64,000 nucleotides of DNA from Siphonodentalium dalli (taxonomy: Eukaryota > Mollusca > Scaphopoda > Gadilida > Siphonodentaliidae): assembly GCA_032622095.1 (NCBI GenBank), contig CP136061.1, forward strand, positions 9,565,287-9,629,286, in the 5' to 3' direction. Made by a program: the position numbers and the translations under genes. Positions 1 to 64,000 of this stretch are shown here, one piece after another. How positions within the stretch are numbered: the stretch's first letter is position 1; every line of letters begins with the position of its first letter. The notes below the pieces were generated by a model. The model was not told the DNA's origin. It did not search any database and saw only the letters and a program-made list of their open reading frames with translations.

Positions 1-30
1 ACACATGAACTCACTTGATAACCCATAGAG

Positions 31-209
31 AGCCCCACATAGGCTGGAGCAGACGACACTCCATAGCGCATGCTTCCATCTGTGTGAGGCTCCCTGTGGG
101 AACTACATGTATAAGAAGAATATACACGGAGTTACACATATATACACCCATAGAGAGACCCACATAGACTGTGCAGACGACACTCCATCTCTGCGGGGCT
201 CCATGTGGG
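31..209. repeat. Short hairpin repeat, two copies
   Basis: Two copies (about 31-101 and 151-209) of a ~70-bp unit whose ends are imperfect inverted repeats: a left arm like CATAGAGAGCCCCACATAG and a right arm like GAGGCTCCCTGTGGG, around a core containing GCAGACGACACTCCAT. A third copy lies at about 2886-2964, and a related core (GCAGGCGACACTCAGCCAC) occurs near 10870. Probably a very small MITE-like hairpin. No coding content is visible in the first 460 bases. Confidence 0.6.
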
Positions 210-464
210 TTACTAACTAATTACCTAGTAGCTGCATTATTAGAGTGCTCGAGAAGATTAGCAGTTTCTTTGACGGGTGTCGGTAATTCAGAAGAGATAT
301 CTTGGACCAGCTTGTGGGCAGAGTTTGTGGTTGTGATGAATCCTGATGAGCCGCGGACTGGATGTCCCCCATCAGTGCTGCTGGATTGACGATTCAATAA
401 CGCCTTTATATTTGTCTGAAAGGTTAATGGATGCATGAGTAACCTCGTGGTGATCTGGGCAAAT

Positions 465-585
465 TGTGTCTGACATTTGCGGAATGAGTCCCCAGAGGGT
501 GAATTTAGTGACGCCACCCTGCATAGCGGGTTAGCATAACTAAATTCACCCTCTATGGACCTCATTCTGCTTAGGCCTCATCGTC
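465..585. mobile_element. Hairpin MITE, family m1, copy 1
   Basis: Imperfect palindrome: the left arm TGACATTTGCGGAATGAG plus CCCCAGAGGGTGAATTTAG is repeated inverted as CTAAATTCACCCTCTATGG plus CCTCATTCTGC. The family is seen again at 758-874 and 36577-36655, so it is dispersed. No coding capacity and no clear target-site duplication. Confidence 0.6.
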
Positions 586-757
586 TTGAAGTACCGGTAT
601 CTATAATCTAAAATTAAATATTGTTTTTAGTCACTTTTTCCCTTCTGTTCAGTTTTTATATCACCTAATTTGCAGAAGATAAATTGCTTAAGTGGATGAA
701 AGTCAGCAACTTCAAACTGGGGAACTTCAATCTGATCCTAGGTCTCCCCTAGCAGTT

Positions 758-874
758 GAGGCCAAAGCCGAATGAGGTCTGCAGAGGGTGAAGTTGGTTA
801 CACTAGCCCACCATGTGGGATAGCATCACTAAATTACCCCTCTGGGGACCTCATTCTGCAAATGTCAGACACAC
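758..874. mobile_element. Hairpin MITE, family m1, copy 2
   Basis: Same family as 465-585. The arms carry GAATGAGGTCTGCAGAGGG on the left, and CCTCTGGGGACCTCATTCTGC followed by AAATGTCAGACA on the right. The right terminus is better preserved here than in copy 1 and suggests a terminal sequence TGTCTGACATTTGCAGAATG. Confidence 0.55.
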
Positions 875-1046
875 TATTTCAAGGCTTGGATCTGGGACGT
901 ATTTAGGGCTCTATATAATTATATTCAATGATTTAATGTCGACATCGCCAGTGTGATTCTGACTCCAGATTAAAATATTTTTTAATGTCATATATCCTAT
1001 CACATTTTTGAGAATTTAACTTTTGCTGGGGTAAATTATACTAAAT

Positions 1047-1180
1047 TAGCTGGGGTACCCGGCATTGCTCGGGTGAAGAATGAGTCAATTTTTAAATTTG
1101 CTGGGGTAAAGGAGAGGACCCTGTTTGACTGATTGAGATTTTTACTTTTACTGGGGTACCTGGTATTGCTCAGGTGAAGA
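1047..1180 (+). mobile_element. 5'-end-like motif of HINE family F6, in duplicate
   Basis: The palindromic motif GGTACCCGGCATTGCTCGGG at about 1053-1072 recurs diverged at about 1155-1174 (GGTACCTGGTATTGCTCAGG). The same motif (TTACCTGGCGTTGCCCAGGT) starts the element at 56176, where a tandem repeat tract follows. Here a diverged tandem tract (2226-2830) follows after an intervening hAT-like element. These may be two pieces of one old element; that link is inference. Confidence 0.4.
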
Positions 1181-1245
1181 CTGTGTAACTTATTAGTACG
1201 TCTTCAAGTTATTTAAATTAATTATTAGTCACCTGATGTAAACAT

Positions 1246-2213
1246 TAGGGTTGCCTATGAGTTTTCAGAATCGACTAATCGACCGTTAATCAACGGTTAG
1301 TCGATTAATCATTAATATATATGCGCCCTATATTACATCCAGGTAAACGAAATGTCGATGACTGCTTTACATCCATTTTGAAGACAGCTATAAACTCTCA
1401 GTGCCCCGTGTTTTATTTCGTACACAACAAGGAATACTCATAGTTTCATTCGGCCCGATGTAGTTATAAACATGCCCTAACTATTAAATACTGCCCATAA
1501 TTGTTTCTGCAAACAACACACACGAAGTGACAGTAACTGTGCAAAATTGCATGAAGTAAAGCTAATCTTGGTCGCGACTCGCAAGCTGCCTATCTGTATT
1601 TCGGCAGATCACGTGCTTAATAAGGACATAGGTAGACAGTGGCATATATTTGAGCTTTTGTGGGGGGACACTGGGGTGATGGGGATGCAGTCGTAATTAG
1701 GGCCGTGTATAACCTGGACATTTTCAATAAAGAATTTCAAGAAATAATAAAGCAAATTAATAGGTTATATATGTAACCGGCAACCGTTTCGGAATATGTA
1801 TATAGCACCAAATGAGAATACATGTAATTGTAAATATTAGCAGCCTTCCCAGGTCACCATGGCCTAACACCGTGACACTGACAGATATTTCCACCAATAG
1901 CTGATCAGATTCGCCCATGACTCCGTGAAATGTCAGCAACGATATAAAAGAGAAAGCCGCCAGCCAGCCATGTACTGTGAGAACATGTCGTACACATAGT
2001 TCTTTGAAGATGACCGCCAAACATCGGAATTGTGCAGCATACACGGTAAACTGTTACTTCCAGACATAGCATTGGTGTATAGTACTGCTTACATACACAA
2101 GTTACACAGCCATGCACACATCCCCTTGGGCGATTAGTCAACAAAAGTAAATAACCGTCGACTACCGCACCTGTCGAAGGTTAGTCAATTAATCAAATAA
2201 TCATGCAAGCCTA
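1246..2213. mobile_element. Possible non-autonomous hAT-like element
   Basis: The left end TAGGGTTGCC and the right end (reverse complement TAGGCTTGCA) are similar. Just inside both ends are matching tracts of the form GATTAATCGACTAA / GATTAATTGACTAA, typical of subterminal repeats in hAT MITEs. The interior of ~970 bp has no convincing coding sequence; its short open frames show no family motifs. No 8-bp target duplication could be matched at the ends (GTAAACAT versus ATACAATT), so the call stays tentative. Confidence 0.35.
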
Positions 2214-2225
2214 ATACAATTCACC

Positions 2226-2830
2226 TTTCAGATAAAGTTACCTCTATATGTAAAGTTGACAACAAACGCTCTTTATTGTTAATTATTAGAGCCTCTTCAA
2301 AACCTATCCCATGACTCTCCCCATATCAAATTACATCTGAGTGAAATTTTCTTTTGAGCTGATAATAAACGCTCTTCATTGATCATCTATGTTAATATAA
2401 TTTATTAGCCACCCTTTAAGTCATTTGAAGTCAAAGGCACCTATCCCATGAGATTTCCTTGGTCAGGTTAACACTGCATACCATTTTTCAACATATCGTG
2501 TAAGCTGATAAGGAACACTCTTTATTGCTCATATATGATTAATATAACTTTTAAGTTCCCCTTTAGAGTCAATGGCCCCTATCTAATGGAACTCACCGGG
2601 TCAATTTACCCCTGTATAGCAGTTTCCAGTGACCAGGGTTCAACTGTTTTGGGAATATGATTAACTATGAATAAATTTTCAATGACCAGATTTCAACCAT
2701 TTTGGGTACATAATAAATTAGTACGCTTTTAAGACATCTGATGTCAACAGCACCTACCCCATGACACTCACCAGGTCAATCAACCTCTGTGTAAAAACGT
2801 TCAGCTCCGAAGGTCCAGCTGTTTGGTCGC
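2226..2830. repeat. Diverged tandem repeat, ~146-bp unit
   Basis: About four diverged units. The phrase GCTGATAA-AACGCTCTTCATTG (with variants) recurs near 2260, 2357 and 2503, and ATGAGACTCACC-GGTCAA-type phrases recur near 2305, 2450, 2590 and 2760. The period is about 146 bp. Unit length and texture match the internal arrays of the HINE-like elements elsewhere in the window. Confidence 0.5.
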
Positions 2831-2885
2831 CCATAACCTGAGGCAGATAAACAAACAAAATAGAGTGTTATTTTAGATAAATTGA

Positions 2886-2964
2886 CCCAGAGAGAGCCCC
2901 ACAGACTGGGGCAAACAACACTCCATATTGCATGCTTCCATCTGTTTGAGGCTCTCTGTGGTTA
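2886..2964. repeat. Short hairpin repeat, third copy
   Basis: Third copy of the unit at 31-209: AGAGAGCCCCACAGACTGG at the left, GAGGCTCTCTGTGG at the right, with the same GCAAACAACACTCCAT core and CATGCTTCCATCTG segment. Confidence 0.6.
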
Positions 2965-3020
2965 AACTGACCAGTAATTTATTGTAGTAATCCTTTTGAT
3001 CATCCATGAGAGATATATAG

Positions 3021-3162
3021 AATACACTCATAGTAGCCGAGAATACCAAATTTTCATCACGAGTGGAATTGTGGTTTTAACCACGAGCCTTTTGGCGAGT
3101 GGTTAAAACCACAATACCACGAGTGGTGAAAATTTTGTACTCTCGGGTACTATGCGTGTATT
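3021..3162. mobile_element. Palindromic hairpin MITE (~140 bp)
   Basis: Near-complete palindrome. The left arm (AATACACTCATAGTAGCCGAG, then CACGAGTGG and GTGGTTTTAACCACGAGCC) is mirrored by GGCGAGTGGTTAAAACCAC, CACGAGTGGTGAAAATTTT and CTCGGGTACTATGCGTGTA. The loop is only a few bases (TTTT). Non-coding. Confidence 0.7.
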
Positions 3163-4261
3163 TTATTTATGCCATAATTATTATTTTTTAAAGTTTGTTT
3201 GCGAATTCAACTACCCCGCTGTTTACTTTGAATGTGTATCCTCACCCAGAGACACAAACACGACGCTATAAGGAATGTGCGTCACGAGTAGTGATGCTTA
3301 CATTAACGCCATCCTATTTCTGAGCGATCAGTCACTTGGAATTATCATTCATATGTTTCCTAGTTAGTATAGCACAAGCAAGCTACATTTGATTGAAATT
3401 CATGAAATTTTCCTCATATCTAATTGATATCATGACAACTTCCAATTTCAAATGAATGTGACATAAGAACTATTTTGCTAACTACGATGTAGTTCTACAA
3501 TGGGTATATACGTGTAACACATGAAATTACGTTTGGAAATTTACACCCACAGTAGAAATTTATACCCACAGTAGGAAGCTGTATACACACAGTAGGGTGT
3601 AAAGATGAAATTTACAAAATAGGTGTTATACACACACTAGAACAGGCAATTATGGTATAAAACTCTATTTACTTAGATATCCACATACCAGGGAAAATAA
3701 CTCTAGCAAGATTGAAATTCACCGGGCAAATAACTCTATTTATAGATTATAGCAGAAACAGCTTTTTATTGCACGGAATTTATAACATACTGTTGTATAC
3801 CGTATTTCTTAGATATACGCCCGGACAGACAGCTTGATGGACAATCTAGTACCCCACCCCCTCCCCAATATTGAATTATGAAATTGTGACATATGTCTAC
3901 AAATCTACAAGTGAGGATATATAATTTAAAGTGACGTGAAATACTCCAGTTGGGTGATCAATTAGAAATGGAGAATAATCTTACTTATTTTTATGAATAT
4001 TAATCCAAATTTACAACACACACCGTCAGTCTTATATATTTATTAAATGCAATGAATATCGATGGCGAAATCATTTTCGTTAGTTTACCGCCGATTGTTG
4101 CGTCCCAAATCGAGATGTAAATAGTTACAATTGAGCGTAGTTCAGACCGTGTTTTCTATGGAGTTGAATGGTTAATTTCTTTGAGCTGTTGGGGGATGTT
4201 AGTAGTATGCTAATATATCAGTTTGACACACCCGAACAAGTCCATAATATGTCAATCCACA
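3163..4261. other. Intergenic, no gene seen
   Basis: AT-rich sequence without a supported coding region. The only structure is a short repeat at about 3538-3605, where TACACCCACAGTAG-like phrases occur three to four times with a ~24-bp spacing. Confidence 0.6.
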
Positions 4262-4354
4262 GAATACTATAAACCATTTATTAACTACTAACTGAATAAA
4301 GGCTCCTGAAGGGAGCCTGTTCCGGCTAATAGTTAATAAATGGTTTTATAGTAT
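4262..4354. repeat. Hairpin with nested inner hairpin
   Basis: The arm GAATACTATAAACCATTTAT plus TAACTAC (4262-4288) is mirrored by TAGTTAATAAATGG plus TTTTATAGTATTC (about 4330-4355). Inside lies a second stem, GGCTCC-TGAA-GGGAGCC (4301-4317). The right arm is also the first unit of the tandem array that follows, so the array probably grew from one hairpin arm. Confidence 0.75.
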
Positions 4355-4705
4355 TCCGCGACTAAATGTGTGACAACCAATATAGTATTATGTGGCTAAA
4401 TGTGTGACAACCAATGGTTTTATAGAATTCTGTGGCTAAATGTGTGACAACCAAACCAATGGTTTTATAGTATTCCGTGGCTAAATGTGTGACAACCAAT
4501 GGTTTTATAGTATTCTGTGGCTAAATGTGTGATAACCAATGGTATTATAGTATTCCGTGTCTAAATGTATGACATCCAATGGTTTTATAGTATTCCGTGG
4601 CTAAATGTATGACAACCAATATGTTTTAGTATTCAATGTCTCAATGTATGACAACCAATGGTTTTATAGTATTCAGTGGATAAATGTGTGACAACTAATG
4701 GCCTC
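4341..4705. repeat. Minisatellite, ~43-bp unit, about 8-9 copies
   Basis: The unit reads roughly CCAATGGTTTTATAGTATTC followed by CGTGGCTAAATGTGTGACAA. Copies differ by point changes (CGTGG/TGTGG/CAGTGG, TGTGTGAC/TGTATGAC) and small indels such as an added CCAAA near 4454. No open reading frame crosses it. Confidence 0.85.
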
Positions 4706-5238
4706 TTTGTGCGTTAGCAGCCTGTGGCCCATGTGTATGCTTCGAGCACATGATAAACAGATCCTATTCTTTTATATATTGAGATAATATTTATTATTCT
4801 ACTTCAATATATCCTCATGCAGATAGGTTCATATTGAACCTAAATATTGACATTGGTTCATATTGGACTCATTTGATTCTGGAATAAGCCCATAGTTCAA
4901 GCCTTGCGAATATCTACGAGTCGTCTTGGTTGCACATACTAGCAATCACAGGACTAGGAAAGGAAACTGTCTGACTGGGTCGGAATTCAAGGATCTGAAA
5001 AAAATACGGAAAATGTAGCATAATTAGGGAAACAAACTCACAGCATGCTCAAGATAGATGCTTACAAACGGCCTGATTGGATAAAATTCCTCATTTCTCA
5101 ATAAATCTGACCATACTTCCATAAAAATCACAAAATCATCTCATTTTCCGGGGCTGAACAATGAGTACTGACGGTACATGGCCCATAGCAGGCACAAGTG
5201 ACATAAATTGAATTTACCCTGATATAAATATAATTTAC

Positions 5239-5497
5239 CTTTTGGGAGACGACTGATAACTTGGTAAATCGACAATCATGTCCAATTGTGAACTATCAAC
5301 TGTTTTCTCAAAAGCTAAATTATTGACAGCTGCCATCAAGTCACCCTGTGACATATCAACATAGTCTGGTTCATCTAGAACCGTCGAGTTTAGCGGGAGT
5401 GCGCCTCGATGTCGGATATCTTTGAGAGTTGTTCCGGCACTGAAGCCTCTGATCACACCTTTCGCAGACATTCTCCTCGGACTCGTCTGCAGCGACA
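5239..5497 (-). pseudogene. Exon B of an unrecognised minus-strand gene
   Basis: On the minus strand an acceptor (CCCATAATTCAG at 5509-5498) is followed by a 259-nt open exon ending at a good donor (AAAAG|GTAAAT, donor GT at 5238-5237). Its entry phase (two bases completing a codon) fits the exit phase of the exon at 6876-8295, where one base is left over. The encoded ~85 residues begin with SLQTSPRRMSAKGVIRGF and end DLPSYQSSPKR; they are polar and partly acidic and no domain is recognised. The exon itself has no stop. It is labelled a pseudogene only because its partner exon carries stops. The exit phase leaves two bases, so at least one more exon is expected beyond 5238; I could not find it. 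Confidence 0.55.
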
Positions 5498-5712
5498 CTG
5501 AATTATGGGAATGTTTCCCAGGATAAAACAGCATTGTGTTTATTCCGATTGAACAAGTGTCAACGCCATGCTGCATCTCCGATGAATTCCGAGAATTACT
5601 CGCATTAGAATTGAATTATAATTGCGAGAATTGTCAGGTTGAGATACTAAGAGGTGGTGTATCTGAGACTGTAGTTTTTTTAACTGCATATGTTTTTTAA
5701 CTGCATATGTAG

Positions 5713-5886
5713 CTGATAAATCTCCGGGGGAACCGGATTCCAGTTAATGTTCGCGCTATCCAACGAGACAGCACCTAAAACAAGACACACAATGACTGTA
5801 CTGATAAATCTCCGGGGGAACCTGATTCCAGTTACTGTTCGTGCTATCCAACGAGACATCGACGAGATTCATAATGATTGTACTGC
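5713..5886. repeat. Tandem duplication, 88-bp unit, two copies
   Basis: Copies start at 5713 and 5801 with CTGATAAATCTCCGGGGGAAC and share CTATCCAACGAGACA further in. They differ by a few substitutions and a short indel. The tract lies in the region upstream of exon B on the minus strand, within the presumed intron. Confidence 0.75.
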
Positions 5887-6875
5887 TGTACATTGGACCA
5901 AAGAACATTAAATGTCTGGTTGGGGTTCCATGTCAGAAAAGAGTCGATAGGCAGGCTTAAAATTTAATTTTTTGGTTGAGTTTTCCAAAACACCTATGGT
6001 TTGGAGTGGTCGATTTGTGGGCGTGTGGGCTTCAGGCATCTACAAATGGTGTTAGCGCAATAACATGAACAAATATCAATTGAATTCTTTTGTATTCAGT
6101 ATATGAGACTTGATCAACAATTTCATGATCGAGTTCGGAAACTGGCCATGCAGGTCGGTGTATTGTGGGTGGACAAATTATTATCTGTATTGTTGATATT
6201 TGGTGTATGATACTTGCTCAACAAGGCCTTTATTGAGTTCGAAAACTGGCCAGGTTATGGGTGGAGTTATGGAACTTAATTAGTTAATTTTCGTGATCTT
6301 TGAGCACAATAACTCGAACAAATATGCTAAATATGTTAATTTGTTATGAATTTTTATCACGATAGCACAATAACTTTGGCGAAGCATTTCGACCCAACAT
6401 CTCTGATTCTTGTTTTAATATATTTGTTTTATTTTGACACGTTGATTATTCTTATAGGTTTCATCTCTTATATTTTATCTGCAAGATTGAGCTAAGATTA
6501 AATTTGTTTGTCTTAGTAAAACTGTATATATTAAAACCTATAAACTGTAGTAAACTCAGCGCTTTAACTGAGAAATCAATGCATTCTGTGACATTGGAAA
6601 TGTTTAATTTAATAGAAAAGATTTTCTTGAATGCAATGAACAAACTGTAAGGTATTTTTCTCTGGACTAGAGGGAGTATACAGTCTCTATATTTATTACA
6701 TACCCAAACACAAACGCAAGTGATATTACTGTGTCAGCTTTTCTAATCAACATTTATTGTTTTGCAATGGTTTTAATATCAAAAACTCCTGAAATTCTTT
6801 TTACATTGTCATCAGAGATGTTATATAATGCCCTGCTGATCTAGCACATACGATTCACTGATGTTATATACTAAC

Positions 6876-8295
6876 CTGCTGAACTGGCAGTCAGATTCAT
6901 CACAGATGATTCAGAGATGTTAGCGTCCAATATATTAGGACTGGGAGTCTGTCGCTCAGGGGTCACGCTCAGCCCACTATCCTCACTCGACCTTGACCTA
7001 TTATCCTGTATGTCAGGGCCATCAAACCGCTCGGAGGGCTCCTCAGATATATAGGAAAGCCCGGGTTTCTGTGTCGCATATGTCGGAACTGGAAACATCT
7101 GTCCCACATTAGGTTGAGTAAGAGTTGGTTGATGTCCTGGTTGAGTGGCAGTTCGAGTTGAAGGATGTGGCAACAGTTGTTGCTGGATTTGGGTTTGACG
7201 AGTCACAATAGCTTAACTCATGGGTTGAATCTTTGGTTGAGTCATCGGTTGATGCATCATTTGCTGTGGATATCCATGCTGAATCAGGTTTTGCTGCGAT
7301 GTTGATGGTTGAGATGTGAATTTAGGTACTTGTAGTGAGATTGCTTGAGGTACAGGTGCGTTCTGGGAAGGAACACCTCATGGTAATCCTTGAGTTTGCT
7401 GGTACAGGTTCATGGGATATGAAGCTTGTGGCGTCGGTGCATTCTGGGAAGGAACACCTCGTGGATATCCTTGAGTTTGCTGGTACAGATTCATGGGATA
7501 TGAAGCTTGTGGCGTCGGTGGAGGATGCATTCTAGGTTGAGCTGAAACAGACTGCGGAGCTGGGGCATGAGAAGGAACTGAATTGGAATAAATGTTCTGA
7601 GTAACATAGTTCAGCTGAGATCCAGTCGATCTTTGTGAACCGATCGGCTGATTTATCACAGAGGTTCAAAGATTTATCAGAGGCACGGACATAGAAGAGT
7701 CAATCATTTGTGAAGCTCCGCTAATTATCTGATTTTGTTGAGCAGCCATACCCATCTGTTGTGGGGCCACACCCATATGATGGCCAGCCACCCTCATAGG
7801 GTGATTCTGCTGTGAAACCACGCCCTTATGTTGATTCGACATGCCCATAGGAATATTCTGTTTTTAGATTGACATAGTCCGATGATTATTATTTTGATTA
7901 TAGCCATTTGGCACACAGTTTTACTGCATTAACGGAACAATCTGTCTGTGAACATTTGTTGAAGATGGCTTCTGGCTATTAGCCAGATATCCTTGAGAAG
8001 ACACTGTATTCACATTATTATACGGATACTGTGGATACCCCTGGGAACCCGTCATTCCATGTTGGGGCTGAGAACCAGTCATTCCAGGTTGCGGCGGCCT
8101 CTTATTCTGATGCTGTGCAGAGATTCTAGTGGGTGGGTTTGTAAAACTTGGTTGCACAAATCCACCGCCATTCATTGGTTTCGGAGCAGAGTTCTGAGCT
8201 GATGGGCCAGATTTTTTTGGACTCTTTTGAGGACTTGGGTTCGTGTCGTTCATTATCAGTGAGACATCAGGAACTATTGGCTGGATTCTGGTAAA
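6876..8295 (-). pseudogene. Gln/Pro/Met-rich exon A with five in-frame stops
   Basis: A 1420-nt minus-strand segment bounded by an acceptor (CTTCTGATTACAG|TTTACC, exon starts 8295) and a donor (AGCAG|GTTAGT, exon ends 6876). One frame runs the full length with no indel. It encodes a low-complexity protein rich in Q, P, M, S and N (for example HHMGVAPQQMGMAAQQNQ), a basic start (PQKSPKKSGPS) and an acidic, Ser-rich end. Two tandem 24-residue units contain PQASYPMNLYQQTQG. The frame is broken by TAA at 7921-7923, TAA 7864-7866, TGA 7666-7668, TGA 7378-7380 and TAA 7213-7215. Each is one C-to-T step from a Gln or Arg codon; at 7378 the neighbouring repeat unit keeps Arg. The composition resembles intrinsically disordered transcription-coactivator tails, but I do not recognise the gene. 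It is either a decaying gene with transition-only damage, or sequence errors or editing. Confidence 0.6.
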
Positions 8296-9678
8296 CTGTA
8301 ATCAGAAGGTTAACATTAATTAATTAATTAAAGATGTATTCAGGGTTCCAGACCAATTACGAAACATATTTTACTCTTTATTGTGGTCGTTGGGGCACAG
8401 TGCGAACAGCGAAGCAGTTTTCCCCAAATGTGTCCCGCAACGCTAAAGCAGTATCCAATAACATACACCCACTATATCCATTTCTTTTTGATGATTTATT
8501 CCCATAACAAATCTGAATATATTCTCATTTATTTTCACAAAATCTGCCGAGAATTTGAGACGCACTGACTTACATTATTGTCAAGGCAAATATTGTTAGG
8601 CCAATACATTCTCTTATATATACAAGGCGCCCTATGACAGGGTTTCTGCTAGGGGTAGGGGGGATGGAGCTGGTAGCTGCTAAGGGAAAATCCAGTAAAT
8701 AATTTCATTGTAGGAACCCAGATTTATCTACACGTGCTTTCGACATATGGGTCTATAATCTAGAAGTTAAAGATATTGTAATTGGCAGATCGTTTTACCT
8801 CCTACATATATTTTCTACCAATGTTGTCAAGCTATCAAATCCTCTAACTTCACAAGAAATATAAATTTATTGTAATCATAAAAAAAAATACAATGGAGTC
8901 CAGTCCTCTCCATGAGGAAATCACAGGAGAGCAGTGGGGAGCTCCCCTTAAAATCAGGCCAGGCCAGTGACGAGCAGCTCACCTTAAAACTGTTGAGGTG
9001 AGCAATTTCTTCAAATATTAAATATCTGAATAGGCTTGTCAATTCGTTAGCATTGATTGAAGACATGGTCAGAATTAAAACTATAACTAGTTGTTTTGAA
9101 TAATCATAACCATAATGGTTATATTATGAATTTGTCTTTAGGGAAACACAACTATAGGACTTTGTATATGTATGAGCAAGATGAGCAACTTTGTACTAAA
9201 AACATTTCTCAAACATATTATTTTATTACACGCAGGAGGTCTCTACATAACTGGTATTTTGGTCGGGCTGTATATCTAATTATCTTGGATATGAGGGGGT
9301 AGGTTCAGGGGCCTATACAATGGATTGGTGGTGTGCATGCTATATATTAGTCAGAGTTTTCTCCACATTACCATCTAGGTGTTGACCAGAAGACAAATAC
9401 TTCATTCAATGAAGGGGAATATTTTGCCACTCCAGCAGTGATGAATGTTTTCTGCTTAAGTTAATGATATCTTTAAGTTACTTACATGTTTAATGATAGA
9501 CATAAGATTGATAACTTGTATATATTTTAGTCTTAAATTAGAAATCATTGTAAAATGTATTAATACAAGTTAATACAATAATCAGTGGAAATCTGCATTA
9601 CCCATGTTGTTGACATGTCCTCTGGTCCACACCTAGATGGCAAGGAGGGAAAAAACTGGCTAGTTATATAGTCTGTAC
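8296..9678. other. Intergenic or intronic, no gene seen
   Basis: No coding region supported. TTCTCTTATATATACAAGGC near 8610 resembles one arm of the hairpin at 40646-40703. GTGAGCAATTTCTTC-type sequence near 8930-9010 loosely resembles (inverted) GCTCGCC-rich sequence near 10105-10200. These might be ends of an old element enclosing the candidate exon at 9679-9899, but the match is weak. Confidence 0.4.
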
Positions 9679-9899
9679 CAACAACATAACTTAGCATGTC
9701 ATGTTGTGCCTTGCCTTTACAACTTGGATGCCTCTTTATTGCGTCTGAGTTTTGGGTACAAATATGGCAATGAATAAAAGTCACGTAGGCCCGTTGGTTT
9801 CTATGCTCGTACACCTCTTTAATCGTGAAATTCTGTGTTAAATCGTCGTCCCATTTGAGATAGGTGGACAACTCGACGCGATGTCCTTTGGTCGACATT
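9679..9899 (-). CDS. Candidate first exon, zinc-finger-like protein
   Basis: The minus-strand ATG at 9899 opens a frame starting MSTKGHRVELSTYLKWDDD and continuing through FIHCHICTQNSDAIKRH and PSCKGKAQHDM. The C-x2-C ... H ... C ... H spacing could bind a metal, but I do not recognise the family. The codons look protein-like and the sequence upstream of the ATG (9900-10170) is much richer in CpG than its surroundings, as expected for a promoter. A usable donor (TTG|GTACAG) would end the exon at 9679; the frame itself continues to a stop near 9560. It lies on the same strand and upstream of exons 6876-8295 and 5239-5497, so they could form one gene. With this donor the phase does not fit the 8295 acceptor directly, so an extra exon or another donor would be needed. 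Confidence 0.35.
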
Positions 9900-10170
9900 G
9901 TGAAACATGTGCACGAATATCGGCAAGCCAATTAGTACCGAAAAGCATGGCACTTTTACGACAATACCAGGTGCCGAAAAGCGACACAGCCCCCGGCGTT
10001 GTCGTAATCGAGATCAAGAATTACAACTGTATTTACGTAAATTAATCGTAACCTGCTGGGACAGAACGTATGTTCCCTGGCTGGGATTTAGCTATGATTT
10101 CAACGTACTTTCGAAGGCGAGCAATGAGGAGCTCGCCATAAAAACAAGTTAGGCGAGAACGAGGCGCGCG
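9900..10170 (-). promoter_or_regulatory. CpG-rich candidate promoter
   Basis: A locally CpG-dense segment (many CG steps, for example AGGCGAGAACGAGGCGCGCG near 10151-10170) directly upstream of the candidate minus-strand start at 9899. No TATA box is evident. The support is only base composition and position. Confidence 0.25.
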
Positions 10171-10973
10171 CGAGTAATTGCTCTCCACTCACGGAGAGCA
10201 CTGATGGAGTCTATAAATAAATAATCCGTAGACATATATGTAGCCATTTAAACGACCAGAACTTATTTACGGATGTGTGACAACAAGAAATTTCAGAATA
10301 ACAGTTGCAAAGACCGTGAATAATTCCTTCATTTTAACACACCAGTAACCCATCCTGATATCTGAATTCAAACTTAAATTGTGGTAGAACCTGTGCAAAA
10401 TATAAAGTGGAAAGTATTTTGCGACATAAAACATACAGACAATCGCCAAAGTTGTTCATAACCTAACTGCAACGCAACTAGCTCAACTACAAAGGGATGT
10501 ATTCTAGTGATGCCACCACCATGTTGGTTCTGGTATGCACTTTCGTTCAGCGTCTGTATTCTTGCAATGATATCAAATAACGGTGTCCTCTAAAATTCCT
10601 TATTGATATCCCAACAAGATGGAAGAAGTTTTATACACTATACTTTTATACACATATGTATATATATATGTCCTGGGCCCTGGAGTATGGTAGCAGGGGA
10701 AATCTGGGCTGGGGGAAATGGGACCCAAAAAATTTAAATCAACTGGCAGTTCAACTTGGCTAGGAGAATGGGGCCATTGAGGGGGTTCGAAGCGGGTATA
10801 GCAAAATTTCAGGAAGCTCCAATCATGGAAGTGTTGAGCTACCCTTATGGAGCCTCTCACAGATGTGAGCAGGCGACACTCAGCCACATCTATGGGGCTC
10901 ACTTCAGGAAGTGACTCACCTGTGCCTTCTGAGGAATGGGAGTGCATCTTTGAATCATGTCCTGAATTGTTAG
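10171..10973. other. Intergenic, no gene seen
   Basis: AT-rich, without a convincing coding region or repeat apart from a short TA-rich tract near 10640-10668 and a fragment near 10845-10900 that resembles the short hairpin repeat at 31-209. Confidence 0.5.
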
Positions 10974-11245
10974 AGGCCACTGTGGGGTGTCTGAAGAGTT
11001 ACTGAAACAGAAATCCATTGTTAAAGGCTTCTGTGGGTGTCTGAATAGTTACTGAAACAGAAATCCATTGTTAGAGGCTACTGTGGGGTGTCTGAATAGT
11101 TACTGAAACAGAAATCCATTGTTAGAGGCTTCTGTGGGGTGCCTGAAGAGTTACTGAAACAGAAATCAATTGGAAACATGTCCTCCATTGTTAGAGGCTT
11201 CTGTTCGGTGTCTGAAGAATTATTGAAACAGAAATCCACAAATGA
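10974..11245. repeat. Minisatellite, ~58-bp unit, about 4-5 copies
   Basis: The unit contains CTGTGGGGTGTCTGAATAG, then TTACTGAAACAGAAATCCAT and TGTTAGAGGC. The last copies are irregular: one carries an added segment with GGAAACATGTCCTCC near 11171-11185. No conserved reading frame runs through all copies. Confidence 0.8.
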
Positions 11246-11604
11246 ATGTCAGAAGTCACTCAACTTAACAGCTTTGACTAGAAGGGCTGCCACACTTCAT
11301 CACAATTCCTTATGCATCGTGTTTTAACTGGTTCAGTGCTGAAAGCCCATATTTGGACCCTATGTAAGAGTGCTGGAAGCCCAGATATGGGCTTTGGCAA
11401 TGACACTGTCTTGTTTAGTCAAGTCTTGTTTAGTTTAATCATTTAAATAGCGTTTGTCAGGTAATATTTCAGAAATATTGTTACATATATAATTAAATTG
11501 GTACATTGTGAAGTTTGAATGGATGCCAACCAATAAAATTGTCAGAAAAGGTACTTATATCGCGAAAAGTTTGAGAAAAATTACAAATGTTTTGCCCTAA
11601 GGGT

Positions 11605-11895
11605 GGCCGACAACCAAGCTCATAACCATAACCTAATCAGACATCCAGGGTCATATCGATAACCTACTTTGACAAACAGACATCCAGGCTCATAACCATA
11701 GCCTAATGAGACATCCAGACCCATAACCATAGTCTAATGAGACATCAAGGCTCATAACCATAGCCTAATGGCTAATGAGACATCCAGGCCCATAGGCATA
11801 GCCTAATGAGACATCCAGACTCATAACCATAGTCTACTGAGACATCCAAGCTCATAACCATAGCCTAGTGAGACATCCAGGCTCATAACATAATC
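11605..11895. repeat. Minisatellite, ~31-bp unit, about 9 copies
   Basis: The unit is about GCCTAATGAGACATCCAGGC plus TCATAACCATA. Several copies show GACC/GGCC or AGTCTA/GCCTA variants, and one has a partial duplication (CTAATGGCTAATGAG near 11763). Confidence 0.85.
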
Positions 11896-13091
11896 ACAAA
11901 TGCATATATATGGGGGGTCAAATTTGAGAAAAGAGTGCAAATTATCAACTCTGAGCATAAAATTCAATAATTTTCTGTTTGTTGAAATATATATACGCAT
12001 TTTATTACGTATATGTAGGATATTTAGCAGCGAACCAGTTAATTAAAGTACATGATGCAATGCATCATATTGGGATGGTGTAATGTGATTTAAAAAAACA
12101 TTTACGGACCAGTATGCAGAGTTATCAATAGTCAGAAATACAAACTTTTCCACTCAAAACTTTCCATCTGGGCAGATCTGGGGACTGTATTAGCTGTGAT
12201 AGTATAATCGCAATTCTCATCGCATCATGAAGGTCTGAATCGTTGCAGCCCTAAATTGCAGGTGTTAAATATCTATGTCAAGTTGAAAACAAATTGACTG
12301 AAAAATGTAGGAATACAAGCACAGACAAAGTTGAGGCCAGACAGACAGACAGACATACCCTCATAACTTCAGCATAAAAATAACAGTGCAAATAGAAATA
12401 GAAATCTCATTTTAAATTGTAATGTCAAATGGTGCTGCCATACATTTTCCTAGTGAATGAATATTGTTTGCTTATGGTAAGTAAATTGAAAAGGTGGAAT
12501 GCTGATGATTCACTGGCAGTAGAATGAAACGGAATGTTTTCATACAAATGGTGCTATTGTGTATCTGCGATGAAAATCCTGAAGAATTTGTTTTTTGGAG
12601 ACAATTTTAAGAGTGTAAGAGTAGCTTTAAGTTAGTATTGTGAAAACTGCTCGGCGTTTATATCAGGCAGAACTGCTCAGGCATTTATATTAGGCAGAAC
12701 TGCTTGACCTCGGGTGACATTCCAGGTCTCGAGCGGGCGACAAATCCCTGTGTCTCATCCAATCGCGGGCGACAATTGTATAATGGTTTCAACAAGTGCA
12801 GGTTACATAAAACAATAAATAAGCGTTTGAAATTAAACCAGTGCACTGATTGTGTGATGCAGTTTCGGCGCTGAAATACCTGGAGGTTCAATTTGTTGAT
12901 AGTGACTATCAAAGATTTCATAAAATCCTCGTTAGCTCCAGGATTTACCCATGCGTACCTAATTAAAATGGCTATAGGAGCTAGGATGTTAATGAATGGT
13001 GAATTTCAGCAACTCTAATGATTTGGGGAAGATAGCGGTGCATAGTAATCTGATGGAAATTTCTTGAATATAGCTTAATATTATCAGCAGG
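11896..13091. other. Upstream of LINE-1; no host gene seen
   Basis: No gene is supported. An (AGAC)n tract is at about 12338-12355. A short duplication of GGCAGAACTGCT-type phrases at 12640-12705 precedes the LINE and may belong to its 5' untranslated region; I cannot fix the 5' end of the element. Confidence 0.4.
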
Positions 13092-13955
13092 ATGATGAAT
13101 GTCACGGACTTTGATGATTTTGATGACACGTTCGAAATTCTGGAATCGGACGCTACTACAAAAGTGGATCCATTAGACGGGTGCACTGCTGCAGATCGCG
13201 AGAAAGGATATGTTTTGAACGTGGAAAAGGTGATACGGCGGAAAGAAACCGGTCTTCAACAGGACATTCATAACGCGGAGAGAAGGGATAATGGGAAATG
13301 TTTAACTCTTGTGTTGGACTCCAATAAATTCGAGAAATATTTCGATGGATTATGTGAGAGGTATTGGGACCCACTGAGTAAAACAGATATCAACAACGCG
13401 ACGTGGGTGATAGGAAAAGACAAAAAGAATGTGGTTGTGGACGATAAAATCGAAATTGCGCGGAACAAGACAGGCAAGGGAGGAAAGATTGTGGTACACA
13501 TATACCGCACAAGGAATAAATTCATGGTCCAAGGATCTAAAAGGAATATGAAGTGGTGGATAGAAAAAGAACTTCCTTTAGTATTCCAGTTGGGATTTGA
13601 AAGAGAAGTTATTCCGATTGAGGTAGGGTCTGATCCTAATATATTAACTGAAAACCAATCTCCCAAAACGCCCGCGACACAAGTTAGGAAACTGCAGGTA
13701 CCAAAGATCTTCGCCAGTATTCGTACTACAATTTTGAAGAAAAATGTGCCTACCGTGAACGTCAATTATAACGACAAAATTTCGAACCTTGCTATGAAAA
13801 TGACTCTATCAGAATTACAAGACATATTGGAAACTATTAAAATCAAACAAGCAGATATGGAATATGAACTCACTGGACGCATCCAACGGTTAGAAAACCA
13901 GGTTAAAGACTTAAAATACCAAATTACGTCAAAATACATCAAAAACAGCAAATAA
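13092..13955 (+). CDS. LINE-1 ORF1, N-terminal part (RNA-binding-like)
   Basis: A 287-residue frame from ATG 13092 to TAA 13955. It has an acidic start (DFDDFDDTFEI) and a central block around residues 130-165 with IVVHIYRTRNKFMVQGS and WWIEKELPL, a pattern that recurs in ORF1 proteins of invertebrate LINEs. The last ~60 residues are heptad-like and likely coiled coil (LSELQDILETIKIKQ ... RIQRLENQVKDLKY). Expected role: binds element RNA and multimerises in the RNP. The stop lies 10 bp before the next frame. The two parts may have been one ORF1 before mutation, or may be separate; I cannot tell. Confidence 0.65.
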   Translation: MMNVTDFDDFDDTFEILESDATTKVDPLDGCTAADREKGYVLNVEKVIRRKETGLQQDIHNAERRDNGKCLTLVLDSNKFEKYFDGLCERYWDPLSKTDINNATWVIGKDKKNVVVDDKIEIARNKTGKGGKIVVHIYRTRNKFMVQGSKRNMKWWIEKELPLVFQLGFEREVIPIEVGSDPNILTENQSPKTPATQVRKLQVPKIFASIRTTILKKNVPTVNVNYNDKISNLAMKMTLSELQDILETIKIKQADMEYELTGRIQRLENQVKDLKYQITSKYIKNSK

Positions 13956-13965
13956 ATCGAAGCTT

Positions 13966-14888
13966 ATGATCGAAACCGCCAATGACGCCCAACTTATTGT
14001 TACTGAGAAGCAACAATTAAAGAAAACTCAAAAACGGGATAAAATTGAAAACTCGGCACAAAAATCATCAGAAATAACAACACCGGCGATAAAAACATCA
14101 AACAAATATGATGTATTGTCTGACACCACTTTCACTCATTCGGAAACACCTGTGACCAAACAACCTGAACCAGATCAGGATAAACCCGGCTGTTCAAAAC
14201 AACGATGGCGCAGAAGCAATCAATATGATTCCAAAAAAATTCACCTGATAGTCGGCGATTCGGTGCTTCGTTATGTAAATCCACGCAGACTTGCATTGGA
14301 AGATGAATTTTTGTTCAGAAAATGTCAATTGGAGGCCTGAATCTGGCTGGGGCTTGCCGATGGCTTAATGACACGCGAAACCGAGTTGATGGATATGTAC
14401 ACAAAGTTACATTACACGTAGGAATCAACTCCTGTCGGAGGGGCTACACAACTGGATCAGATGAGGTTAAAGACGCCATCAACATTATTCGCGAAATTTA
14501 TCCCGCAGCTGCAGTAAGGATTTCCTCTGTGCTACCGACACCCAACAGATCTGGTGCCAATAGACTGATTTTTGAAACCAACGCTTGTTACTCAGCGGCG
14601 TGTGCTGAAATGAACTGCATTTTCGTTGACAATTCTGCCGATTTTGTTATGCCTCGGGGTACGCGCGTTATTGAAGTCTTGTTTCACGACTCGTGGCACC
14701 CTAATAATCGAGGTGTAGAACTCCTGGGTGCGAATTTAAGATTCGGGAAATATACCGACAGAACAAAGGTTACGCAAGATGATTCGGTTCTACATCAAGG
14801 AGACCGATCCCAGTTCATTAATCCGTGCTCCCCGTGGTTTGGCAATCAACTTTATGGATCTGTTAAAAGCGGAGACAATTCCTTCTAA
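13966..14888 (+). pseudogene. LINE-1 ORF1, SGNH/GDSL esterase domain, frameshifted
   Basis: Two overlapping frames (13966-14340 and 14322-14888) form one domain separated by a frameshift near 14320. The first part has a Lys/Ser-rich linker ending in IHLIVGDSVLRYV, which carries the Gly-Asp-Ser nucleophile block. The second part has LHVGINS (oxyanion Gly-x-Asn block) and FHDSWHPNNRGV (catalytic Asp-x-x-His). These are the three diagnostic blocks of SGNH hydrolases, which occur in ORF1 of CR1-like retrotransposons. The substrate in retrotransposition is not established; a membrane or lipid role has been suggested. All three catalytic residues are visible although the frame is broken. Confidence 0.8.
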
Positions 14889-15495
14889 GGCGACCCGACA
14901 ACGCCAGATTTTATGGCAGTGCGGCAAGAATTGTCGGAACTTGGATCACTGATTCGCAACAGGACTTAACTATATGTTAATTAATCACACTTGTGTTTAT
15001 ATACCATCTGTTTGCATGCGATTAGTGAAATGAGTAATTAATCTTCTTAAAGCCAATTCTTTTCTGATAAGAGAATTGATACAAATAACTTACTCTATAT
15101 ATGCGAATGTTCGCACCTTCTCAACGTTTGATATATTTATTTAGTTTACTTGAGAGCAAGATAGTACAAACACCCTTTCATGAGAATTGCTCAGTGGGAT
15201 CTAGTACTCGACGCAAATGCGGTGGCATCCAAGTTCGCGTCAAGTGCAACTCACTAACAATTGCCCATGACAGGAAATGTGTTGAAGTGAGAGCTCACCC
15301 ACGCAATCGAAGGGAAGCTCTTCATATATTAACATTGTATTATTATGGAAACGCTCTTCATACCTGAGAAAATTAAATAAATAAACAAATAAATAAACCT
15401 CTACCAAGACACCTAGCTCCATATATAAATAAACAAATAAATAAACCTCTACCAAGACACCTAGCTCCATATAGCCGTTCATTGAATGCATATAA
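14889..15495 (+). other. Inter-ORF spacer of LINE-1 with 44-bp duplication
   Basis: No motif-bearing frame was found. Between about 15376 and 15475 a ~45-bp segment containing ACCTCTACCAAGACACCTAG and AAACAAATAAATA is tandemly duplicated. It separates ORF1 from the start of the endonuclease. Confidence 0.5.
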
Positions 15496-15713
15496 ATGAC
15501 ATCCAATGAGAACAATGATACTCAACTCACTATGAGATATACAACATGGAATGTGCAAGGAGTCTGTCAGAAGCTAACGGACCCTGAATTTATAAGTCAA
15601 TTAATAGATTATGATTTCATAACCTTAGTAGAAACGTGGCATCAAGAAATATCTGATATCAAAATACCTGATTACGAATGCATACACTTGTTTCGAACAG
15701 GTGGTACGAAGAA
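15496..15713 (+). pseudogene. LINE-1 ORF2 part 1: N-terminus of endonuclease
   Basis: A frame from ATG 15496. Motif RYTTWNVQGV (the conserved Asn block of the exonuclease-endonuclease-phosphatase fold) is followed by FITLVETWH (catalytic Glu) and then FRTGGTKK, where the frame meets the inserted element at about 15714. The sequence resumes at about 17209 with GGIAFYYRSKYNKFF in a matching reading phase. The endonuclease would nick target DNA to prime reverse transcription. Confidence 0.8.
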
Positions 15714-17208
15714 ATGAAAGTGTCAATGACACTGTAGCTCAACTTGGAAAGGGAATAATTTAATGTATTACAGTCAATGGAGCCATTAGGAATGTGGAAA
15801 GTTGAATATCTAATACATGTTTATAGACATGAAGAGAAAAGTAAAATCCAAGATGGCTGCTGGCGGCCTTGTTTTCGGCCGAATGACCCCAAAATGAGTC
15901 GTTCCCATCTACATGTCATCGTTAACATCCATGACAAATTTTATGACGATCAGACTAAAGGTACGACCTGTAGCCCATGCTAAAGAATTTAGTCATACAA
16001 AGAGTAAAATCCAAGATGGCTGCTGGCGGCCATGTTTTTTGGCCGAATGATCCCAAAATGACTTGTTCCCATCAACATGTCATTATTAACATTCATGACA
16101 AATTTTATGATGATCAGACTAAAGGTATGACATGTAGCCCGTGCTAAAGAATTTAGTCATACAAAGAGTAAAATCCAAGATGGCTGCTGGCGGCCATGTT
16201 TTCGGCCGATTGACCCCAAAATGAGTCGTACCCATCTACATGTCATCGTTAACATCAATGACAAATTTTATGATGATCAGACTAAAGGTACGACCTGTAG
16301 CCCATGCTAAAGAATTTAGTCATACAAAGAGTAAAATCCAAGATGGCTGCTGGCGGCCATGTTTTTGGGCCGAATGACCCCAAAATTACTCGTTCCCATC
16401 TACATGTCAATATTATCATCCATGACAAATTTCATGATCATCAGACAAACAGTACGACCTGTGGCCCGTGCTAATGGATTAAATTTTTAAATCCAAGATG
16501 GCCACTGGCGGCCATGTTTTTTGTCCGAATGACCCCAAAATAACTCGTTCCCATCTACATTCCAATTTCAACAACCATGACAAATTTTATGATGATCAGA
16601 CTAAAGGTACGACCTGTAGCCCGTGCTAAAGGATTTAGTCATACAAAGAGTAAAATCCAAGATGGCTGCTGGCGGCCATGTATTTTGGCCGAATGACCTC
16701 AAAATGACTCGTTCCCATCTACATGTCATTATTAACATTCATGACACATTTCATGATGATCAGACTAAAGGTACAACCTGTAGCCCGTGCTAAAGGATTT
16801 AGTCATACAAAGAGTAAAATCCAAGATGGCTGCTGGCGACCATGTTTTTGGGCCGAATGACCCCAAAATTACTCGTTCCCATCTACATGTCAATATTATC
16901 ATCCATGACAAATTTCATGAAGATCAGACAAACAGTACGGCCTGTAGCCCGTGCTAATGGATTGAATTTTGAAATCCAATATGGCCACTGGCGGCCATGT
17001 TTTATTTCCAAATGACCCCAAAATTAATTATTCTGGTCTAAATGTTGATGTCAACAGCTATGACAAATTTCATAATGATCCGACGAAAGGTACGACCTGT
17101 AGCCTGCATTGTTGACGCCTTACGTACACACGTACACACGCACACACGGACGACGGACGACAAAGCCATGGCAATAGCTCAAACTTTACAAAGTAAAGTT
17201 GAGCTAAA
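15714..17208 (+). mobile_element. HINE-like element, family F2, copy a (in LINE-1)
   Basis: It starts with ATGAAAGTGTCAATGACACT, a 15-bp palindrome (AGTGTCA-A-TGACACT) at the 5' end. An array of ~155-165 bp repeats follows, each with phrases like ATCCAAGATGGCTGCTGGCG and TCGTTCCCATCTACATGTCA. Then comes a short ACGGACGACGGACGAC tract, ending in a hairpin (TAGCTCAAACTTTAC-AAA-GTAAAGTTGAGCTA). It has no open reading frame of its own. The architecture matches bivalve pearl elements and other non-autonomous Helentrons (HINEs). Other family copies: 26976-28262, 37646-39216 (minus), 47478-47930, 50230-52115, 52200-52752. Confidence 0.8.
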
Positions 17209-18985
17209 AAGGCGGTATAGCGTTCTACTACCGTTCGAAGTATAACAAGTTTTTTCGAGCAAGTAACAAAGTAAATGACTACGCAGTGTGCGCTGAATTT
17301 TCAGGAAAATTGCTCAATATGTCTTCTGATATTGTTTTTGTATCTGCTTATATACCGCCTAGCAATTCTTCATTTTGGAAATCGAATCATAAAGATGAAA
17401 ATGCGTTCTCAATTATAGGGAACGCCCTTTCGAAATATAATTCGAATGAACTGATTATTCTCGGAGGGGATTTGAATGCACGTACAGGAGAACTACCGGA
17501 CTACGTTGCAATGGACAGTGATAATCATATTAATCTACCTGATGATTATTTATTAGATACAGACAAACCCAGACTTAATATGGACAGTGCCGTCAACGCA
17601 TTTGGCAGGCAACTTTTACAATTATGCCAGAGAACAGGCATTAGAATAGCTAATGGCAGATCAGCTGGGGATAGGATGGGCCACTTCACGAGTTATCAGT
17701 ATAATGGTACAAGCGTGGTCGATTACATAATATTAACGGATAGATTTCAGCACACAGTAGATTATTTCTGTGTTAAACTACCTTCCGAGTATTCAGACCA
17801 TTGCCAACTAGCTCTTCACTTTCTGTATCCCTGTTCAACTCCAAGTCACAAAGCTGTAACTACAAAATTACCTTATGAAAAACAAAAAATCAAACTAAAG
17901 TGGAATAGCTTAAGTAAACACAAATCGTGCCATTTATTTAATTCACCTTCCGTGAAGCACGAATTGACTCAGTATCGATTACGCACATACTCTAATGACA
18001 AACAGGGAGTAACCGAAGCGTTAGATGATATAATGTGTCTTATAAACAAAATAAACAGGCACGCCTGCTCCAAGGTTACCGTGAAGAAAAGACATGTACG
18101 CAAAAGAAAATGGTTTGATAACAGGTGTAAAGACTTGAAAATGAGTTTCGACAGTATCGCGAGAGAAATTAGAAATAATCCCTTTAATACAAACCTGAGA
18201 ACCAAATTTTTCATAATCAAAAAATCATATAAGAAGGAATTGAAATATAAAAAAAGAAAATTCTACGCGGAACTCCATAATAGTTTGGACGAATTAGAAA
18301 CAGGTGACCCTCAACAATATTGGCGAATTATAGATGACTTAAGAAATAAAAACAATAAACCATCGGATGATTTGGATGCTGACGCAGCTACGGACTTTTT
18401 CACAAATTTATACTGCCCTACTCAACCTAATTCTTCAGGAAGTGGTCCACCAATATGTCGCTCTAAAACACCTGACATATCTCTCAATAATGGTCCCATC
18501 ACTGCGGATGAAATTCTGTCCGCCACGTGTGAGCTTAAAACAAGAAAGGCGGTTGGTCCGGATCAGATTTCGAATGAATTTCTCAAATGTGCAGTACCTC
18601 TAATGACTGCCGAATTTGTTCAAACGTTCAACAACATTTTACAATCCGGATATTACCCACCTGAATGGAGTCAGTCTGTTCTCAGTTTAATACATAAAAA
18701 GGGAGCAAAAGACGATCCCAATAATTATCGTGCAATAGCATTGAGCTCGTCAGTAGGGAAACTATTCAATAAAATTATTAATCACAGATTAGCTACATTT
18801 ATCGATGCTAACAACATAATCAGCGAAAACCAATTCGGCTTTTGCACTGGCAAAAGTACAGCCGATAGCGCCTTTGTCCTACATGCGTCAATACAGAAAT
18901 ATAAATCCTCTAAGAAACCTGTCTATGCAACATTTGTCGATTTTAGGAAAGCTTTTGATACTGTTAATCGACAAATTCTGTTTAG
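17209..18985 (+). pseudogene. LINE-1 ORF2 part 2: endonuclease and RT N-terminal half
   Basis: Continuous frame after the F2 insertion. Endonuclease blocks: IVFVSAYIPPSN, LIILGGDLNARTG (catalytic Asp-Asn), GTSVVDYIILT and SDHCQLALHF (Asp-His). A basic linker of ~150 residues is followed by reverse-transcriptase blocks: KAVGPDQISNEFLK, NNYRAIALSSSVGKL and FVDFRKAFDTVNRQ (first catalytic Asp). The frame runs into the F1 element at about 18986, in the middle of the polymerase domain. The missing part resumes at about 21078. Confidence 0.85.
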
Positions 18986-21077
18986 AACGAGAGGCCGATC
19001 ACGATCGGCAGATGTTTAACCCATACCTTGGCGATAGCGATTAGCTATTTTTATAAATTTTATAAATCCTTACACCAACCTTTTCATGAGTGCAAAAGTT
19101 TCAACAATTCACACTTTATATAGTGATCGTGTGAAAAATATTTAGTTATCACATTGTGTCAACAGGATTGGTGGAGGATGTTAATATTTTTAAGCAAATA
19201 AACCAAATGACCCTCACTATGCAGGTTAGGGGTGTGTTATCGTCAACTATGCCAAGAACTATAAACATAATCAATGGAAATATTTGAGTTATCAAATCGG
19301 ATAGAATGGGGTTAATCTTACCCAAACTAATGAACTGATAAACACAAAATAGTCTATGAAAAGCATGTCATTGGATTTAGAACCCCATACAATAAGTCAG
19401 TCTCAAGAATACCAGCACCATTAATATTATCCTGGAGCCCAAATGCAATTGAGGGAATTTCAAAATAAGACATTTCCTCTAATGATGAATATTCAATTGG
19501 TGATGTATTGAAACCCTTACTGAACCTGGCTCAAAGTGAAAGGGATAATATTATATCTGTCTATCGCATAATATGTGTCTATGGAATGGTTTAATTTTAA
19601 TCCCAAATCCATGCAAATCAAAAGTGGATCACCATCAACCTGGACATAACATAGGAGAATGATTAAATGAAAAGCATCAAAACCATATGATGTGTGGAGA
19701 GGGTTAATCATTTTCAATGACATCATGTTATGGAACTAAGGAATGTGTGGATAATTTTTTGTCTAAGATAAGACAAGTGTTTGTAAAGAACAATGTCTGT
19801 AAAACAACACTACAAAGTAACAATGGACTATTCCAATTTATTATTTTAGAATAGGTGTCATATAGTGTGTGCATATAGCTAATGTAATAAACCTGTTTCA
19901 ACAAAGGGGTTAACTTCATATTGCACAGAAAGCAGAACTCCACCAGAGAGTGAGTAATCAATCACAGTTTGACATAATTATGATAACAAGTCCAGCCAGC
20001 CAGTGGTACCACTATCATGCTTTATAGCATGTAGTATCTAATGTCATAGTGATAATTAACTCATTTCAATAACACACATTGCTGTGGGATATATGTTCTC
20101 TTCAAATTCCCAGCAGTAATTACTTGAATTATAAAGGGTCATAACTCTGTTAAAATATATCGGATCAAACCCATATTCGAACTCGATCTGTATTTAGGGG
20201 TGATAAATTCATATACCAAATTTTGTGTTGATCAGATAAAAAATGTTTTGAGTCATAGCAGCTTGGGTGAATTCTAAGTAAACATAAGAGTGAAAAGGGT
20301 TAATTAAACAATACCAAAAACCATACAGATGAAGAACGTGCTAAGAAAAACCTAGGTAAGAAATATGAGGCAGATCAGAAGAAATATGTTCAACTTATTG
20401 CATTGGATAGCATGTGTGTAAAGGGTTAATTATTTTCTAAACTGATCAACCAATCAATACCAAAAACTATACAGGTGAGGGGTGTGTCATCATAAACCTA
20501 CATATCAAATATGAACACAATCGGACAAAAAAATATTTCGGTTAGAGCATCGGATTTTTTTTAAATTTATTTTATTTTCGAAAAAAGGGTCATAACTCCT
20601 TTAAAATAAATCGGATCAAACCCATATTCGAACTCGATCTGTATTTTTGGCTGTGAAACTCACATACCAAATTTGGTTCCAATCAGATAAAAAATGTTTG
20701 AGTTATGGCAGAATGCGTGAATTCTAAGTTGAAAAAGGGCCATAACTCTGTAACAAAATCTCGGATCAAACCCAAATTCGAACTCGATCTGTATTTTGGG
20801 CTGAGAAACCCATATACAAAATTTGGTTTCGATTGGATAGAAAATGTTTGAGTTATCGCATTACTCGTAAAGTGACGGACGGACGGACGGACGGACGGAC
20901 GGACGGACGGACGGACGGACGGACGGACGGACGGACGGACGGACGGACGGACGGACGGACGGACGGACGGACGGACGGACGGACGGACAGACAGACAGAC
21001 AGACGGACGAACGACGAGTGGTCAATCCGGGCAATGACACTATGTTTACCATACTATGGTATGGGTAAACATAAAAA
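18986..21077 (+). mobile_element. HINE-like element, family F1, copy a (in LINE-1 RT)
   Basis: The 5' end AACGAGAGGCCGATCACGAT carries a palindrome GCCGATC-AC-GATCGGC. The body has ~150-bp repeats with GGGCCATAACTCTG and TTCGAACTCGATCTGTATTT phrases, then a long GGAC microsatellite, and a 3' hairpin GTTTACCATA-CTA-TGGTATGGGTAAAC followed by ATAAAAA. About 2.1 kb, no coding capacity. The flanks join back as ...ATTCTGTTTA / TGGAAATAGC..., which restores the LINE frame. More copies: cluster 29561-33512. Confidence 0.8.
20874..21008 (+). repeat. (GGAC)n then (AGAC)n microsatellite
   Basis: About 27-28 uninterrupted GGAC units followed by four AGAC/CAGA units. It sits just inside the 3' hairpin of the F1 element. 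A shorter ACGG/ACAG tract is found at the same place in other copies (32293-32326, 33414-33439), so it is part of the element and has expanded here. Confidence 0.95.
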
Positions 21078-22559
21078 TGGAAATAGCTGGCATTTCAGGA
21101 TTTTAATTGGAAATATTAAAATCACTATACAAGTCAAGTCTTTATAGCATAAATACAAGCAACGGTATCAGTCCTTCACATCTCTCCACAATTGGAGTAC
21201 GCCAAGGATGTATATTATCGCCCTTACTATTTAAAATATTCATTGATGACATTAAGGACATTTTCGATGACAAATGTGAACCGTTACGTATTGGATCTAG
21301 CGCGCTCAATCATTTGCTCTTCGCAGATGACTTAGTTTTGGTGTCTGAGAGTCCAGAAGGACTTCAGCGATGTTTAGACAAACTCCAGTCCTTCACGCGA
21401 CAAAATTCCCTGTCGATAAACACGGAGAAGACGAAAAGCTTGATTTTCAGATCGAGGAAGCCAAAAGTTCACCCACAGTTTTTCCTCGAAGATAATCCCT
21501 TGGATCTGGTTGATGAATATACCTATCTCGGAATGACGTTTTCCAGCACAGGAAAATTCACGCAGGCCGTAAATAATTTGAGTGGCAAAGGGCGAAAAGC
21601 TCTTTATTCAATATCTCGTGCGTGTGCAAATAAAGCGCCCCTCCCTCTAAAAACTTCCCTTAAACTGTTTGATAAGTTAATCAAGCCTATACTTCTATAT
21701 GGCAGTGAATTATGGGCAAGTGAATTAACAATCAAAAATCACGAACGTTATCCGTGTGAGAAACTTCATATCACACATTGCAAACAAATACTTGGAGTCG
21801 GTAAATACGCTTCAAACAATGCAGTCAGAGCCGAATTAGGGAGCTACCCGTTATATATTGACGCTTTGTGTAGAATGGCTTCATATGCGGTTAAAATCTC
21901 ATCCAGGTGTACCAGTGGCATATTAAATGATGCAATGCGCGAACAGCGCAGCGGGGTAGCTGGGAATTCGATATTCAAAAGTCTGGAGTCATTTGGCTTG
22001 ACGCTTGACTATACCCTCCGACATTACTAACAACAAGCCTCTAATTAACAAGCTTCTAAAGTCATTTAAATGCCAGCTCAGAGAAAATCACACTGAAAAT
22101 TTCAGAACAAGTATGCGCGATGGTGTTTCAAAAACTGGAAATAATAAATTAAGAACATATCGACTTTTTAAAAGAGATATTGTCCTAGAACCCTATCTCT
22201 TAAATACAGCGTCGCTAGCTGACCGCTCAGCATTTACACGTCTAAGAATAAGTAATCATTCTCTTGCCATTGAAAAGGGTCGTCACGCCCAACCACCGAT
22301 TCCTTTAGCCAGAAGATTATGTGTTATGTGTAATGACGAAGCCATCGACGATGAGAGGCATTTCCTAATTGATTGTCCAACATTTCTTCCTATACGGAAT
22401 GAACTCATTAAAATTATGGGTCATAATTTTATCAATTTTCGATTGATGAGTAGATTGGACCAACTCACACATATATTAGCCAATGGCACAGCTCAAATAT
22501 GCTCCCAAATCTGCAACGTAGTCAAGCGGTTATTCGAGGCCAGATCACAGCTAAACTAG
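21078..22559 (+). pseudogene. LINE-1 ORF2 part 3: RT C-terminal half and zinc-binding tail
   Basis: Resumes after the F1 insertion with IAGISGF, then a TAA at 21104-21106, then LEILKSLYKSSLYS. Reverse-transcriptase blocks GVRQGCILSPLLFKIFIDD and HLLFADDLVLV (the YADD-type catalytic box, here FADD) are intact. A single-base frameshift occurs near 22008: the frame from 21107 stops at 22030 and the continuation to 22559 is in another phase. The C-terminus has LCVMCNDEAIDDERHFLID and CP, a C-x2-C ... H ... C zinc-binding pattern common at the end of CR1/L2-group ORF2 proteins. Stop TAG at 22557-22559. Confidence 0.85.
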
Positions 22560-22779
22560 ACAAATTACGTGTGTTGAATCATGTATGATAACTCACTATA
22601 CAGATAAAAATATACGCAATTAATGAATATATATATATATATATTATCACTATTATTCAATGTATGTAATGTCAATATATTGTATGATGTCACATGATAC
22701 ACTGTTAATATTATTATACATGGCAACCTGTCCCTATAATGGGGCGTCTTTTGCTGAATAAATCTATCTATCTATCTAA
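22560..22779 (+). repeat. LINE-1 3' UTR with (ATCT)n tail
   Basis: A ~220-bp untranslated tail with a (TA)n tract near 22629-22645, a small hairpin CCCTATAATGGGG, and the terminus GCTGAATAAATCTATCTATC. The tetranucleotide end marks the LINE boundary and suits the reverse-transcriptase recognition signal of this LINE group. Confidence 0.7.
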
Positions 22780-23308
22780 ACCAGCTACTGTGGGATGTGT
22801 TGATGTGGATAAATATGATGCCAAGATTCATGAGTTCATGTCCCCATGAAATGGCACTTATATAAGAAACCACAAAAAATGATGACGATGCAATCAAAGC
22901 CATTCATAGTATAATACAATAATACTTGTAACTGATCTCTCATGGTGTAACAGATGGCTAAAGAAACATTCACTGGTCATCCAACACAGATTTCCAATGT
23001 TTTTTGGTGAATTTCTCCACATTAACTTAATCCTATTCCTAAAAAAAAGTGCCAAGGGCAAATAACAAAGATACATTTTAACCCAAGTAGGAGTAAATAT
23101 TTACATTTTACTTAGTTCACACACGGTGTTCTCTGAAATGGAACAGTCGATGTGGTTGGATTCAATAATCGTAGTTGATTGCTACATTTTTCCAGTGGAT
23201 ATAGTGTTTGATAACTTAACGGTTTATTCACTAAAGTAAGTCCATAATATGCTTTAAAGATACTGTCTATTCAGTTATTATGCGGATATCTGAATTTTTT
23301 AATTTTAA
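22780..23308. other. Intergenic, no gene seen
   Basis: AT-rich; no coding region or repeat structure that I can support. Confidence 0.5.
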
Positions 23309-23932
23309 ACTAGAGGTGTGACTGTCCCAATGGGACTAAGGATACCCCCCCCCCCCCCCCGTGTTTTTAAAATACTAAGATGTTTCACATGTCAGTAAAC
23401 ATTTAGTTAAAATAATAAAATAACAGTTCCCATTGCAGGTGCACAACCCTAACCATAATCTTAAACCTATTGACTGAAAAATGTATGAATAAAAGCTCGG
23501 ACAAAATTATGCATGTTGCGAAAATGTTCTTAAGTCGAAAAAGGGGAATAACTCCACACAAAAATGTCGGACAGACATCATAATCGGAGGTGCACAGGTT
23601 CCCATGGTACTAAATATCAGTGCCAAGATTCAGAAACATTGACCCATAAATATAGGAATAAAAGCTTGGACAAAATTATGCATGTTGCAAAACATTTTCT
23701 AAGTCGCAAAAGGGGGGATAACTCCACCAAAAAAGTCCAACAGATATCATAATCGCAGGTGCACAGGTTCCCATGGTGGTTGATGTCTGTGCCAAGTTTC
23801 ACGAAAATTGATCAAAAAAACGACTGAGAAAAACTCCGGACAAATTTGTGTCCACGGACGGACGGCTCGACGGACGACGGACAAGCTGACTCCAGTATAC
23901 CCCCCCTAACTTCATTGCGGGGGGTATAATAA
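23309..23932 (+). mobile_element. HINE-like element, family F4
   Basis: It begins AACTAGAGGTGTGACTGTCCC, with a palindrome GTCCC-AAT-GGGAC, followed by a C homopolymer (about 23346-23360). The body has two to three ~150-bp units with AAAAAGGGG-ATAACTCCAC, CAGGTGCACAGGTTCCCATGG and GACAAAATTATGCATGTTGC. Then comes ACGGACGGCTCGACGGACGA, and a 3' hairpin TATACCCCCC-TAACTTCATTGC-GGGGGGTATA. A 3' fragment of the same family is at 54527-54806. Confidence 0.75.
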
Positions 23933-24239
23933 TTACCTTGGACACACTGAAAGCCTCTTACCCTCCATAAACTTCAAAGGTCACATTATTCTTGCCATTA
24001 GTGGTAACACATTCATAGAATTCAGGCTTAGAGAGTAGAGGACTGTAGATAATAACCAGGAAAGATTCTGGAGGACTGCATACCCTACAATAGATTAACA
24101 GCATTATCATCACCATGGTAACAGACTAGTGTAACTCAGGCTTAGAGCATAGAGGACGGCATACTCTATAGAATAACAGTATTACATTGGACACAAACAC
24201 ATACATCTATTACAGAAAATGAGGAAATACTCATCCCGA

Positions 24240-24590
24240 ATCACCTGAGTTCCCCCCACCCGATTCAAATTTCCGATTCATTACTGCAATTGGTAACTAT
24301 GTTCCGGAATCTATCAAGTAATTAATATGGACATTTGTTTGGATATACTCTGCTGATCCCTTCATCCCTTCCAGCCCCCCATCCCCATCCAGTCCCTGTA
24401 TTCATTCAACTGCACCTGTTGTACATAAGTACTGCACATCATGATATACGTATATAAAATGCTATCTGTATATATAACCATAAGGGTCCTGCCTTGATAA
24501 GTTGAACTTGTGCAGGGTCCTGTTTTTACATTATTATTATTATGAAATTTGGTATCAAATAAACTCTATTGAATCTTGAATCTTTGATAA
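24240..24590 (+). mobile_element. Possible LINE 3'-end remnant
   Basis: A short peptide-like stretch (FITAIGNYVPESIK) is followed by an untranslated-looking tract ending AAATAAACTCTATTGAATCT-TGAATCTTTGA, which resembles 3' tails of non-LTR elements. Only weak, compositional support. Confidence 0.25.
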
Positions 24591-24626
24591 TAAGTGGCCA
24601 TGGGCAACTGAAATTAAATCCAGAGC

Positions 24627-25322
24627 TAGTTTAACAAGAGGTACGCTGTCGCGTGGCATTTGCCCCTGACCGTAGCAATTTGGATTAAGCATGGACGAAA
24701 GGAAACCCAAAAACAAGCGATCTGGAAACCAAAAAACAAGCGAAAATTCAAATTTTCTAAGTTGAAAAAAGGGCCATAACTCTGGCAAAAATCATCAGAT
24801 CATACCCAAATTCGCACTTGACATGTATTTTCATATAACTGATCCACGGGATTTGCAATCGTACCACCAAAGCTCACGCTATCATCTGGAAACCAAAAAA
24901 ACAAGAGAAAAATTTAATTTTCTAAGTAAAAAAAGGGCCATAACTCTGGTGAAGATGGGTGGACGAAACCCGCGCTATGCATGTAGCTGTTCCCCCATGC
25001 TGCTCTATCACCATACCAAATATCAGCTAAATCTGCCCAGCGGTTGCTGAACAATAATGCAAAATGTTTGTACGGACGGACAAAATTGAATTTTGTAAGT
25101 AAAAAAAGGGCCATAACTCTGGTGAAAATGGGTGGACGAAACCCGCGCTATGCATGTAGCTGTTCCCCCATGCTGCTCTATCACCATACCAAATATCAGC
25201 TAAATCTGCCCAGCGGTTGCTGAACAATAATGCAAAATGTTTGTACGGACGGACGGACGTACGTACGGACGGAGACGTCGACTATATACCCGCCGACTTC
25301 AAGTCAGGGGCATAATAATAAG
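24627..25322 (+). mobile_element. HINE-like element, family F5
   Basis: The 5' end AACAAGAGGTACGCTGTCGC contains ACGC-TGTC-GCGT. The body has ~150-bp repeats with AAAAAAGGGCCATAACTCTG and ATGCATGTAGCTGTTCCCCC. The last two units (about 24930-25080 and 25086-25245) are nearly identical, so they were duplicated recently. An (ACGG)n tract at about 25247-25271 and a 3' hairpin (TATACCCGCC-GACTTCAAGTC-AGGGGCATA) close the element, followed by ATAATAA. Confidence 0.7.
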
Positions 25323-25588
25323 GTGTGTGCGCATGCTTTTAAATATCTTTTGGCCTGAGAAACGCGTATTAGACTTTGTATGGCCTACAGGATTTGGATT
25401 GATTCATATCAGAACACTACATCCAGTGATATATTCTCACCTGCCTTGGAGCGAGGAGCTATGTAGATACCGCAGACAGCACACCCATGGGTTGTGCATA
25501 ACGTTAGCATCACTGATCCAACTGAAATGGAAAGAGTGGATACATGTTATATATATTTATAATTCACTCATTCAGCTTCCTGGCAAGT

Positions 25589-25681
25589 CAGTCACCCAGA
25601 TAAGAACAGGTGTCACCCAGGTAAGAAAAGGTGGTGCCCAGGTAAGAACAGGTCTCGCCCAGGTGTCACCCAGGTCTCGCC
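25589..25681. repeat. Short tandem repeat, ~20-bp unit
   Basis: Units like GTCACCCAGGTAAGAACAG recur about four to five times with small changes (GTGGTGCCCAGGTAAG, GTCTCGCCCAGG). Several units contain the string CAGGTAAGA, which is a perfect splice-donor consensus on the plus strand. Confidence 0.7.
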
Positions 25682-26975
25682 GTCATAACATCAAATGCTA
25701 GAGGCCTGCTGAATGATGAGAACAGTTTTGAATTGTTACACGGTTCCCCTGGAATATCTTCATCCCTACGGACATTGTAAACAGCAGTATGATTGAATCT
25801 GCTTAACTCATTGTCTGGAAAATTATTCAGCAACCCAATTTATTTGAAACAGATCTTTCGGAGCGAGTTGGATGATGATTGAATTTACAGGTTTTTGGGT
25901 GAAAAGAATGTCTTTTATACAGGCTCCTCTCATCACAGGTAAATTTTCCAGCGTAAAACCCACCAATAAACATCCCAAATTCACACCTGACAACATGTTT
26001 ATCCCATAAATTTAGCACCAACTAAAAAGGAAAGAATAATAGTGAATGGCATAATTAATACTCTATGTTTAAATTGTTACTTAAAAACTATTTTTTCACC
26101 TTGACTTTCGGTCGGAATTTTCTCAATGGATACAAAAAAAATTCCCGAGAGTCTGATCTTCCCTGGAGATTAACTTCTCACCTCTCCTTATAAAGATACG
26201 TTTATGATAATTGACAACCAACCAGACCTTCATGCTAAATTTATCGTTGGATATTATAAGTCATTGTGACTTACACATCACTATATATTTTATTATTTAT
26301 GATTACACCCACCATTCATAAAGATTTTTTATGTGACACTAAAGATTTTATCAGTAGGAATTATTTATTGGTAATTTTGATCACTAAAGTGGTTGATGCT
26401 GAAATGTTGGTGTCGCTTCGCATTCAGAAATGATATCAATATTCGGGGCCTTTACATGGTTTCATTCATGCTTTTTTAACTATATATAATAGAAAACAAG
26501 ATGGCTGCTGGCGCCCATGTTTTTTTAACAAATTTCGGAAAAAATGATGACTCCCATGTCCAAGTTAAGCTAACAAATAAGGAGTGAACTATTTTCTGTA
26601 AACCTGTAACATCAGAGGTCAGATGGTATCCCAAAATATTTTATGCAAGGTCATTTCGTTGCTTAATACATTATTCACGATCATTGAAAATGAAAAAAAA
26701 AGAAATTTTACGAAGATAATTATTCAAGCTCATATTGAAAATCATCCTGGTCTAATCTCAATATCAATATAATCATTTTGTTCATCCAATGAGTCAAGCA
26801 TATATTGATCATGTATTAACTGTGTTTGATTTATATGCCAACTACATGAAGGTAAATAGATCTCTGTTGTGTTTGACTTACATGACCACTATAGGTTACG
26901 GATCTTTGGGTCTGATTCTAGCACTAATAACAATTTCTGAGTGTGGTCCATGGTGAGATACCTGAAATACAAGAA
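25682..26975. other. Intergenic, no gene seen
   Basis: Mostly unique AT-rich sequence. A fragment of the F2 internal repeat (AAGATGGCTGCTGGCGCCCA) occurs at about 26500. A segment near 26881-26965 (GACCACTATAGGTTA ... GATTCTAGCACTAATAACAA) resembles sequence flanking F2 copy d (47385-47402 and 47955-47985). Confidence 0.5.
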
Positions 26976-28262
26976 ATGAAAGTGTCAATGACACTGTAGC
27001 TCAACTTGGAAAGGGAATAATTTCATGTGTTAAAGTCAATGGAGTGATTAGAAATGTGGAAAGTTGAAAGGCCTAGTTATGCAAAGAGTAAAATCTAAGA
27101 TGGCCACTGGCAGCCATGTTTTTTTGCCGAATGACCCCAAAAAGACTCATTCCCATTTACATGTCATTATTAACATCCAGTACAAATTTCATGATGATCT
27201 GACAAAAGATACGACCTGTAGCCTGTGTCAAAGGATATAGTCATGCAGAGTAAAATCCAAGATGGCTGCTGGTGGCCATGTTTTTTGGCGAACAACCCCA
27301 AAATGACTTGTTCCCATCTACATATCAATATTAACATCCATGACAAATTTCATGATGATCAGACGAGCAGTATGACCTGTAGCCCGCGCCAATGGATTGA
27401 ATTTTGAAATCCAAAATGGCCATGTTTTTTTGCCGAATGACCCCAAAATAACTCGTTCCCATCTACCTTGACAATGTCAACATTCATGACAAATTTCATA
27501 AAGATCGGACCAAAGGTACGACCTGTAGCCCCGCGCCAAAGGATTTAGTCATACAAAGAGTAAAATCCAAGATGGCTGCTGGCGGCCAGGTTTTTTGGTC
27601 GAATGACCCCAAAACGACTCGTTCCCATCTGCATGTCATTGTTAACATCCATGACAAATTTCATGAAGATCTGACCAAAGCTACGACATGTAGGCCGCGC
27701 CAAAGGATTTAGTCATGCATAGAGTAAAATCCAAGATGGCTGCTGGTGGCCATGTTTTTTGGCCGAATGACCCCAAAACGACTCGTTCCGATCTACATGT
27801 CATTGTTAACATCAATGACAAATTTCATGAAGATCTGACCAAAGCTACGACCTGTAGCCCGCGCCAAAGGATTTAGTCATGCAAAGAGTAAAATCCAAGA
27901 TGGCTGCTGGCGGCCATGTTTTTTGGCCGAACAACCCCAAAATGACTCGTGCCCATCTGTCAATATTAACATCACTGACAAATTTCATGATGATCAGACA
28001 AGCAGTATGACCTGTAGCCCGCGCCAATGGATTGAATTTTGAAATCCAAAATGGCTGCTGGTGGCCATGTTTTTTTTGCCGAATGACCCCAAAATGACTC
28101 GTTCCCATCTACATATGAATGTCAACATTCATTACAAATTTAATAAAGATCAGACCAAAGGTATGACCTGTAGCCCACGGGAAAGGAAATTGTTGATGGA
28201 CACACGGACGACGGACGCCAATCCATGGCAATAGCTCAAACTTACAAAGTAAGTTGAGCTAA
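26976..28262 (+). mobile_element. HINE-like element, family F2, copy b
   Basis: Complete copy: 5' palindrome ATGAAAGTGTCAATGACACT, about seven ~155-bp internal units with AAGATGGC(T/C)GCTGG and ACATGTCATTGTTAACATC phrases, a short ACACGGACGACGGACG tract, and the 3' hairpin TAGCTCAAACTTACAAAGTA-AGTTGAGCTA. No reading frame is conserved between units. Confidence 0.8.
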
Positions 28263-28543
28263 TAATGAGTTGTCATGAAATAGATCAACACCCAAGCCTT
28301 GAAATAACTGGCCTTTCACGGTCATTGGCAGGTTGAAACAAACCAAAAGTTTAATATCACAGGCTGAAATGCTTTTGTCCCTGCCATTGTGACAGACCCT
28401 AATTTAGGTGATGATCAATCACAGAAATGGCAAAATCAACCAGTAATCTGTAGTAACTCTTAATATTAAAGGGGTATTGTACACTAAATCTGGCCATTTT
28501 TGGGACTATCTAATGTTAACTCAACAGAATATATGCAACAAAT

Positions 28544-28728
28544 GAATGAATTTGAGCCATGGATGAGTGCAAAATTCACTCAGGTGTCTATGAACGATAA
28601 ACAACATGGTAATTATAACGAAAATGAATTTATGACTCTAGCCATAAATTCATTTTAAATACCATGTTGTTTGCATCATTCATAGAAACCTGAGGGTATT
28701 TTGCACTAATCCATGGCTCAAATTCAAG
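28544..28728. mobile_element. Palindromic foldback MITE (~185 bp)
   Basis: The left arm (GAATTTGAGCCATGGATGAG, GTGCAAAATTCACTCAGG, AACAACATGGTA, AATGAATTTATG) is repeated inverted on the right (CATAAATTCATT, TACCATGTTGTT, CCTGAGGGTATTTTGCAC, CCATGGCTCAAATTC). The loop is about 8 bp (ACTCTAGC). Non-coding. Confidence 0.7.
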
Positions 28729-29560
28729 GGTGCTTTTTACCTAAATGCATGTGAATTATGACGTCATATAATTTTTATATATTTCTATATACCATGAGAG
28801 AAATTACCGGGTACGTTTATTTGTGAATTTAACACGTGACTTCCGGGTGGTGACTGTGCAGAATCCAGCAGAAACTACAGGGTGCTCCGATATAACGGAG
28901 GAATATGCAGACAACAACAACAACTGATCAAATTCATTCCCAGATTCTAGAATGTACCCGACTTTCAAGTTTACCCTATTCAGTTCTTTCTGAGGATTAA
29001 TTACAGCCTTTTCATCTGATAAAAATCATTGGTATATCATTAGCATAATAATTAATTATCCCCCGTCAAGCGACCGTCCTGTCAGTGTCATCCGGCTTAC
29101 GGCAGTTACTTGATCGGAAATTACTTCCGTATATCCCATAGACCGATAAGGCCTTCACCTTCGCTTCATGGCAAACAATTTTCACAAATGTACGAGTGTA
29201 CGTAGATTAATTAATCGCTTGATTTCGTGACAATCGACAGTTACTGAGTTAGGCTTCACTGTGAACTGTTACAGACAACAATGATCAAGATTCCAGAATC
29301 ATTCAATCAACCAAAAAGTTCGAAGTTCAAAGAAAGATAAAAAAATGAAAGAACGAATTCTGTGTTACGTGTAAATTGTGATACTAAAATTCTATATGTT
29401 TCCTAGTTACCATCTTCAACTTCAAACTTAAGTTCAAGGAATTGATATCTGATGAGGATTCTGGTGGTGTTGTGAACACAACAGCACAATGCGTGCTCCT
29501 GGAGGCATTTTTCTCCAAATCCAAGATTTTTTTAAAGGTATGTCTGTTTGCTTTAAATTA
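28729..29560. other. Intergenic, no gene seen
   Basis: Less AT-rich than its surroundings near 28840-28900 and 29060-29160, but I see no exon with supported splice sites or start. It is bounded by a foldback element and the F1 cluster. Confidence 0.4.
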
Positions 29561-32500
29561 ACGAGAGGCCGATCACGATCGGCAGATGTTAACCCATCCC
29601 TTGGCGATAAAAATTTACTATGATTGGAATCATAAATGAGAGTTTTGGTGTTGAATTATATGAGTATACTGTATGTACTATTATAGACAAATGTACATAA
29701 CACAAATATTGGAATGTATGGGTCACTGGCATTTATATAAGAGAATGCACTGGTACAAGATATGTAATGCTAAATCACCACAGCCTTGGGTTAAATGTGA
29801 AAGGTGTGACCTGAACATGGAATACTTGGGTTAAGAGAGTCCAAGTCTACTGCTAATATCATGTGATGTTTATTGTTGAATCTTTATTTTAAATTAGATA
29901 CCATAGCCTTCTTTATCAGATTATTTGCACATTGGCATAAGATACATCAGAAAATGATATAGCCTTATCAATAGCTAAGTAGTCCAAAGGCATGGCATAA
30001 AATTGATGAATTGGATTTAATGTTGCTCCAAACAGATTTACAGGTACATAACAAGATTTTGGACCGATTTAAACAAATTTGGTGTGGTGATTCGGGGTAC
30101 CCTTGGCAGAGTTATAATGGTGTTAGTTTTTATCCGGACATCACAATATGTGTACCATACTATGGTGAATTGGATTTAATGTTGCTCCAAACAGATTTAC
30201 CAGTACATAACACAAGATTTTGGACCGATTTAAACAAATTTGGTGTGGTGATTCGGGGTACCCATTGGCAGAGTTATAATGGTGTTAGTTTTTCAAATTT
30301 TCAAACTTAAAAAAATAATTAATTTTAATTATTTAAACGAGAGGCCGATCACGATTGGCAGATGTTTAACCCATACCCGGGCGATAGCGATTAGCTATAA
30401 CTGATAATTTATCAAAGATATGAACACAGGTATCCATATATCAGCACCATCTTGAATTCAATAGCTCAAATAATTTGTCTTAAGAAGGGGTTAAAGTATT
30501 TGTGGTTGCGAAGGGGGGGGGGGGGGGTGTTCTAAATCTAATAACTCTATCCTTATTCATCCAAGGACCTATCTATGTGAGATCCAAGGGTTTAGTTATT
30601 TCTGAGGATATGTTTATAAGTTGAAGTTAGCTCATTGGAAACAAAACTACCAGCTATTCAAATCTCATTCACTTCTAAAGAGAAATTATAATTAGTTAAC
30701 AAGCCAGACTGCATAGAACAACATGTGGGATTCCATCTCATATTTAATTTGAACTTTAATGACCCCCCCCCCCCCATTCTTCCCAGTTGTTATTTGTTTA
30801 TCAATCATGTCAAAAATGCATGTAGTTTATACAGTATAATTCAAAAATGTTATCTATATAATGTTATACAGCCATGTTATACAGCCATTATATGGTGCGG
30901 ATGCTGGCCCCAATGATCCCTAAATCGAAAAAGTCAACCATGACAATATGAACAGATGGGAAAATAAGGTTCCTGGCAATATTATCTGCCATATTGATTT
31001 TCAAAATAATGCATCACCTATAATCTGTAAGCATATTCAATTGGTGTCTTATTGAACGTTCATTAACTAATGAACCTGATTCAAAAAGAGGGTTCATTTA
31101 ATATGTTTCTGCATAATACAAACAATAATGAAGATTTATCTGCTTGTAACCTATTGCATATAACAATTATATTGGCTATTAGCCATTATTTTAATGTAAT
31201 ATCAAAAGAATGTGTCTGAAGGGTTAATATATTTTTCAAAAATCAATTAATCAATTCCACAATCCATAGAAGTTAATAGTGTGAAGATAACCCAAGATAA
31301 GACATATGAGGAAGAGCCCATGTGCATTAAAGCATAAATCTGTTGGAAACTTGGAAAGGGTTAATTATTTTCTAAGCATATCAATGGAATATGCAGACAA
31401 TTGTGTAGGTCATGGGTCAATTATCAGGCAGCCTGTAATGAAATTTCAAAATTAGATAAACAAGAGCCTGGTGTCATTTATCAAATTTGACAATTAACCA
31501 GCCATCAGTATAATATTGTTTGTTTATCTTGGTATCCATCTAACCACTTGGCCATAGCTAAATAGCAATTAATCATTTCATGAGCTGTTTACAATCTACA
31601 TGGGCATACACCAGGGAATGTTATCATTATATTTCCAATAGAGTTGTCCACCATTCGACCATATACCAGTGAATTTCATGGAACTACATTATAAGTCACT
31701 TGAATTATAAAGGGCCATAACTCTGTTAAAATATATCGGATCAAACCCAAATTTGAACTTGATCTGTATTTTGGGGTGAGGACCACATGTACCAAATTTG
31801 GTGCAGATCAGATGAAAAATGTTTTGAGTCATAGCAGCTTGCGTGAGTTCTAAGTAAACATTAAGAGTGAAAAGGGTTAATTAAATGATACCAAAAACCA
31901 TACAGATGAAGACCGTGCTAAGAAAAACCTAGGTAAGAAATATGAGGCAGATCAGAAGATATATGTTCAACTTATTACATTGGATAGCATGTGTGTGAAG
32001 GGTTAATTATTTTCTAAACTGATCAACTAATCGATACCAAAAACTATACAGGTGAGGGGTGTGTCATCATAAACCTACATATCAAATATGAAAACAATCA
32101 GACAAAAAATACTTTGGTTATAGCATCGGATAGCTCATGACTATGTGCGGATGCAAAGTGTTAATAATTTCTAAACCGATCAACACCAAAAACTATACAG
32201 GTGAGGAGTGTGTCATCATAAACATGCACATAAAATTTGAACAAGATCCGATAAAAAATATTCGAGTAAATGAATCGGATAGCAAGTGTCTACGGACAGA
32301 CGGACAGACAGACAGACGGACGGACGAACGACGGATGGTTGATCCGGACGTCGGCATTATGTGTACCATACATGGTATGGGTACACATAAAAAAGGGACA
32401 CATTGGGAACCTTTTTAATCAACTTGTATCATAATCATCAATATCTAAATGAAAACAAGTGGTCAATCCGGACATCACAATATGTGTACCATACTATGGT

Positions 32501-33512
32501 ATAGGTACACATAAAAATCAAAATAAATTAATCAATCAATAGGGGCAAAGAGTGTGTCAAAATAAACCAATATAAAATGAGACATGGTATCAGATGAAAG
32601 TATCAGGAATGTTGAGATGTGTTAATCTTTAACTACAGAAATCCATGCAAGTGAATGAGGAGAAACCTGGAGATAACAGAAGAATGATTAATTGAAATTT
32701 AAAATGAGAACATCCCTACAAATGAATAATAGAGTATTCCAATTAAAACTTTAGAACTGAATGGGACAGTCCATTGAATCATGAATGGGTACAGCTTCAT
32801 CACTATCATAGAGCTATGTCCTATATACAGTGGCTAAAAATAACTAATATTTCAATAAGACATCACTTCTGCAGTCTCTCAGAACACTATCTATGCAGTT
32901 AAGCTGCATTACTGGTAGTTAATTGTAATCTACCTGGGTTATCAAAAACTCAAATCTGTTCAATTCTTAGTTGAAAAAGGGCCATAACTCTGGTATAACA
33001 AATCAGATCTAACCCATATTTGAACTCGATCTGTATTTTGAGTTGAGAAACTCACATACAAAATTTGGTTCCTATCAGTTGAAAAATTGTTGATATAACG
33101 AAGCATTCATGAATTCTATGTCAAAGGGCCATAACTCCATAAAAAAATATCGGATCAAACCCATATTCGAACTCGATATGTATTTTGGACTGAGCAACTC
33201 ACATACCAAATTTGGTTACAGTCAGATAATATTTTTTGAGTTATGGCAGCATACATGAATTCTAAGTTGAAAAATGGCCATAACTCCATAAAAAAAACTC
33301 GAATCAAACCCATATTCGAACTCGATCTGTATTTGGTGCTGAGAAATTCATATACAAAATTTGGTTCCGATCAGATAGAAAATATTTCAGTTATCGCACC
33401 ATACGTAAAGTGTCTACAGACAGACAGACAGATAGACGGACTAACGACGAGTGGTCAATCCGGACAACGACACTATTGTTTACCATACTATGGTATGGGT
33501 AAACATAAAAAT
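29561..33512 (+). mobile_element. Nested cluster of family F1 HINE-like elements
   Basis: Two 5' ends (AACGAGAGGCCGATCACGAT at about 29561 and 30336) and at least four 3'-hairpin-type ends (near 30130-30170, 32340-32397, 32458-32516 and 33470-33512; ACCATACTATGGTATGGGTA form) are packed in 4 kb. The simplest reading is that a complete copy (30336-32397, with its own ACGG/ACAG tract at 32293-32326) inserted into an older copy, with further fragments. Internal phrases GGGCCATAACTC, ATATATCGGATCAAACCC and TTCGAACTCGATCTGTATTT match copy a at 18986-21077. G- and C-homopolymers lie at about 30508-30521 and 30763-30776. Confidence 0.7.
30008..30292 (+). repeat. Tandem duplication, ~160-bp unit, in the F1 cluster
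   Basis: Two copies (about 30008-30130 and 30168-30292) share GAATTGGATTTAATGTTGCT, GATTTTGGACCGATTTAAAC and GGCAGAGTTATAATGGTGTT almost identically. A piece of the F1 3' end lies between them. Confidence 0.75.
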
Positions 33513-33539
33513 TAAATTTTGATTATTATTTCATTTAAT

Positions 33540-34260
33540 CATTTTTCATCATTTGACAATTTGTCGTGGTCATTCGTTGAGTCATCAGTGTCACAGTCAG
33601 TGTGTTTGTCGTCATTCGTGTTTGGTTGTCGTCTGTCGTTTTTCGGTAGTTTGTCGTCGTGTTTATTGTTGGTCGTTTGTTTTCATCCTTTGTTCATTTG
33701 TCATCAGTCGTGGTTTTTGTGGCAAGTACACCGCAGCCCAAATGTAGTTAGCCAGTGGAGCCGCTGTGTACAATGTAGTGCATTTCGGCCGCAGTGGCAA
33801 TGCTAACTGCACCGTGGTCAAGTGGAAACTTGTTTTGTCCAGCAGGGTACATTATATCCCGTAGATTTGGACTAGGATTACCTAAGCACAAACCAGGCGA
33901 AAAAAAAATACATGTACTGTAGGTTACACATAATTTTGAAACCTGCAGGCCTGGGTCGATGTGTTTGTCATCAAGACATTTTTCGTCATCGATCATTCGA
34001 CATCGTGTTCATCTTTGGCTGTTTGTTTTTCGTCATCAGTAATTTTTCGTCATCGATTGTTCGACATCGTGTTAGTCGTTGGCCATTTGTTTTTCGTCAT
34101 CAGTCATTTTTTGTCATCAGTCGGTATTTTTCTTCGTTGTTGTTTGTTGCCATTTGCCATCGTCATCCTCGCCATTTATCTGTCATTTGCCACCATTCGT
34201 CAGCCGGTGTGTTTTTTCGTTAGTTGTTTTTTAACATCGGTCATTTGTTCATCGGTTGTT
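33540..34260. repeat. Low-complexity GT/C-rich tract
   Basis: Degenerate short repeats such as TTTTTCGTCATCAGT, TTTGTCGTCATTCGT and CATTTGTTTTTCGTCATC. The long open frames on both strands here are a by-product of this composition, so none is reported as a gene. Confidence 0.7.
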
Positions 34261-34640
34261 TTTCGGAAATTCTGTCTGTGTGTGGGACCACTTAACTGCG
34301 GTGCGGTTAGCAATGCCACCGCGGCTGAAATGCAACTACACCGCTGCGCCACCGGCTAACTACAGTTGGGTCGTGATGTAATTGCCATTCGGCATGGTGT
34401 ATTTGCCACAGTGTACTTTCATCAAACTGAAAAAAGACAATACAAACCAGAAATCTAACCACGGTGTACATGCCATTCGACCGTGAGGGTAGTTGCCTTT
34501 CGGCCGCAGTGAACTTGCTGTTTGGCCGCAGTGTACTTGCCATTCGGCTGCGGTGCTCAACTGCAGTTACAAACTCTGACACCGCAGCCGAACAGCAAAT
34601 ACACTGCGGTGCCAATGGATACTTGTTTTGTCCAGCGGGG
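33715..34640. repeat. Dispersed CCGCAGTG-CATTCGGC repeat family
   Basis: Blocks at about 33720-33850 and 34280-34640 share phrases: ACTTGCCATTCGGC, GCCGCAGTG, GGTTAGCAATGCC and ACTTGTTTTGTCCAGC-GGGTACAT. Copies occur in both orientations. The nature of the family is unknown; probably a degraded tandem or inverted element. Confidence 0.45.
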
Positions 34641-35250
34641 TACATGTATTGTATGTCTACTTTGATCCCGGAAATGGGCGGGTCCAATTTCATGAGTGAC
34701 CATGTCCTTGACCATGACCTCGCTCATATACATGTAGGTATATGCTCATCAACCAATCGCTTGGTACATGTACATGTACATTGTATGCACGGTAGGCTTC
34801 TTTCATCCTGGAAACAATATGGGAGGTCTAATTTCACATGTGACTGTCCTTGACATTGACCTACCGGTAGCGCACATATACACTCATCGGTTTCTGGACC
34901 TCGACTGATCGTTTTTCCACTGACCAGATGCTGTATATTTTGTCCAAACGGAGGCGATCATAGAGAAATCCCTAAATAGCGCGGACGAAGTCAGGTACAT
35001 CATTTGGTCTATTATGTTATATTTTAGAACTTCTGTCTCTGTGTGTTATAGACTTGAAAACTGCACGACTGATCGGACTCAAATTTGGTATTAATGTACC
35101 AAAGGCCTACTTTGATCCCGGGAACTATATGGGTGGGTCCAATTTCATATGCGACTGTGTCCTTGACTGCGACCTCGATATATACTCATACATTGTACAT
35201 GTATACCGGTTGGCAACGTTGTTCCCTAAAGAGCCCGGATGAAGTCAGGC
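34640..35250. repeat. Diverged repeat units (~210-220 bp), three copies
   Basis: The phrase TACTTTGATCCCGGGAACTA (with variants), then GGGTCCAATTTCATATG and GACTGTGTCCTTGAC, recurs near 34655, 34795 and 35107. AAATCCCTAAATAGCGCGGACGAAG near 34968 resembles GTTCCCTAAAGAGCCCGGATGAAG near 35220. Consistent with an internal array of another HINE-like element, but no termini were defined. Confidence 0.45.
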
Positions 35251-35254
35251 ACAT

Positions 35255-35890
35255 CAGCTAAGTGTACCGGTACAGACTTTCATTATTGAGGCGCGCGATC
35301 GCTCTTGCGCACCATCGCACGGCTAAAACTGAAAACCAGCGAGCGATTGCGCACCTAGGCCAAATACAGAGAGCGAACCTGATAACGCTATTATCAGTGT
35401 CTACCCAGACGAGGTCACACGGTGTGACGTGTCAAATGCAATATCTGTCTGAGACTGAATGATTCGAAGCTAAAAATACATTTCTATGTACCGGTATGGC
35501 TTATGACGTCACATAAATTCCTCGAAAATCAAATCGAGACCACGTGGCCGGGAGATGTTGATATTTATTCTGTCAGCTTGGAATCTGAGTATTAAATTGA
35601 TTCCTTATTAATAATTATGAATTACATTTAATATAGGAGCATGTAGAATATAAAACATAGTGTGTAACATTCACTTGTGCTTATGGATAGTGGATTAAGC
35701 AGTGTTAAACCATCAAAGAGATTCACTGGACATCGATCGTGAGTAAACAAATTCAATTTACGCGGCATTTATGAATATATTTCCGCTGTTTATTTTATCT
35801 TGATAGAAACCGCGCGCCTGGCCAAAACCCAGCGAGCGGGACTCTGCGCGCCTACATTTTCTAAAAATGAAAGTCTGCCGGTATATGTGT
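35255..35890. mobile_element. Foldback element with ~75-bp inverted ends
   Basis: The left end (TACCGGTACAGACTTTCATT, GAGGCGCGC) and the right end (GCGCGCCTA ... AAAATGAAAGTCTGCCGGTA) are inverted copies; AACCAGCGAGCG on the left and ACCCAGCGAGCG on the right occur in the same orientation. The interior of ~480 bp has no supported gene. Confidence 0.45.
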
Positions 35891-36576
35891 ACATGTACAT
35901 ATGTACATGTAATAAGTAATAATTTAGAAATAACAGTTACCAAATTATGAAAATTTCCTCAATAATATCCTAATAGTATACATGTAAAATAATGATCATA
36001 TTAAGAATGCGTTATTTTCCGCAAAACACTTTGTGTGAGCGTAACGTTTGTATATATACAGCATGTAAATAGTGAGCGATAAGCAAAACACTGTGGCGAT
36101 TGATTAGGTTGAGAGTGATTCATGGTGACCCATTCAACACCAAAATCGGAGATTTAGCTTATTAAATGGCTATACCGGTAATGCGGTATGTTGTAAATAA
36201 GTTCATGATTCCACTGAATTGTAGGGGCTATGAATCATTGCTGCCTTATCGTAGCGAAAATTTGATATAACCCTTTCTTTACTAAATGGATTCTCCCACC
36301 AAGTAAAAAAGAATTTATTTGAATGATCTATTATTCATTCAGAGGGGTGTTCAGGAAATGCAGATGACAACAGACTAACAGATAATACATACATGTACAT
36401 GTGTAGAAGGATATCTATTAATTGGTTGGAAATGTTCAGAAAAGTTCAACAAACGACTTTATCTGAACACTTCCCACAACATCTACTTGTCAATAAGCAT
36501 TTAGTAAAGAAAGGTTTAATATATGATTCTCAATAGAACTAGAGGTGGGCGGTCCCCAAGCCTGAATTTAGTGTGG

Positions 36577-36655
36577 CTGACATTTGCGGAATGAGGTCCC
36601 CAGAGGGCTAGCATCACCAAATTCACCCTCTGGGAACCTCATTCAGCTTAGGCCT
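36577..36655. mobile_element. Hairpin MITE, family m1, copy 3
   Basis: GCTGACATTTGCGGAATGAG, GTCCCCAGAGGG, then inverted AATTCACCCTCTGGGAACCT and CATTCAGCTTAGGCCT. Same family as 465-585 and 758-874, with a shorter loop. A phrase AACTAGAGGTGGG just before it (36538) looks like the start of a HINE-type 5' end. Confidence 0.55.
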
Positions 36656-36659
36656 CTCT

Positions 36660-37645
36660 GTATGGGAGGCATTGGGTCAGATTCCACAGTTGAAGTTGGT
36701 GATGTTCAGCCATTAATTACTTTGATTATGCGATTTAACTTGGATTAAATTAAATTTTAATTGGAAATACCCATGATCAGTGTGTTGGTGAACTGCTTGG
36801 TGAACTTTCAAGCACCATACATCTATAAAATGGCTTTGTTGATGTCAAATGATCCAATATTCCCAATATTCAATAAATTGTGACCTACAAAACTTGAAAA
36901 TATAAAGGTACATGTAACATAACTTGCTGAATGCTGATATAAGCCCAAGTTGCCAGGAAATGATATGGGGGCCATTGGTTCATTTCTTTCACCTTTCATA
37001 TGCTTCAGAACAACCAGACAGCCCCCATTTTAGGTTTACTTTAAAAAGTACCCCCAATAGTCACAAGGGGGTACCCCCCTCACTCAAACCTATCACCTCT
37101 GTCCCCCAAAATGCCCCAAATTAGCCTAATATAAAGGCGTGAAATAACCGTGGCATTTCTAACAAAATTTCATATACATGTATATGCAGTGGGGGTCTAC
37201 TCGGTGTTGAGTGTTTTGCTTATCGCATACTCTTTACATACATGTACATGTACTGTTTGTTTACATAAGATGACGTTTGCTTACATACAATGTAACACAA
37301 AGTACTAACATAACAACATGCTGAAATTAATGTGATACATGTATTTATGATTGGTATAAGAACAAGGTTTGTTTATAATTTTTAATCTGTTTATGGCGGT
37401 TTTAACGGATGTGACTGTTTTAACAGCTATACCCAGCGCCAACACTTACCCAATCTTTAAAAAGATCCTCATGGACATATATCATAATTTTCTTCAACGT
37501 CTGGTGTGACAACCCGCTAATACCTGTAGGGCTGTAGACCGTGTATCATAACCTAACGGCATGTATCGTAACTCCACCGCAGTGACCGCTTCCATACTGC
37601 TGTCATTGCCAATTCATTAAAAGCGACACATCACATATTCATTAT
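36660..37645. other. Intergenic, no gene seen
   Basis: No coding region supported. Short ACATGTACATGTA runs recur (37165-37180, 37238-37253), a motif scattered through 34.7-37.3 kb. Confidence 0.5.
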
Positions 37646-39216
37646 TAGCTCAATGACGTCCATGTGTGCGTGTGTGTGTCCGTCAACAATTTCCTTTGGC
37701 GCGGGCTACAGGTCGTGCCTTTGGTCTGATCTTTATAAAATTTGTCATGAATGTTGACATTGACATGTAGATGGGAACAAGTCATTTTGGATCATTGGCC
37801 AAAAAACATGGCGGCTGACAGCCATCTTGGATTTCAAAATTAAATCGATTGGCGCGGTCTACATGTCTTACTGTTTGTCTGATCATCATGAAATTTATCA
37901 TGGATATTAACGAGTCATTTTGTGGTTGTTCCACCAAAAAACATGGCCGCCAGCAGCCATCTTTGATTTTACTCTTTGCATGACTAAATCCTTTGGCGCG
38001 GGCTACAGGTCGTAGCTTTGGTAGGATCTTCATGAAATTTGTCATGAATGTTAACAATGACATGTAGATTGGAAAGAGTCCTTTTGGGTTCATTCAGCCA
38101 AAAATCATGGCCGCCAGCAGTCATCTTGGATTTCACTCTTTGCATGACTAAATCCTTTGGCACAGGCTACAGGTCGTACCTTTGGTCAGATCATTATGAA
38201 ATTTGTAATGAATGTTGACATTGACATGTAGATGGGAACGAGTCATTTTGGGGTCATTCGGCCAAAATACATCTTGGATTTTACTCTTTGCTTGACTAAA
38301 TCCTTCAGCACAGGCTCCAGGTTGTACATTTGGTCATATCATTATGATATTTGTCATGGCTATTGACATGTAGATGACATTGACATGTAGATGTGAACGA
38401 GTCATTTTGGGGTAGTTTGACCAAAAAACATGGCCACCAGCAGCCATCTTGGATTTTACTCTTTGCATGACTAAATCCTTCGGCACAGGCTCTAGGTCGT
38501 ACCTTTGGTCAGATCATTATGATATTTGTCATGGCTATTGACATGTACAATGTAGATGGGAACGAGTCATTTTGGGGTCGTTTGACCAAAAAACATGGCC
38601 GTCAGCGGTCATCTTGGATTTCAAAATTCAATCCATTAGCACGGGCCACAGGTCGTATCTTTTGTCGGATCATTATTAAATTTGTCATGGATGTTAAAAT
38701 TGACATGTAGATGGGAAATGAGTAATTTTGGGGTTGTTCAGCCAAAAACATGGCCGCCAACAGCCATCTTGGATTATACTCTTTGCATGACTAAATTCTT
38801 TGTCAAGGGCTACAAGTCGAATCTTTGGTCCAATCATCATGAGATTTGTCATGGATGTTAACAATTACATGTAGATGGGAAAAGATTCATTTTGAATTCA
38901 ACCAAGAAACCTGGCCGCCAGCAGCCATCTTGTATTTTACTCTTTACACGACTAAATCCTTTGACACAGGCTACAGGTCGTATCTTTTGTCGGATCATCA
39001 TGAAATTTGTGAAGGATGTTAACAATGACATGTAAATAGGAAGGAGTCTTTTTTGTGTCATTTGGCAAAAAAACAATGGCTGTCGCGGCCATCTTGGATT
39101 TTAATCTTTGCATAACTAGGCCTTTCAACTTTCCACATTCCTAATCGCTCCATTAACTGTAACGCATGAAATTATTCCGTTTCCTTGTTGAGCTACAGTG
39201 TCATTGACACTTTCAT
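37646..39216 (-). mobile_element. HINE-like element, family F2, copy c
   Basis: Reverse-oriented copy. Its 5' end (AGTGTCATTGACACTTTCAT on the plus strand) is at 39216. The ~155-bp units run to a tract with GTGTGTGTGTCCGTCAACAA near 37670. The 3' hairpin seen in other copies is lost: TTAGCTCA is followed directly by ATGACGTCCATG at about 37646-37662. About nine internal units with GGCCGCCAGCAGCCATCTTG phrases. Confidence 0.75.
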
Positions 39217-39800
39217 AATTACATTTCAGTCAATTCACATTTTCAGCTGCATATACATGTATACCGGTATGTGAACCAATTTCATCATTACAGAAATTGC
39301 AAATTCATCGTTGATTCCATCATCTCAACATTTCATTAAAGTGAGACTTTATGTTCACACATTGATTCATTCAGGCAACATTTTTTTTCCATTTCTACAC
39401 TGGTCATTGCATTGATCGTCTTCAATGGGGATAATCTATAATTATATATGTATATCATCGTTAACTATTAAAGTGACATTTCTCTTCCTCCCAATCGATA
39501 TTGCATTAAAATGACGCTTCATATTCATTACACTTCATTCAATAATTTCTGTTTCTACATCACTTATTGCATTGATTGCCTTCAGGTAAGCTATGTCCGA
39601 CTCAAATATTAAAGTGACGCATCATATTCACTACACTTTATTCAATAATTTCTTTTTCTACATAGTTTGCATGTATTGCATTGATTGCCTGCAGCTAAGG
39701 TAATCTATGTCCGACTCAAATAATACAAATATTAGAGGCATTCCATTTCCATCCATTAATTCTAAGGAAACTTCTGCTGTGATATATATATATGTTTATA

Positions 39801-40352
39801 TACATACAGGGTGCTACACCACTCGGAGAAATGTCTGTGTCATCACACTAAAATACCATGTTAGAACTTGAATTGATATATTCGTAATCGTATATAGTCA
39901 CCAATAGCCGGGTTACTACCGTAGTACCTGACATTGCCTATCTAGTGAACTATTCAAACCCAACAGGCCTGGTTGATTTCGCTGTGGGATGATGGTTCAC
40001 TTCCATCCTCAAGCTACTTATGCCATTTCATGGCATAATTCTTTTCTGACGTGCAGGGGTAGATATGCTTGAGGCCCCACCACAGTTCAATTCACACCAG
40101 GTTCTCAGCTATTATTATCTTATGTTCGAACTTTACTCATATGTTTGGACTGATCATAACCATGATTTTAATGCTGGGTTTGAATAGTTCACTAGATGGG
40201 CAATGTCCGTTACTACGGTAGTAACCCGGCTATTGGTGACTATATATGATTACGAATATATTAATCCAAGTTCTAGCATGGTATTTGTGTGACGACACAG
40301 ACATTTCTCCGAGTGGTGTAGCACATGCAGTACCCTGTATGGTACATCATAT
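39801..40352. mobile_element. Foldback element with ~165-bp terminal inverted repeats
   Basis: The left arm, from CATACAGGGTGCTACACCAC, runs through AATAGCCGGGTTACTAC to about 39965. It is repeated inverted from about 40170 (GTAGTAACCCGGCTATTGGT) to GTGGTGTAGCACATGCAGTA-CCCTGTATG at about 40352. The right arm has ~10 extra bases (ACATGCAGTA) near the tip. The interior of ~200 bp carries an inner hairpin (TGCCATTTCATGGCA). No coding sequence and no clear target duplication. Confidence 0.7.
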
Positions 40353-40645
40353 ACTTATTGTAACGTTGAACTTAATGATCAACTTGGTGGTTGCTCCATT
40401 ACGTGTCACGTACGATCATATTAGTCTGTTGAGTATAAAAGGAGATGGTCCAATAAATGGCCGGATTTAGTGTACAGTCCCCATTTAATCTATGGATCTG
40501 AAGTACATCATTGTACATCATTGTAGAATAGGAATGTACAATGTTAGGATTAAATATGCTTGTGGCAACTGAATTCATCATTAACTCAGTTTTGTAATAT
40601 GCAGGAAAGAGAAAATTGACCTGACCTTTTAAGCCAGTGCATTCT

Positions 40646-40703
40646 CTTATATATGCGAGGCTCCCTATGGGATACCCTCATATATAAGAGAATGCACTAG
40701 CAC
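40646..40703. repeat. Small perfect-armed hairpin
   Basis: AGTGCATTCTCTTATATATG and its inverted copy CATATATAAGAGAATGCACT flank a short loop with GAGGCTCCCTATGGG. Single arms recur near 8608 and 29733, so this is a dispersed family. Confidence 0.7.
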
Positions 40704-40980
40704 AGGATTTTTAATGCTGCTCCCGTCATGAAAGGGTTAAAGAATGATGACACTTTTTGCACATTGGACATTTACTGTGCCGTTTTGTTGACATACAGAA
40801 GGTATGAACTGACAGACTTAAACTGCAATGAGCCTGTTATATGGTGACAGGGCTGCAATAGCTGAGAACTGCTAAATTATTTCAAGGCTTGTCAACACCA
40901 AGCATTATTCTTATGTAACTTTATGTTAAAGGCATTTACGAAATCATAATATCATGAGAGCCTACACTTTGAGCCAATTA

Positions 40981-41197
40981 CAGTAATGCCCTAAATAATC
41001 GACTCCTTAACCACAGCCTAATTATGGGTAATTTTTCAGGATTTAGTGGGAAATATGGCTTGTTGCCATTCATCGGAAAGCTCTCTCTCACTGAGAGCTT
41101 TCCGATGAATGGCAACAAGCCGTATTTCCCACTAAATCCTGAAAAGTTACCCATAATTCTGCTGTGGTTAAGGAGTCGATTATTTAGGGCATTACTG
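40981..41197. mobile_element. TA-flanked palindromic MITE, family m2, copy 1
   Basis: Almost fully palindromic 217-bp element: CAGTAATGCCCTAAATAATC ... GATTATTTAGGGCATTACTG, flanked by TA on both sides (40979-40980 and 41198-41199). CAGT...ACTG ends with a TA target duplication fit the Tc1/mariner superfamily. The centre is AAAGCTCTCTCTCACTGAGAGCTTT. Non-coding. Confidence 0.85.
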
Positions 41198-41199
41198 TA

Positions 41200-42102
41200 T
41201 TAATTCACATCCCAAGTTTGGTGGTGATAAAGCACCATAACTGGAGTTATCATCTTCAAACCAAGATAATTCAATTTCCATAACCGGCAACAAATATCAT
41301 TACCAAACAACTATTCGAAATCAGGTCTGGTTATAAATACATATATTTTTCATTGAAACTAAAGGTGTCATCTTTGGAAACGAAAAATAATCCCAAATTT
41401 CAATAAAATGCCCTATTAACGGAGTAAAATGAGCAGCCAGAACCCAAAATAAAATTTTACTTGTATTTTGTAGGAGGAAATCTACCATAAGTTTCCTTGC
41501 AAAAAATATCCACACATGGCAGGATGAATAACAAGGTTTTTAATAATTAAATATCACTATAGATGTACTATACTATATCATGTATATTTGAGCACCGAGT
41601 CAAGTTGAATGGAAATGAAAGCCACACACTTACTAACACACTTACTAACTTCATGAATTCAGATACCAATTTGATACATGCCAGATCCAATGCACTACAT
41701 GCCAATTACTTCCTTTTTTCAAGTTGTATAGATCATAAAGTTAAGACTCAATTTCCTTCCGCAAAAGTCATTGGAGTAATTGCTCTCAATTAGTCACGGA
41801 TGAGGGTAAAGTGCCACAACATTGGTCTCTTTCTTTAATGAATTAGACTGTTCATTTATGAATGAGAATTGAAGCCATAAATAACAAGAGTTTAAACCTC
41901 AGGTGCTGGCATAACACAACAGTGCCAAATTGAAACATGGGCATGGACAGAACCCAAATTTAAAACAAAACAAAGGATAAATAACTCTGAAAATGCAAAT
42001 GTCACCAAAACTTCATTGAAAAGCCTTGTAATGGTAATATCTATATTAAATTTCATTGAGATCCGACAATCAATGGCTGCGAGAATCAGGTGGACAGACA
42101 TA
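41200..42102. other. Intergenic, no gene seen
   Basis: AT-rich, no coding region supported and no repeat noted. Confidence 0.5.
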
Positions 42103-42186
42103 GAGTAATGCCCTAAATAATTGACTCGGCACTCCTTAACTACAGCAGAATTGTGGTTAAGGAGTCGATTATTTAGGGCATTACTG
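42103..42186. mobile_element. MITE family m2, copy 2 (internally deleted)
   Basis: Only the outer ~40 bp of each arm remain (GAGTAATGCCCTAAATAATT ... GATTATTTAGGGCATTACTG), with TA on both sides (42101-42102, 42187-42188). It is followed at 42190 by a fragment like the F2 5' end (AAAATGTCAATGACACTGCA). Confidence 0.8.
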
Positions 42187-42618
42187 TATCAAAATGTCAA
42201 TGACACTGCATCATAACTTGGAGAGGCGTTAATTTTATGCTGAGCATCCTTGATAAAGATTAAGGAAAGTTGCTACCCCATGTCTACAGCTACATTGTCC
42301 TGCAAGTTGATCTCTATTTCTCCCACCACCTAACATTTTAACAGCCCGTGTGAGATAGCTGTGTGAGATTTCCCTGTCTCACACCACAAGTGACCAGCTG
42401 TCTCACCCTACCCACATGACTACTTTACATGTACCTATTTAATTAAGAGCCAGAACTATTTAACAAGCCATCACCATGTCTTGACAATGTGTCAACTAAA
42501 AAATGGTGACCAACAGTTATGCTCACATTTCAAATCAACAAATATGGACGAATTCGTGGACGCAAATGAAAATGGAGATGTGCCTCCAACTGGTTAAACA
42601 CAGAGAAGAAATCTGACC

Positions 42619-43343
42619 TTTGACACCACAGTTAGAATTGCTATATTTATGTTTATAGAAATATGAAGTGTTAAAACTTCGAACGCCCAAAACTTGGTGC
42701 CGGGTCAGATATTTTCCGATGCTCTAAAACAAAATGTTGTAGAAATTCTTTCCTCTGCATGGCGAAAATAGGCCGGGGCGTGCCCATGTTGCAGGATGTT
42801 AGATCCACCCTTACATGGCTATACATGGCATACCAATGTGTAAATAAGTATTCCTGCATGTCCATTTTCTTTTTATTTTGTGAAACACATGCAGCCTCTC
42901 GAAAAAACAACACCTTAGCCAGATAAGCCCTGAGGGTGAGATTTTTCCACACCCACCATCCCTGGTCATGATGGATAATATTAATCACACTTACCATTCC
43001 ATTTGACACCTCTGCTGGCTGACAAGGCTGCTCTCTGACACGCAAGGCCACATATCTGGCTAAAGTGTTGTTTTTTTCTAGAGGCTGCGGGTGTTTCACA
43101 AAATAAAAAGAAAATGGAATACTTATTTACACATTGGTATTCCGTGTATAGCCATGTAAGGGTGGATCCAACATCCTGCAACATGGGCCTGCCCCAGCCT
43201 ATTTTCGCCATGCAGAGGAAAGAATTTCTATGACATTTTGTTTTACAGCATCGGAAAATATCTTACCCGGCGCCAAGATTTGGGCACTGAACACTGAATA
43301 TTTCTATAAACATAAATATAGCAATTCTAACTGTGGTGTCAAA
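42619..43343. mobile_element. Foldback element with ~310-bp inverted arms
   Basis: The left arm (TTTGACACCACAGTTAGAAT through ATGTTGCAGGATGTTAGATC and TTTTATTTTGTGAAACAC to about 42925) is inverted at about 43035-43343, ending ATTCTAACTGTGGTGTCAAA. The arms differ by scattered substitutions, so the element is not recent. The spacer of ~110 bp has no motif. Open frames on the minus strand over the arms are by-products of the repeat. Confidence 0.75.
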
Positions 43344-43464
43344 TGTCTATTCCATCGAAATATAGCAAGGAAATTAGGCGACTACACTGTGGGTTATACA
43401 ATGTAGTCTGAGTATTTGATCAGATTACGCCATGCATGGCCTCAGCAGATTATTGATTCATCTA

Positions 43465-43637
43465 CAGTAATGCCCTAATTAATCGACTTCTTAACCACAG
43501 CAGAATTATGGGTAACTTTTCAGGATTTAGTCGAGAGCTTTCCGATGAATGGCAACAAGCCATATTTCCGACTAAATCCTGAAAAGTTACCCATAATTAT
43601 GCTGTGGTTAAGAAGTCGATTAATTAGGGCATTACTG
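43465..43637. mobile_element. MITE family m2, copy 3 (one arm shortened)
   Basis: CAGTAATGCCCTAATTAATC ... GATTAATTAGGGCATTACTG with TA flanks (43463-43464, 43638-43639). In the left arm ~45 bp between GGATTTAGTC and GAGAGCTTTC are missing relative to copies 1 and 4, so the hairpin is lopsided. Confidence 0.85.
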
Positions 43638-43676
43638 TATAATCCCCACTGATGTCAGATTTGTTCTAAGCCCAGT

Positions 43677-44426
43677 ATGCATGGACCCTGCCTGAAATGG
43701 TCTCTCCATCATTCAGGCAGCCACATAGCTGTTTCTGGAATTCTAGGTTACAGTTACACCAGCACAGTCCTTCTCATGGCCCTCTATATACCGGTTGTAT
43801 CCGATTGCTGGAACCCACCATCAAACCACCACCACCAACTCATTCAGCGGAGCAGCCTTGGGGAGGAAGAGAAGGACAGAGACCCCCTCTCAGCAACGTC
43901 GAGATCAGCATAGTGTGACAAGAGGCGGACAGCACCACCACCAGCCGAGGAGACTAATGTCACCAGGGCCGTCATCTCGACAGACACCACCAACATGGCT
44001 GTGATAAAGACTGGGAATCTGGCCATCAATGCATCTGGTGATGATGTGGAGACGATAACACCAACACCTACAGTAATTCCCTAATTAATCGACTCTTTAA
44101 CCCCAGCAGAATTATGGGTAACTTTTCAGGATTTAGTCAGAAATATGGCTTGTTGCCATTCATTGGAAAGCTCTCCCCTGAGAGCTTTCCGATGAATGGC
44201 AACAAGCCATATTTCCGACTAAATCCTGAAAAGTTACCCATAATTCTGCTGTGGTTAAAGAGTCAATTAATTATGGCATTACTATACCCAGACTCAATCA
44301 GAGACAGAAACTATCACCTCCGTCCATGCGACGCCTAAGTACGAGGAATGGCCAGCGTCTGCACCTCACAGAGAGAGCAGACGAAAAGATGAAAAGGTAC
44401 CGATCCAAAATGAAAACAAATCATAA
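43677..44426 (+). pseudogene. Coding-like terminal exon interrupted by a MITE
   Basis: A plus-strand frame from about 43677 (ATG after an acceptor-like TTCTAAGCCCAG at 43663-43674). It first gives a hydrophobic, membrane-like segment (SHIAVSGILGYSY, STVLLMALYIPVV). A polar cytoplasmic-looking tail (NHHHQLIQRSSLGEEEKD) follows, then a TAG at 43911-43913. The same frame goes on (KRRTAPPPAEETNVT ... NLAINASGDDVETITPTP) to 44070, where a TA-type MITE is inserted, giving a stop at 44082-44084. If the MITE plus one TA is ignored, the frame continues without a shift (TQTQSETETITSVHATPKY ... NENKS) to TAA 44424-44426. Likely the last exon of a membrane protein that I cannot name, probably no longer functional. 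Confidence 0.5.
44071..44284. mobile_element. MITE family m2, copy 4, inside a coding-like exon
   Basis: CAGTAATTCCCTAATTAATC ... AATTATGGCATTACTA, with TA at 44069-44070 and 44285-44286. Full-length arms; centre GAAAGCTCTCCCCTGAGAGC. The right terminal base is A instead of G. It interrupts the frame described at 43677-44426. Confidence 0.85.
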
Positions 44427-45067
44427 ACCAACACCATACAAAAGGCAAGGTGTATCATGCCAATAATAACTATACAAGTTCTTCCTGCTGAGAGATCGCA
44501 GTCGATATAGGGCCAGACAATTTGGAGCTAACAAAGGAAAATATCATGCTGGACAACTCAATTACTCACCACATGTATAAGAAAAACTGAGGAACAAATT
44601 ATGTAAAAACTTGTTTGATGCATAATTGAAGGCATACACAATTCCACATGAGGGAGGGCATCGACGGTAAGCCCTACTAGTATCAGTTTATTCGACCATC
44701 CCTTGGCTACCCCCCGATTGGGCTAAAATAGACCGATCGGTCTTTCACAGCCAGCATGCATGTGGGATTAGGGGAGTCACTCTAAATTGTTCTATAATTA
44801 ATGCTCAACCAATACATAATTTGAACAAATTAGTTCTGATTTCTTTTGAAACAAATGAAAGACACGGAATAATTATTTACTGAGAATATTCAATATAAAC
44901 ATATATACAAATCTTCAAATAAACAAAATTTCAATATTCAAGAAATTTAAAGTTCCCTCTCTTACAACAGTATTAAAGCACTGTGTCAGGAAGACCAATC
45001 AATCTATTTTAGCCTGATCTGGCTATAATATGTGGATCGGTGGCTCACTCTGACCTGTTCAGGTCGA
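44427..45067. other. Intergenic, no gene seen
   Basis: AT-rich without coding support. Phrases CGATTGGGCTAAAATAGACC and GATCTGGCTATAATATGTGG near 44718 and 45017 resemble GCCCGATTGAGCTACAT in the arm that starts at 45068. Confidence 0.4.
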
Positions 45068-46166
45068 GCACACATGCAAAATGATCTATTTAGCTCATTT
45101 CATCTAGCTATCATGTAGCCCGATTGAGCTACATTTTTAATGTGATTTACATGTGTCTTCCGTTTGCAGACAATAGCACGAAAAAACAAAACTAGAATCA
45201 ATGTTTATTCATTGGCTACCACTATGATGTCTACAAAGAAAAAAAAACTCCACAACTCACAACATATTATATATATTTTGAGCGATTCCAAATTAATCTG
45301 TTTTGGATAATTTACCATTAGAAAGGTTAAAAAAGAATCACGAAAATCTATTTATCCAAGATGAAAATCTTCACAGAATTGTCACATGATGCTGTTCGCA
45401 ATGTCTAGACAACGCCGTTTGTCAGCTAAAATCTGATTGGCTGCTTTTATGTCTGACTTAGTGGTGCATTTTTAATGAAATTTGAATGCAATATGCACAT
45501 GCTGAAATGTACGGAAACACATTGACAACCATGATATAAACCACACGTGTTTCAGTGAGGTGCCTCGACTACTAGTACCAGTGTTGAAATCTGAATTTAC
45601 TATTTATTATGACATTGCAGTCATCAACTAATCAGCAGCGCGAAAGTCGCGCATAGTTTGTATTAATCCCATCCATATCACATGCTTCCCTCGATTTCGA
45701 GATTGTGACCCCTCGTGCTTACGTACGTTGTCTTCTCTTGATGACGTTCGCTTGATAGTTCACAAACAGTCGTCTCTGAGTGAAGTTGTTCGCTTTATCC
45801 AATCAGGTAAGACATATCGTGTGAATGTTTTTGATCTTTAAAAATATATTACATGCGAATAACAATGGAGAACTTGGGACATATTCTGACGAAATCTGAT
45901 ATATTCACAAAAAATGCTACCAGACGTCAGTAAGCCTCAATTAAAACCTCGTTGATTGTGCTTAATCCGTGGTGAGTCGTGGAGCTTTTTGTTTCTTTGT
46001 AGACATCATGCATAGTGGTAGCCAACTAATGAACATCGATTCTTGTGTCGTTTTTTTGTGCCATTGTCCCCAATCGGTAGCGACATGTAAATCACATTAA
46101 AAACGTAGCTCAAATTCAATCGGGCTATGAGTATGATAGACAAAATGAGCTAAATAAATAATTTTG
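45068..46166. mobile_element. Large inverted-repeat element, ~200-bp arms
   Basis: The left arm (about 45068-45264: ATGCAAAATGATCTATTTAG, CATTTTTAATGTGATTTACA, CATTGGCTACCACTATGATG, CTACAAAGAAA) is inverted at about 45966-46166. The arms differ at many sites (roughly four-fifths matching by eye). The 700-bp interior is unusual: near 45715-45815 it is richer in CpG and ends AATCCAATCAGGTAAGACAT, which looks like the end of a first exon with a splice donor. Either the element carries captured sequence, or inverted copies flank a small promoter. Confidence 0.55.
45700..45812 (+). promoter_or_regulatory. Possible promoter and first-exon end
   Basis: A CpG-containing segment with TGATGACGTTCGC (a cAMP-response-element-like TGACGT core) and a strong donor context (CAG|GTAAGA at about 45808-45814). 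No ATG-led frame of note precedes the donor. Weak evidence. Confidence 0.2.
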
Positions 46167-46279
46167 CATGTTAGGTCAACATGACCGCTTTCGCACATTG
46201 TTGGAATGCTGCTTCCAGTAGCCTAGGATACACACTATGTAACTTGTAAGGTATGTTCATGACTGAACTATTTGCATGT

Positions 46280-47470
46280 GGTTATAATACACCAAATACA
46301 AATTAGTAGAGTGATTTCCCCTACCCCTGGGACCCCCAAGCTAGGATCAGCATAAAAAAAATCCTGGCAGCTGAATGGTAATGATACATGGATAAAAAGT
46401 GCACGAAAAATGCACAAAAGTGTTTCCCGACGAGAAACATCAAATATAGCCATATGGTAAACGGTTAGGGCTGTCCAATTGGCGAATAATTTATGGGAGG
46501 GGTTGGTGTTTTTTTCGATGTCATTTTTTTCTCCATTTTAATGGTAGTGTGACGTTTGTTAAGCCGTACTCATTATCCCCATAATACAAATTGGAAACAT
46601 AAAGCACGTGATATGACAGCTTATTTGGCGTGGGAGCCGTCCAATAAAATTAAAAATTAACCCCTCTGATGCCATTTCTGCTTCTCGTTGTAGAACCAAA
46701 AATTGCCATTTTCGACCTATTTTTGAGCCCAATTTTTAATGAACGTGAGACCATATTTTTGGACCCCAGACAACCTAGATGAACGCCAAGGCAGATTTGT
46801 CGGGTTTGGGCACAACATGGAAGTAAAGCGTGATGTCAGTATGGACAATACTCTAAAATATGATGCAAAATCGGACCAGTATTGGGTCAAACAAAGTTGA
46901 ATTGCCCCTGTTAGATGACAGGTTGACAAAAAAGCCTACCCTGGAAGTTTGCAGAAATGGTTTGTCGATCCAACGCGCCCAAATTTCTGCCAATAAATGC
47001 CTTCTTGTGAAGGGACAATTTTGGATTTCTGTCGATTTTTTTCGAAAATTGTGTAGGTACGCCCAATGTGAACCTAAGTGCGCCCAATTCGCCCAGCGAA
47101 TTGTATGGTATATTTTCTGGAAGTGGTATCTACAAGCTATCAGATCGACAACCTGTATGTACATCGGCATTGTTTACTTTGCCAAAATGCAGCTAAAATG
47201 AAAAAAAAATTGACATTAAAGTCAAAGTAATTTTTTTGCACAATCAGCTATGGGTGCATGGTGGCAGAACATGTTAATAACGTAAGAACACAGACATGTT
47301 ACGAATCAAATTTATTTATTTTGATGTGGGTATATAAATGGACGCAATTTAATATCGTTTGGGCGACTTTCTTGTCTTTCCAGTGACCACTATAGGTTAT
47401 AATACACCAAATACCAATTAGTAGAGTGAATTCCCCTGGGACCCCCAAGCTAGGATCAGCATAAAAAATT
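46280..47470. repeat. ~75-bp direct repeats flanking a 1.0-kb segment
   Basis: GGTTATAATACACCAAATAC plus AAATTAGTAGAGTGA...CCTGGGACCCCCAAGCTAGG plus ATCAGCATAAAAAA occur at 46280-46358 and again at 47395-47467. The enclosed segment has no family motif; one open frame of 113 codons (46860-47201) has no recognised domain. Too short and without TG...CA ends for LTRs. It may be the remains of a tandem duplication or of repeat copies that recombined. Confidence 0.55.
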
Positions 47471-47477
47471 TCAGGAA

Positions 47478-47930
47478 GTTACGATCAAAGCTACAACCTG
47501 TAGCCCGCGCCAAAGGATTTAGTCATGCAAAGAGTAAAATCCAAGATGGCTGCTGGCGGCCATGTTATTTGGCCAAACGACCCCAAAATGACCCGTTCCC
47601 ATCTACATGTCAATATTAACATCCATGACAAATTTCATGATGATCAGACGAACAGTATGACCTGTAGCCCACGCCAATGGATTGAATTTTGAAATCCAAA
47701 ATGGCCTCCAGCGGCCATGTTTTTTGGCCGAATGAGCCCAAAATGACTCGTTCCCATCTACATGCCAATGTCAACATTCATGACAAATTTCATAAAGATC
47801 AGACCAAAGGTACGACCTGTAGCCTGCGCCAAAGGAAATTGTTGACGGACACACGCATACACGGACGACGCCAAACGGACGACGCCAAACCATGGCAATA
47901 GCTCAAACTTACAAAGTAAGTTGAGCTAAT
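47478..47930 (+). mobile_element. HINE-like element, family F2, copy d (5' truncated)
   Basis: Two and a half internal units (GTAGCCCGCGCCAAAGGATT, AAGATGGCTGCTGGCGGCCA), an ACACGGACGACGCCAAACGG tract and the complete 3' hairpin ATAGCTCAAACTTAC-AAA-GTAAGTTGAGCTAA. The 5' palindrome is absent. Confidence 0.75.
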
Positions 47931-48055
47931 AAATACTACTGAAAGGGAAGTAATTCTGATTCTAGCACTAATAACAACATTCGAGTCCATGGTGAGGCAA
48001 CTATAAAACAAAATAGAGAAAGGATATTGAGTTATAGGAATTACGCATGGTACAC

Positions 48056-48941
48056 CAGGGACCAGCCTAGACCAGATTTTCAGGGCGAAATGACTTCGCC
48101 CTACTATAAAAATAAGGCGAAGTTGCCGTTCTATAGGGCGAAGTGAGTCTACAAAATTAAATTGATCAGTACTACGACATGAGTCGCTATAGAACGAAAA
48201 TAGGAGAGATGAAATATGTCAATTAAACTTATGAAACAATGGTTGAAATATGGAGTCATTATGTTCACTTCATGACCCTAATAACTATTAATAATACCCA
48301 AACATAATTGTGAGAAGATAGCAGCATTTTATATCGTAATTGTGAGAGAATGACAGGATTTTATTTCATATTTTTATTTCATATTTTTCGGTTTGTTAAA
48401 AATGCCAACAATATTTATCAAACAGAAACGAAACGAAATCATGAACACTTTTACTGCGCTCTGTTAGTAATCCCGTTTGAAATTTTAATATGCTTCACAA
48501 ATGAATTTGTTTTAAAATTTCTTTAACCAAACTCCATAGAGGGAGTGATGAATTGACACATTGTGAGAGGTGTGAGTTGTAATCTTCATTGTAAGGTGTG
48601 GTAATCACGGTAATCTAAAAATAACAACAACCAGATTAACACTTGAGGGCCGACGATGTTTTCACAGCTGCCAGTAATCACACTCCGTTGTCAACATGCT
48701 TCCAGATTGGAGCCTTACAGGTGTTAATTGTTTTATAACACCATGATATACCCTGATAGTGGAGTATTGTGTGCAATCACAGTTGACAGTTGTAAATTAT
48801 CATAAATTATTTGGGGCATTTTGCCGAATTTCGTCAGTCAACTTTGGAATTTTTAGGGCGACTTGAACTTCGCCCTACTGCAAAAATAAGGCGAAGCGGA
48901 CGGCGCTAGGGCGAAGAAGTCGCCCACTCGGCTGGTCCCTG
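48056..48941. mobile_element. Non-autonomous hAT element with intact 8-bp TSD
   Basis: The terminal inverted repeats CAGGGACCAGCC ... GGCTGGTCCCTG are flanked by a perfect 8-bp direct repeat TGGTACAC at 48048-48055 and 48942-48949. CAGGG-type ends with 8-bp duplications are hallmarks of the hAT superfamily. Subterminal copies of AGGGCGAA / TTCGCCCTA occur near both ends (about 48085-48150 and 48855-48920) and may be transposase-binding repeats. The 886-bp interior has no transposase frame, so movement would need a transposase from elsewhere. Confidence 0.9.
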
Positions 48942-48951
48942 TGGTACACTG

Positions 48952-49480
48952 CATAACCACTCATTAGACTCCGATTACATAACCACTCATTAGACTCCGA
49001 TTACATAACCACTCATTAGACGCCGATTACATAACCACCCATTAGACTCCGATTACATAACCACTCATTAGATGCCGATTACATAAGCACCCATTAGACA
49101 CCGAATACATAACCACTCATTAGACGCCGATTACATAACCACTCATTAGACGCTGATTACATAACCACTCATTAGACGCTGATTACATAACCACTCATTA
49201 GATGCTGATTACATAACCACCCATTAGACTCCGATTACATAACCACTCATTAGACGCTGATTACATAACCACCCATTAGACTCAGATTACATAACCACTC
49301 ATTAGATGCCGATTACATAAGCACCCATTGGACGCCGATTACATAACCACTCATTACACGCCGATTACATAACCACTCATTAGACGCCGATTACATAACC
49401 ACTCACTAGATGCCGATTACATAACCACTCATTAGACAGTGATTACTTTAAATGGACATGGTAAGCTGCATAACCTCTCA
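48952..49480. repeat. Minisatellite, 26-bp unit, about 19 copies
   Basis: The unit is CATAACCACTCATTAGACGC plus CGATTA, with variants ACTCC, ATGCC, CACCC and GCACC. It starts directly beside the right target duplication of the hAT element at 48056-48941. There are no unique spacers, so it is not CRISPR-like. Confidence 0.95.
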
Positions 49481-49612
49481 TTAGATGCCAATTGGCAAGG
49501 GAGGGCTTGTAAATAAGTAAACACTTCTAAACAATATAATATTGTATTGAGGCTTTTGTAAAGCAAAAGTGGGTGAAAGACGAATTATAAATAAATTATT
49601 AAAATACGTTAG

Positions 49613-49785
49613 TCGTATATGTCATCAACGTCGTTTTTCGTTTGATCTATGAGCGTATAGACCGTTCAGTAGACGAATAACATACTGTATAATTCCGCGA
49701 AGCGGATTATACTAAGTATGTTATTCGTCTACTGATCGGTCTATAGGCTCATAGATCAACCGAAAAACGACGTTGATGGCTTATA
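49613..49785. mobile_element. Palindromic foldback MITE (~173 bp)
   Basis: TCATCAACGTCGTTTTTCGT, TTGATCTATGAGC, GTAGACGAATAACATACT on the left are mirrored by AGTATGTTATTCGTCTAC, GCTCATAGATCAA and ACGAAAAACGACG... on the right. The centre is AATTCCGCGAAGCGGATT, itself a hairpin. Confidence 0.75.
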
Positions 49786-50229
49786 ATTACAACTATAACA
49801 CTTTATTTTCAGCTATCTACTATTAATCCATCTCAGAAAATTAATTGCCAAAACATGATTTTCCGTTGGACAATCTCAAAATTTGGTTGATGGGCCGAAA
49901 ATAAATTGGCCGAAATTGTCAACGAGCATCTTCGTCAAGCAAACTTTCAGAAAATAAATATTTACGCTTCAACTTCAATTTTCAGCAATAAACAATCCAT
50001 GATAAAAAGAATTACTTGTTTGGCTACGATTTACGTTGAAAATGACTCAACAACAACCCAATAATTATCAACACACACAGAGTCGAATCCGCGATCTCCG
50101 GTAAAATTAACTCCAGACCAGTCCAGACTCCAGTCCGATCACGGCCGATGTAATTTGTAAACAAATGCCCTGATCATATCTAATGTTCTCGTGACAAATG
50201 TCATGTCATTAGCATTGTAATAAAGCTGA
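49786..50229. other. Intergenic, no gene seen
   Basis: No coding region or repeat that I can support. Confidence 0.5.
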
Positions 50230-52115
50230 ATGAAAGTGTCAATGACACTGTAGCTCAACTTGGAAAGGAAATAATTTCATGTGTTAAAGTCAATGGAGTG
50301 ATTAGGAATGTGGAAAGTTGAAAGGCCTAGTTACGCAAAGAGTAAAATCTAAGATGGCCGCTGGCAGCCATGTTTTTTTGCCAAATGACCCCAAAAAGAT
50401 TCGTTCCCATTTACATGTCATTATTAACATCCAGTACAAATTTCATGATGATCTGACAAATGATACGACCTGTAGCCTGTGTCAAAGGATTTAGTCATGC
50501 AAAGAGTAAAATCCAAGATGGCTGCTGGCAGCCATGTTTTTTTTGGCCAAATGACTCCAAAATGAATAATTCTCATCTACATGTCATTGTTAACATCCGT
50601 AACAAATTTCATGAAGATCTGACCAAAGCTACGACCTGTAGGCCGCGCCAAAGGATTTAGTCATGCAAAGATATAATCCAAGATGGCTTCTGGTGGCCAT
50701 TTTGTTTGGCCAAATGACCCCAAAATGACTCGTTCCCATCTACATGTCAATATTAACATCCATGACAAATTTCATGATGATCAGACGAGCAGTATGACCT
50801 GTAGCCCGCGCCAATGGATTGAATTTTGAAATCCAAAATGGCGACTGGTGGTCATGTTTTTTGCCGAATAACCCCAAAATAACTCATTCCCATCTACATG
50901 ACAATGTCAACATTCACGACAAATTTCATAAAGATCGGACCAAAAGTACGACCTGTAGCCCGTGCTAATGGATTGAATTTTGAAATCCAAGATGGCCACT
51001 GGCGGCCATGTTGTTTGTCCGAATGACCCCAAAATGACTCGTTCACATCTACATTCCAATTTCAACAGCCATGACAAATTTCATGATGATCAGACTAAAG
51101 GTACGACCTGTAGCCCGTGCTAAAGGATTTAGTCATACAAAGAGTAAAATCCAAAATGGCTGCTGGTGGCCATATTTTTTTGCCGAATGACCCCAAAATG
51201 ACTCGTTCCCATCTATATGTCATTGTTAACATCCATGAAAAAATTTATGATGATCCGACCAAAGGTACGACCTGTAGGCCGTGCCAAAGAATTTAGTCAT
51301 GCAAAGAGTAAAATCTAAGATGGCTGCCAGTGGCCATGTTTTTCGGCCGAACAACCCCAAAATTACTCGTTCCCATCTACATTTCAATATTAATATCCAT
51401 GACTAATTTCATGATGATCAAACGAACAATACGACCTGTAGCCCGTGCTAATGGATTGAATATTGAAATCCAAGATGGCCACTGGCAGCCACGTTTTTAT
51501 CCCGAATGAACCCAAAATGACTCGTTCCCATCTACATTTCAATGTCAACAGCTATGACACATTTTATGATGATCCGACCAAGGGTACGACCTGTAGGCCG
51601 TACCAAAAAATTTAGTCATGCAAAGAGTAAATCTAAGATGGCTGCCGGCAGCCATGTTTTTTGGCCGAATGACCCCAAAATTAGTCGTTCCCATCTACAT
51701 GTCAATGTTAACATTCATGACAAATTTCATGATGATCAGACCAAAGGTACCGGTACGACCTGTAGCCCGTGCTATGGATTGAATTTTGAAATCCAAGATG
51801 GCCGCTGGCAGCCATGTTGTTTGTCCGAATGACCCGAAAATGACTCTTTCCCCATCTACATTCCAATTTCAACAGCCATGACAAATTTCATGATGATCAG
51901 ACTAAAGGTACGACCTGTAGCCCGTGCTAAAGGATTTAGTCATACAAAGAGTAAAATCCAAAATGCCTGCTGGCGGCCATGTTGTTTTGCCGACCAAAGG
52001 TACGACCTGTAGCCCGTGCTAAAGGAAATTGTTGACGCATCACGCACACATGCACGACGGACGACAAAGCCATGGCAATAGCTCAAACTTTACAAAGTAA
52101 AGTTGAGCTAAAAAT
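50230..52115 (+). mobile_element. HINE-like element, family F2, copy e
   Basis: The 5' palindrome ATGAAAGTGTCAATGACACT is at 50230. About eleven ~155-bp internal units alternate two subtypes (those followed by GATTTAGTCATGCAAAGAG and those followed by GATTGAATTTTGAAATCCA). The 3' tract is ACGCACACATGCACGACGGA and the 3' hairpin ends at about 52113. The longest F2 copy in the window. Confidence 0.8.
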
Positions 52116-52199
52116 GTTAAAAGGGTTGTAATCGGGTAACACATTTTATTTATTTCCAATAAATTTTGCCATGTTGATCAGCCTGATTTATGATAAGTT

Positions 52200-52752
52200 G
52201 TGTTCTCACAGGTGGCGGCCATGTTGTTTTGCCGAATGACCCCAAAATGATTCGTTCCCATCTACATGTCATTATTAACATCCATGAAAAAATTTATGAT
52301 GATCCGACCAAAGGTACGACATGTAGGCCGTGCCAAAGAATTTAGTCATGCAAAGAGTAAAATCTAAGATGGCTGCTGGTGGCCATGTTTTTTGGCCGAA
52401 CAACCCCAAAATTACTCGTTCCCATCTACATGTCAATATTAACATCCATGACAAATTTCATGATGATCAGACGAACAGTACGACCTGTAGCCCGTGCTAA
52501 TGGATTGAATGTTGAAATCCAAGATGGCCACTAGCGGCCATGTTTTTTTCCCGAATGAACCCAAAATGACTCGTTCCCATCTACATGTCAATGTCAACAG
52601 CTATGACAAATTTCATAATGATCCGACCAAAGGTACGACCTGTAGCCCGTGCTAAAGGAAATTGTTGACGCATCACGCACACATGCATGACGGACGACAA
52701 AGCCATGGCAATAGCTCAAACTTTACAAAGTAAAGTTGAGCTAAAAATGTTA
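52200..52752 (+). mobile_element. HINE-like element, family F2, copy f (partial, duplicated with flank)
   Basis: It begins inside an internal unit (GTGGCGGCCATGTTGTTTTG) and ends with the same 3' tract and hairpin as copy e. Both copies are followed by the same ~100 bp of non-element DNA (GTTAAAAGGGTTGTAATCGG ... GATAAGTTGTGTTC) at about 52117-52192 and 52749-52840. Copy f therefore arose by a local tandem duplication of ~640 bp, not by transposition. Confidence 0.75.
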
Positions 52753-52845
52753 AAAGGGTTGTAATCGGGTAACACATTTTATTTATTTCCAATAAATTTT
52801 GCCATGTTGATCAGCCTGATTTATGATAAGTTGTGTTCACAGTAG

Positions 52846-53386
52846 TAACTATACACGTTGTCATAGACGCTTTTTCGAAATATGGACAAATAAAAAACAC
52901 GGCTCGAACTTCGAGTGTTCAATCGAGCTTTACAAAAACATGAATACGGCTTAAATGATCAGACATAAGTATAGTATAGTGTATATAAGAAGCAGAGACA
53001 TGGAATATAGACATAGACTACTTGTTCAAATGTTTCTAACATTGAGTTTTCGAGTTGTTTTTACACTGAAATTATAATGGAATTCTCGTTCCGCGCTTTC
53101 GCGTCAACCGGGGACGTCGTGTGGGGCGACGGTTATAGACTCGCCCAATTTTCTTAAAGTGTCACTACGCGATGTGACTCGTCTACTGCAAAGTCTATGC
53201 ACTGATAGACGCAGGTCACGCGGTAGCCTCTCGACCAATCAAATGCCCGCATTTCGACGAAAACGAAAGTAGTTGTAATTATACATACTAAATGACAATT
53301 TGACAAACAAATATCAATAAACCAAATAACATCCAAATACATATTCACACTCAAAGAAATGAAGAACAAATAATACCAAATTAGTA
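52846..53386. other. Intergenic, no gene seen
   Basis: Unique-looking sequence with a short CpG-rich stretch near 53090-53130; no coding region supported. Confidence 0.45.
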
Positions 53387-54530
53387 ACAAGAGGTGGCAT
53401 CAGAGATGCTGTGTCTCGTTTTAGGTTGCTCACCGCCGGTGGCTACCGCCAATTGGTGTGCATCAGTATCGGTAGACTAATTAATAGGTAAAATCGGTTA
53501 ATATTTGTTCAAGTTATCGACTAATTAAGGGCCATAACTCTATCAAATTTTATCGGGCCAGGCTGGTTTTCGAACTCGTCCAGGATATTATTGGAAGACA
53601 TCTATATACCAAATTTTAGTTGACGTTTGTTGAAGTTATCGCGCTAACGAGCTAAAAATTCACGAAAAATGACTAATTAAGGGCCATAACTCTATAAAAT
53701 TTTATCGGGCCAGGCTGGTTTTCGAACTCGTCCGAAATATTCTTGGCAAGTATGTCTATTCCAAATTTTAAACAAATCGGAGGACGTTTGTTGAAGTTAT
53801 CGCGCTAACGAGCTAAAAATTAACGAAAAATGACTAATTAAGGGCCATAACTCTATCAAATTTTATTGGGCCAGGCTGGTTTTCGAACTCGTCCAGGATA
53901 TTATTGGAAGACACTTATATACCAAATTTTAGTTGAATCGGATGACGTTTGTTGAAGTTATCGCGCTAACGAGCTGAAAATTTGTGAAAAAATGACTAAT
54001 TAAGGGACATAACTCTATCAAATTTTATCGGACCTGGCCGGTTTTCGAACTCGACCGAGATATTCTTGGGAGACACCTATATACCAAATTTCAATCAAAT
54101 CGGATAACGTTTGTTGAAGTTATCTCGCTAACGAGCTGAGAAAATTCGTGAAAAATGACTAATTAAGGGCCATAACTCTATCAAATTTTATCGGACCAGG
54201 CCGGTTTTCAAACTCTTCCGAGATATTCTTGGGAGACACCTATATCCCAAATAAATTTCAATCGAATCAGATAACGTTTGTTGAAGTTGTTGCGCTAACG
54301 AGCCTAAAATCAGTGAAAAATGGCAAAGGGCCATAACTCTGTAATAAATGTGCGGACGAACCCGATTTTTTGTCTGCAGCTTACGTGCATGGATATGTAC
54401 TCACACACCAAATTTTTAAATCCGTCAATAAACGGTTGAGTTATAAGCAAAACACGCCGCCCGTCCGCCCGCCCACCGTCCCTCATCAAACTATAAGTCG
54501 AGTTTTGGAAAATAACTCGACTAAAAACAT
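53387..54530 (+). mobile_element. HINE-like element, family F3
   Basis: The 5' end AACAAGAGGTGGCATCAGAG has a palindrome GCATC-AGA-GATGC. The body has five to six ~155-bp units with TAATTAAGGGCCATAACTCT, CAAATTTTATCGGGCCAGGC, TTTTCGAACTCGTCC and GAAGTTATCGCGCTAACGAG. A GCCCGTCCGCCCGCC-type tract replaces ACGG here. The 3' hairpin is AGTCGAGTTTT-GGA-AAATAACTCGACT. Confidence 0.75.
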
Positions 54531-54806
54531 TGACCTAAAAATGTAGGAATCAAAGGTCGGACAAAATTATACATGTTGCAAAAAAATTCTAAGTCGAAAA
54601 AGGGGGGATAACTCCACCAAAAAAAGTCCAACAGACGTCATAATCGCAGGTGCACAGGTTCCCATGGAGGTTGATGTCTGTGCCAAGTTTCACGGAAAAT
54701 GATCATAAAACGACACAGAAAAACTATGGACAGACGGACAGACGGACGGACAAGCTGATTCCAGTATACCCCCCCCCCCCCCACAACTCGTTACGAGGGG
54801 TATAAA
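54527..54806 (+). mobile_element. HINE-like element, family F4, 3' fragment
   Basis: It directly abuts the 3' end of the F3 element. It contains TAAAAATGTAGGAATCAAAG, TCCAACAGACGTCATAATCG, CAGACGGACAGACGGACGGA and the 3' hairpin TATACCCCCCCCCC...GAGGGGTATA. The 5' half of the family (present at 23309) is missing, as if the F3 element had landed in it. Confidence 0.7.
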
Positions 54807-54836
54807 AAGAACAGAAATATGTTAGAAAAAACTTAC

Positions 54837-54929
54837 GATAAATGGAATAATGAGGTCTCCAGGTGTATGTGATGTTATCACGGCTGTCCAGATGGAGGCT
54901 CTCAATGCTGATGGTTATTCCTTCACCAA
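54837..54929 (-). CDS. Candidate internal exon, unrecognised protein
   Basis: Minus strand: acceptor (TTTCATTACAG) before 54929, 93-nt open exon, and strong donor (ATC|GTAAGT) after 54837. It encodes GEGITISIESLHLDSRDN and ITYTWRPHYSIY (phase 1 on both sides). The alternation of polar and hydrophobic residues looks like a beta-rich extracellular domain; no family is recognised. Splice sites on both sides plus a symmetric length (31 codons) favour a real exon or a recent relic. Confidence 0.45.
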
Positions 54930-54992
54930 CTGTAATGAAACACATACATTTATATAATGGAGGCTCCGATGGTGAAATGCGATATTAATATG

Positions 54993-55182
54993 AAAGTGTC
55001 AATACTTTAACTCAACTTGGGAAGTAGTTTATTTTTTGCTGAGCAATGAATAGAATGATAAAGAAGACAGAAAGCCAAAAAGCTACGGTAAAGGTCTTGT
55101 ATTGTGTAGATGAAATTATTCTCAATTCAAACATTTCACGGATTTAAATTTGAAATGCAAGATGACTGCTGGCAGCCATGTT
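54993..55182 (+). mobile_element. Degraded F2-like fragment
   Basis: TATGAAAGTGTCAATACTTT plus AACTCAACTTGGGAAGTAG resembles the F2 5' end with the palindrome damaged, and GAAATGCAAGATGACTGCTG plus GCAGCCATGTTT resembles the internal repeat. It sits between the candidate exons at 54837-54929 and 55613-55901. Confidence 0.5.
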
Positions 55183-55334
55183 TTATACTGAAAAGGTCGA
55201 AGATGCTGGCTTGCCCAGGGCTATTGTTCTCATACAGGTGTCGATTTTTATCAAATTACGCACACGTCCCGGCTTACTCTCATTAGGCCCAGTTGTAACT
55301 GTCACTCCAACAACAGTTGAATACAGTAGGAGAG

Positions 55335-55660
55335 GCGATGTATGGTGATACACCGAGTGGCCACGGCATGTCGATAATGTATAATGAAGCACTTACCTTG
55401 GTTTGGTGACCTGATATCTTGTGGCAGCTAATCTGACTTAAAGCGATGTATGGTTACACACCGAGTGGCCACGCCATGTCGATAATGTATAATGAAGCAC
55501 TTACCTTGGTTTGGTGACCTGATATCTTGTGGCAGCTAATCTGACTTAAAGCGATGTATGGTTACACACCGAGTGGCCACGCCATGTCGATAATGTATAA
55601 TGAAGCACTTACCTTGGTTTGGTGACCTGATATCTTGTGGCAGCTAATCTGACTTGCAGC
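55335..55660. repeat. 108-bp tandem triplication copying a splice donor
   Basis: Units start with CACCGAGTGGCCACG at 55351, 55459 and 55567 (period exactly 108). Each contains, on the minus strand, the end of the candidate exon (CAGGTCACCAAACCAAG) and its donor GTAAGTGC. The copies are almost identical, so the event is recent. The third unit merges into the candidate exon at 55613. Confidence 0.85.
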
Positions 55661-55901
55661 AGCAACAAGGAAGTCATAGCTGATATTTCCATCTCTCACA
55701 TCATCTGTATCGGCAACATACTGTCATACACACAGACCAGATGTAGAGACTTTGGATGGGCCTTGTAACCAGACATCCTCATTGACTTTCGGACAGTCAG
55801 CATACACCATACACACCATTACCGTCCCTGACAACATAATGCCATATAATGTACATAGGCTTTCCTGTAGCAACAGAGACTTATTTGAATCAACATCTGA
55901 G
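55613..55901 (-). pseudogene. Candidate exon(s) of the same minus-strand gene
   Basis: Minus strand: acceptor (GCTTCATTTCAG) before 55901 and perfect donor (CCAAG|GTAAGTGC) after 55613. The first part encodes SLLLQESLCTLYGIMLSG and VYADCPKVNEDVWLQGPSK, then meets a TGA at 55724-55726. Past it the same frame reads DTDDVRDGNISYDFLVAA. An alternative acceptor at 55721 (TATGACAG) would make the second part a separate exon without a stop. Phases do not match the exon at 54837-54929 directly, so intermediate exons or damage must be assumed. Confidence 0.35.
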
Positions 55902-56175
55902 CTGAAATGAAGCAAATATTAAAGTAAATACTCAGGCCAGTATACTGTCATAACATATTGTTACAGGTTAACTGGATTCACTATATTCTGGTCTGCAGCA
56001 TGTACATATATATCATATAATGCATTGATAAATCGTACATGATAGATGTAAACTTTCATGGTAGTTTGTCTTCATGTTACATCCTGGGAGACCGCTGGAA
56101 AAACACAGTGGGGGGGAATTGTTGCTATGAAGCTTCAGCTGCAAACATTTGTTAGCAGATATTATTATATATTAT

Positions 56176-58650
56176 ACTAGCAGGGTTACCTGGCGTTGCC
56201 CAGGTTAAAGTGATGTGAAACCCTTTGTGGATGTTTGATGGGAATAGAGAATACTCTTGCTCAAAGTGTTACATGTATTCTCATAAATTGTTTATTCAAA
56301 TAGCATCACAAAACATGATTCTTACACATGGAATATAAGTAGTGGCTCACTTTGTCAATTGTCATTTTGTTTATCGCGATTAATCCGTTCCACCAATTTA
56401 TTTATTTACAACTGCGTATACGTCAGACGTTATGACATGAAACATGAACATCATAAACACATTAATTCACGACATTTGGGTTTTACATCTATAGAGATGT
56501 ATCAATCAATCTAAGATTTTGAGGACACCTGGCTATCATATCTCCATGAAGATACAGATGTTTTAAAGGTATTCAATCCGATCAGACAGTCCCCATATCA
56601 TCTAGATACAGCAACAACAACATTTCTTCAAAACATGCTTTAGTTATCAGAATCGATTAGTTACAACAAAATAATGCTAACCACTGTCAACTATGGTATA
56701 AAATTTCCCAAAACTTGTTATTTATCAACATTTTGTTCAACAAAATATGACCTTATTATCACTTAAGTATCACGAAATTTGGCCATATTACCACTTGATT
56801 TTAGAGTTATCCATCTTAATTGACAATTTTGCGCGAAACCTTCTGTTTGACCACGTGGTTCTGGGCCACATATTATTACACATCTCGAGAAATAACAAAT
56901 TTCGAAAATCGATATCTGATCACTCTGTGTTTTGATGGGTGGGTTCCTCAACTCGATTCAAATATTTTTTACCCCGAAACCAAAGAAATAGTAATTTATG
57001 AGCATCTGATCGGATTGAGTACCTTTAAAGAAATGTCCAGGTGCTCCTCTGTTCATGGCGCTATATATTGGCGAAATATTCTCAGTTTAAAAGAAATGTT
57101 GCCATGCACATATATCAGCTACATGTGCCCGACACAGTGAGATTTTAGTTGTTTATTGTAAATTTTTTGCGGAAACTATATTGAATGGAACAGACTCAAT
57201 TGTGATATATTATATACATGATCCATTCTAATATGCAATTCTCTGATGGTTCGAGTTCTCTCAGTTTGCAAGAATATGTGTATCTCTTAAATGAAATGAT
57301 AAATATACGTTTAATACTTTCTCCTAGGTATCTGTTTCGCTTGCTCATTAAACATTTTTTACACGCACATTTTGATACCTCATATCATTTGAGAAGAACG
57401 TGTATGAATTTGATGGTAATTGGCACTAAACATATTTTTTATCAGTTTTGGTGACCCTCCCGTCCCTATTTCAGACTGAAACGGCGCCACTGTTGTCATC
57501 ATTAAACCACACACTTAAGACTCATTATGGAAATGCATATATATAAAATTCAATGGTGAACTTGTCAAGTATACAAATTTAGGGGCCCCATATCTCTCAT
57601 CCAAACGGCAACAATTTGGTGTATCTAAACCACACGGTTAGATTCCTCTTATCACAGAGAAGACTATGTATCAATCTGGTGGAAATCTGCGCTAAAAATA
57701 TTGTTTATCTTTTTTTGTGTCCCTCTCACCCTCTCTCACCCAAACAACACCAATATGACATCTTTATATCACATGATTAGACTCCTCGTATCATGGATAA
57801 GAATGTGTATCACCTTGGTGGAAATTGGCGCTAAACATATTGCGTATCAATTTTGGTGCCCCTCTGCCTTTCAGTGCACCCCTGACTCGAATGACGCCAC
57901 TTTTGACAGATTTAGGTCACACCATTAGACTCCTGATACCATGTCGATGATAATGTATAAGTGTGGTGGCAATCGGTGACTAAACCCATTCTTATCAAGT
58001 TTAGTGCCCCGCCCACAATCTTTCATCCAAACGACAGCAATTTGGCATCTTTAAATCACACAATTAGATTCCTTGTATCATGGAGAAGAATATTTATCAA
58101 GTTGGTGGAAATCGGCGCTAAAATTAATTTGATCAATTTTGGGGCCCATCTCCACTTCTGTGCATCCCTGACGCGAACGGTGCCACTTTTGAAATATTTC
58201 AACCACACAATTAGATTCTTCATATCATGGGAATTATTATATATAAGTTTCATGACAATCGCGATAAATATTTGTATGCCCCTCCCCCTTTTCTGCCCCT
58301 GACAGCAACGGTGTCACTTTAGAAAATTCTAACCTGCACCATTATCTTTCTCGTAAAAAGTTACCCCTAGTAGACCCCTTTGGTGCCTCGGTGCTAAAAT
58401 TAGCTTTCTCAAATTTGGTGCCCCTCTCCACTGCCTTGCATCCCCGACTTGAATGCCGCCACTTTTGACATATTTAAACCACACCATTAGATTCCTTATA
58501 TCATGGGGATGATTATATATAAGTTTCGTGGCAATCGGCGACAAAATGTTTTTTTGCCCCTTTTCTGCCCCTGACAACGACGTCATTATAGAAATTCTAA
58601 CCAGCACCATTATCTTTCTCATAAAAAGTTACCCATAGTAGACCCCTTTA
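56176..58650 (+). mobile_element. HINE-like element, family F6
   Basis: It starts CTAGCAGGGTTACCTGGCGT, with a palindrome ACCTGG-CGTTG-CCCAGGT. A long array of strongly diverged ~130-145 bp units follows. Recurring phrases are TAGATTCCTTATATCATGG, GTGGCAATCGGCGCTAAA, TTTTGGTGCCCCTCTCC and CGGTGCCACTTTTGA; at least seven units lie between 57370 and 58640. AAAAGTTACCCCTAGTAGACC occurs twice near the end (58357, 58624). The 3' terminus is not sharply defined. Several open frames cross the array, but they are not conserved between units. Confidence 0.55.
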
Positions 58651-58732
58651 AGTGCCATCTAGATGGTCCCCTGTGAATTTATATAGAAGACAGACATTCA
58701 CAAATATAGATATAGATTGGTAGGTGGAGAGT

Positions 58733-59183
58733 TATATAGCAATCACTCACATGATTTCCCAAGAAACCAAGGAATTCTCTGATTAGGAGAGGGAAGAAAT
58801 TTGAGGGATGAGAGGAAGTAATATAGCATATCTCCGTGAACGTGGCAATCGAGCGTTAATACCAAGCAGTCAGTTGCACCCAGTGTACTGGGTGGAAAAA
58901 AGATCAAACCAATCTACGGCATGTGACCATAGCATAGATGGCTTAATCCTGTGACGTGGACGTGGTCAGTGTGATAATCACGATACCAAGAAGAGAAACT
59001 GGTGGATAGAATAGAAAGGGAAACAGGGAGGGTAGTCAATCCCTCCAATTTCTTCCCTCTCATATTCAGAGAATTCCTCTCATCCCCACATAAATATGGG
59101 GATGAGATGGGGAATTCTCTTCCATACTCGTTTTCAGAAATTGTCGGGATTCAAGGAAGTAATATAGCATTGTCCCGAGATTC
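58733..59183. repeat. Mixed inverted and direct repeats beside the DIRS element
   Basis: GAGAGGGAAGAAATTTGAGG at 58789 is inverted as CCTCCAATTTCTTCCCTCTC at 59042. GGAAGTAATATAGCAT occurs twice in the same orientation (58814 and 59153). Placed next to the 3' end of the DIRS-order element, these could be its terminal repeats; DIRS elements have split or inverted termini. That link is inference. Confidence 0.35.
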
Positions 59184-59345
59184 CACCAGTTTAATAAGAA
59201 GAATAAATAGCTTTAATGCACACAATATGCCCCTTATAGCCCCCACACAACAAACAGCTGTTTCAAGTTCAAAGTTGACATAAAAGTCGATGTCTGTATC
59301 ACAGAAGTCCATAATGGAAAACTCATCACTGTCTATCTGTGAATG

Positions 59346-60485
59346 TTAAGAACTACTTCCTGGATCATCCATATCCTTATAATAATGACTAAAAAATACT
59401 CCAGAAGTTGACGTGTAAAGACGAATAATGTCTAAATAGACCCCACAGGAAGCACTACGAGTAGAATGGTCTTTGAAAAAGGACACATCAATACCTGAAT
59501 CACACATAATATCAGTAATCCACCGAGTTACAGTGGTTGATTTGACAGGATTGAAAGTTATAAAGGACAATAAAAGTTTACTACTGCTTCGCCTTTGAGC
59601 TGTCCTTTGTAAATAAGAGTCCAAGGTATGAAGAACACACAATCGTGTATCTCTATAAAGATGAAGAACACACAATCGTGTATCTCTAAATGAAGAACAC
59701 ACAATCGTGTATCTCTAAGTATGAAGAACACACAATCGTGTATCTCTAAATGCATGGAGAGTAATCTGCAATGGCTGTTTAGACGGTTTTGAACATTTCA
59801 ATAAAGATGGAATGATGAAAGTTAAAGTGGACGGAGTTGACATAACAAAATTGAGATCAATAGCTGCAATAGACTGAGCTCTCTGAGCTGTGGTTAAAGC
59901 AATCAAAATTGTCAGCTTCTTGGTCAACTGTTCCAAAGTGATGTCTATCAAAGGAAACAGAGAAAATGTCAATACAGTTGAAACTGGCCATGTAGTATTG
60001 TACTTTGGAACAGGAGGTTTACAATTACAAATGCCTTTCATGAAACGGCAAAGGAGAGGATCATATGTCAAAGATGTTCCACTAAGTAAAAATAATGTCT
60101 GACTCAAGTGTTTGCTGTCCTGCTGAAGTGCTAGAGGTGGAGCAATTAACATTTCTAACAAGGTTGGGAACCACGACTGGGTGACTCGGGAACCACGACT
60201 GGGTGACTCCAGAAAGGTATAATAGCATACTGACCTTCACTTGATCCTGCTTTATTTTGAGTAGAATTCTGGGTATCAACCTAAAATGTGGAAAACTATA
60301 TGGTGATATATGTGACCATTGTGATGAATAGGCATCTTGATAGTCGGCCTCTGTATCATAACTCCAGCTGACATAATTTGGTAATTGACGATTAGCACTT
60401 GATGCAAAGAGATCAATTTCTGGATACCAAGCACAATGTACACAATTTTTTTGGAAAATAGATGGATTTGCCCAAAATTCACAGA
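59346..60485 (-). pseudogene. DIRS-order element: RNase H and tyrosine recombinase
   Basis: Minus strand, read from 60485 down. An RNase H-type segment has EFWANPSIFQK, PEIDLFASSANRQLPNYVSW and AYSSQWSHISPYSFPHFRLI, the pattern of DIRS/Ngaro pol. It is followed by the recombinase: LTTAQRAQSI (first catalytic Arg, about 59866-59896), then SFITFNPVKSTTVTRW and FFKDHSTRSASCG (His-x-x-Arg box, about 59445-59475), ending at TAA 59346-59348. DIRS elements integrate with a tyrosine recombinase instead of an integrase. The frame is broken by a tandem duplication near 60172-60205 and by a four-fold repeat at 59629-59750. The reverse transcriptase lies outside the window or is lost. Confidence 0.8.
59629..59752 (-). 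repeat. ~29-bp repeat, four copies, inside the recombinase
   Basis: GAAGAACACACAATCGTGTA plus TCTCTA recurs four times with linkers AAAGAT, AAAT, AGTAT. In the protein it multiplies the motif FRDTRLCVLH of the recombinase and shifts the frame. The unit contains a small palindrome (ACAC-AATC-GTGT), which may have favoured slippage. Confidence 0.85.
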
Positions 60486-60544
60486 ATATCAAACCCTACT
60501 GCTGAAACGCAGCCAACTGTGCTTCTAAATCCCAGTTAGCCAAA

Positions 60545-61564
60545 ATGAAAATTGTACAAATAAACATTAACTCTCTCAACACCTCTTGTACTCTCTTGGA
60601 AAATTATGTCAAGAAGAATAATGTCGACATAGTTTGCATCCAGGAAACGTGGAACAAAAATAAATCCATTAACTTCTTAAATTGGAACTCTGTTTTTCGA
60701 AATAGGACAACGGGCAAGCGTGGTGGTGGGGTCGCCACACTCATCAGGCCTGGTATCAAGTTTATACAAATAGACAATCCACAACTTGACATCGAATCAA
60801 TCTGGACTGAAATAGTGCATCCATCGGGCAGTTTTGTCCTCGTCAATGTATATATTCCGCCTAAACAGATAAAAGATATCCTCAAACTTAATTTAGCATT
60901 GGACAAATTTCGCAACAGTAGACTCCTAGTGCTGGGCGACTTCAACTGTAGGAACATTGCCTGGGAATTGCAAAATGATACCTGCAAGCTAAATAGGAAA
61001 TCTCAATCGGCTCGTATGGGAAAAACTCTACTAAATATAACAGACAGCCACAACCTCAAAACACACAATGCCGGCTTATACACTTGGACAAGAAATGAAT
61101 ACCATAGCGCTATTGACATAACTTTTTCACGTGGTCTAGATAATGTAGAAACCACTTGGTTTATTGATCGGGAGGGGTATGTTCGCACAGACCACTCCAT
61201 AATAAATTTTGTTCTCAAAGATTCAGTACAATCCGTAGATAAAACATTATGGAACTTCAAAAACTGTGACTGGACAGCCTGGAAATCTGCAATCAATGGA
61301 GAATTAAACAACTGGTGTACACAGTTCAAAACATTTGAAGGAGCAGACTCCAAATACGACAGTTTCTGCAAAGTTATTCTCAACACTGCAGAAACCCACA
61401 TTGGTAAAAAACACATCACAAAACATTCAAAACAAGTATGGAACGAGGATATTAAACTAAAATCAATTGAATGTAAAAAAGCGAATAAGAGGTTCCATAA
61501 ACGATCTGATCCACACAATAAAGCCATTCTTGACAATGCTCTTTGCGAACTCCGACAGCCATAG
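60545..61564 (+). pseudogene. LINE-2 ORF2 part 1: endonuclease
   Basis: A frame from ATG 60545. Apurinic-type endonuclease blocks in order: VQININSLN (Asn), VDIVCIQETWN (Glu), RGGGVATLIR, FVLVNVYIPP, RLLVLGDFNCRN (Asp), AGLYTWTRN, AIDITFSRG and RTDHSIINFV (Asp-His). All catalytic positions are present. The frame hits TAG at 61562-61564, but the next frame (from about 61558) continues the protein, so a single-base deletion near 61557 separates this part from the reverse transcriptase. The LINE begins within ~60 bp of the end of recognisable DIRS sequence, so it is 5' truncated close to the start of ORF2, or ORF1 lies elsewhere. Confidence 0.85.
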
Positions 61565-64000
61565 AGAAAGAAAAATCAACACACTGGGAACAAACATGTG
61601 AAAAAATAAGCAGAGCTAATCAACGCGATTTCTGGAAACTTATTCAACTTAATAGCGATCATAAACACATCCAAGACAACACCATTCAGCCAATTAAAAT
61701 TCAAAATGGTGATAAAGACTATGCACGTTCTGATGAAGACATATCAAAAAGACTGCAATATGTGCACATAGACCGTAAACACGCAGATACATCAGGTTTT
61801 GACATGCAGTGGAAAGAAGTAATAAATACTTCAATTAAAACTAACATCACTGACAACAACAATATTCTCAAACATAACATAGGAAAACCAGAAAATAGTG
61901 ATATCAGTGAAAGCGAAGTGCTGAGTGCTCTGAAAGCCATGAACAACAGTTCTGCTCCTGGACCGGATGATATTCATCCTCTAATGATCACTAAATCTGG
62001 GGACATCATGGTTAAATGCATCCATCTGTTATTTCAATATTTCTGGGTACAAGGTGTCATTCCATCAGCCTTCAAAAAGGACAATAAAATCTTCATAAAA
62101 AAACCCGGAAAATCAGTGTACGACTCTGAAAAGTGCTACCGTCCAATCAGCTTGAGCTCTATAATTGGTAAAACTTTTGAGAAAATAATTACTTGGAGAC
62201 TGATATGGAAAAGCGAGACGAGCGAATGGCTGAACGATGCCCAATATGCATATCGTAAGCACCGCAGTACCACGAGTGCACTAGTTGAAGTAACCGAATC
62301 CCTTATCACAGCCAAAAACGAAGGGAAGCATGCTCTCGTCACATATATTGACTTTGAAGGTGCTTTTGACTCCATCATGAGAGAAGGCATTGTATATAAA
62401 CTCCTCCAACAGGGCCTTGATGGAAGAATCCTAAAATATATCCACAACTTCCTAACTAACCGAACGAGCAAAAACTTTGTAAACACATACCAAAGCGACT
62501 GGATTCCAACTGAAATAGGGGCACCACAGGGATCTGTCATCAGTCCCATTCTGTTCACTCTCTATACTGATAACATTATGTCTGGTCGTTCAGAGCAAAC
62601 TATCCGATACTCCGATGATATTACCATAATCACCACTAACCACGACCCGAAACAAGCAGAGAAAGAAATGAATGAATGCCTACAATCAGTCACTTCTTGG
62701 TGCAACAGATGGCACCTATGTCTCAATACCAACAAAACCGACTTCATGCACATCCCTCCTGTGAATAACTGCACGGCGAATTTCAAACCCAATGTGTTCA
62801 TAAACAATAAACTAATAGAACTGATAAACGACAAAAAACTTCTAGGTGTTACTATTGATAGTGATTTATCATTTAAACCACACATTGAAAAAACTGTTTT
62901 AAAAGCTCGTGCTGGTCTATACAAGATTGGGAAATTTGTTAATGAATCTGGCATAAACATGGACAAATCTATTAGACTGTATAAAGCAGCTATAGTTCCC
63001 ATTCTACTTTATGGATACCCATCATGGTGTACCGTTAAAGAGGGTGTGATCCAAGAGCTTCTGAATGTTCAAAGATCTGCCCTACTAAACACAACTGGGG
63101 CTATTCATTCATCCAGTACAGAGGCAATGGAAGTTTTATGTAGCACACCACCACTTCTCCTCAAAATGAAGGAGATGAACTGTTTAGAGTACATCAGGCT
63201 CAAATCAAAAAACAATAAGTCATCTCTAAAGCAGCTCCTAATCAGTGCCATAAATAAATCATATGAAACCCCTATAAAAAGGATGTTCCAAGACAATAAA
63301 TATTTATTGAGCAAGAACTTCACTCAAGTGATAGATGAACCACAATATGAACTTGAGTGCTACAATTTTCACCCCAGTGTCACTATATACGCCTCTCCAG
63401 CTGGTGATATTGGACCCTGCTCATCCAAATCAGTTTCTCGTGACAATGCAGTGAAGGACATCTTAACATATCTTGAGCAAACTCTGGATCAAGATATAAT
63501 AATTTTCACTGATGGTTCTACTTTTCCCAACTCTCTTATTAGTGGAGCATCAGCTGTGATCTATCCATCCGGTATTCTTAGTGAACCCATAACTATCTCG
63601 GAAACCATTCACACTGATGGTCTCAACAATAGCGCTGAAATCAAGGGCATTCTTCTAGCATTAAAACACATGGAAATGACTCTAGAAGGTTCCAAATCAG
63701 CTTCAATTAACACTGCGCACATATTATGTGACTCTCAATCGGCTATCACATCCATTTTCGAATTCAAACCTAGTGACAAATCTTATTCAATTATACGCGA
63801 CTGCTGGCACACAATTCACCAAGTGGAACTCCTCAAGCCCTTAATATCTATCAAGATTAAATGGACTAACAGTCATATTGGTGTTAAAGGCAATGAACTA
63901 GCCGATCAGGCTGCTAAAGAAGCAGCAAAAAACACACACATTTCAAACAAGGACCTTGTACCATCGGACGGAAAATCTGTAAAGGAATTCAAGTTGTTTG
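61558..64000 (+). CDS. LINE-2 ORF2 part 2: reverse transcriptase and RNase H (partial)
   Basis: An uninterrupted frame of more than 810 codons that leaves the window. Reverse-transcriptase blocks: NNSSAPGPDDIHPLM, YRPISLSSIIGKTFEK, LVTYIDFEGAFDS (catalytic Asp), GAPQGSVISPILFTLYTD, then TIRYSDDITII, where the usual Y-A-D-D box reads Y-S-D-D. Downstream are GVTIDSDLSF and a thumb/linker. RNase H follows from about 63490: IIIFTDGSTFP (Asp), NNSAEIKGILLALKH (Glu), HILCDSQSA (Asp), and NSHIGVKGNELADQAAKEAA (last Asp). The order endonuclease-RT-RNase H places it in the I/R1-type group of LINEs. Lack of decay suggests a fairly recent insertion. The 3' end is not in the window. Confidence 0.9.

Follow-up and report, generated by a model that had tools for sequence, protein, structure and literature searches.

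HINE families with a common 3′ terminus in Siphonodentalium dalli and a candidate Helentron carrying the same motif

A 64,000-nt stretch of the Siphonodentalium dalli genome (GCA_032622095.1, contig CP136061.1, positions 9,565,287–9,629,286, forward strand; hereafter, the window) holds tandem arrays of ~130–175 bp and ACGG-type microsatellites. Are the repeat families of this locus, F1 to F5 and perhaps F6, served by one trans-acting machinery? The earlier note suggested so from a terminus common to families that it considered otherwise dissimilar. The window was compared against the 2.2-Gb genome, and the features concerned are as follows.

15540–22560 (approximate limits), + strand: host LINE (endonuclease and reverse transcriptase), broken by F2 and F1
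15712–17207, − strand: F2 HINE, in the endonuclease part of the LINE that hosts F1; 3′ end TTTCAT, not CCTCTNGTT; boundaries ±2 because of an A-run
18986–21072, − strand: F1 HINE, full length, 2,087 bp net (2-nt slide possible), within the reverse-transcriptase part of the LINE; 3′ end CCTCTCGTT at 18986–18994, 5′ subTIR and inverted repeat at ~21040–21072; joined flanks match two loci
23308–23929, − strand: F4 HINE; 3′ end CCTCTAGTT at 23308–23316; 5′ hairpin TATACCCCCC...GGGGGGGTATA
24633–25314, − strand: F5 HINE; 3′ end CCTCTTGTT at 24633–24641; 10-bp subTIR TGCCCCTGAC
26976–28263, − strand: F2 HINE, second complete copy
29560–30160, − strand: F1 copy; 3′ end intact (29560), 5′ end incomplete
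30336–33507, − strand: F1 copy; a single 3′ end at 30336, its palindrome mutated, with 5′ hairpin ends three times in series, near 32396, 32525 and 33507
36537–36545, − strand: orphan 3′ end CCTCTAGTT, weak palindrome beside it
37657–39216, + strand: F2 copy, in reverse orientation to the others, 5′ end damaged
47460–47932, − strand: F2 fragment, 5′ end and about two repeats
50229–52113, − strand: F2 HINE, third complete copy
52213–52749: additional F2 fragment
53386–54527, − strand: F3 HINE; 3′ end CCTCTTGTT at 53386–53394; 5′ hairpin AGTCGAGTT...AACTCGACT
54525–54806, − strand: F4-type HINE, 5′ half only, abutting F3; the composite is also present at three other loci
56177–58716, − strand: F6, a non-autonomous canonical Helitron by its ends (structure only)

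In standard orientation, the plan of F1 to F5 leads from a T-run over a subTIR and inverted repeat and a GTCC-type microsatellite, and continues through satellite-like repeats to a 3′ subTIR and a palindrome, which is followed by CCTCTNGTT in F1, F3, F4 and F5. The common blueprint of arrays, microsatellites, palindrome and hairpin described in the earlier note is borne out in part for these five families, with its orientation inverted: the end that had been read as 5′ is the HINE 3′ end. Its starts for F3 and F4 were 1 base off and that for F5 was 6 bases off. All five families contain tandem repeats and a GTCY-type microsatellite and, judged by frame length, have no coding capacity, the longest overlapping stop-to-stop frame being 156 aa. 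Their anatomy supports the assignment, already made in that note, to HINEs (non-autonomous Helentrons) of the pearl type, and for F1 it is supported also by exact empty sites and by ends that stay fixed amid differing flanks.

The subTIRs common to both ends measured 9–16 nt in four families (p = 0.0005–0.025 versus shuffles): 15/16 nt with one gap in F1c, an F1 copy with a mutated palindrome, 11/11 in F2, 9/9 in F4 and 10/10 in F5, the last two being slightly shorter than the HINE norm of about 11–15 bp. The end comparison gave no clear subTIR for F3 (p = 0.49 versus shuffles). Every family has, in one copy or more, a palindrome 5–16 nt away from its 3′ end (F1a, 8; F2, 5–6; F3, 11; F4, 16; F5, 10 nt), the HINE criterion applied being about 8–35 bp. 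Taken alone, the palindrome was significant solely in F2 (p = 0.03; F1a, 0.058; F3, 0.108; F4, 0.16; F5, 0.59). A HINE 5′ end is also carried by a tandem unit of ~1.75 kb, which begins at the tip of contig C1.

Insertion could be followed most closely in F1. When the LINE flanks were joined, they matched across the junction at all 40 scored places (40 scored of 104 candidates), and two places elsewhere in the genome were 100% identical over 200 nt. Judged against these exact empty sites, F1 had entered a T-run with no target-site duplication (one insertion), so that the inspection of empty sites, made for F1, bore out the expected mode of integration. The LINE reading frame also continues through the F2 join, which is a weak test of insertion without target duplication. 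The alignment of ends that had been proposed for every family was run on part of the F1 copies, and showed fixed ends while the flanks varied. Flanks of their own were found in 12 of the 20 fetched copies and in the window copy; the 3′ motif is present in all of these by choice of the probe, and the opposite end, which lies outside the probe, reads ...ACAT (HINE 5′ ATGT) beside a run of 5–6 T in 13/13 copies. With an F1-like end as the query, the similarity stopped at query positions 194–226 at all 35 places (the Helentron block described below excluded), and at 215–221 in 27 of them, the terminus being position 215.

The terminus itself, AACNAGAGG on the forward strand, occurs at 18986 (F1), 23308 (F4), 24633 (F5) and 53386 (F3), as well as at the two further F1 copies (29560 and 30336) and the orphan end (36537). 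These seven occurrences, all on the + strand, compare with 1.48 ± 1.17 expected, and none of 100 shuffles reached seven. Since F1 to F5 had been read backwards, AACNAGAGG is a 3′ end. The core motif GGGCCATAACTCT was matched exactly 11 times, within F1, F3 and F5, as had been reported; with up to three mismatches, 32 matches were obtained in the window against 11.65 expected. The motif scan of the window found neither terminus nor core in F2, which follows the HINE plan but terminates differently on the 3′ side and whose repeats are unrelated.

The 3′ motif also occurs with a Helentron elsewhere in the genome. At C2:5.30 Mb, an open frame of 2,590 codons is of the Helentron type (OTU-Rep-PIF1-endonuclease), with matches to Helitron_like_N (3.2e-24), OTU (1.1e-7), DUF6570, PIF1 (4.8e-27) and Exo_endo_phos (AP endonuclease, 1.2e-5); a Rep, a PIF1-family helicase and a C-terminal AP endonuclease are thus joined in a single frame. 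Of the residues given as diagnostic for Helentron Reps, (F/Y)xR ahead of motif 2 is present as FYR, and motif 2 itself reads ARGAKHWH; the genome is rich in Rep genes of the RGLPHxH form. Four Rep-bearing loci were traced to one common 3′ end, 13.6–16.2 kb downstream of Rep, which reads palindrome-CCTCTAGTT at the two of the four with sequence read; the copies on C2 and C3 align up to exactly CCTCTAGTT. As far as it was tested, the search for an autonomous element bearing the terminus spoke for the earlier note, the terminus standing at the downstream end of the block shared by these loci. The 3′ subTIR, CCATGGAAGTATA, is matched at 13/13 positions by a 5′ subTIR and inverted-repeat fragment, after which comes the GGGCCATAACTCT core; this fragment is part of a tandem satellite and does not adjoin a Rep gene. 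The Helentron 5′ end was not found, the upstream common sequence running into other high-copy repeats. A fifth place with this upstream sequence, C3:49.09 Mb, is absent both from the Rep matches listed and from the 3′ ends listed. The block and the F families have the 3′ motif and the core repeat in common; among the stretches compared, no long identity of any F family to the block was seen beyond nested copies. By its sequence, the C2:5.30 Mb Helentron is a candidate autonomous element for these families.

Considering that the ends and repeats are related and that a protein-coding relative has the same short end, one enzyme may move all of these elements. We consider it probable that F1, F3, F4 and F5 are HINEs of one Helentron lineage. 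The Rep of this lineage would nick at the 5′ end formed by the subTIR and inverted repeat, and the helicase would peel off a single strand; the 3′ palindrome with CCTCTNGTT would mark the site of cutting and of joining into the target T-run, comparable to the palindrome and CTRR of canonical Helitrons. Non-coding families would exploit this Rep in trans, and their 5′ subTIRs would have diverged further than the 3′ terminal motif. One shared trans-acting machinery is plausible, though unproven: the proposal is helped by the Helentron whose common 3′ end carries the motif, but the 5′ end of that element was not found and the chimera discussed below is no mobile unit.

Common descent alone is a serious if doubtful competitor. 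F1, F3, F4, F5 and the Helentron would derive from one ancestor, each family having been moved by its own partner, now lost or unsampled, and the inherited terminus would say nothing on the sharing of machinery today. The resemblance is indeed not confined to the termini. The best repeat pairs F1–F3 (over about 125 bp), F1–F5 and F1–F4 outscored 300/300 shuffles, and by sequence each of F3, F4 and F5 has repeats homologous to the F1 repeats. F4–F5 similarity was marginal (2 and 18 of 300 shuffles) and F3–F4 similarity was at chance level (89 and 96 of 300). Contrary to the earlier note, the families are thus not unlike outside the motifs, and those that carry the terminus, far from being otherwise dissimilar, also share F1-like central repeats; common descent therefore explains much. 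In addition, the subTIRs are not alike among F1, F3, F4, F5 and the autonomous family, which makes them different families by the published 11-bp rule, and the Rep matches in the genome split into several groups by score and frame length. However, F1 copies were identical over 315 bp in all 40 scored of 2,230 candidates (the best ones, a selected set), from which F1 looks recently active, and some working machinery therefore probably exists now; the Helentron with an open frame and the same 3′ motif likewise speaks against descent alone.

It is unlikely, though less so than the explanations that follow, that the CCTCTAGTT closing the Helentron block is part of a different HINE, situated at the margin of a larger duplicated block, with the true Helentron 3′ end elsewhere. 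The end lies ~11 kb past the stop codon with nested HINEs between, and the block runs upstream into other repeats; since, moreover, the 5′ end was not found, the “element” could be such a larger block. When the Helentron 3′ end was used as the query, 32 of the 40 scored places matched only from query 152–238 and continued past the terminus into a flanking repeat. On the other hand, eight places, covering 4/4 traced Rep loci, gave matches that began at query position 1 and reached the terminus (401); five of them stop at 401–413, with similarity at C3 and C8:164.6 Mb ending within 2 nt of the terminus, and three, the query's own locus among them, also continue into the repeat. Furthermore, no second CCTCTNGTT occurred within the 24 kb covered beyond the frame at four loci, a scan that leaves out ~1.2 kb after the C2 frame and other stretches.

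Improbable is a capture of the 3′ end, in which unrelated non-autonomous elements gained CCTCTNGTT from one successful element via recombination or read-through. Composites are common, including the F4 half against F3, the F1 copy with three 5′ ends and the HINEs nested in the Helentron block, but the families with the common end also have F1-related repeats, and F2, lacking the end, lacks the repeats too, as descent predicts. The single composite tested, F4/F3, has common flanks at its four loci and therefore provides no evidence for cross-family mobilisation; as proof of such mobilisation it was rejected, because it belongs to a larger repeat and is not a mobile unit. An identity as MITEs or as some other cut-and-paste class, the kind of element for which pearl was originally taken, is hardly credible: short inverted repeats are present at both ends, but these lie subterminally and form an asymmetric pair, the palindrome belonging to the 3′ side, and the F1 site has no target-site duplication.

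Returning to one lineage acting in trans, a more specific version of it, about which we are tentative, is that the transposase of one Helentron lineage mobilises four or more HINE families with diverged 5′ ends through a strictly kept 3′ terminator (palindrome and CCTCTNGTT) and seeds satellites. If so, access to the machinery would depend on the 3′ end and not on the 5′ subTIR, and genome satellites would arise from these elements, the ~1.75-kb tandem unit among them.

Among known systems, canonical Helitrons (Helitron1) are, judged by the ends, the type of F6, which had been regarded as a probable sixth family. It was rejected as a HINE: its palindrome, ACCTGGGCAACGCCAGGT, stops 11 nt short of the 3′ end and is followed by AACCCTG-CTAG^T at 56177, with CTAG as the terminus at an A^T-type site, and a TC-type 5′ end lies at ~58716. 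F1 to F5 differ from this type in having subTIRs, a T-run target and no TC/CTRR ends. Their anatomy is instead that of the 11 Cg_HINE elements of the Crassostrea gigas genome as described in PMC7492417, with a 5′ subTIR and inverted repeat, a GTCY/GTCC-type microsatellite, mostly 140–180-bp satellite-like repeats, a 3′ subTIR and a palindrome; the target is likewise T-rich (TT in oyster, a T-run at F1 here) and not duplicated. Some Cg_HINEs have flanks and repeats in common and others nothing. They are abundant in the oyster genome and, in the sections of that account drawn on here, could be related to no autonomous partner, whereas here a candidate Helentron has the same 3′ motif. Bivalve pearl elements, known to us through the same description, have ~160-bp central repeats and were re-filed as non-autonomous Helentrons, and resemble the F families in both respects. 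The HINEs, DINE-1 and Helentrons of Thomas et al. 2014 (PMC4067079), as presented in the sections used, agree in anatomy, in a single frame that unites Rep with PIF1 helicase and AP endonuclease, and in a TT or T-run target without duplication. Their HINEs, however, are deletion derivatives, 84–99.9% identical to their Helentron, whereas here only the end and core repeat are common; OTU is there an additional ORF and RGSPHxH is diagnostic for the Helentron Rep, whereas here OTU lies inside the same frame and motif 2 is RGAKHWH. FoHeli (Helitron2-like) elements of Fusarium, in the parts of PMC5148889 relied on, similarly have asymmetric inverted repeats and termini conserved across distinct subgroups, but their terminal sequences are other, their hosts are fungal and satellite arrays are not described in those parts. 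The F families and the Helentron thus add members to a known transposon type, with a candidate partner tied to non-coding families through the sequence where transposition should end, a linkage that makes it testable which Helentron end decides what its enzyme can move.

The repeat type of F1–F5 is characteristic of molluscs and their relatives. In excerpts of the published descriptions (PMC4067079; PMC7492417), a HINE consists, in order, of a T-run, a 5′ subterminal inverted repeat (subTIR), its inverted repeat (IR), a microsatellite, tandem repeats, a 3′ subTIR, a palindrome and the 3′ end. This order was obtained when F1–F5 were reverse-complemented. The earlier note had read the families in the other direction, an orientation that we rejected because the subTIR with its IR, the microsatellite and the T-run all lay at its supposed 3′ end. 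In the HINE orientation, F1 reads TTTTT-ATGTTTACCCATACC-ATAGTATGGTAAACAT ... GTCCGTCC ... repeats ... GGTATGGGTTAAACAT-CTG-CCGATCGTGATCGG-CCTCTCGTT. In shuffle tests, the subTIRs of F1, F2, F4 and F5 were significant and that of F3 was not; the 5′ hairpins were significant in one F1 copy (F1c), three F2 copies, F3 and F4, and not in another F1 copy (F1a, as cut for the test) or F5. The 3′ palindromes, taken singly, were weak in these tests except in F2, and that of F1c is mutated. F6, counted earlier as a probable sixth HINE family, proved to have the ends of a canonical Helitron (hairpin-AACCCTG-CTAG^T) and was set aside. It is listed here with the other features of the window.

Features of the window beside F1–F5
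56177–58716: F6, canonical Helitron ends, internal 139-bp array
40979–41199 and 44069–44286: 221-bp MITE-like repeat, itself palindromic, since it is 89–90% identical in both orientations
49604–49780: long inverted repeat (fold-back), recognized by eye in the sequence
48952–49437: 26-bp array, 18.7 copies
55335–55655: 108-bp array, 3 copies at 98%
60506–61561: second LINE-like frame, with endonuclease domain
14307–14885: GDSL-lipase-like frame

An exact motif search of the window (G000:C1:9565287-9629286, in an assembly of 2.23 Gb and 9 contigs) detected AACNAGAGG seven times, against 1.48 expected, always on the + strand (7/7). Six of the seven occurrences are borne by clear element ends (three of F1 and one each of F3, F4 and F5); at the seventh, at 36537, the palindrome beside the motif is weak. 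The GGGCCATAACTCT core gave 11 exact matches, and F2 had neither motif. A core-pattern search found AAGGGCCATAACTCTG in three contigs of the viral collection (L001, L002 and L003), from which AACNAGAGG was absent; the F1 end, used as a query, had no match in that collection.

The tandem repeats were compared by local alignment of one or two units per family, with 300 dinucleotide shuffles each. The scores of F1–F3 (70; shuffle maximum, 37), F1–F5 (103; maximum, 40) and F1–F4 (48; maximum, 38) exceeded all 300 shuffles, so that the claim that the families are not alike outside the shared motifs did not hold. A second F1 unit compared with F4 gave a score matched by 3 of 300 shuffles; for F4–F5 the figures were 2 and 18, and for F3–F4, 89 and 96. 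Every comparison of F2 or F6 with any other family was matched by at least 15 of 300 shuffles. Each of F3, F4 and F5 therefore has repeats related to those of F1, and F2 and F6 do not. Group 1 of the oyster HINEs is likewise described, in part of PMC7492417, as related in its repeats.

An F1 probe yielded 2,230 candidates in the genome. The best 40, which were scored and include the window copy, show no difference from one another over 315 bp, as expected after a recent F1 burst. Among 20 copies fetched, 12 had flanks of their own and eight (L012–L015, L019, L020, L023 and L027) shared one; the latter are 5′-truncated F1 copies within one larger repeat, with identical flanks, and were left out before ends were counted. 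In the 12 others and the window copy, the far end, which lies outside the probe, was ACAT followed by 5–6 A (5–6 T in the HINE orientation) in 13/13; the 3′ motif was also present in 13/13, by choice of a probe that contained it. Another search, with the Helentron block left out of the count, gave 35 F1-like places whose match stopped at query positions 194–226, in 27 of them at 215–221, the terminus being 215. The empty site in the host LINE was found exactly (200/200 nt) at C7:204853511 and C2:145746276, and 38 further scored places crossed the junction at 93–99%. Across the join that has these exact empty sites, the LINE frame gives FVDFRKAFDTVNRQILFRKMEIAGISGF, a single stop and LEILKSLY.... 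In the HINE orientation the F1 target is CCATTTTT/CTAAACAG, cut either within the T-run or where it ends, without duplication. For Helentrons, part of PMC5148889 lists TT as the target site, and for Helitron2 it lists TTTT followed by T or C; the F1 site is compatible with both.

The Helitron_like_N profile gave 151 matches in the genome (150 of 457 candidates scored). Of the 30 best-scoring Rep matches fetched (L032–L061), the 16 in which motif 2 was found by pattern were rejected as partners of the HINEs, since in all 16 it was RGLPHxH, the Helitron1 type of canonical Helitrons; in the other 14 the pattern was not found. Among the lower-scoring matches, the longest frames reach 2,864 aa. At C2:5.30 Mb, a 2,590-codon frame encodes OTU, DUF6570, Rep, PIF1 helicase and C-terminal Exo_endo_phos domains, and this is the domain set of a Helentron. 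Downstream of the frame, the copies on contigs C2 and C3 align at 98% (loci L065/L066) and 95% (L068/L069), and the alignment ends at L069:3962 and L068:3700, in both right at GATTCCATGGAATC-TGA-CCTCTAGTT. The search for an autonomous element with the shared terminus, proposed in the earlier note, thereby gave a candidate: the block shared by copies of a Rep–PIF1–endonuclease Helentron has CCTCTAGTT at its downstream end at C2 and C3, the two copies from which the terminal letters are known. At each of the four traced loci (C2:5.30, C3:300.74, C8:82.48 and C8:164.61 Mb), this 3′ end follows Rep at a distance of 13.6–16.2 kb. A variant of the shared terminus, GGACGACAGTCC-ATCTCTTGTT, stands at the end of a further HINE-like family, whose repeats are 174 bp long (L064, 1270–2480; L068, about 7645).

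With ends, one empty site, repeat homology, domain content and the same 3′ motif established, we consider it probable that F1, F3, F4 and F5 are HINEs of one Helentron lineage. An alternative is that the motif at the end of the Helentron block belongs to another HINE and the Helentron's own 3′ end lies elsewhere. In the genome search with the 3′ end (63 matches; 40 of 3,538 candidates scored), eight places matched from query position 1 to the terminus, of which five stopped at 401–413 and three continued into one flanking repeat. The remaining 32 of 40 matched only from query 152–238 on and continued into that same flanking repeat, so this 3′ end has come to belong to a repeat in its own right. 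Because of these 32 read-through places the common-lineage reading is slightly weakened and the alternative slightly strengthened; we still regard the latter as unlikely.

A stretch that matches the Helentron 3′ subTIR, CCATGGAAGTATA, at 13/13 positions lies within a 5′ subTIR+IR fragment, and after this fragment comes the core motif, AGAGTTATGGCCC. This fragment exceeded all 500 shuffles against the repeats of F1, F3, F4 and F5, and did not match those of F2 (500 shuffles). It does not lie beside Rep; its place is a tandem unit of about 1.75 kb that occurs at the C1 tip and again in arrays inside the contig. The unit (period, about 1,746 bp) occupies G000:C1:1592-54856, from the contig tip, and L069:3963-9262, with internal arrays at C1:5.50, 169.4, 214.4 and 229.9 Mb. 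It includes a HINE 5′ half that carries the GGGCCATAACTCT core, and may represent a HINE-derived, possibly subtelomeric satellite. Copies of it occur within about 20–60 kb of the Rep loci at C1:169, C1:214 and C2:5.3 Mb. Five places, the four traced Rep loci plus C3:49.09 Mb (absent among the Rep matches listed), have in common even an F1-like element nested upstream of the frame. A subTIR-like stretch of 10 bp that precedes the start codon was rejected as the 5′ boundary, since the shared sequence runs on upstream at all five places that have the start-codon region. The Helentron 5′ end was not found in the five places compared, where the start of the shared region falls within another high-copy repeat.

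A chimera of F4 and F3, whose junction is present in full length at four of the 40 places scored, was considered as a cross-family mobilised unit and rejected. Because all four share their flanking sequence, the composite is, as judged from these flanks, part of a larger repeat. One trans-acting machinery is plausible, given the same 3′ motif on the Helentron; the composite, which had seemed to prove it, has identical flanks at the four loci. Under the common-lineage reading, a complete Helentron would have the 5′ end T^TATACTTCCATGG... and the 3′ end CCTCTAGTT. The rolling circle would start at the 5′ subTIR and stop at the palindrome plus CCTCTNGTT, and the element would be joined into a T-run; the four non-coding families would be moved in trans by the Helentron. 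By analogy, the 3′ motif may be the counterpart of the CTRR of canonical Helitrons.

The presence in one genome of several HINEs that carry satellite arrays is already described in part of PMC7492417, and in Fusarium, according to an excerpt of PMC5148889, the 3′ end is conserved from one subgroup to another. Within the accessible portions of the open-licence PMC literature, we found no report that links a mollusc Helentron and its HINEs through a 3′ end that they share. The elements described here are well supported and of a known kind, with one useful new link, that of the candidate Helentron to the HINEs.
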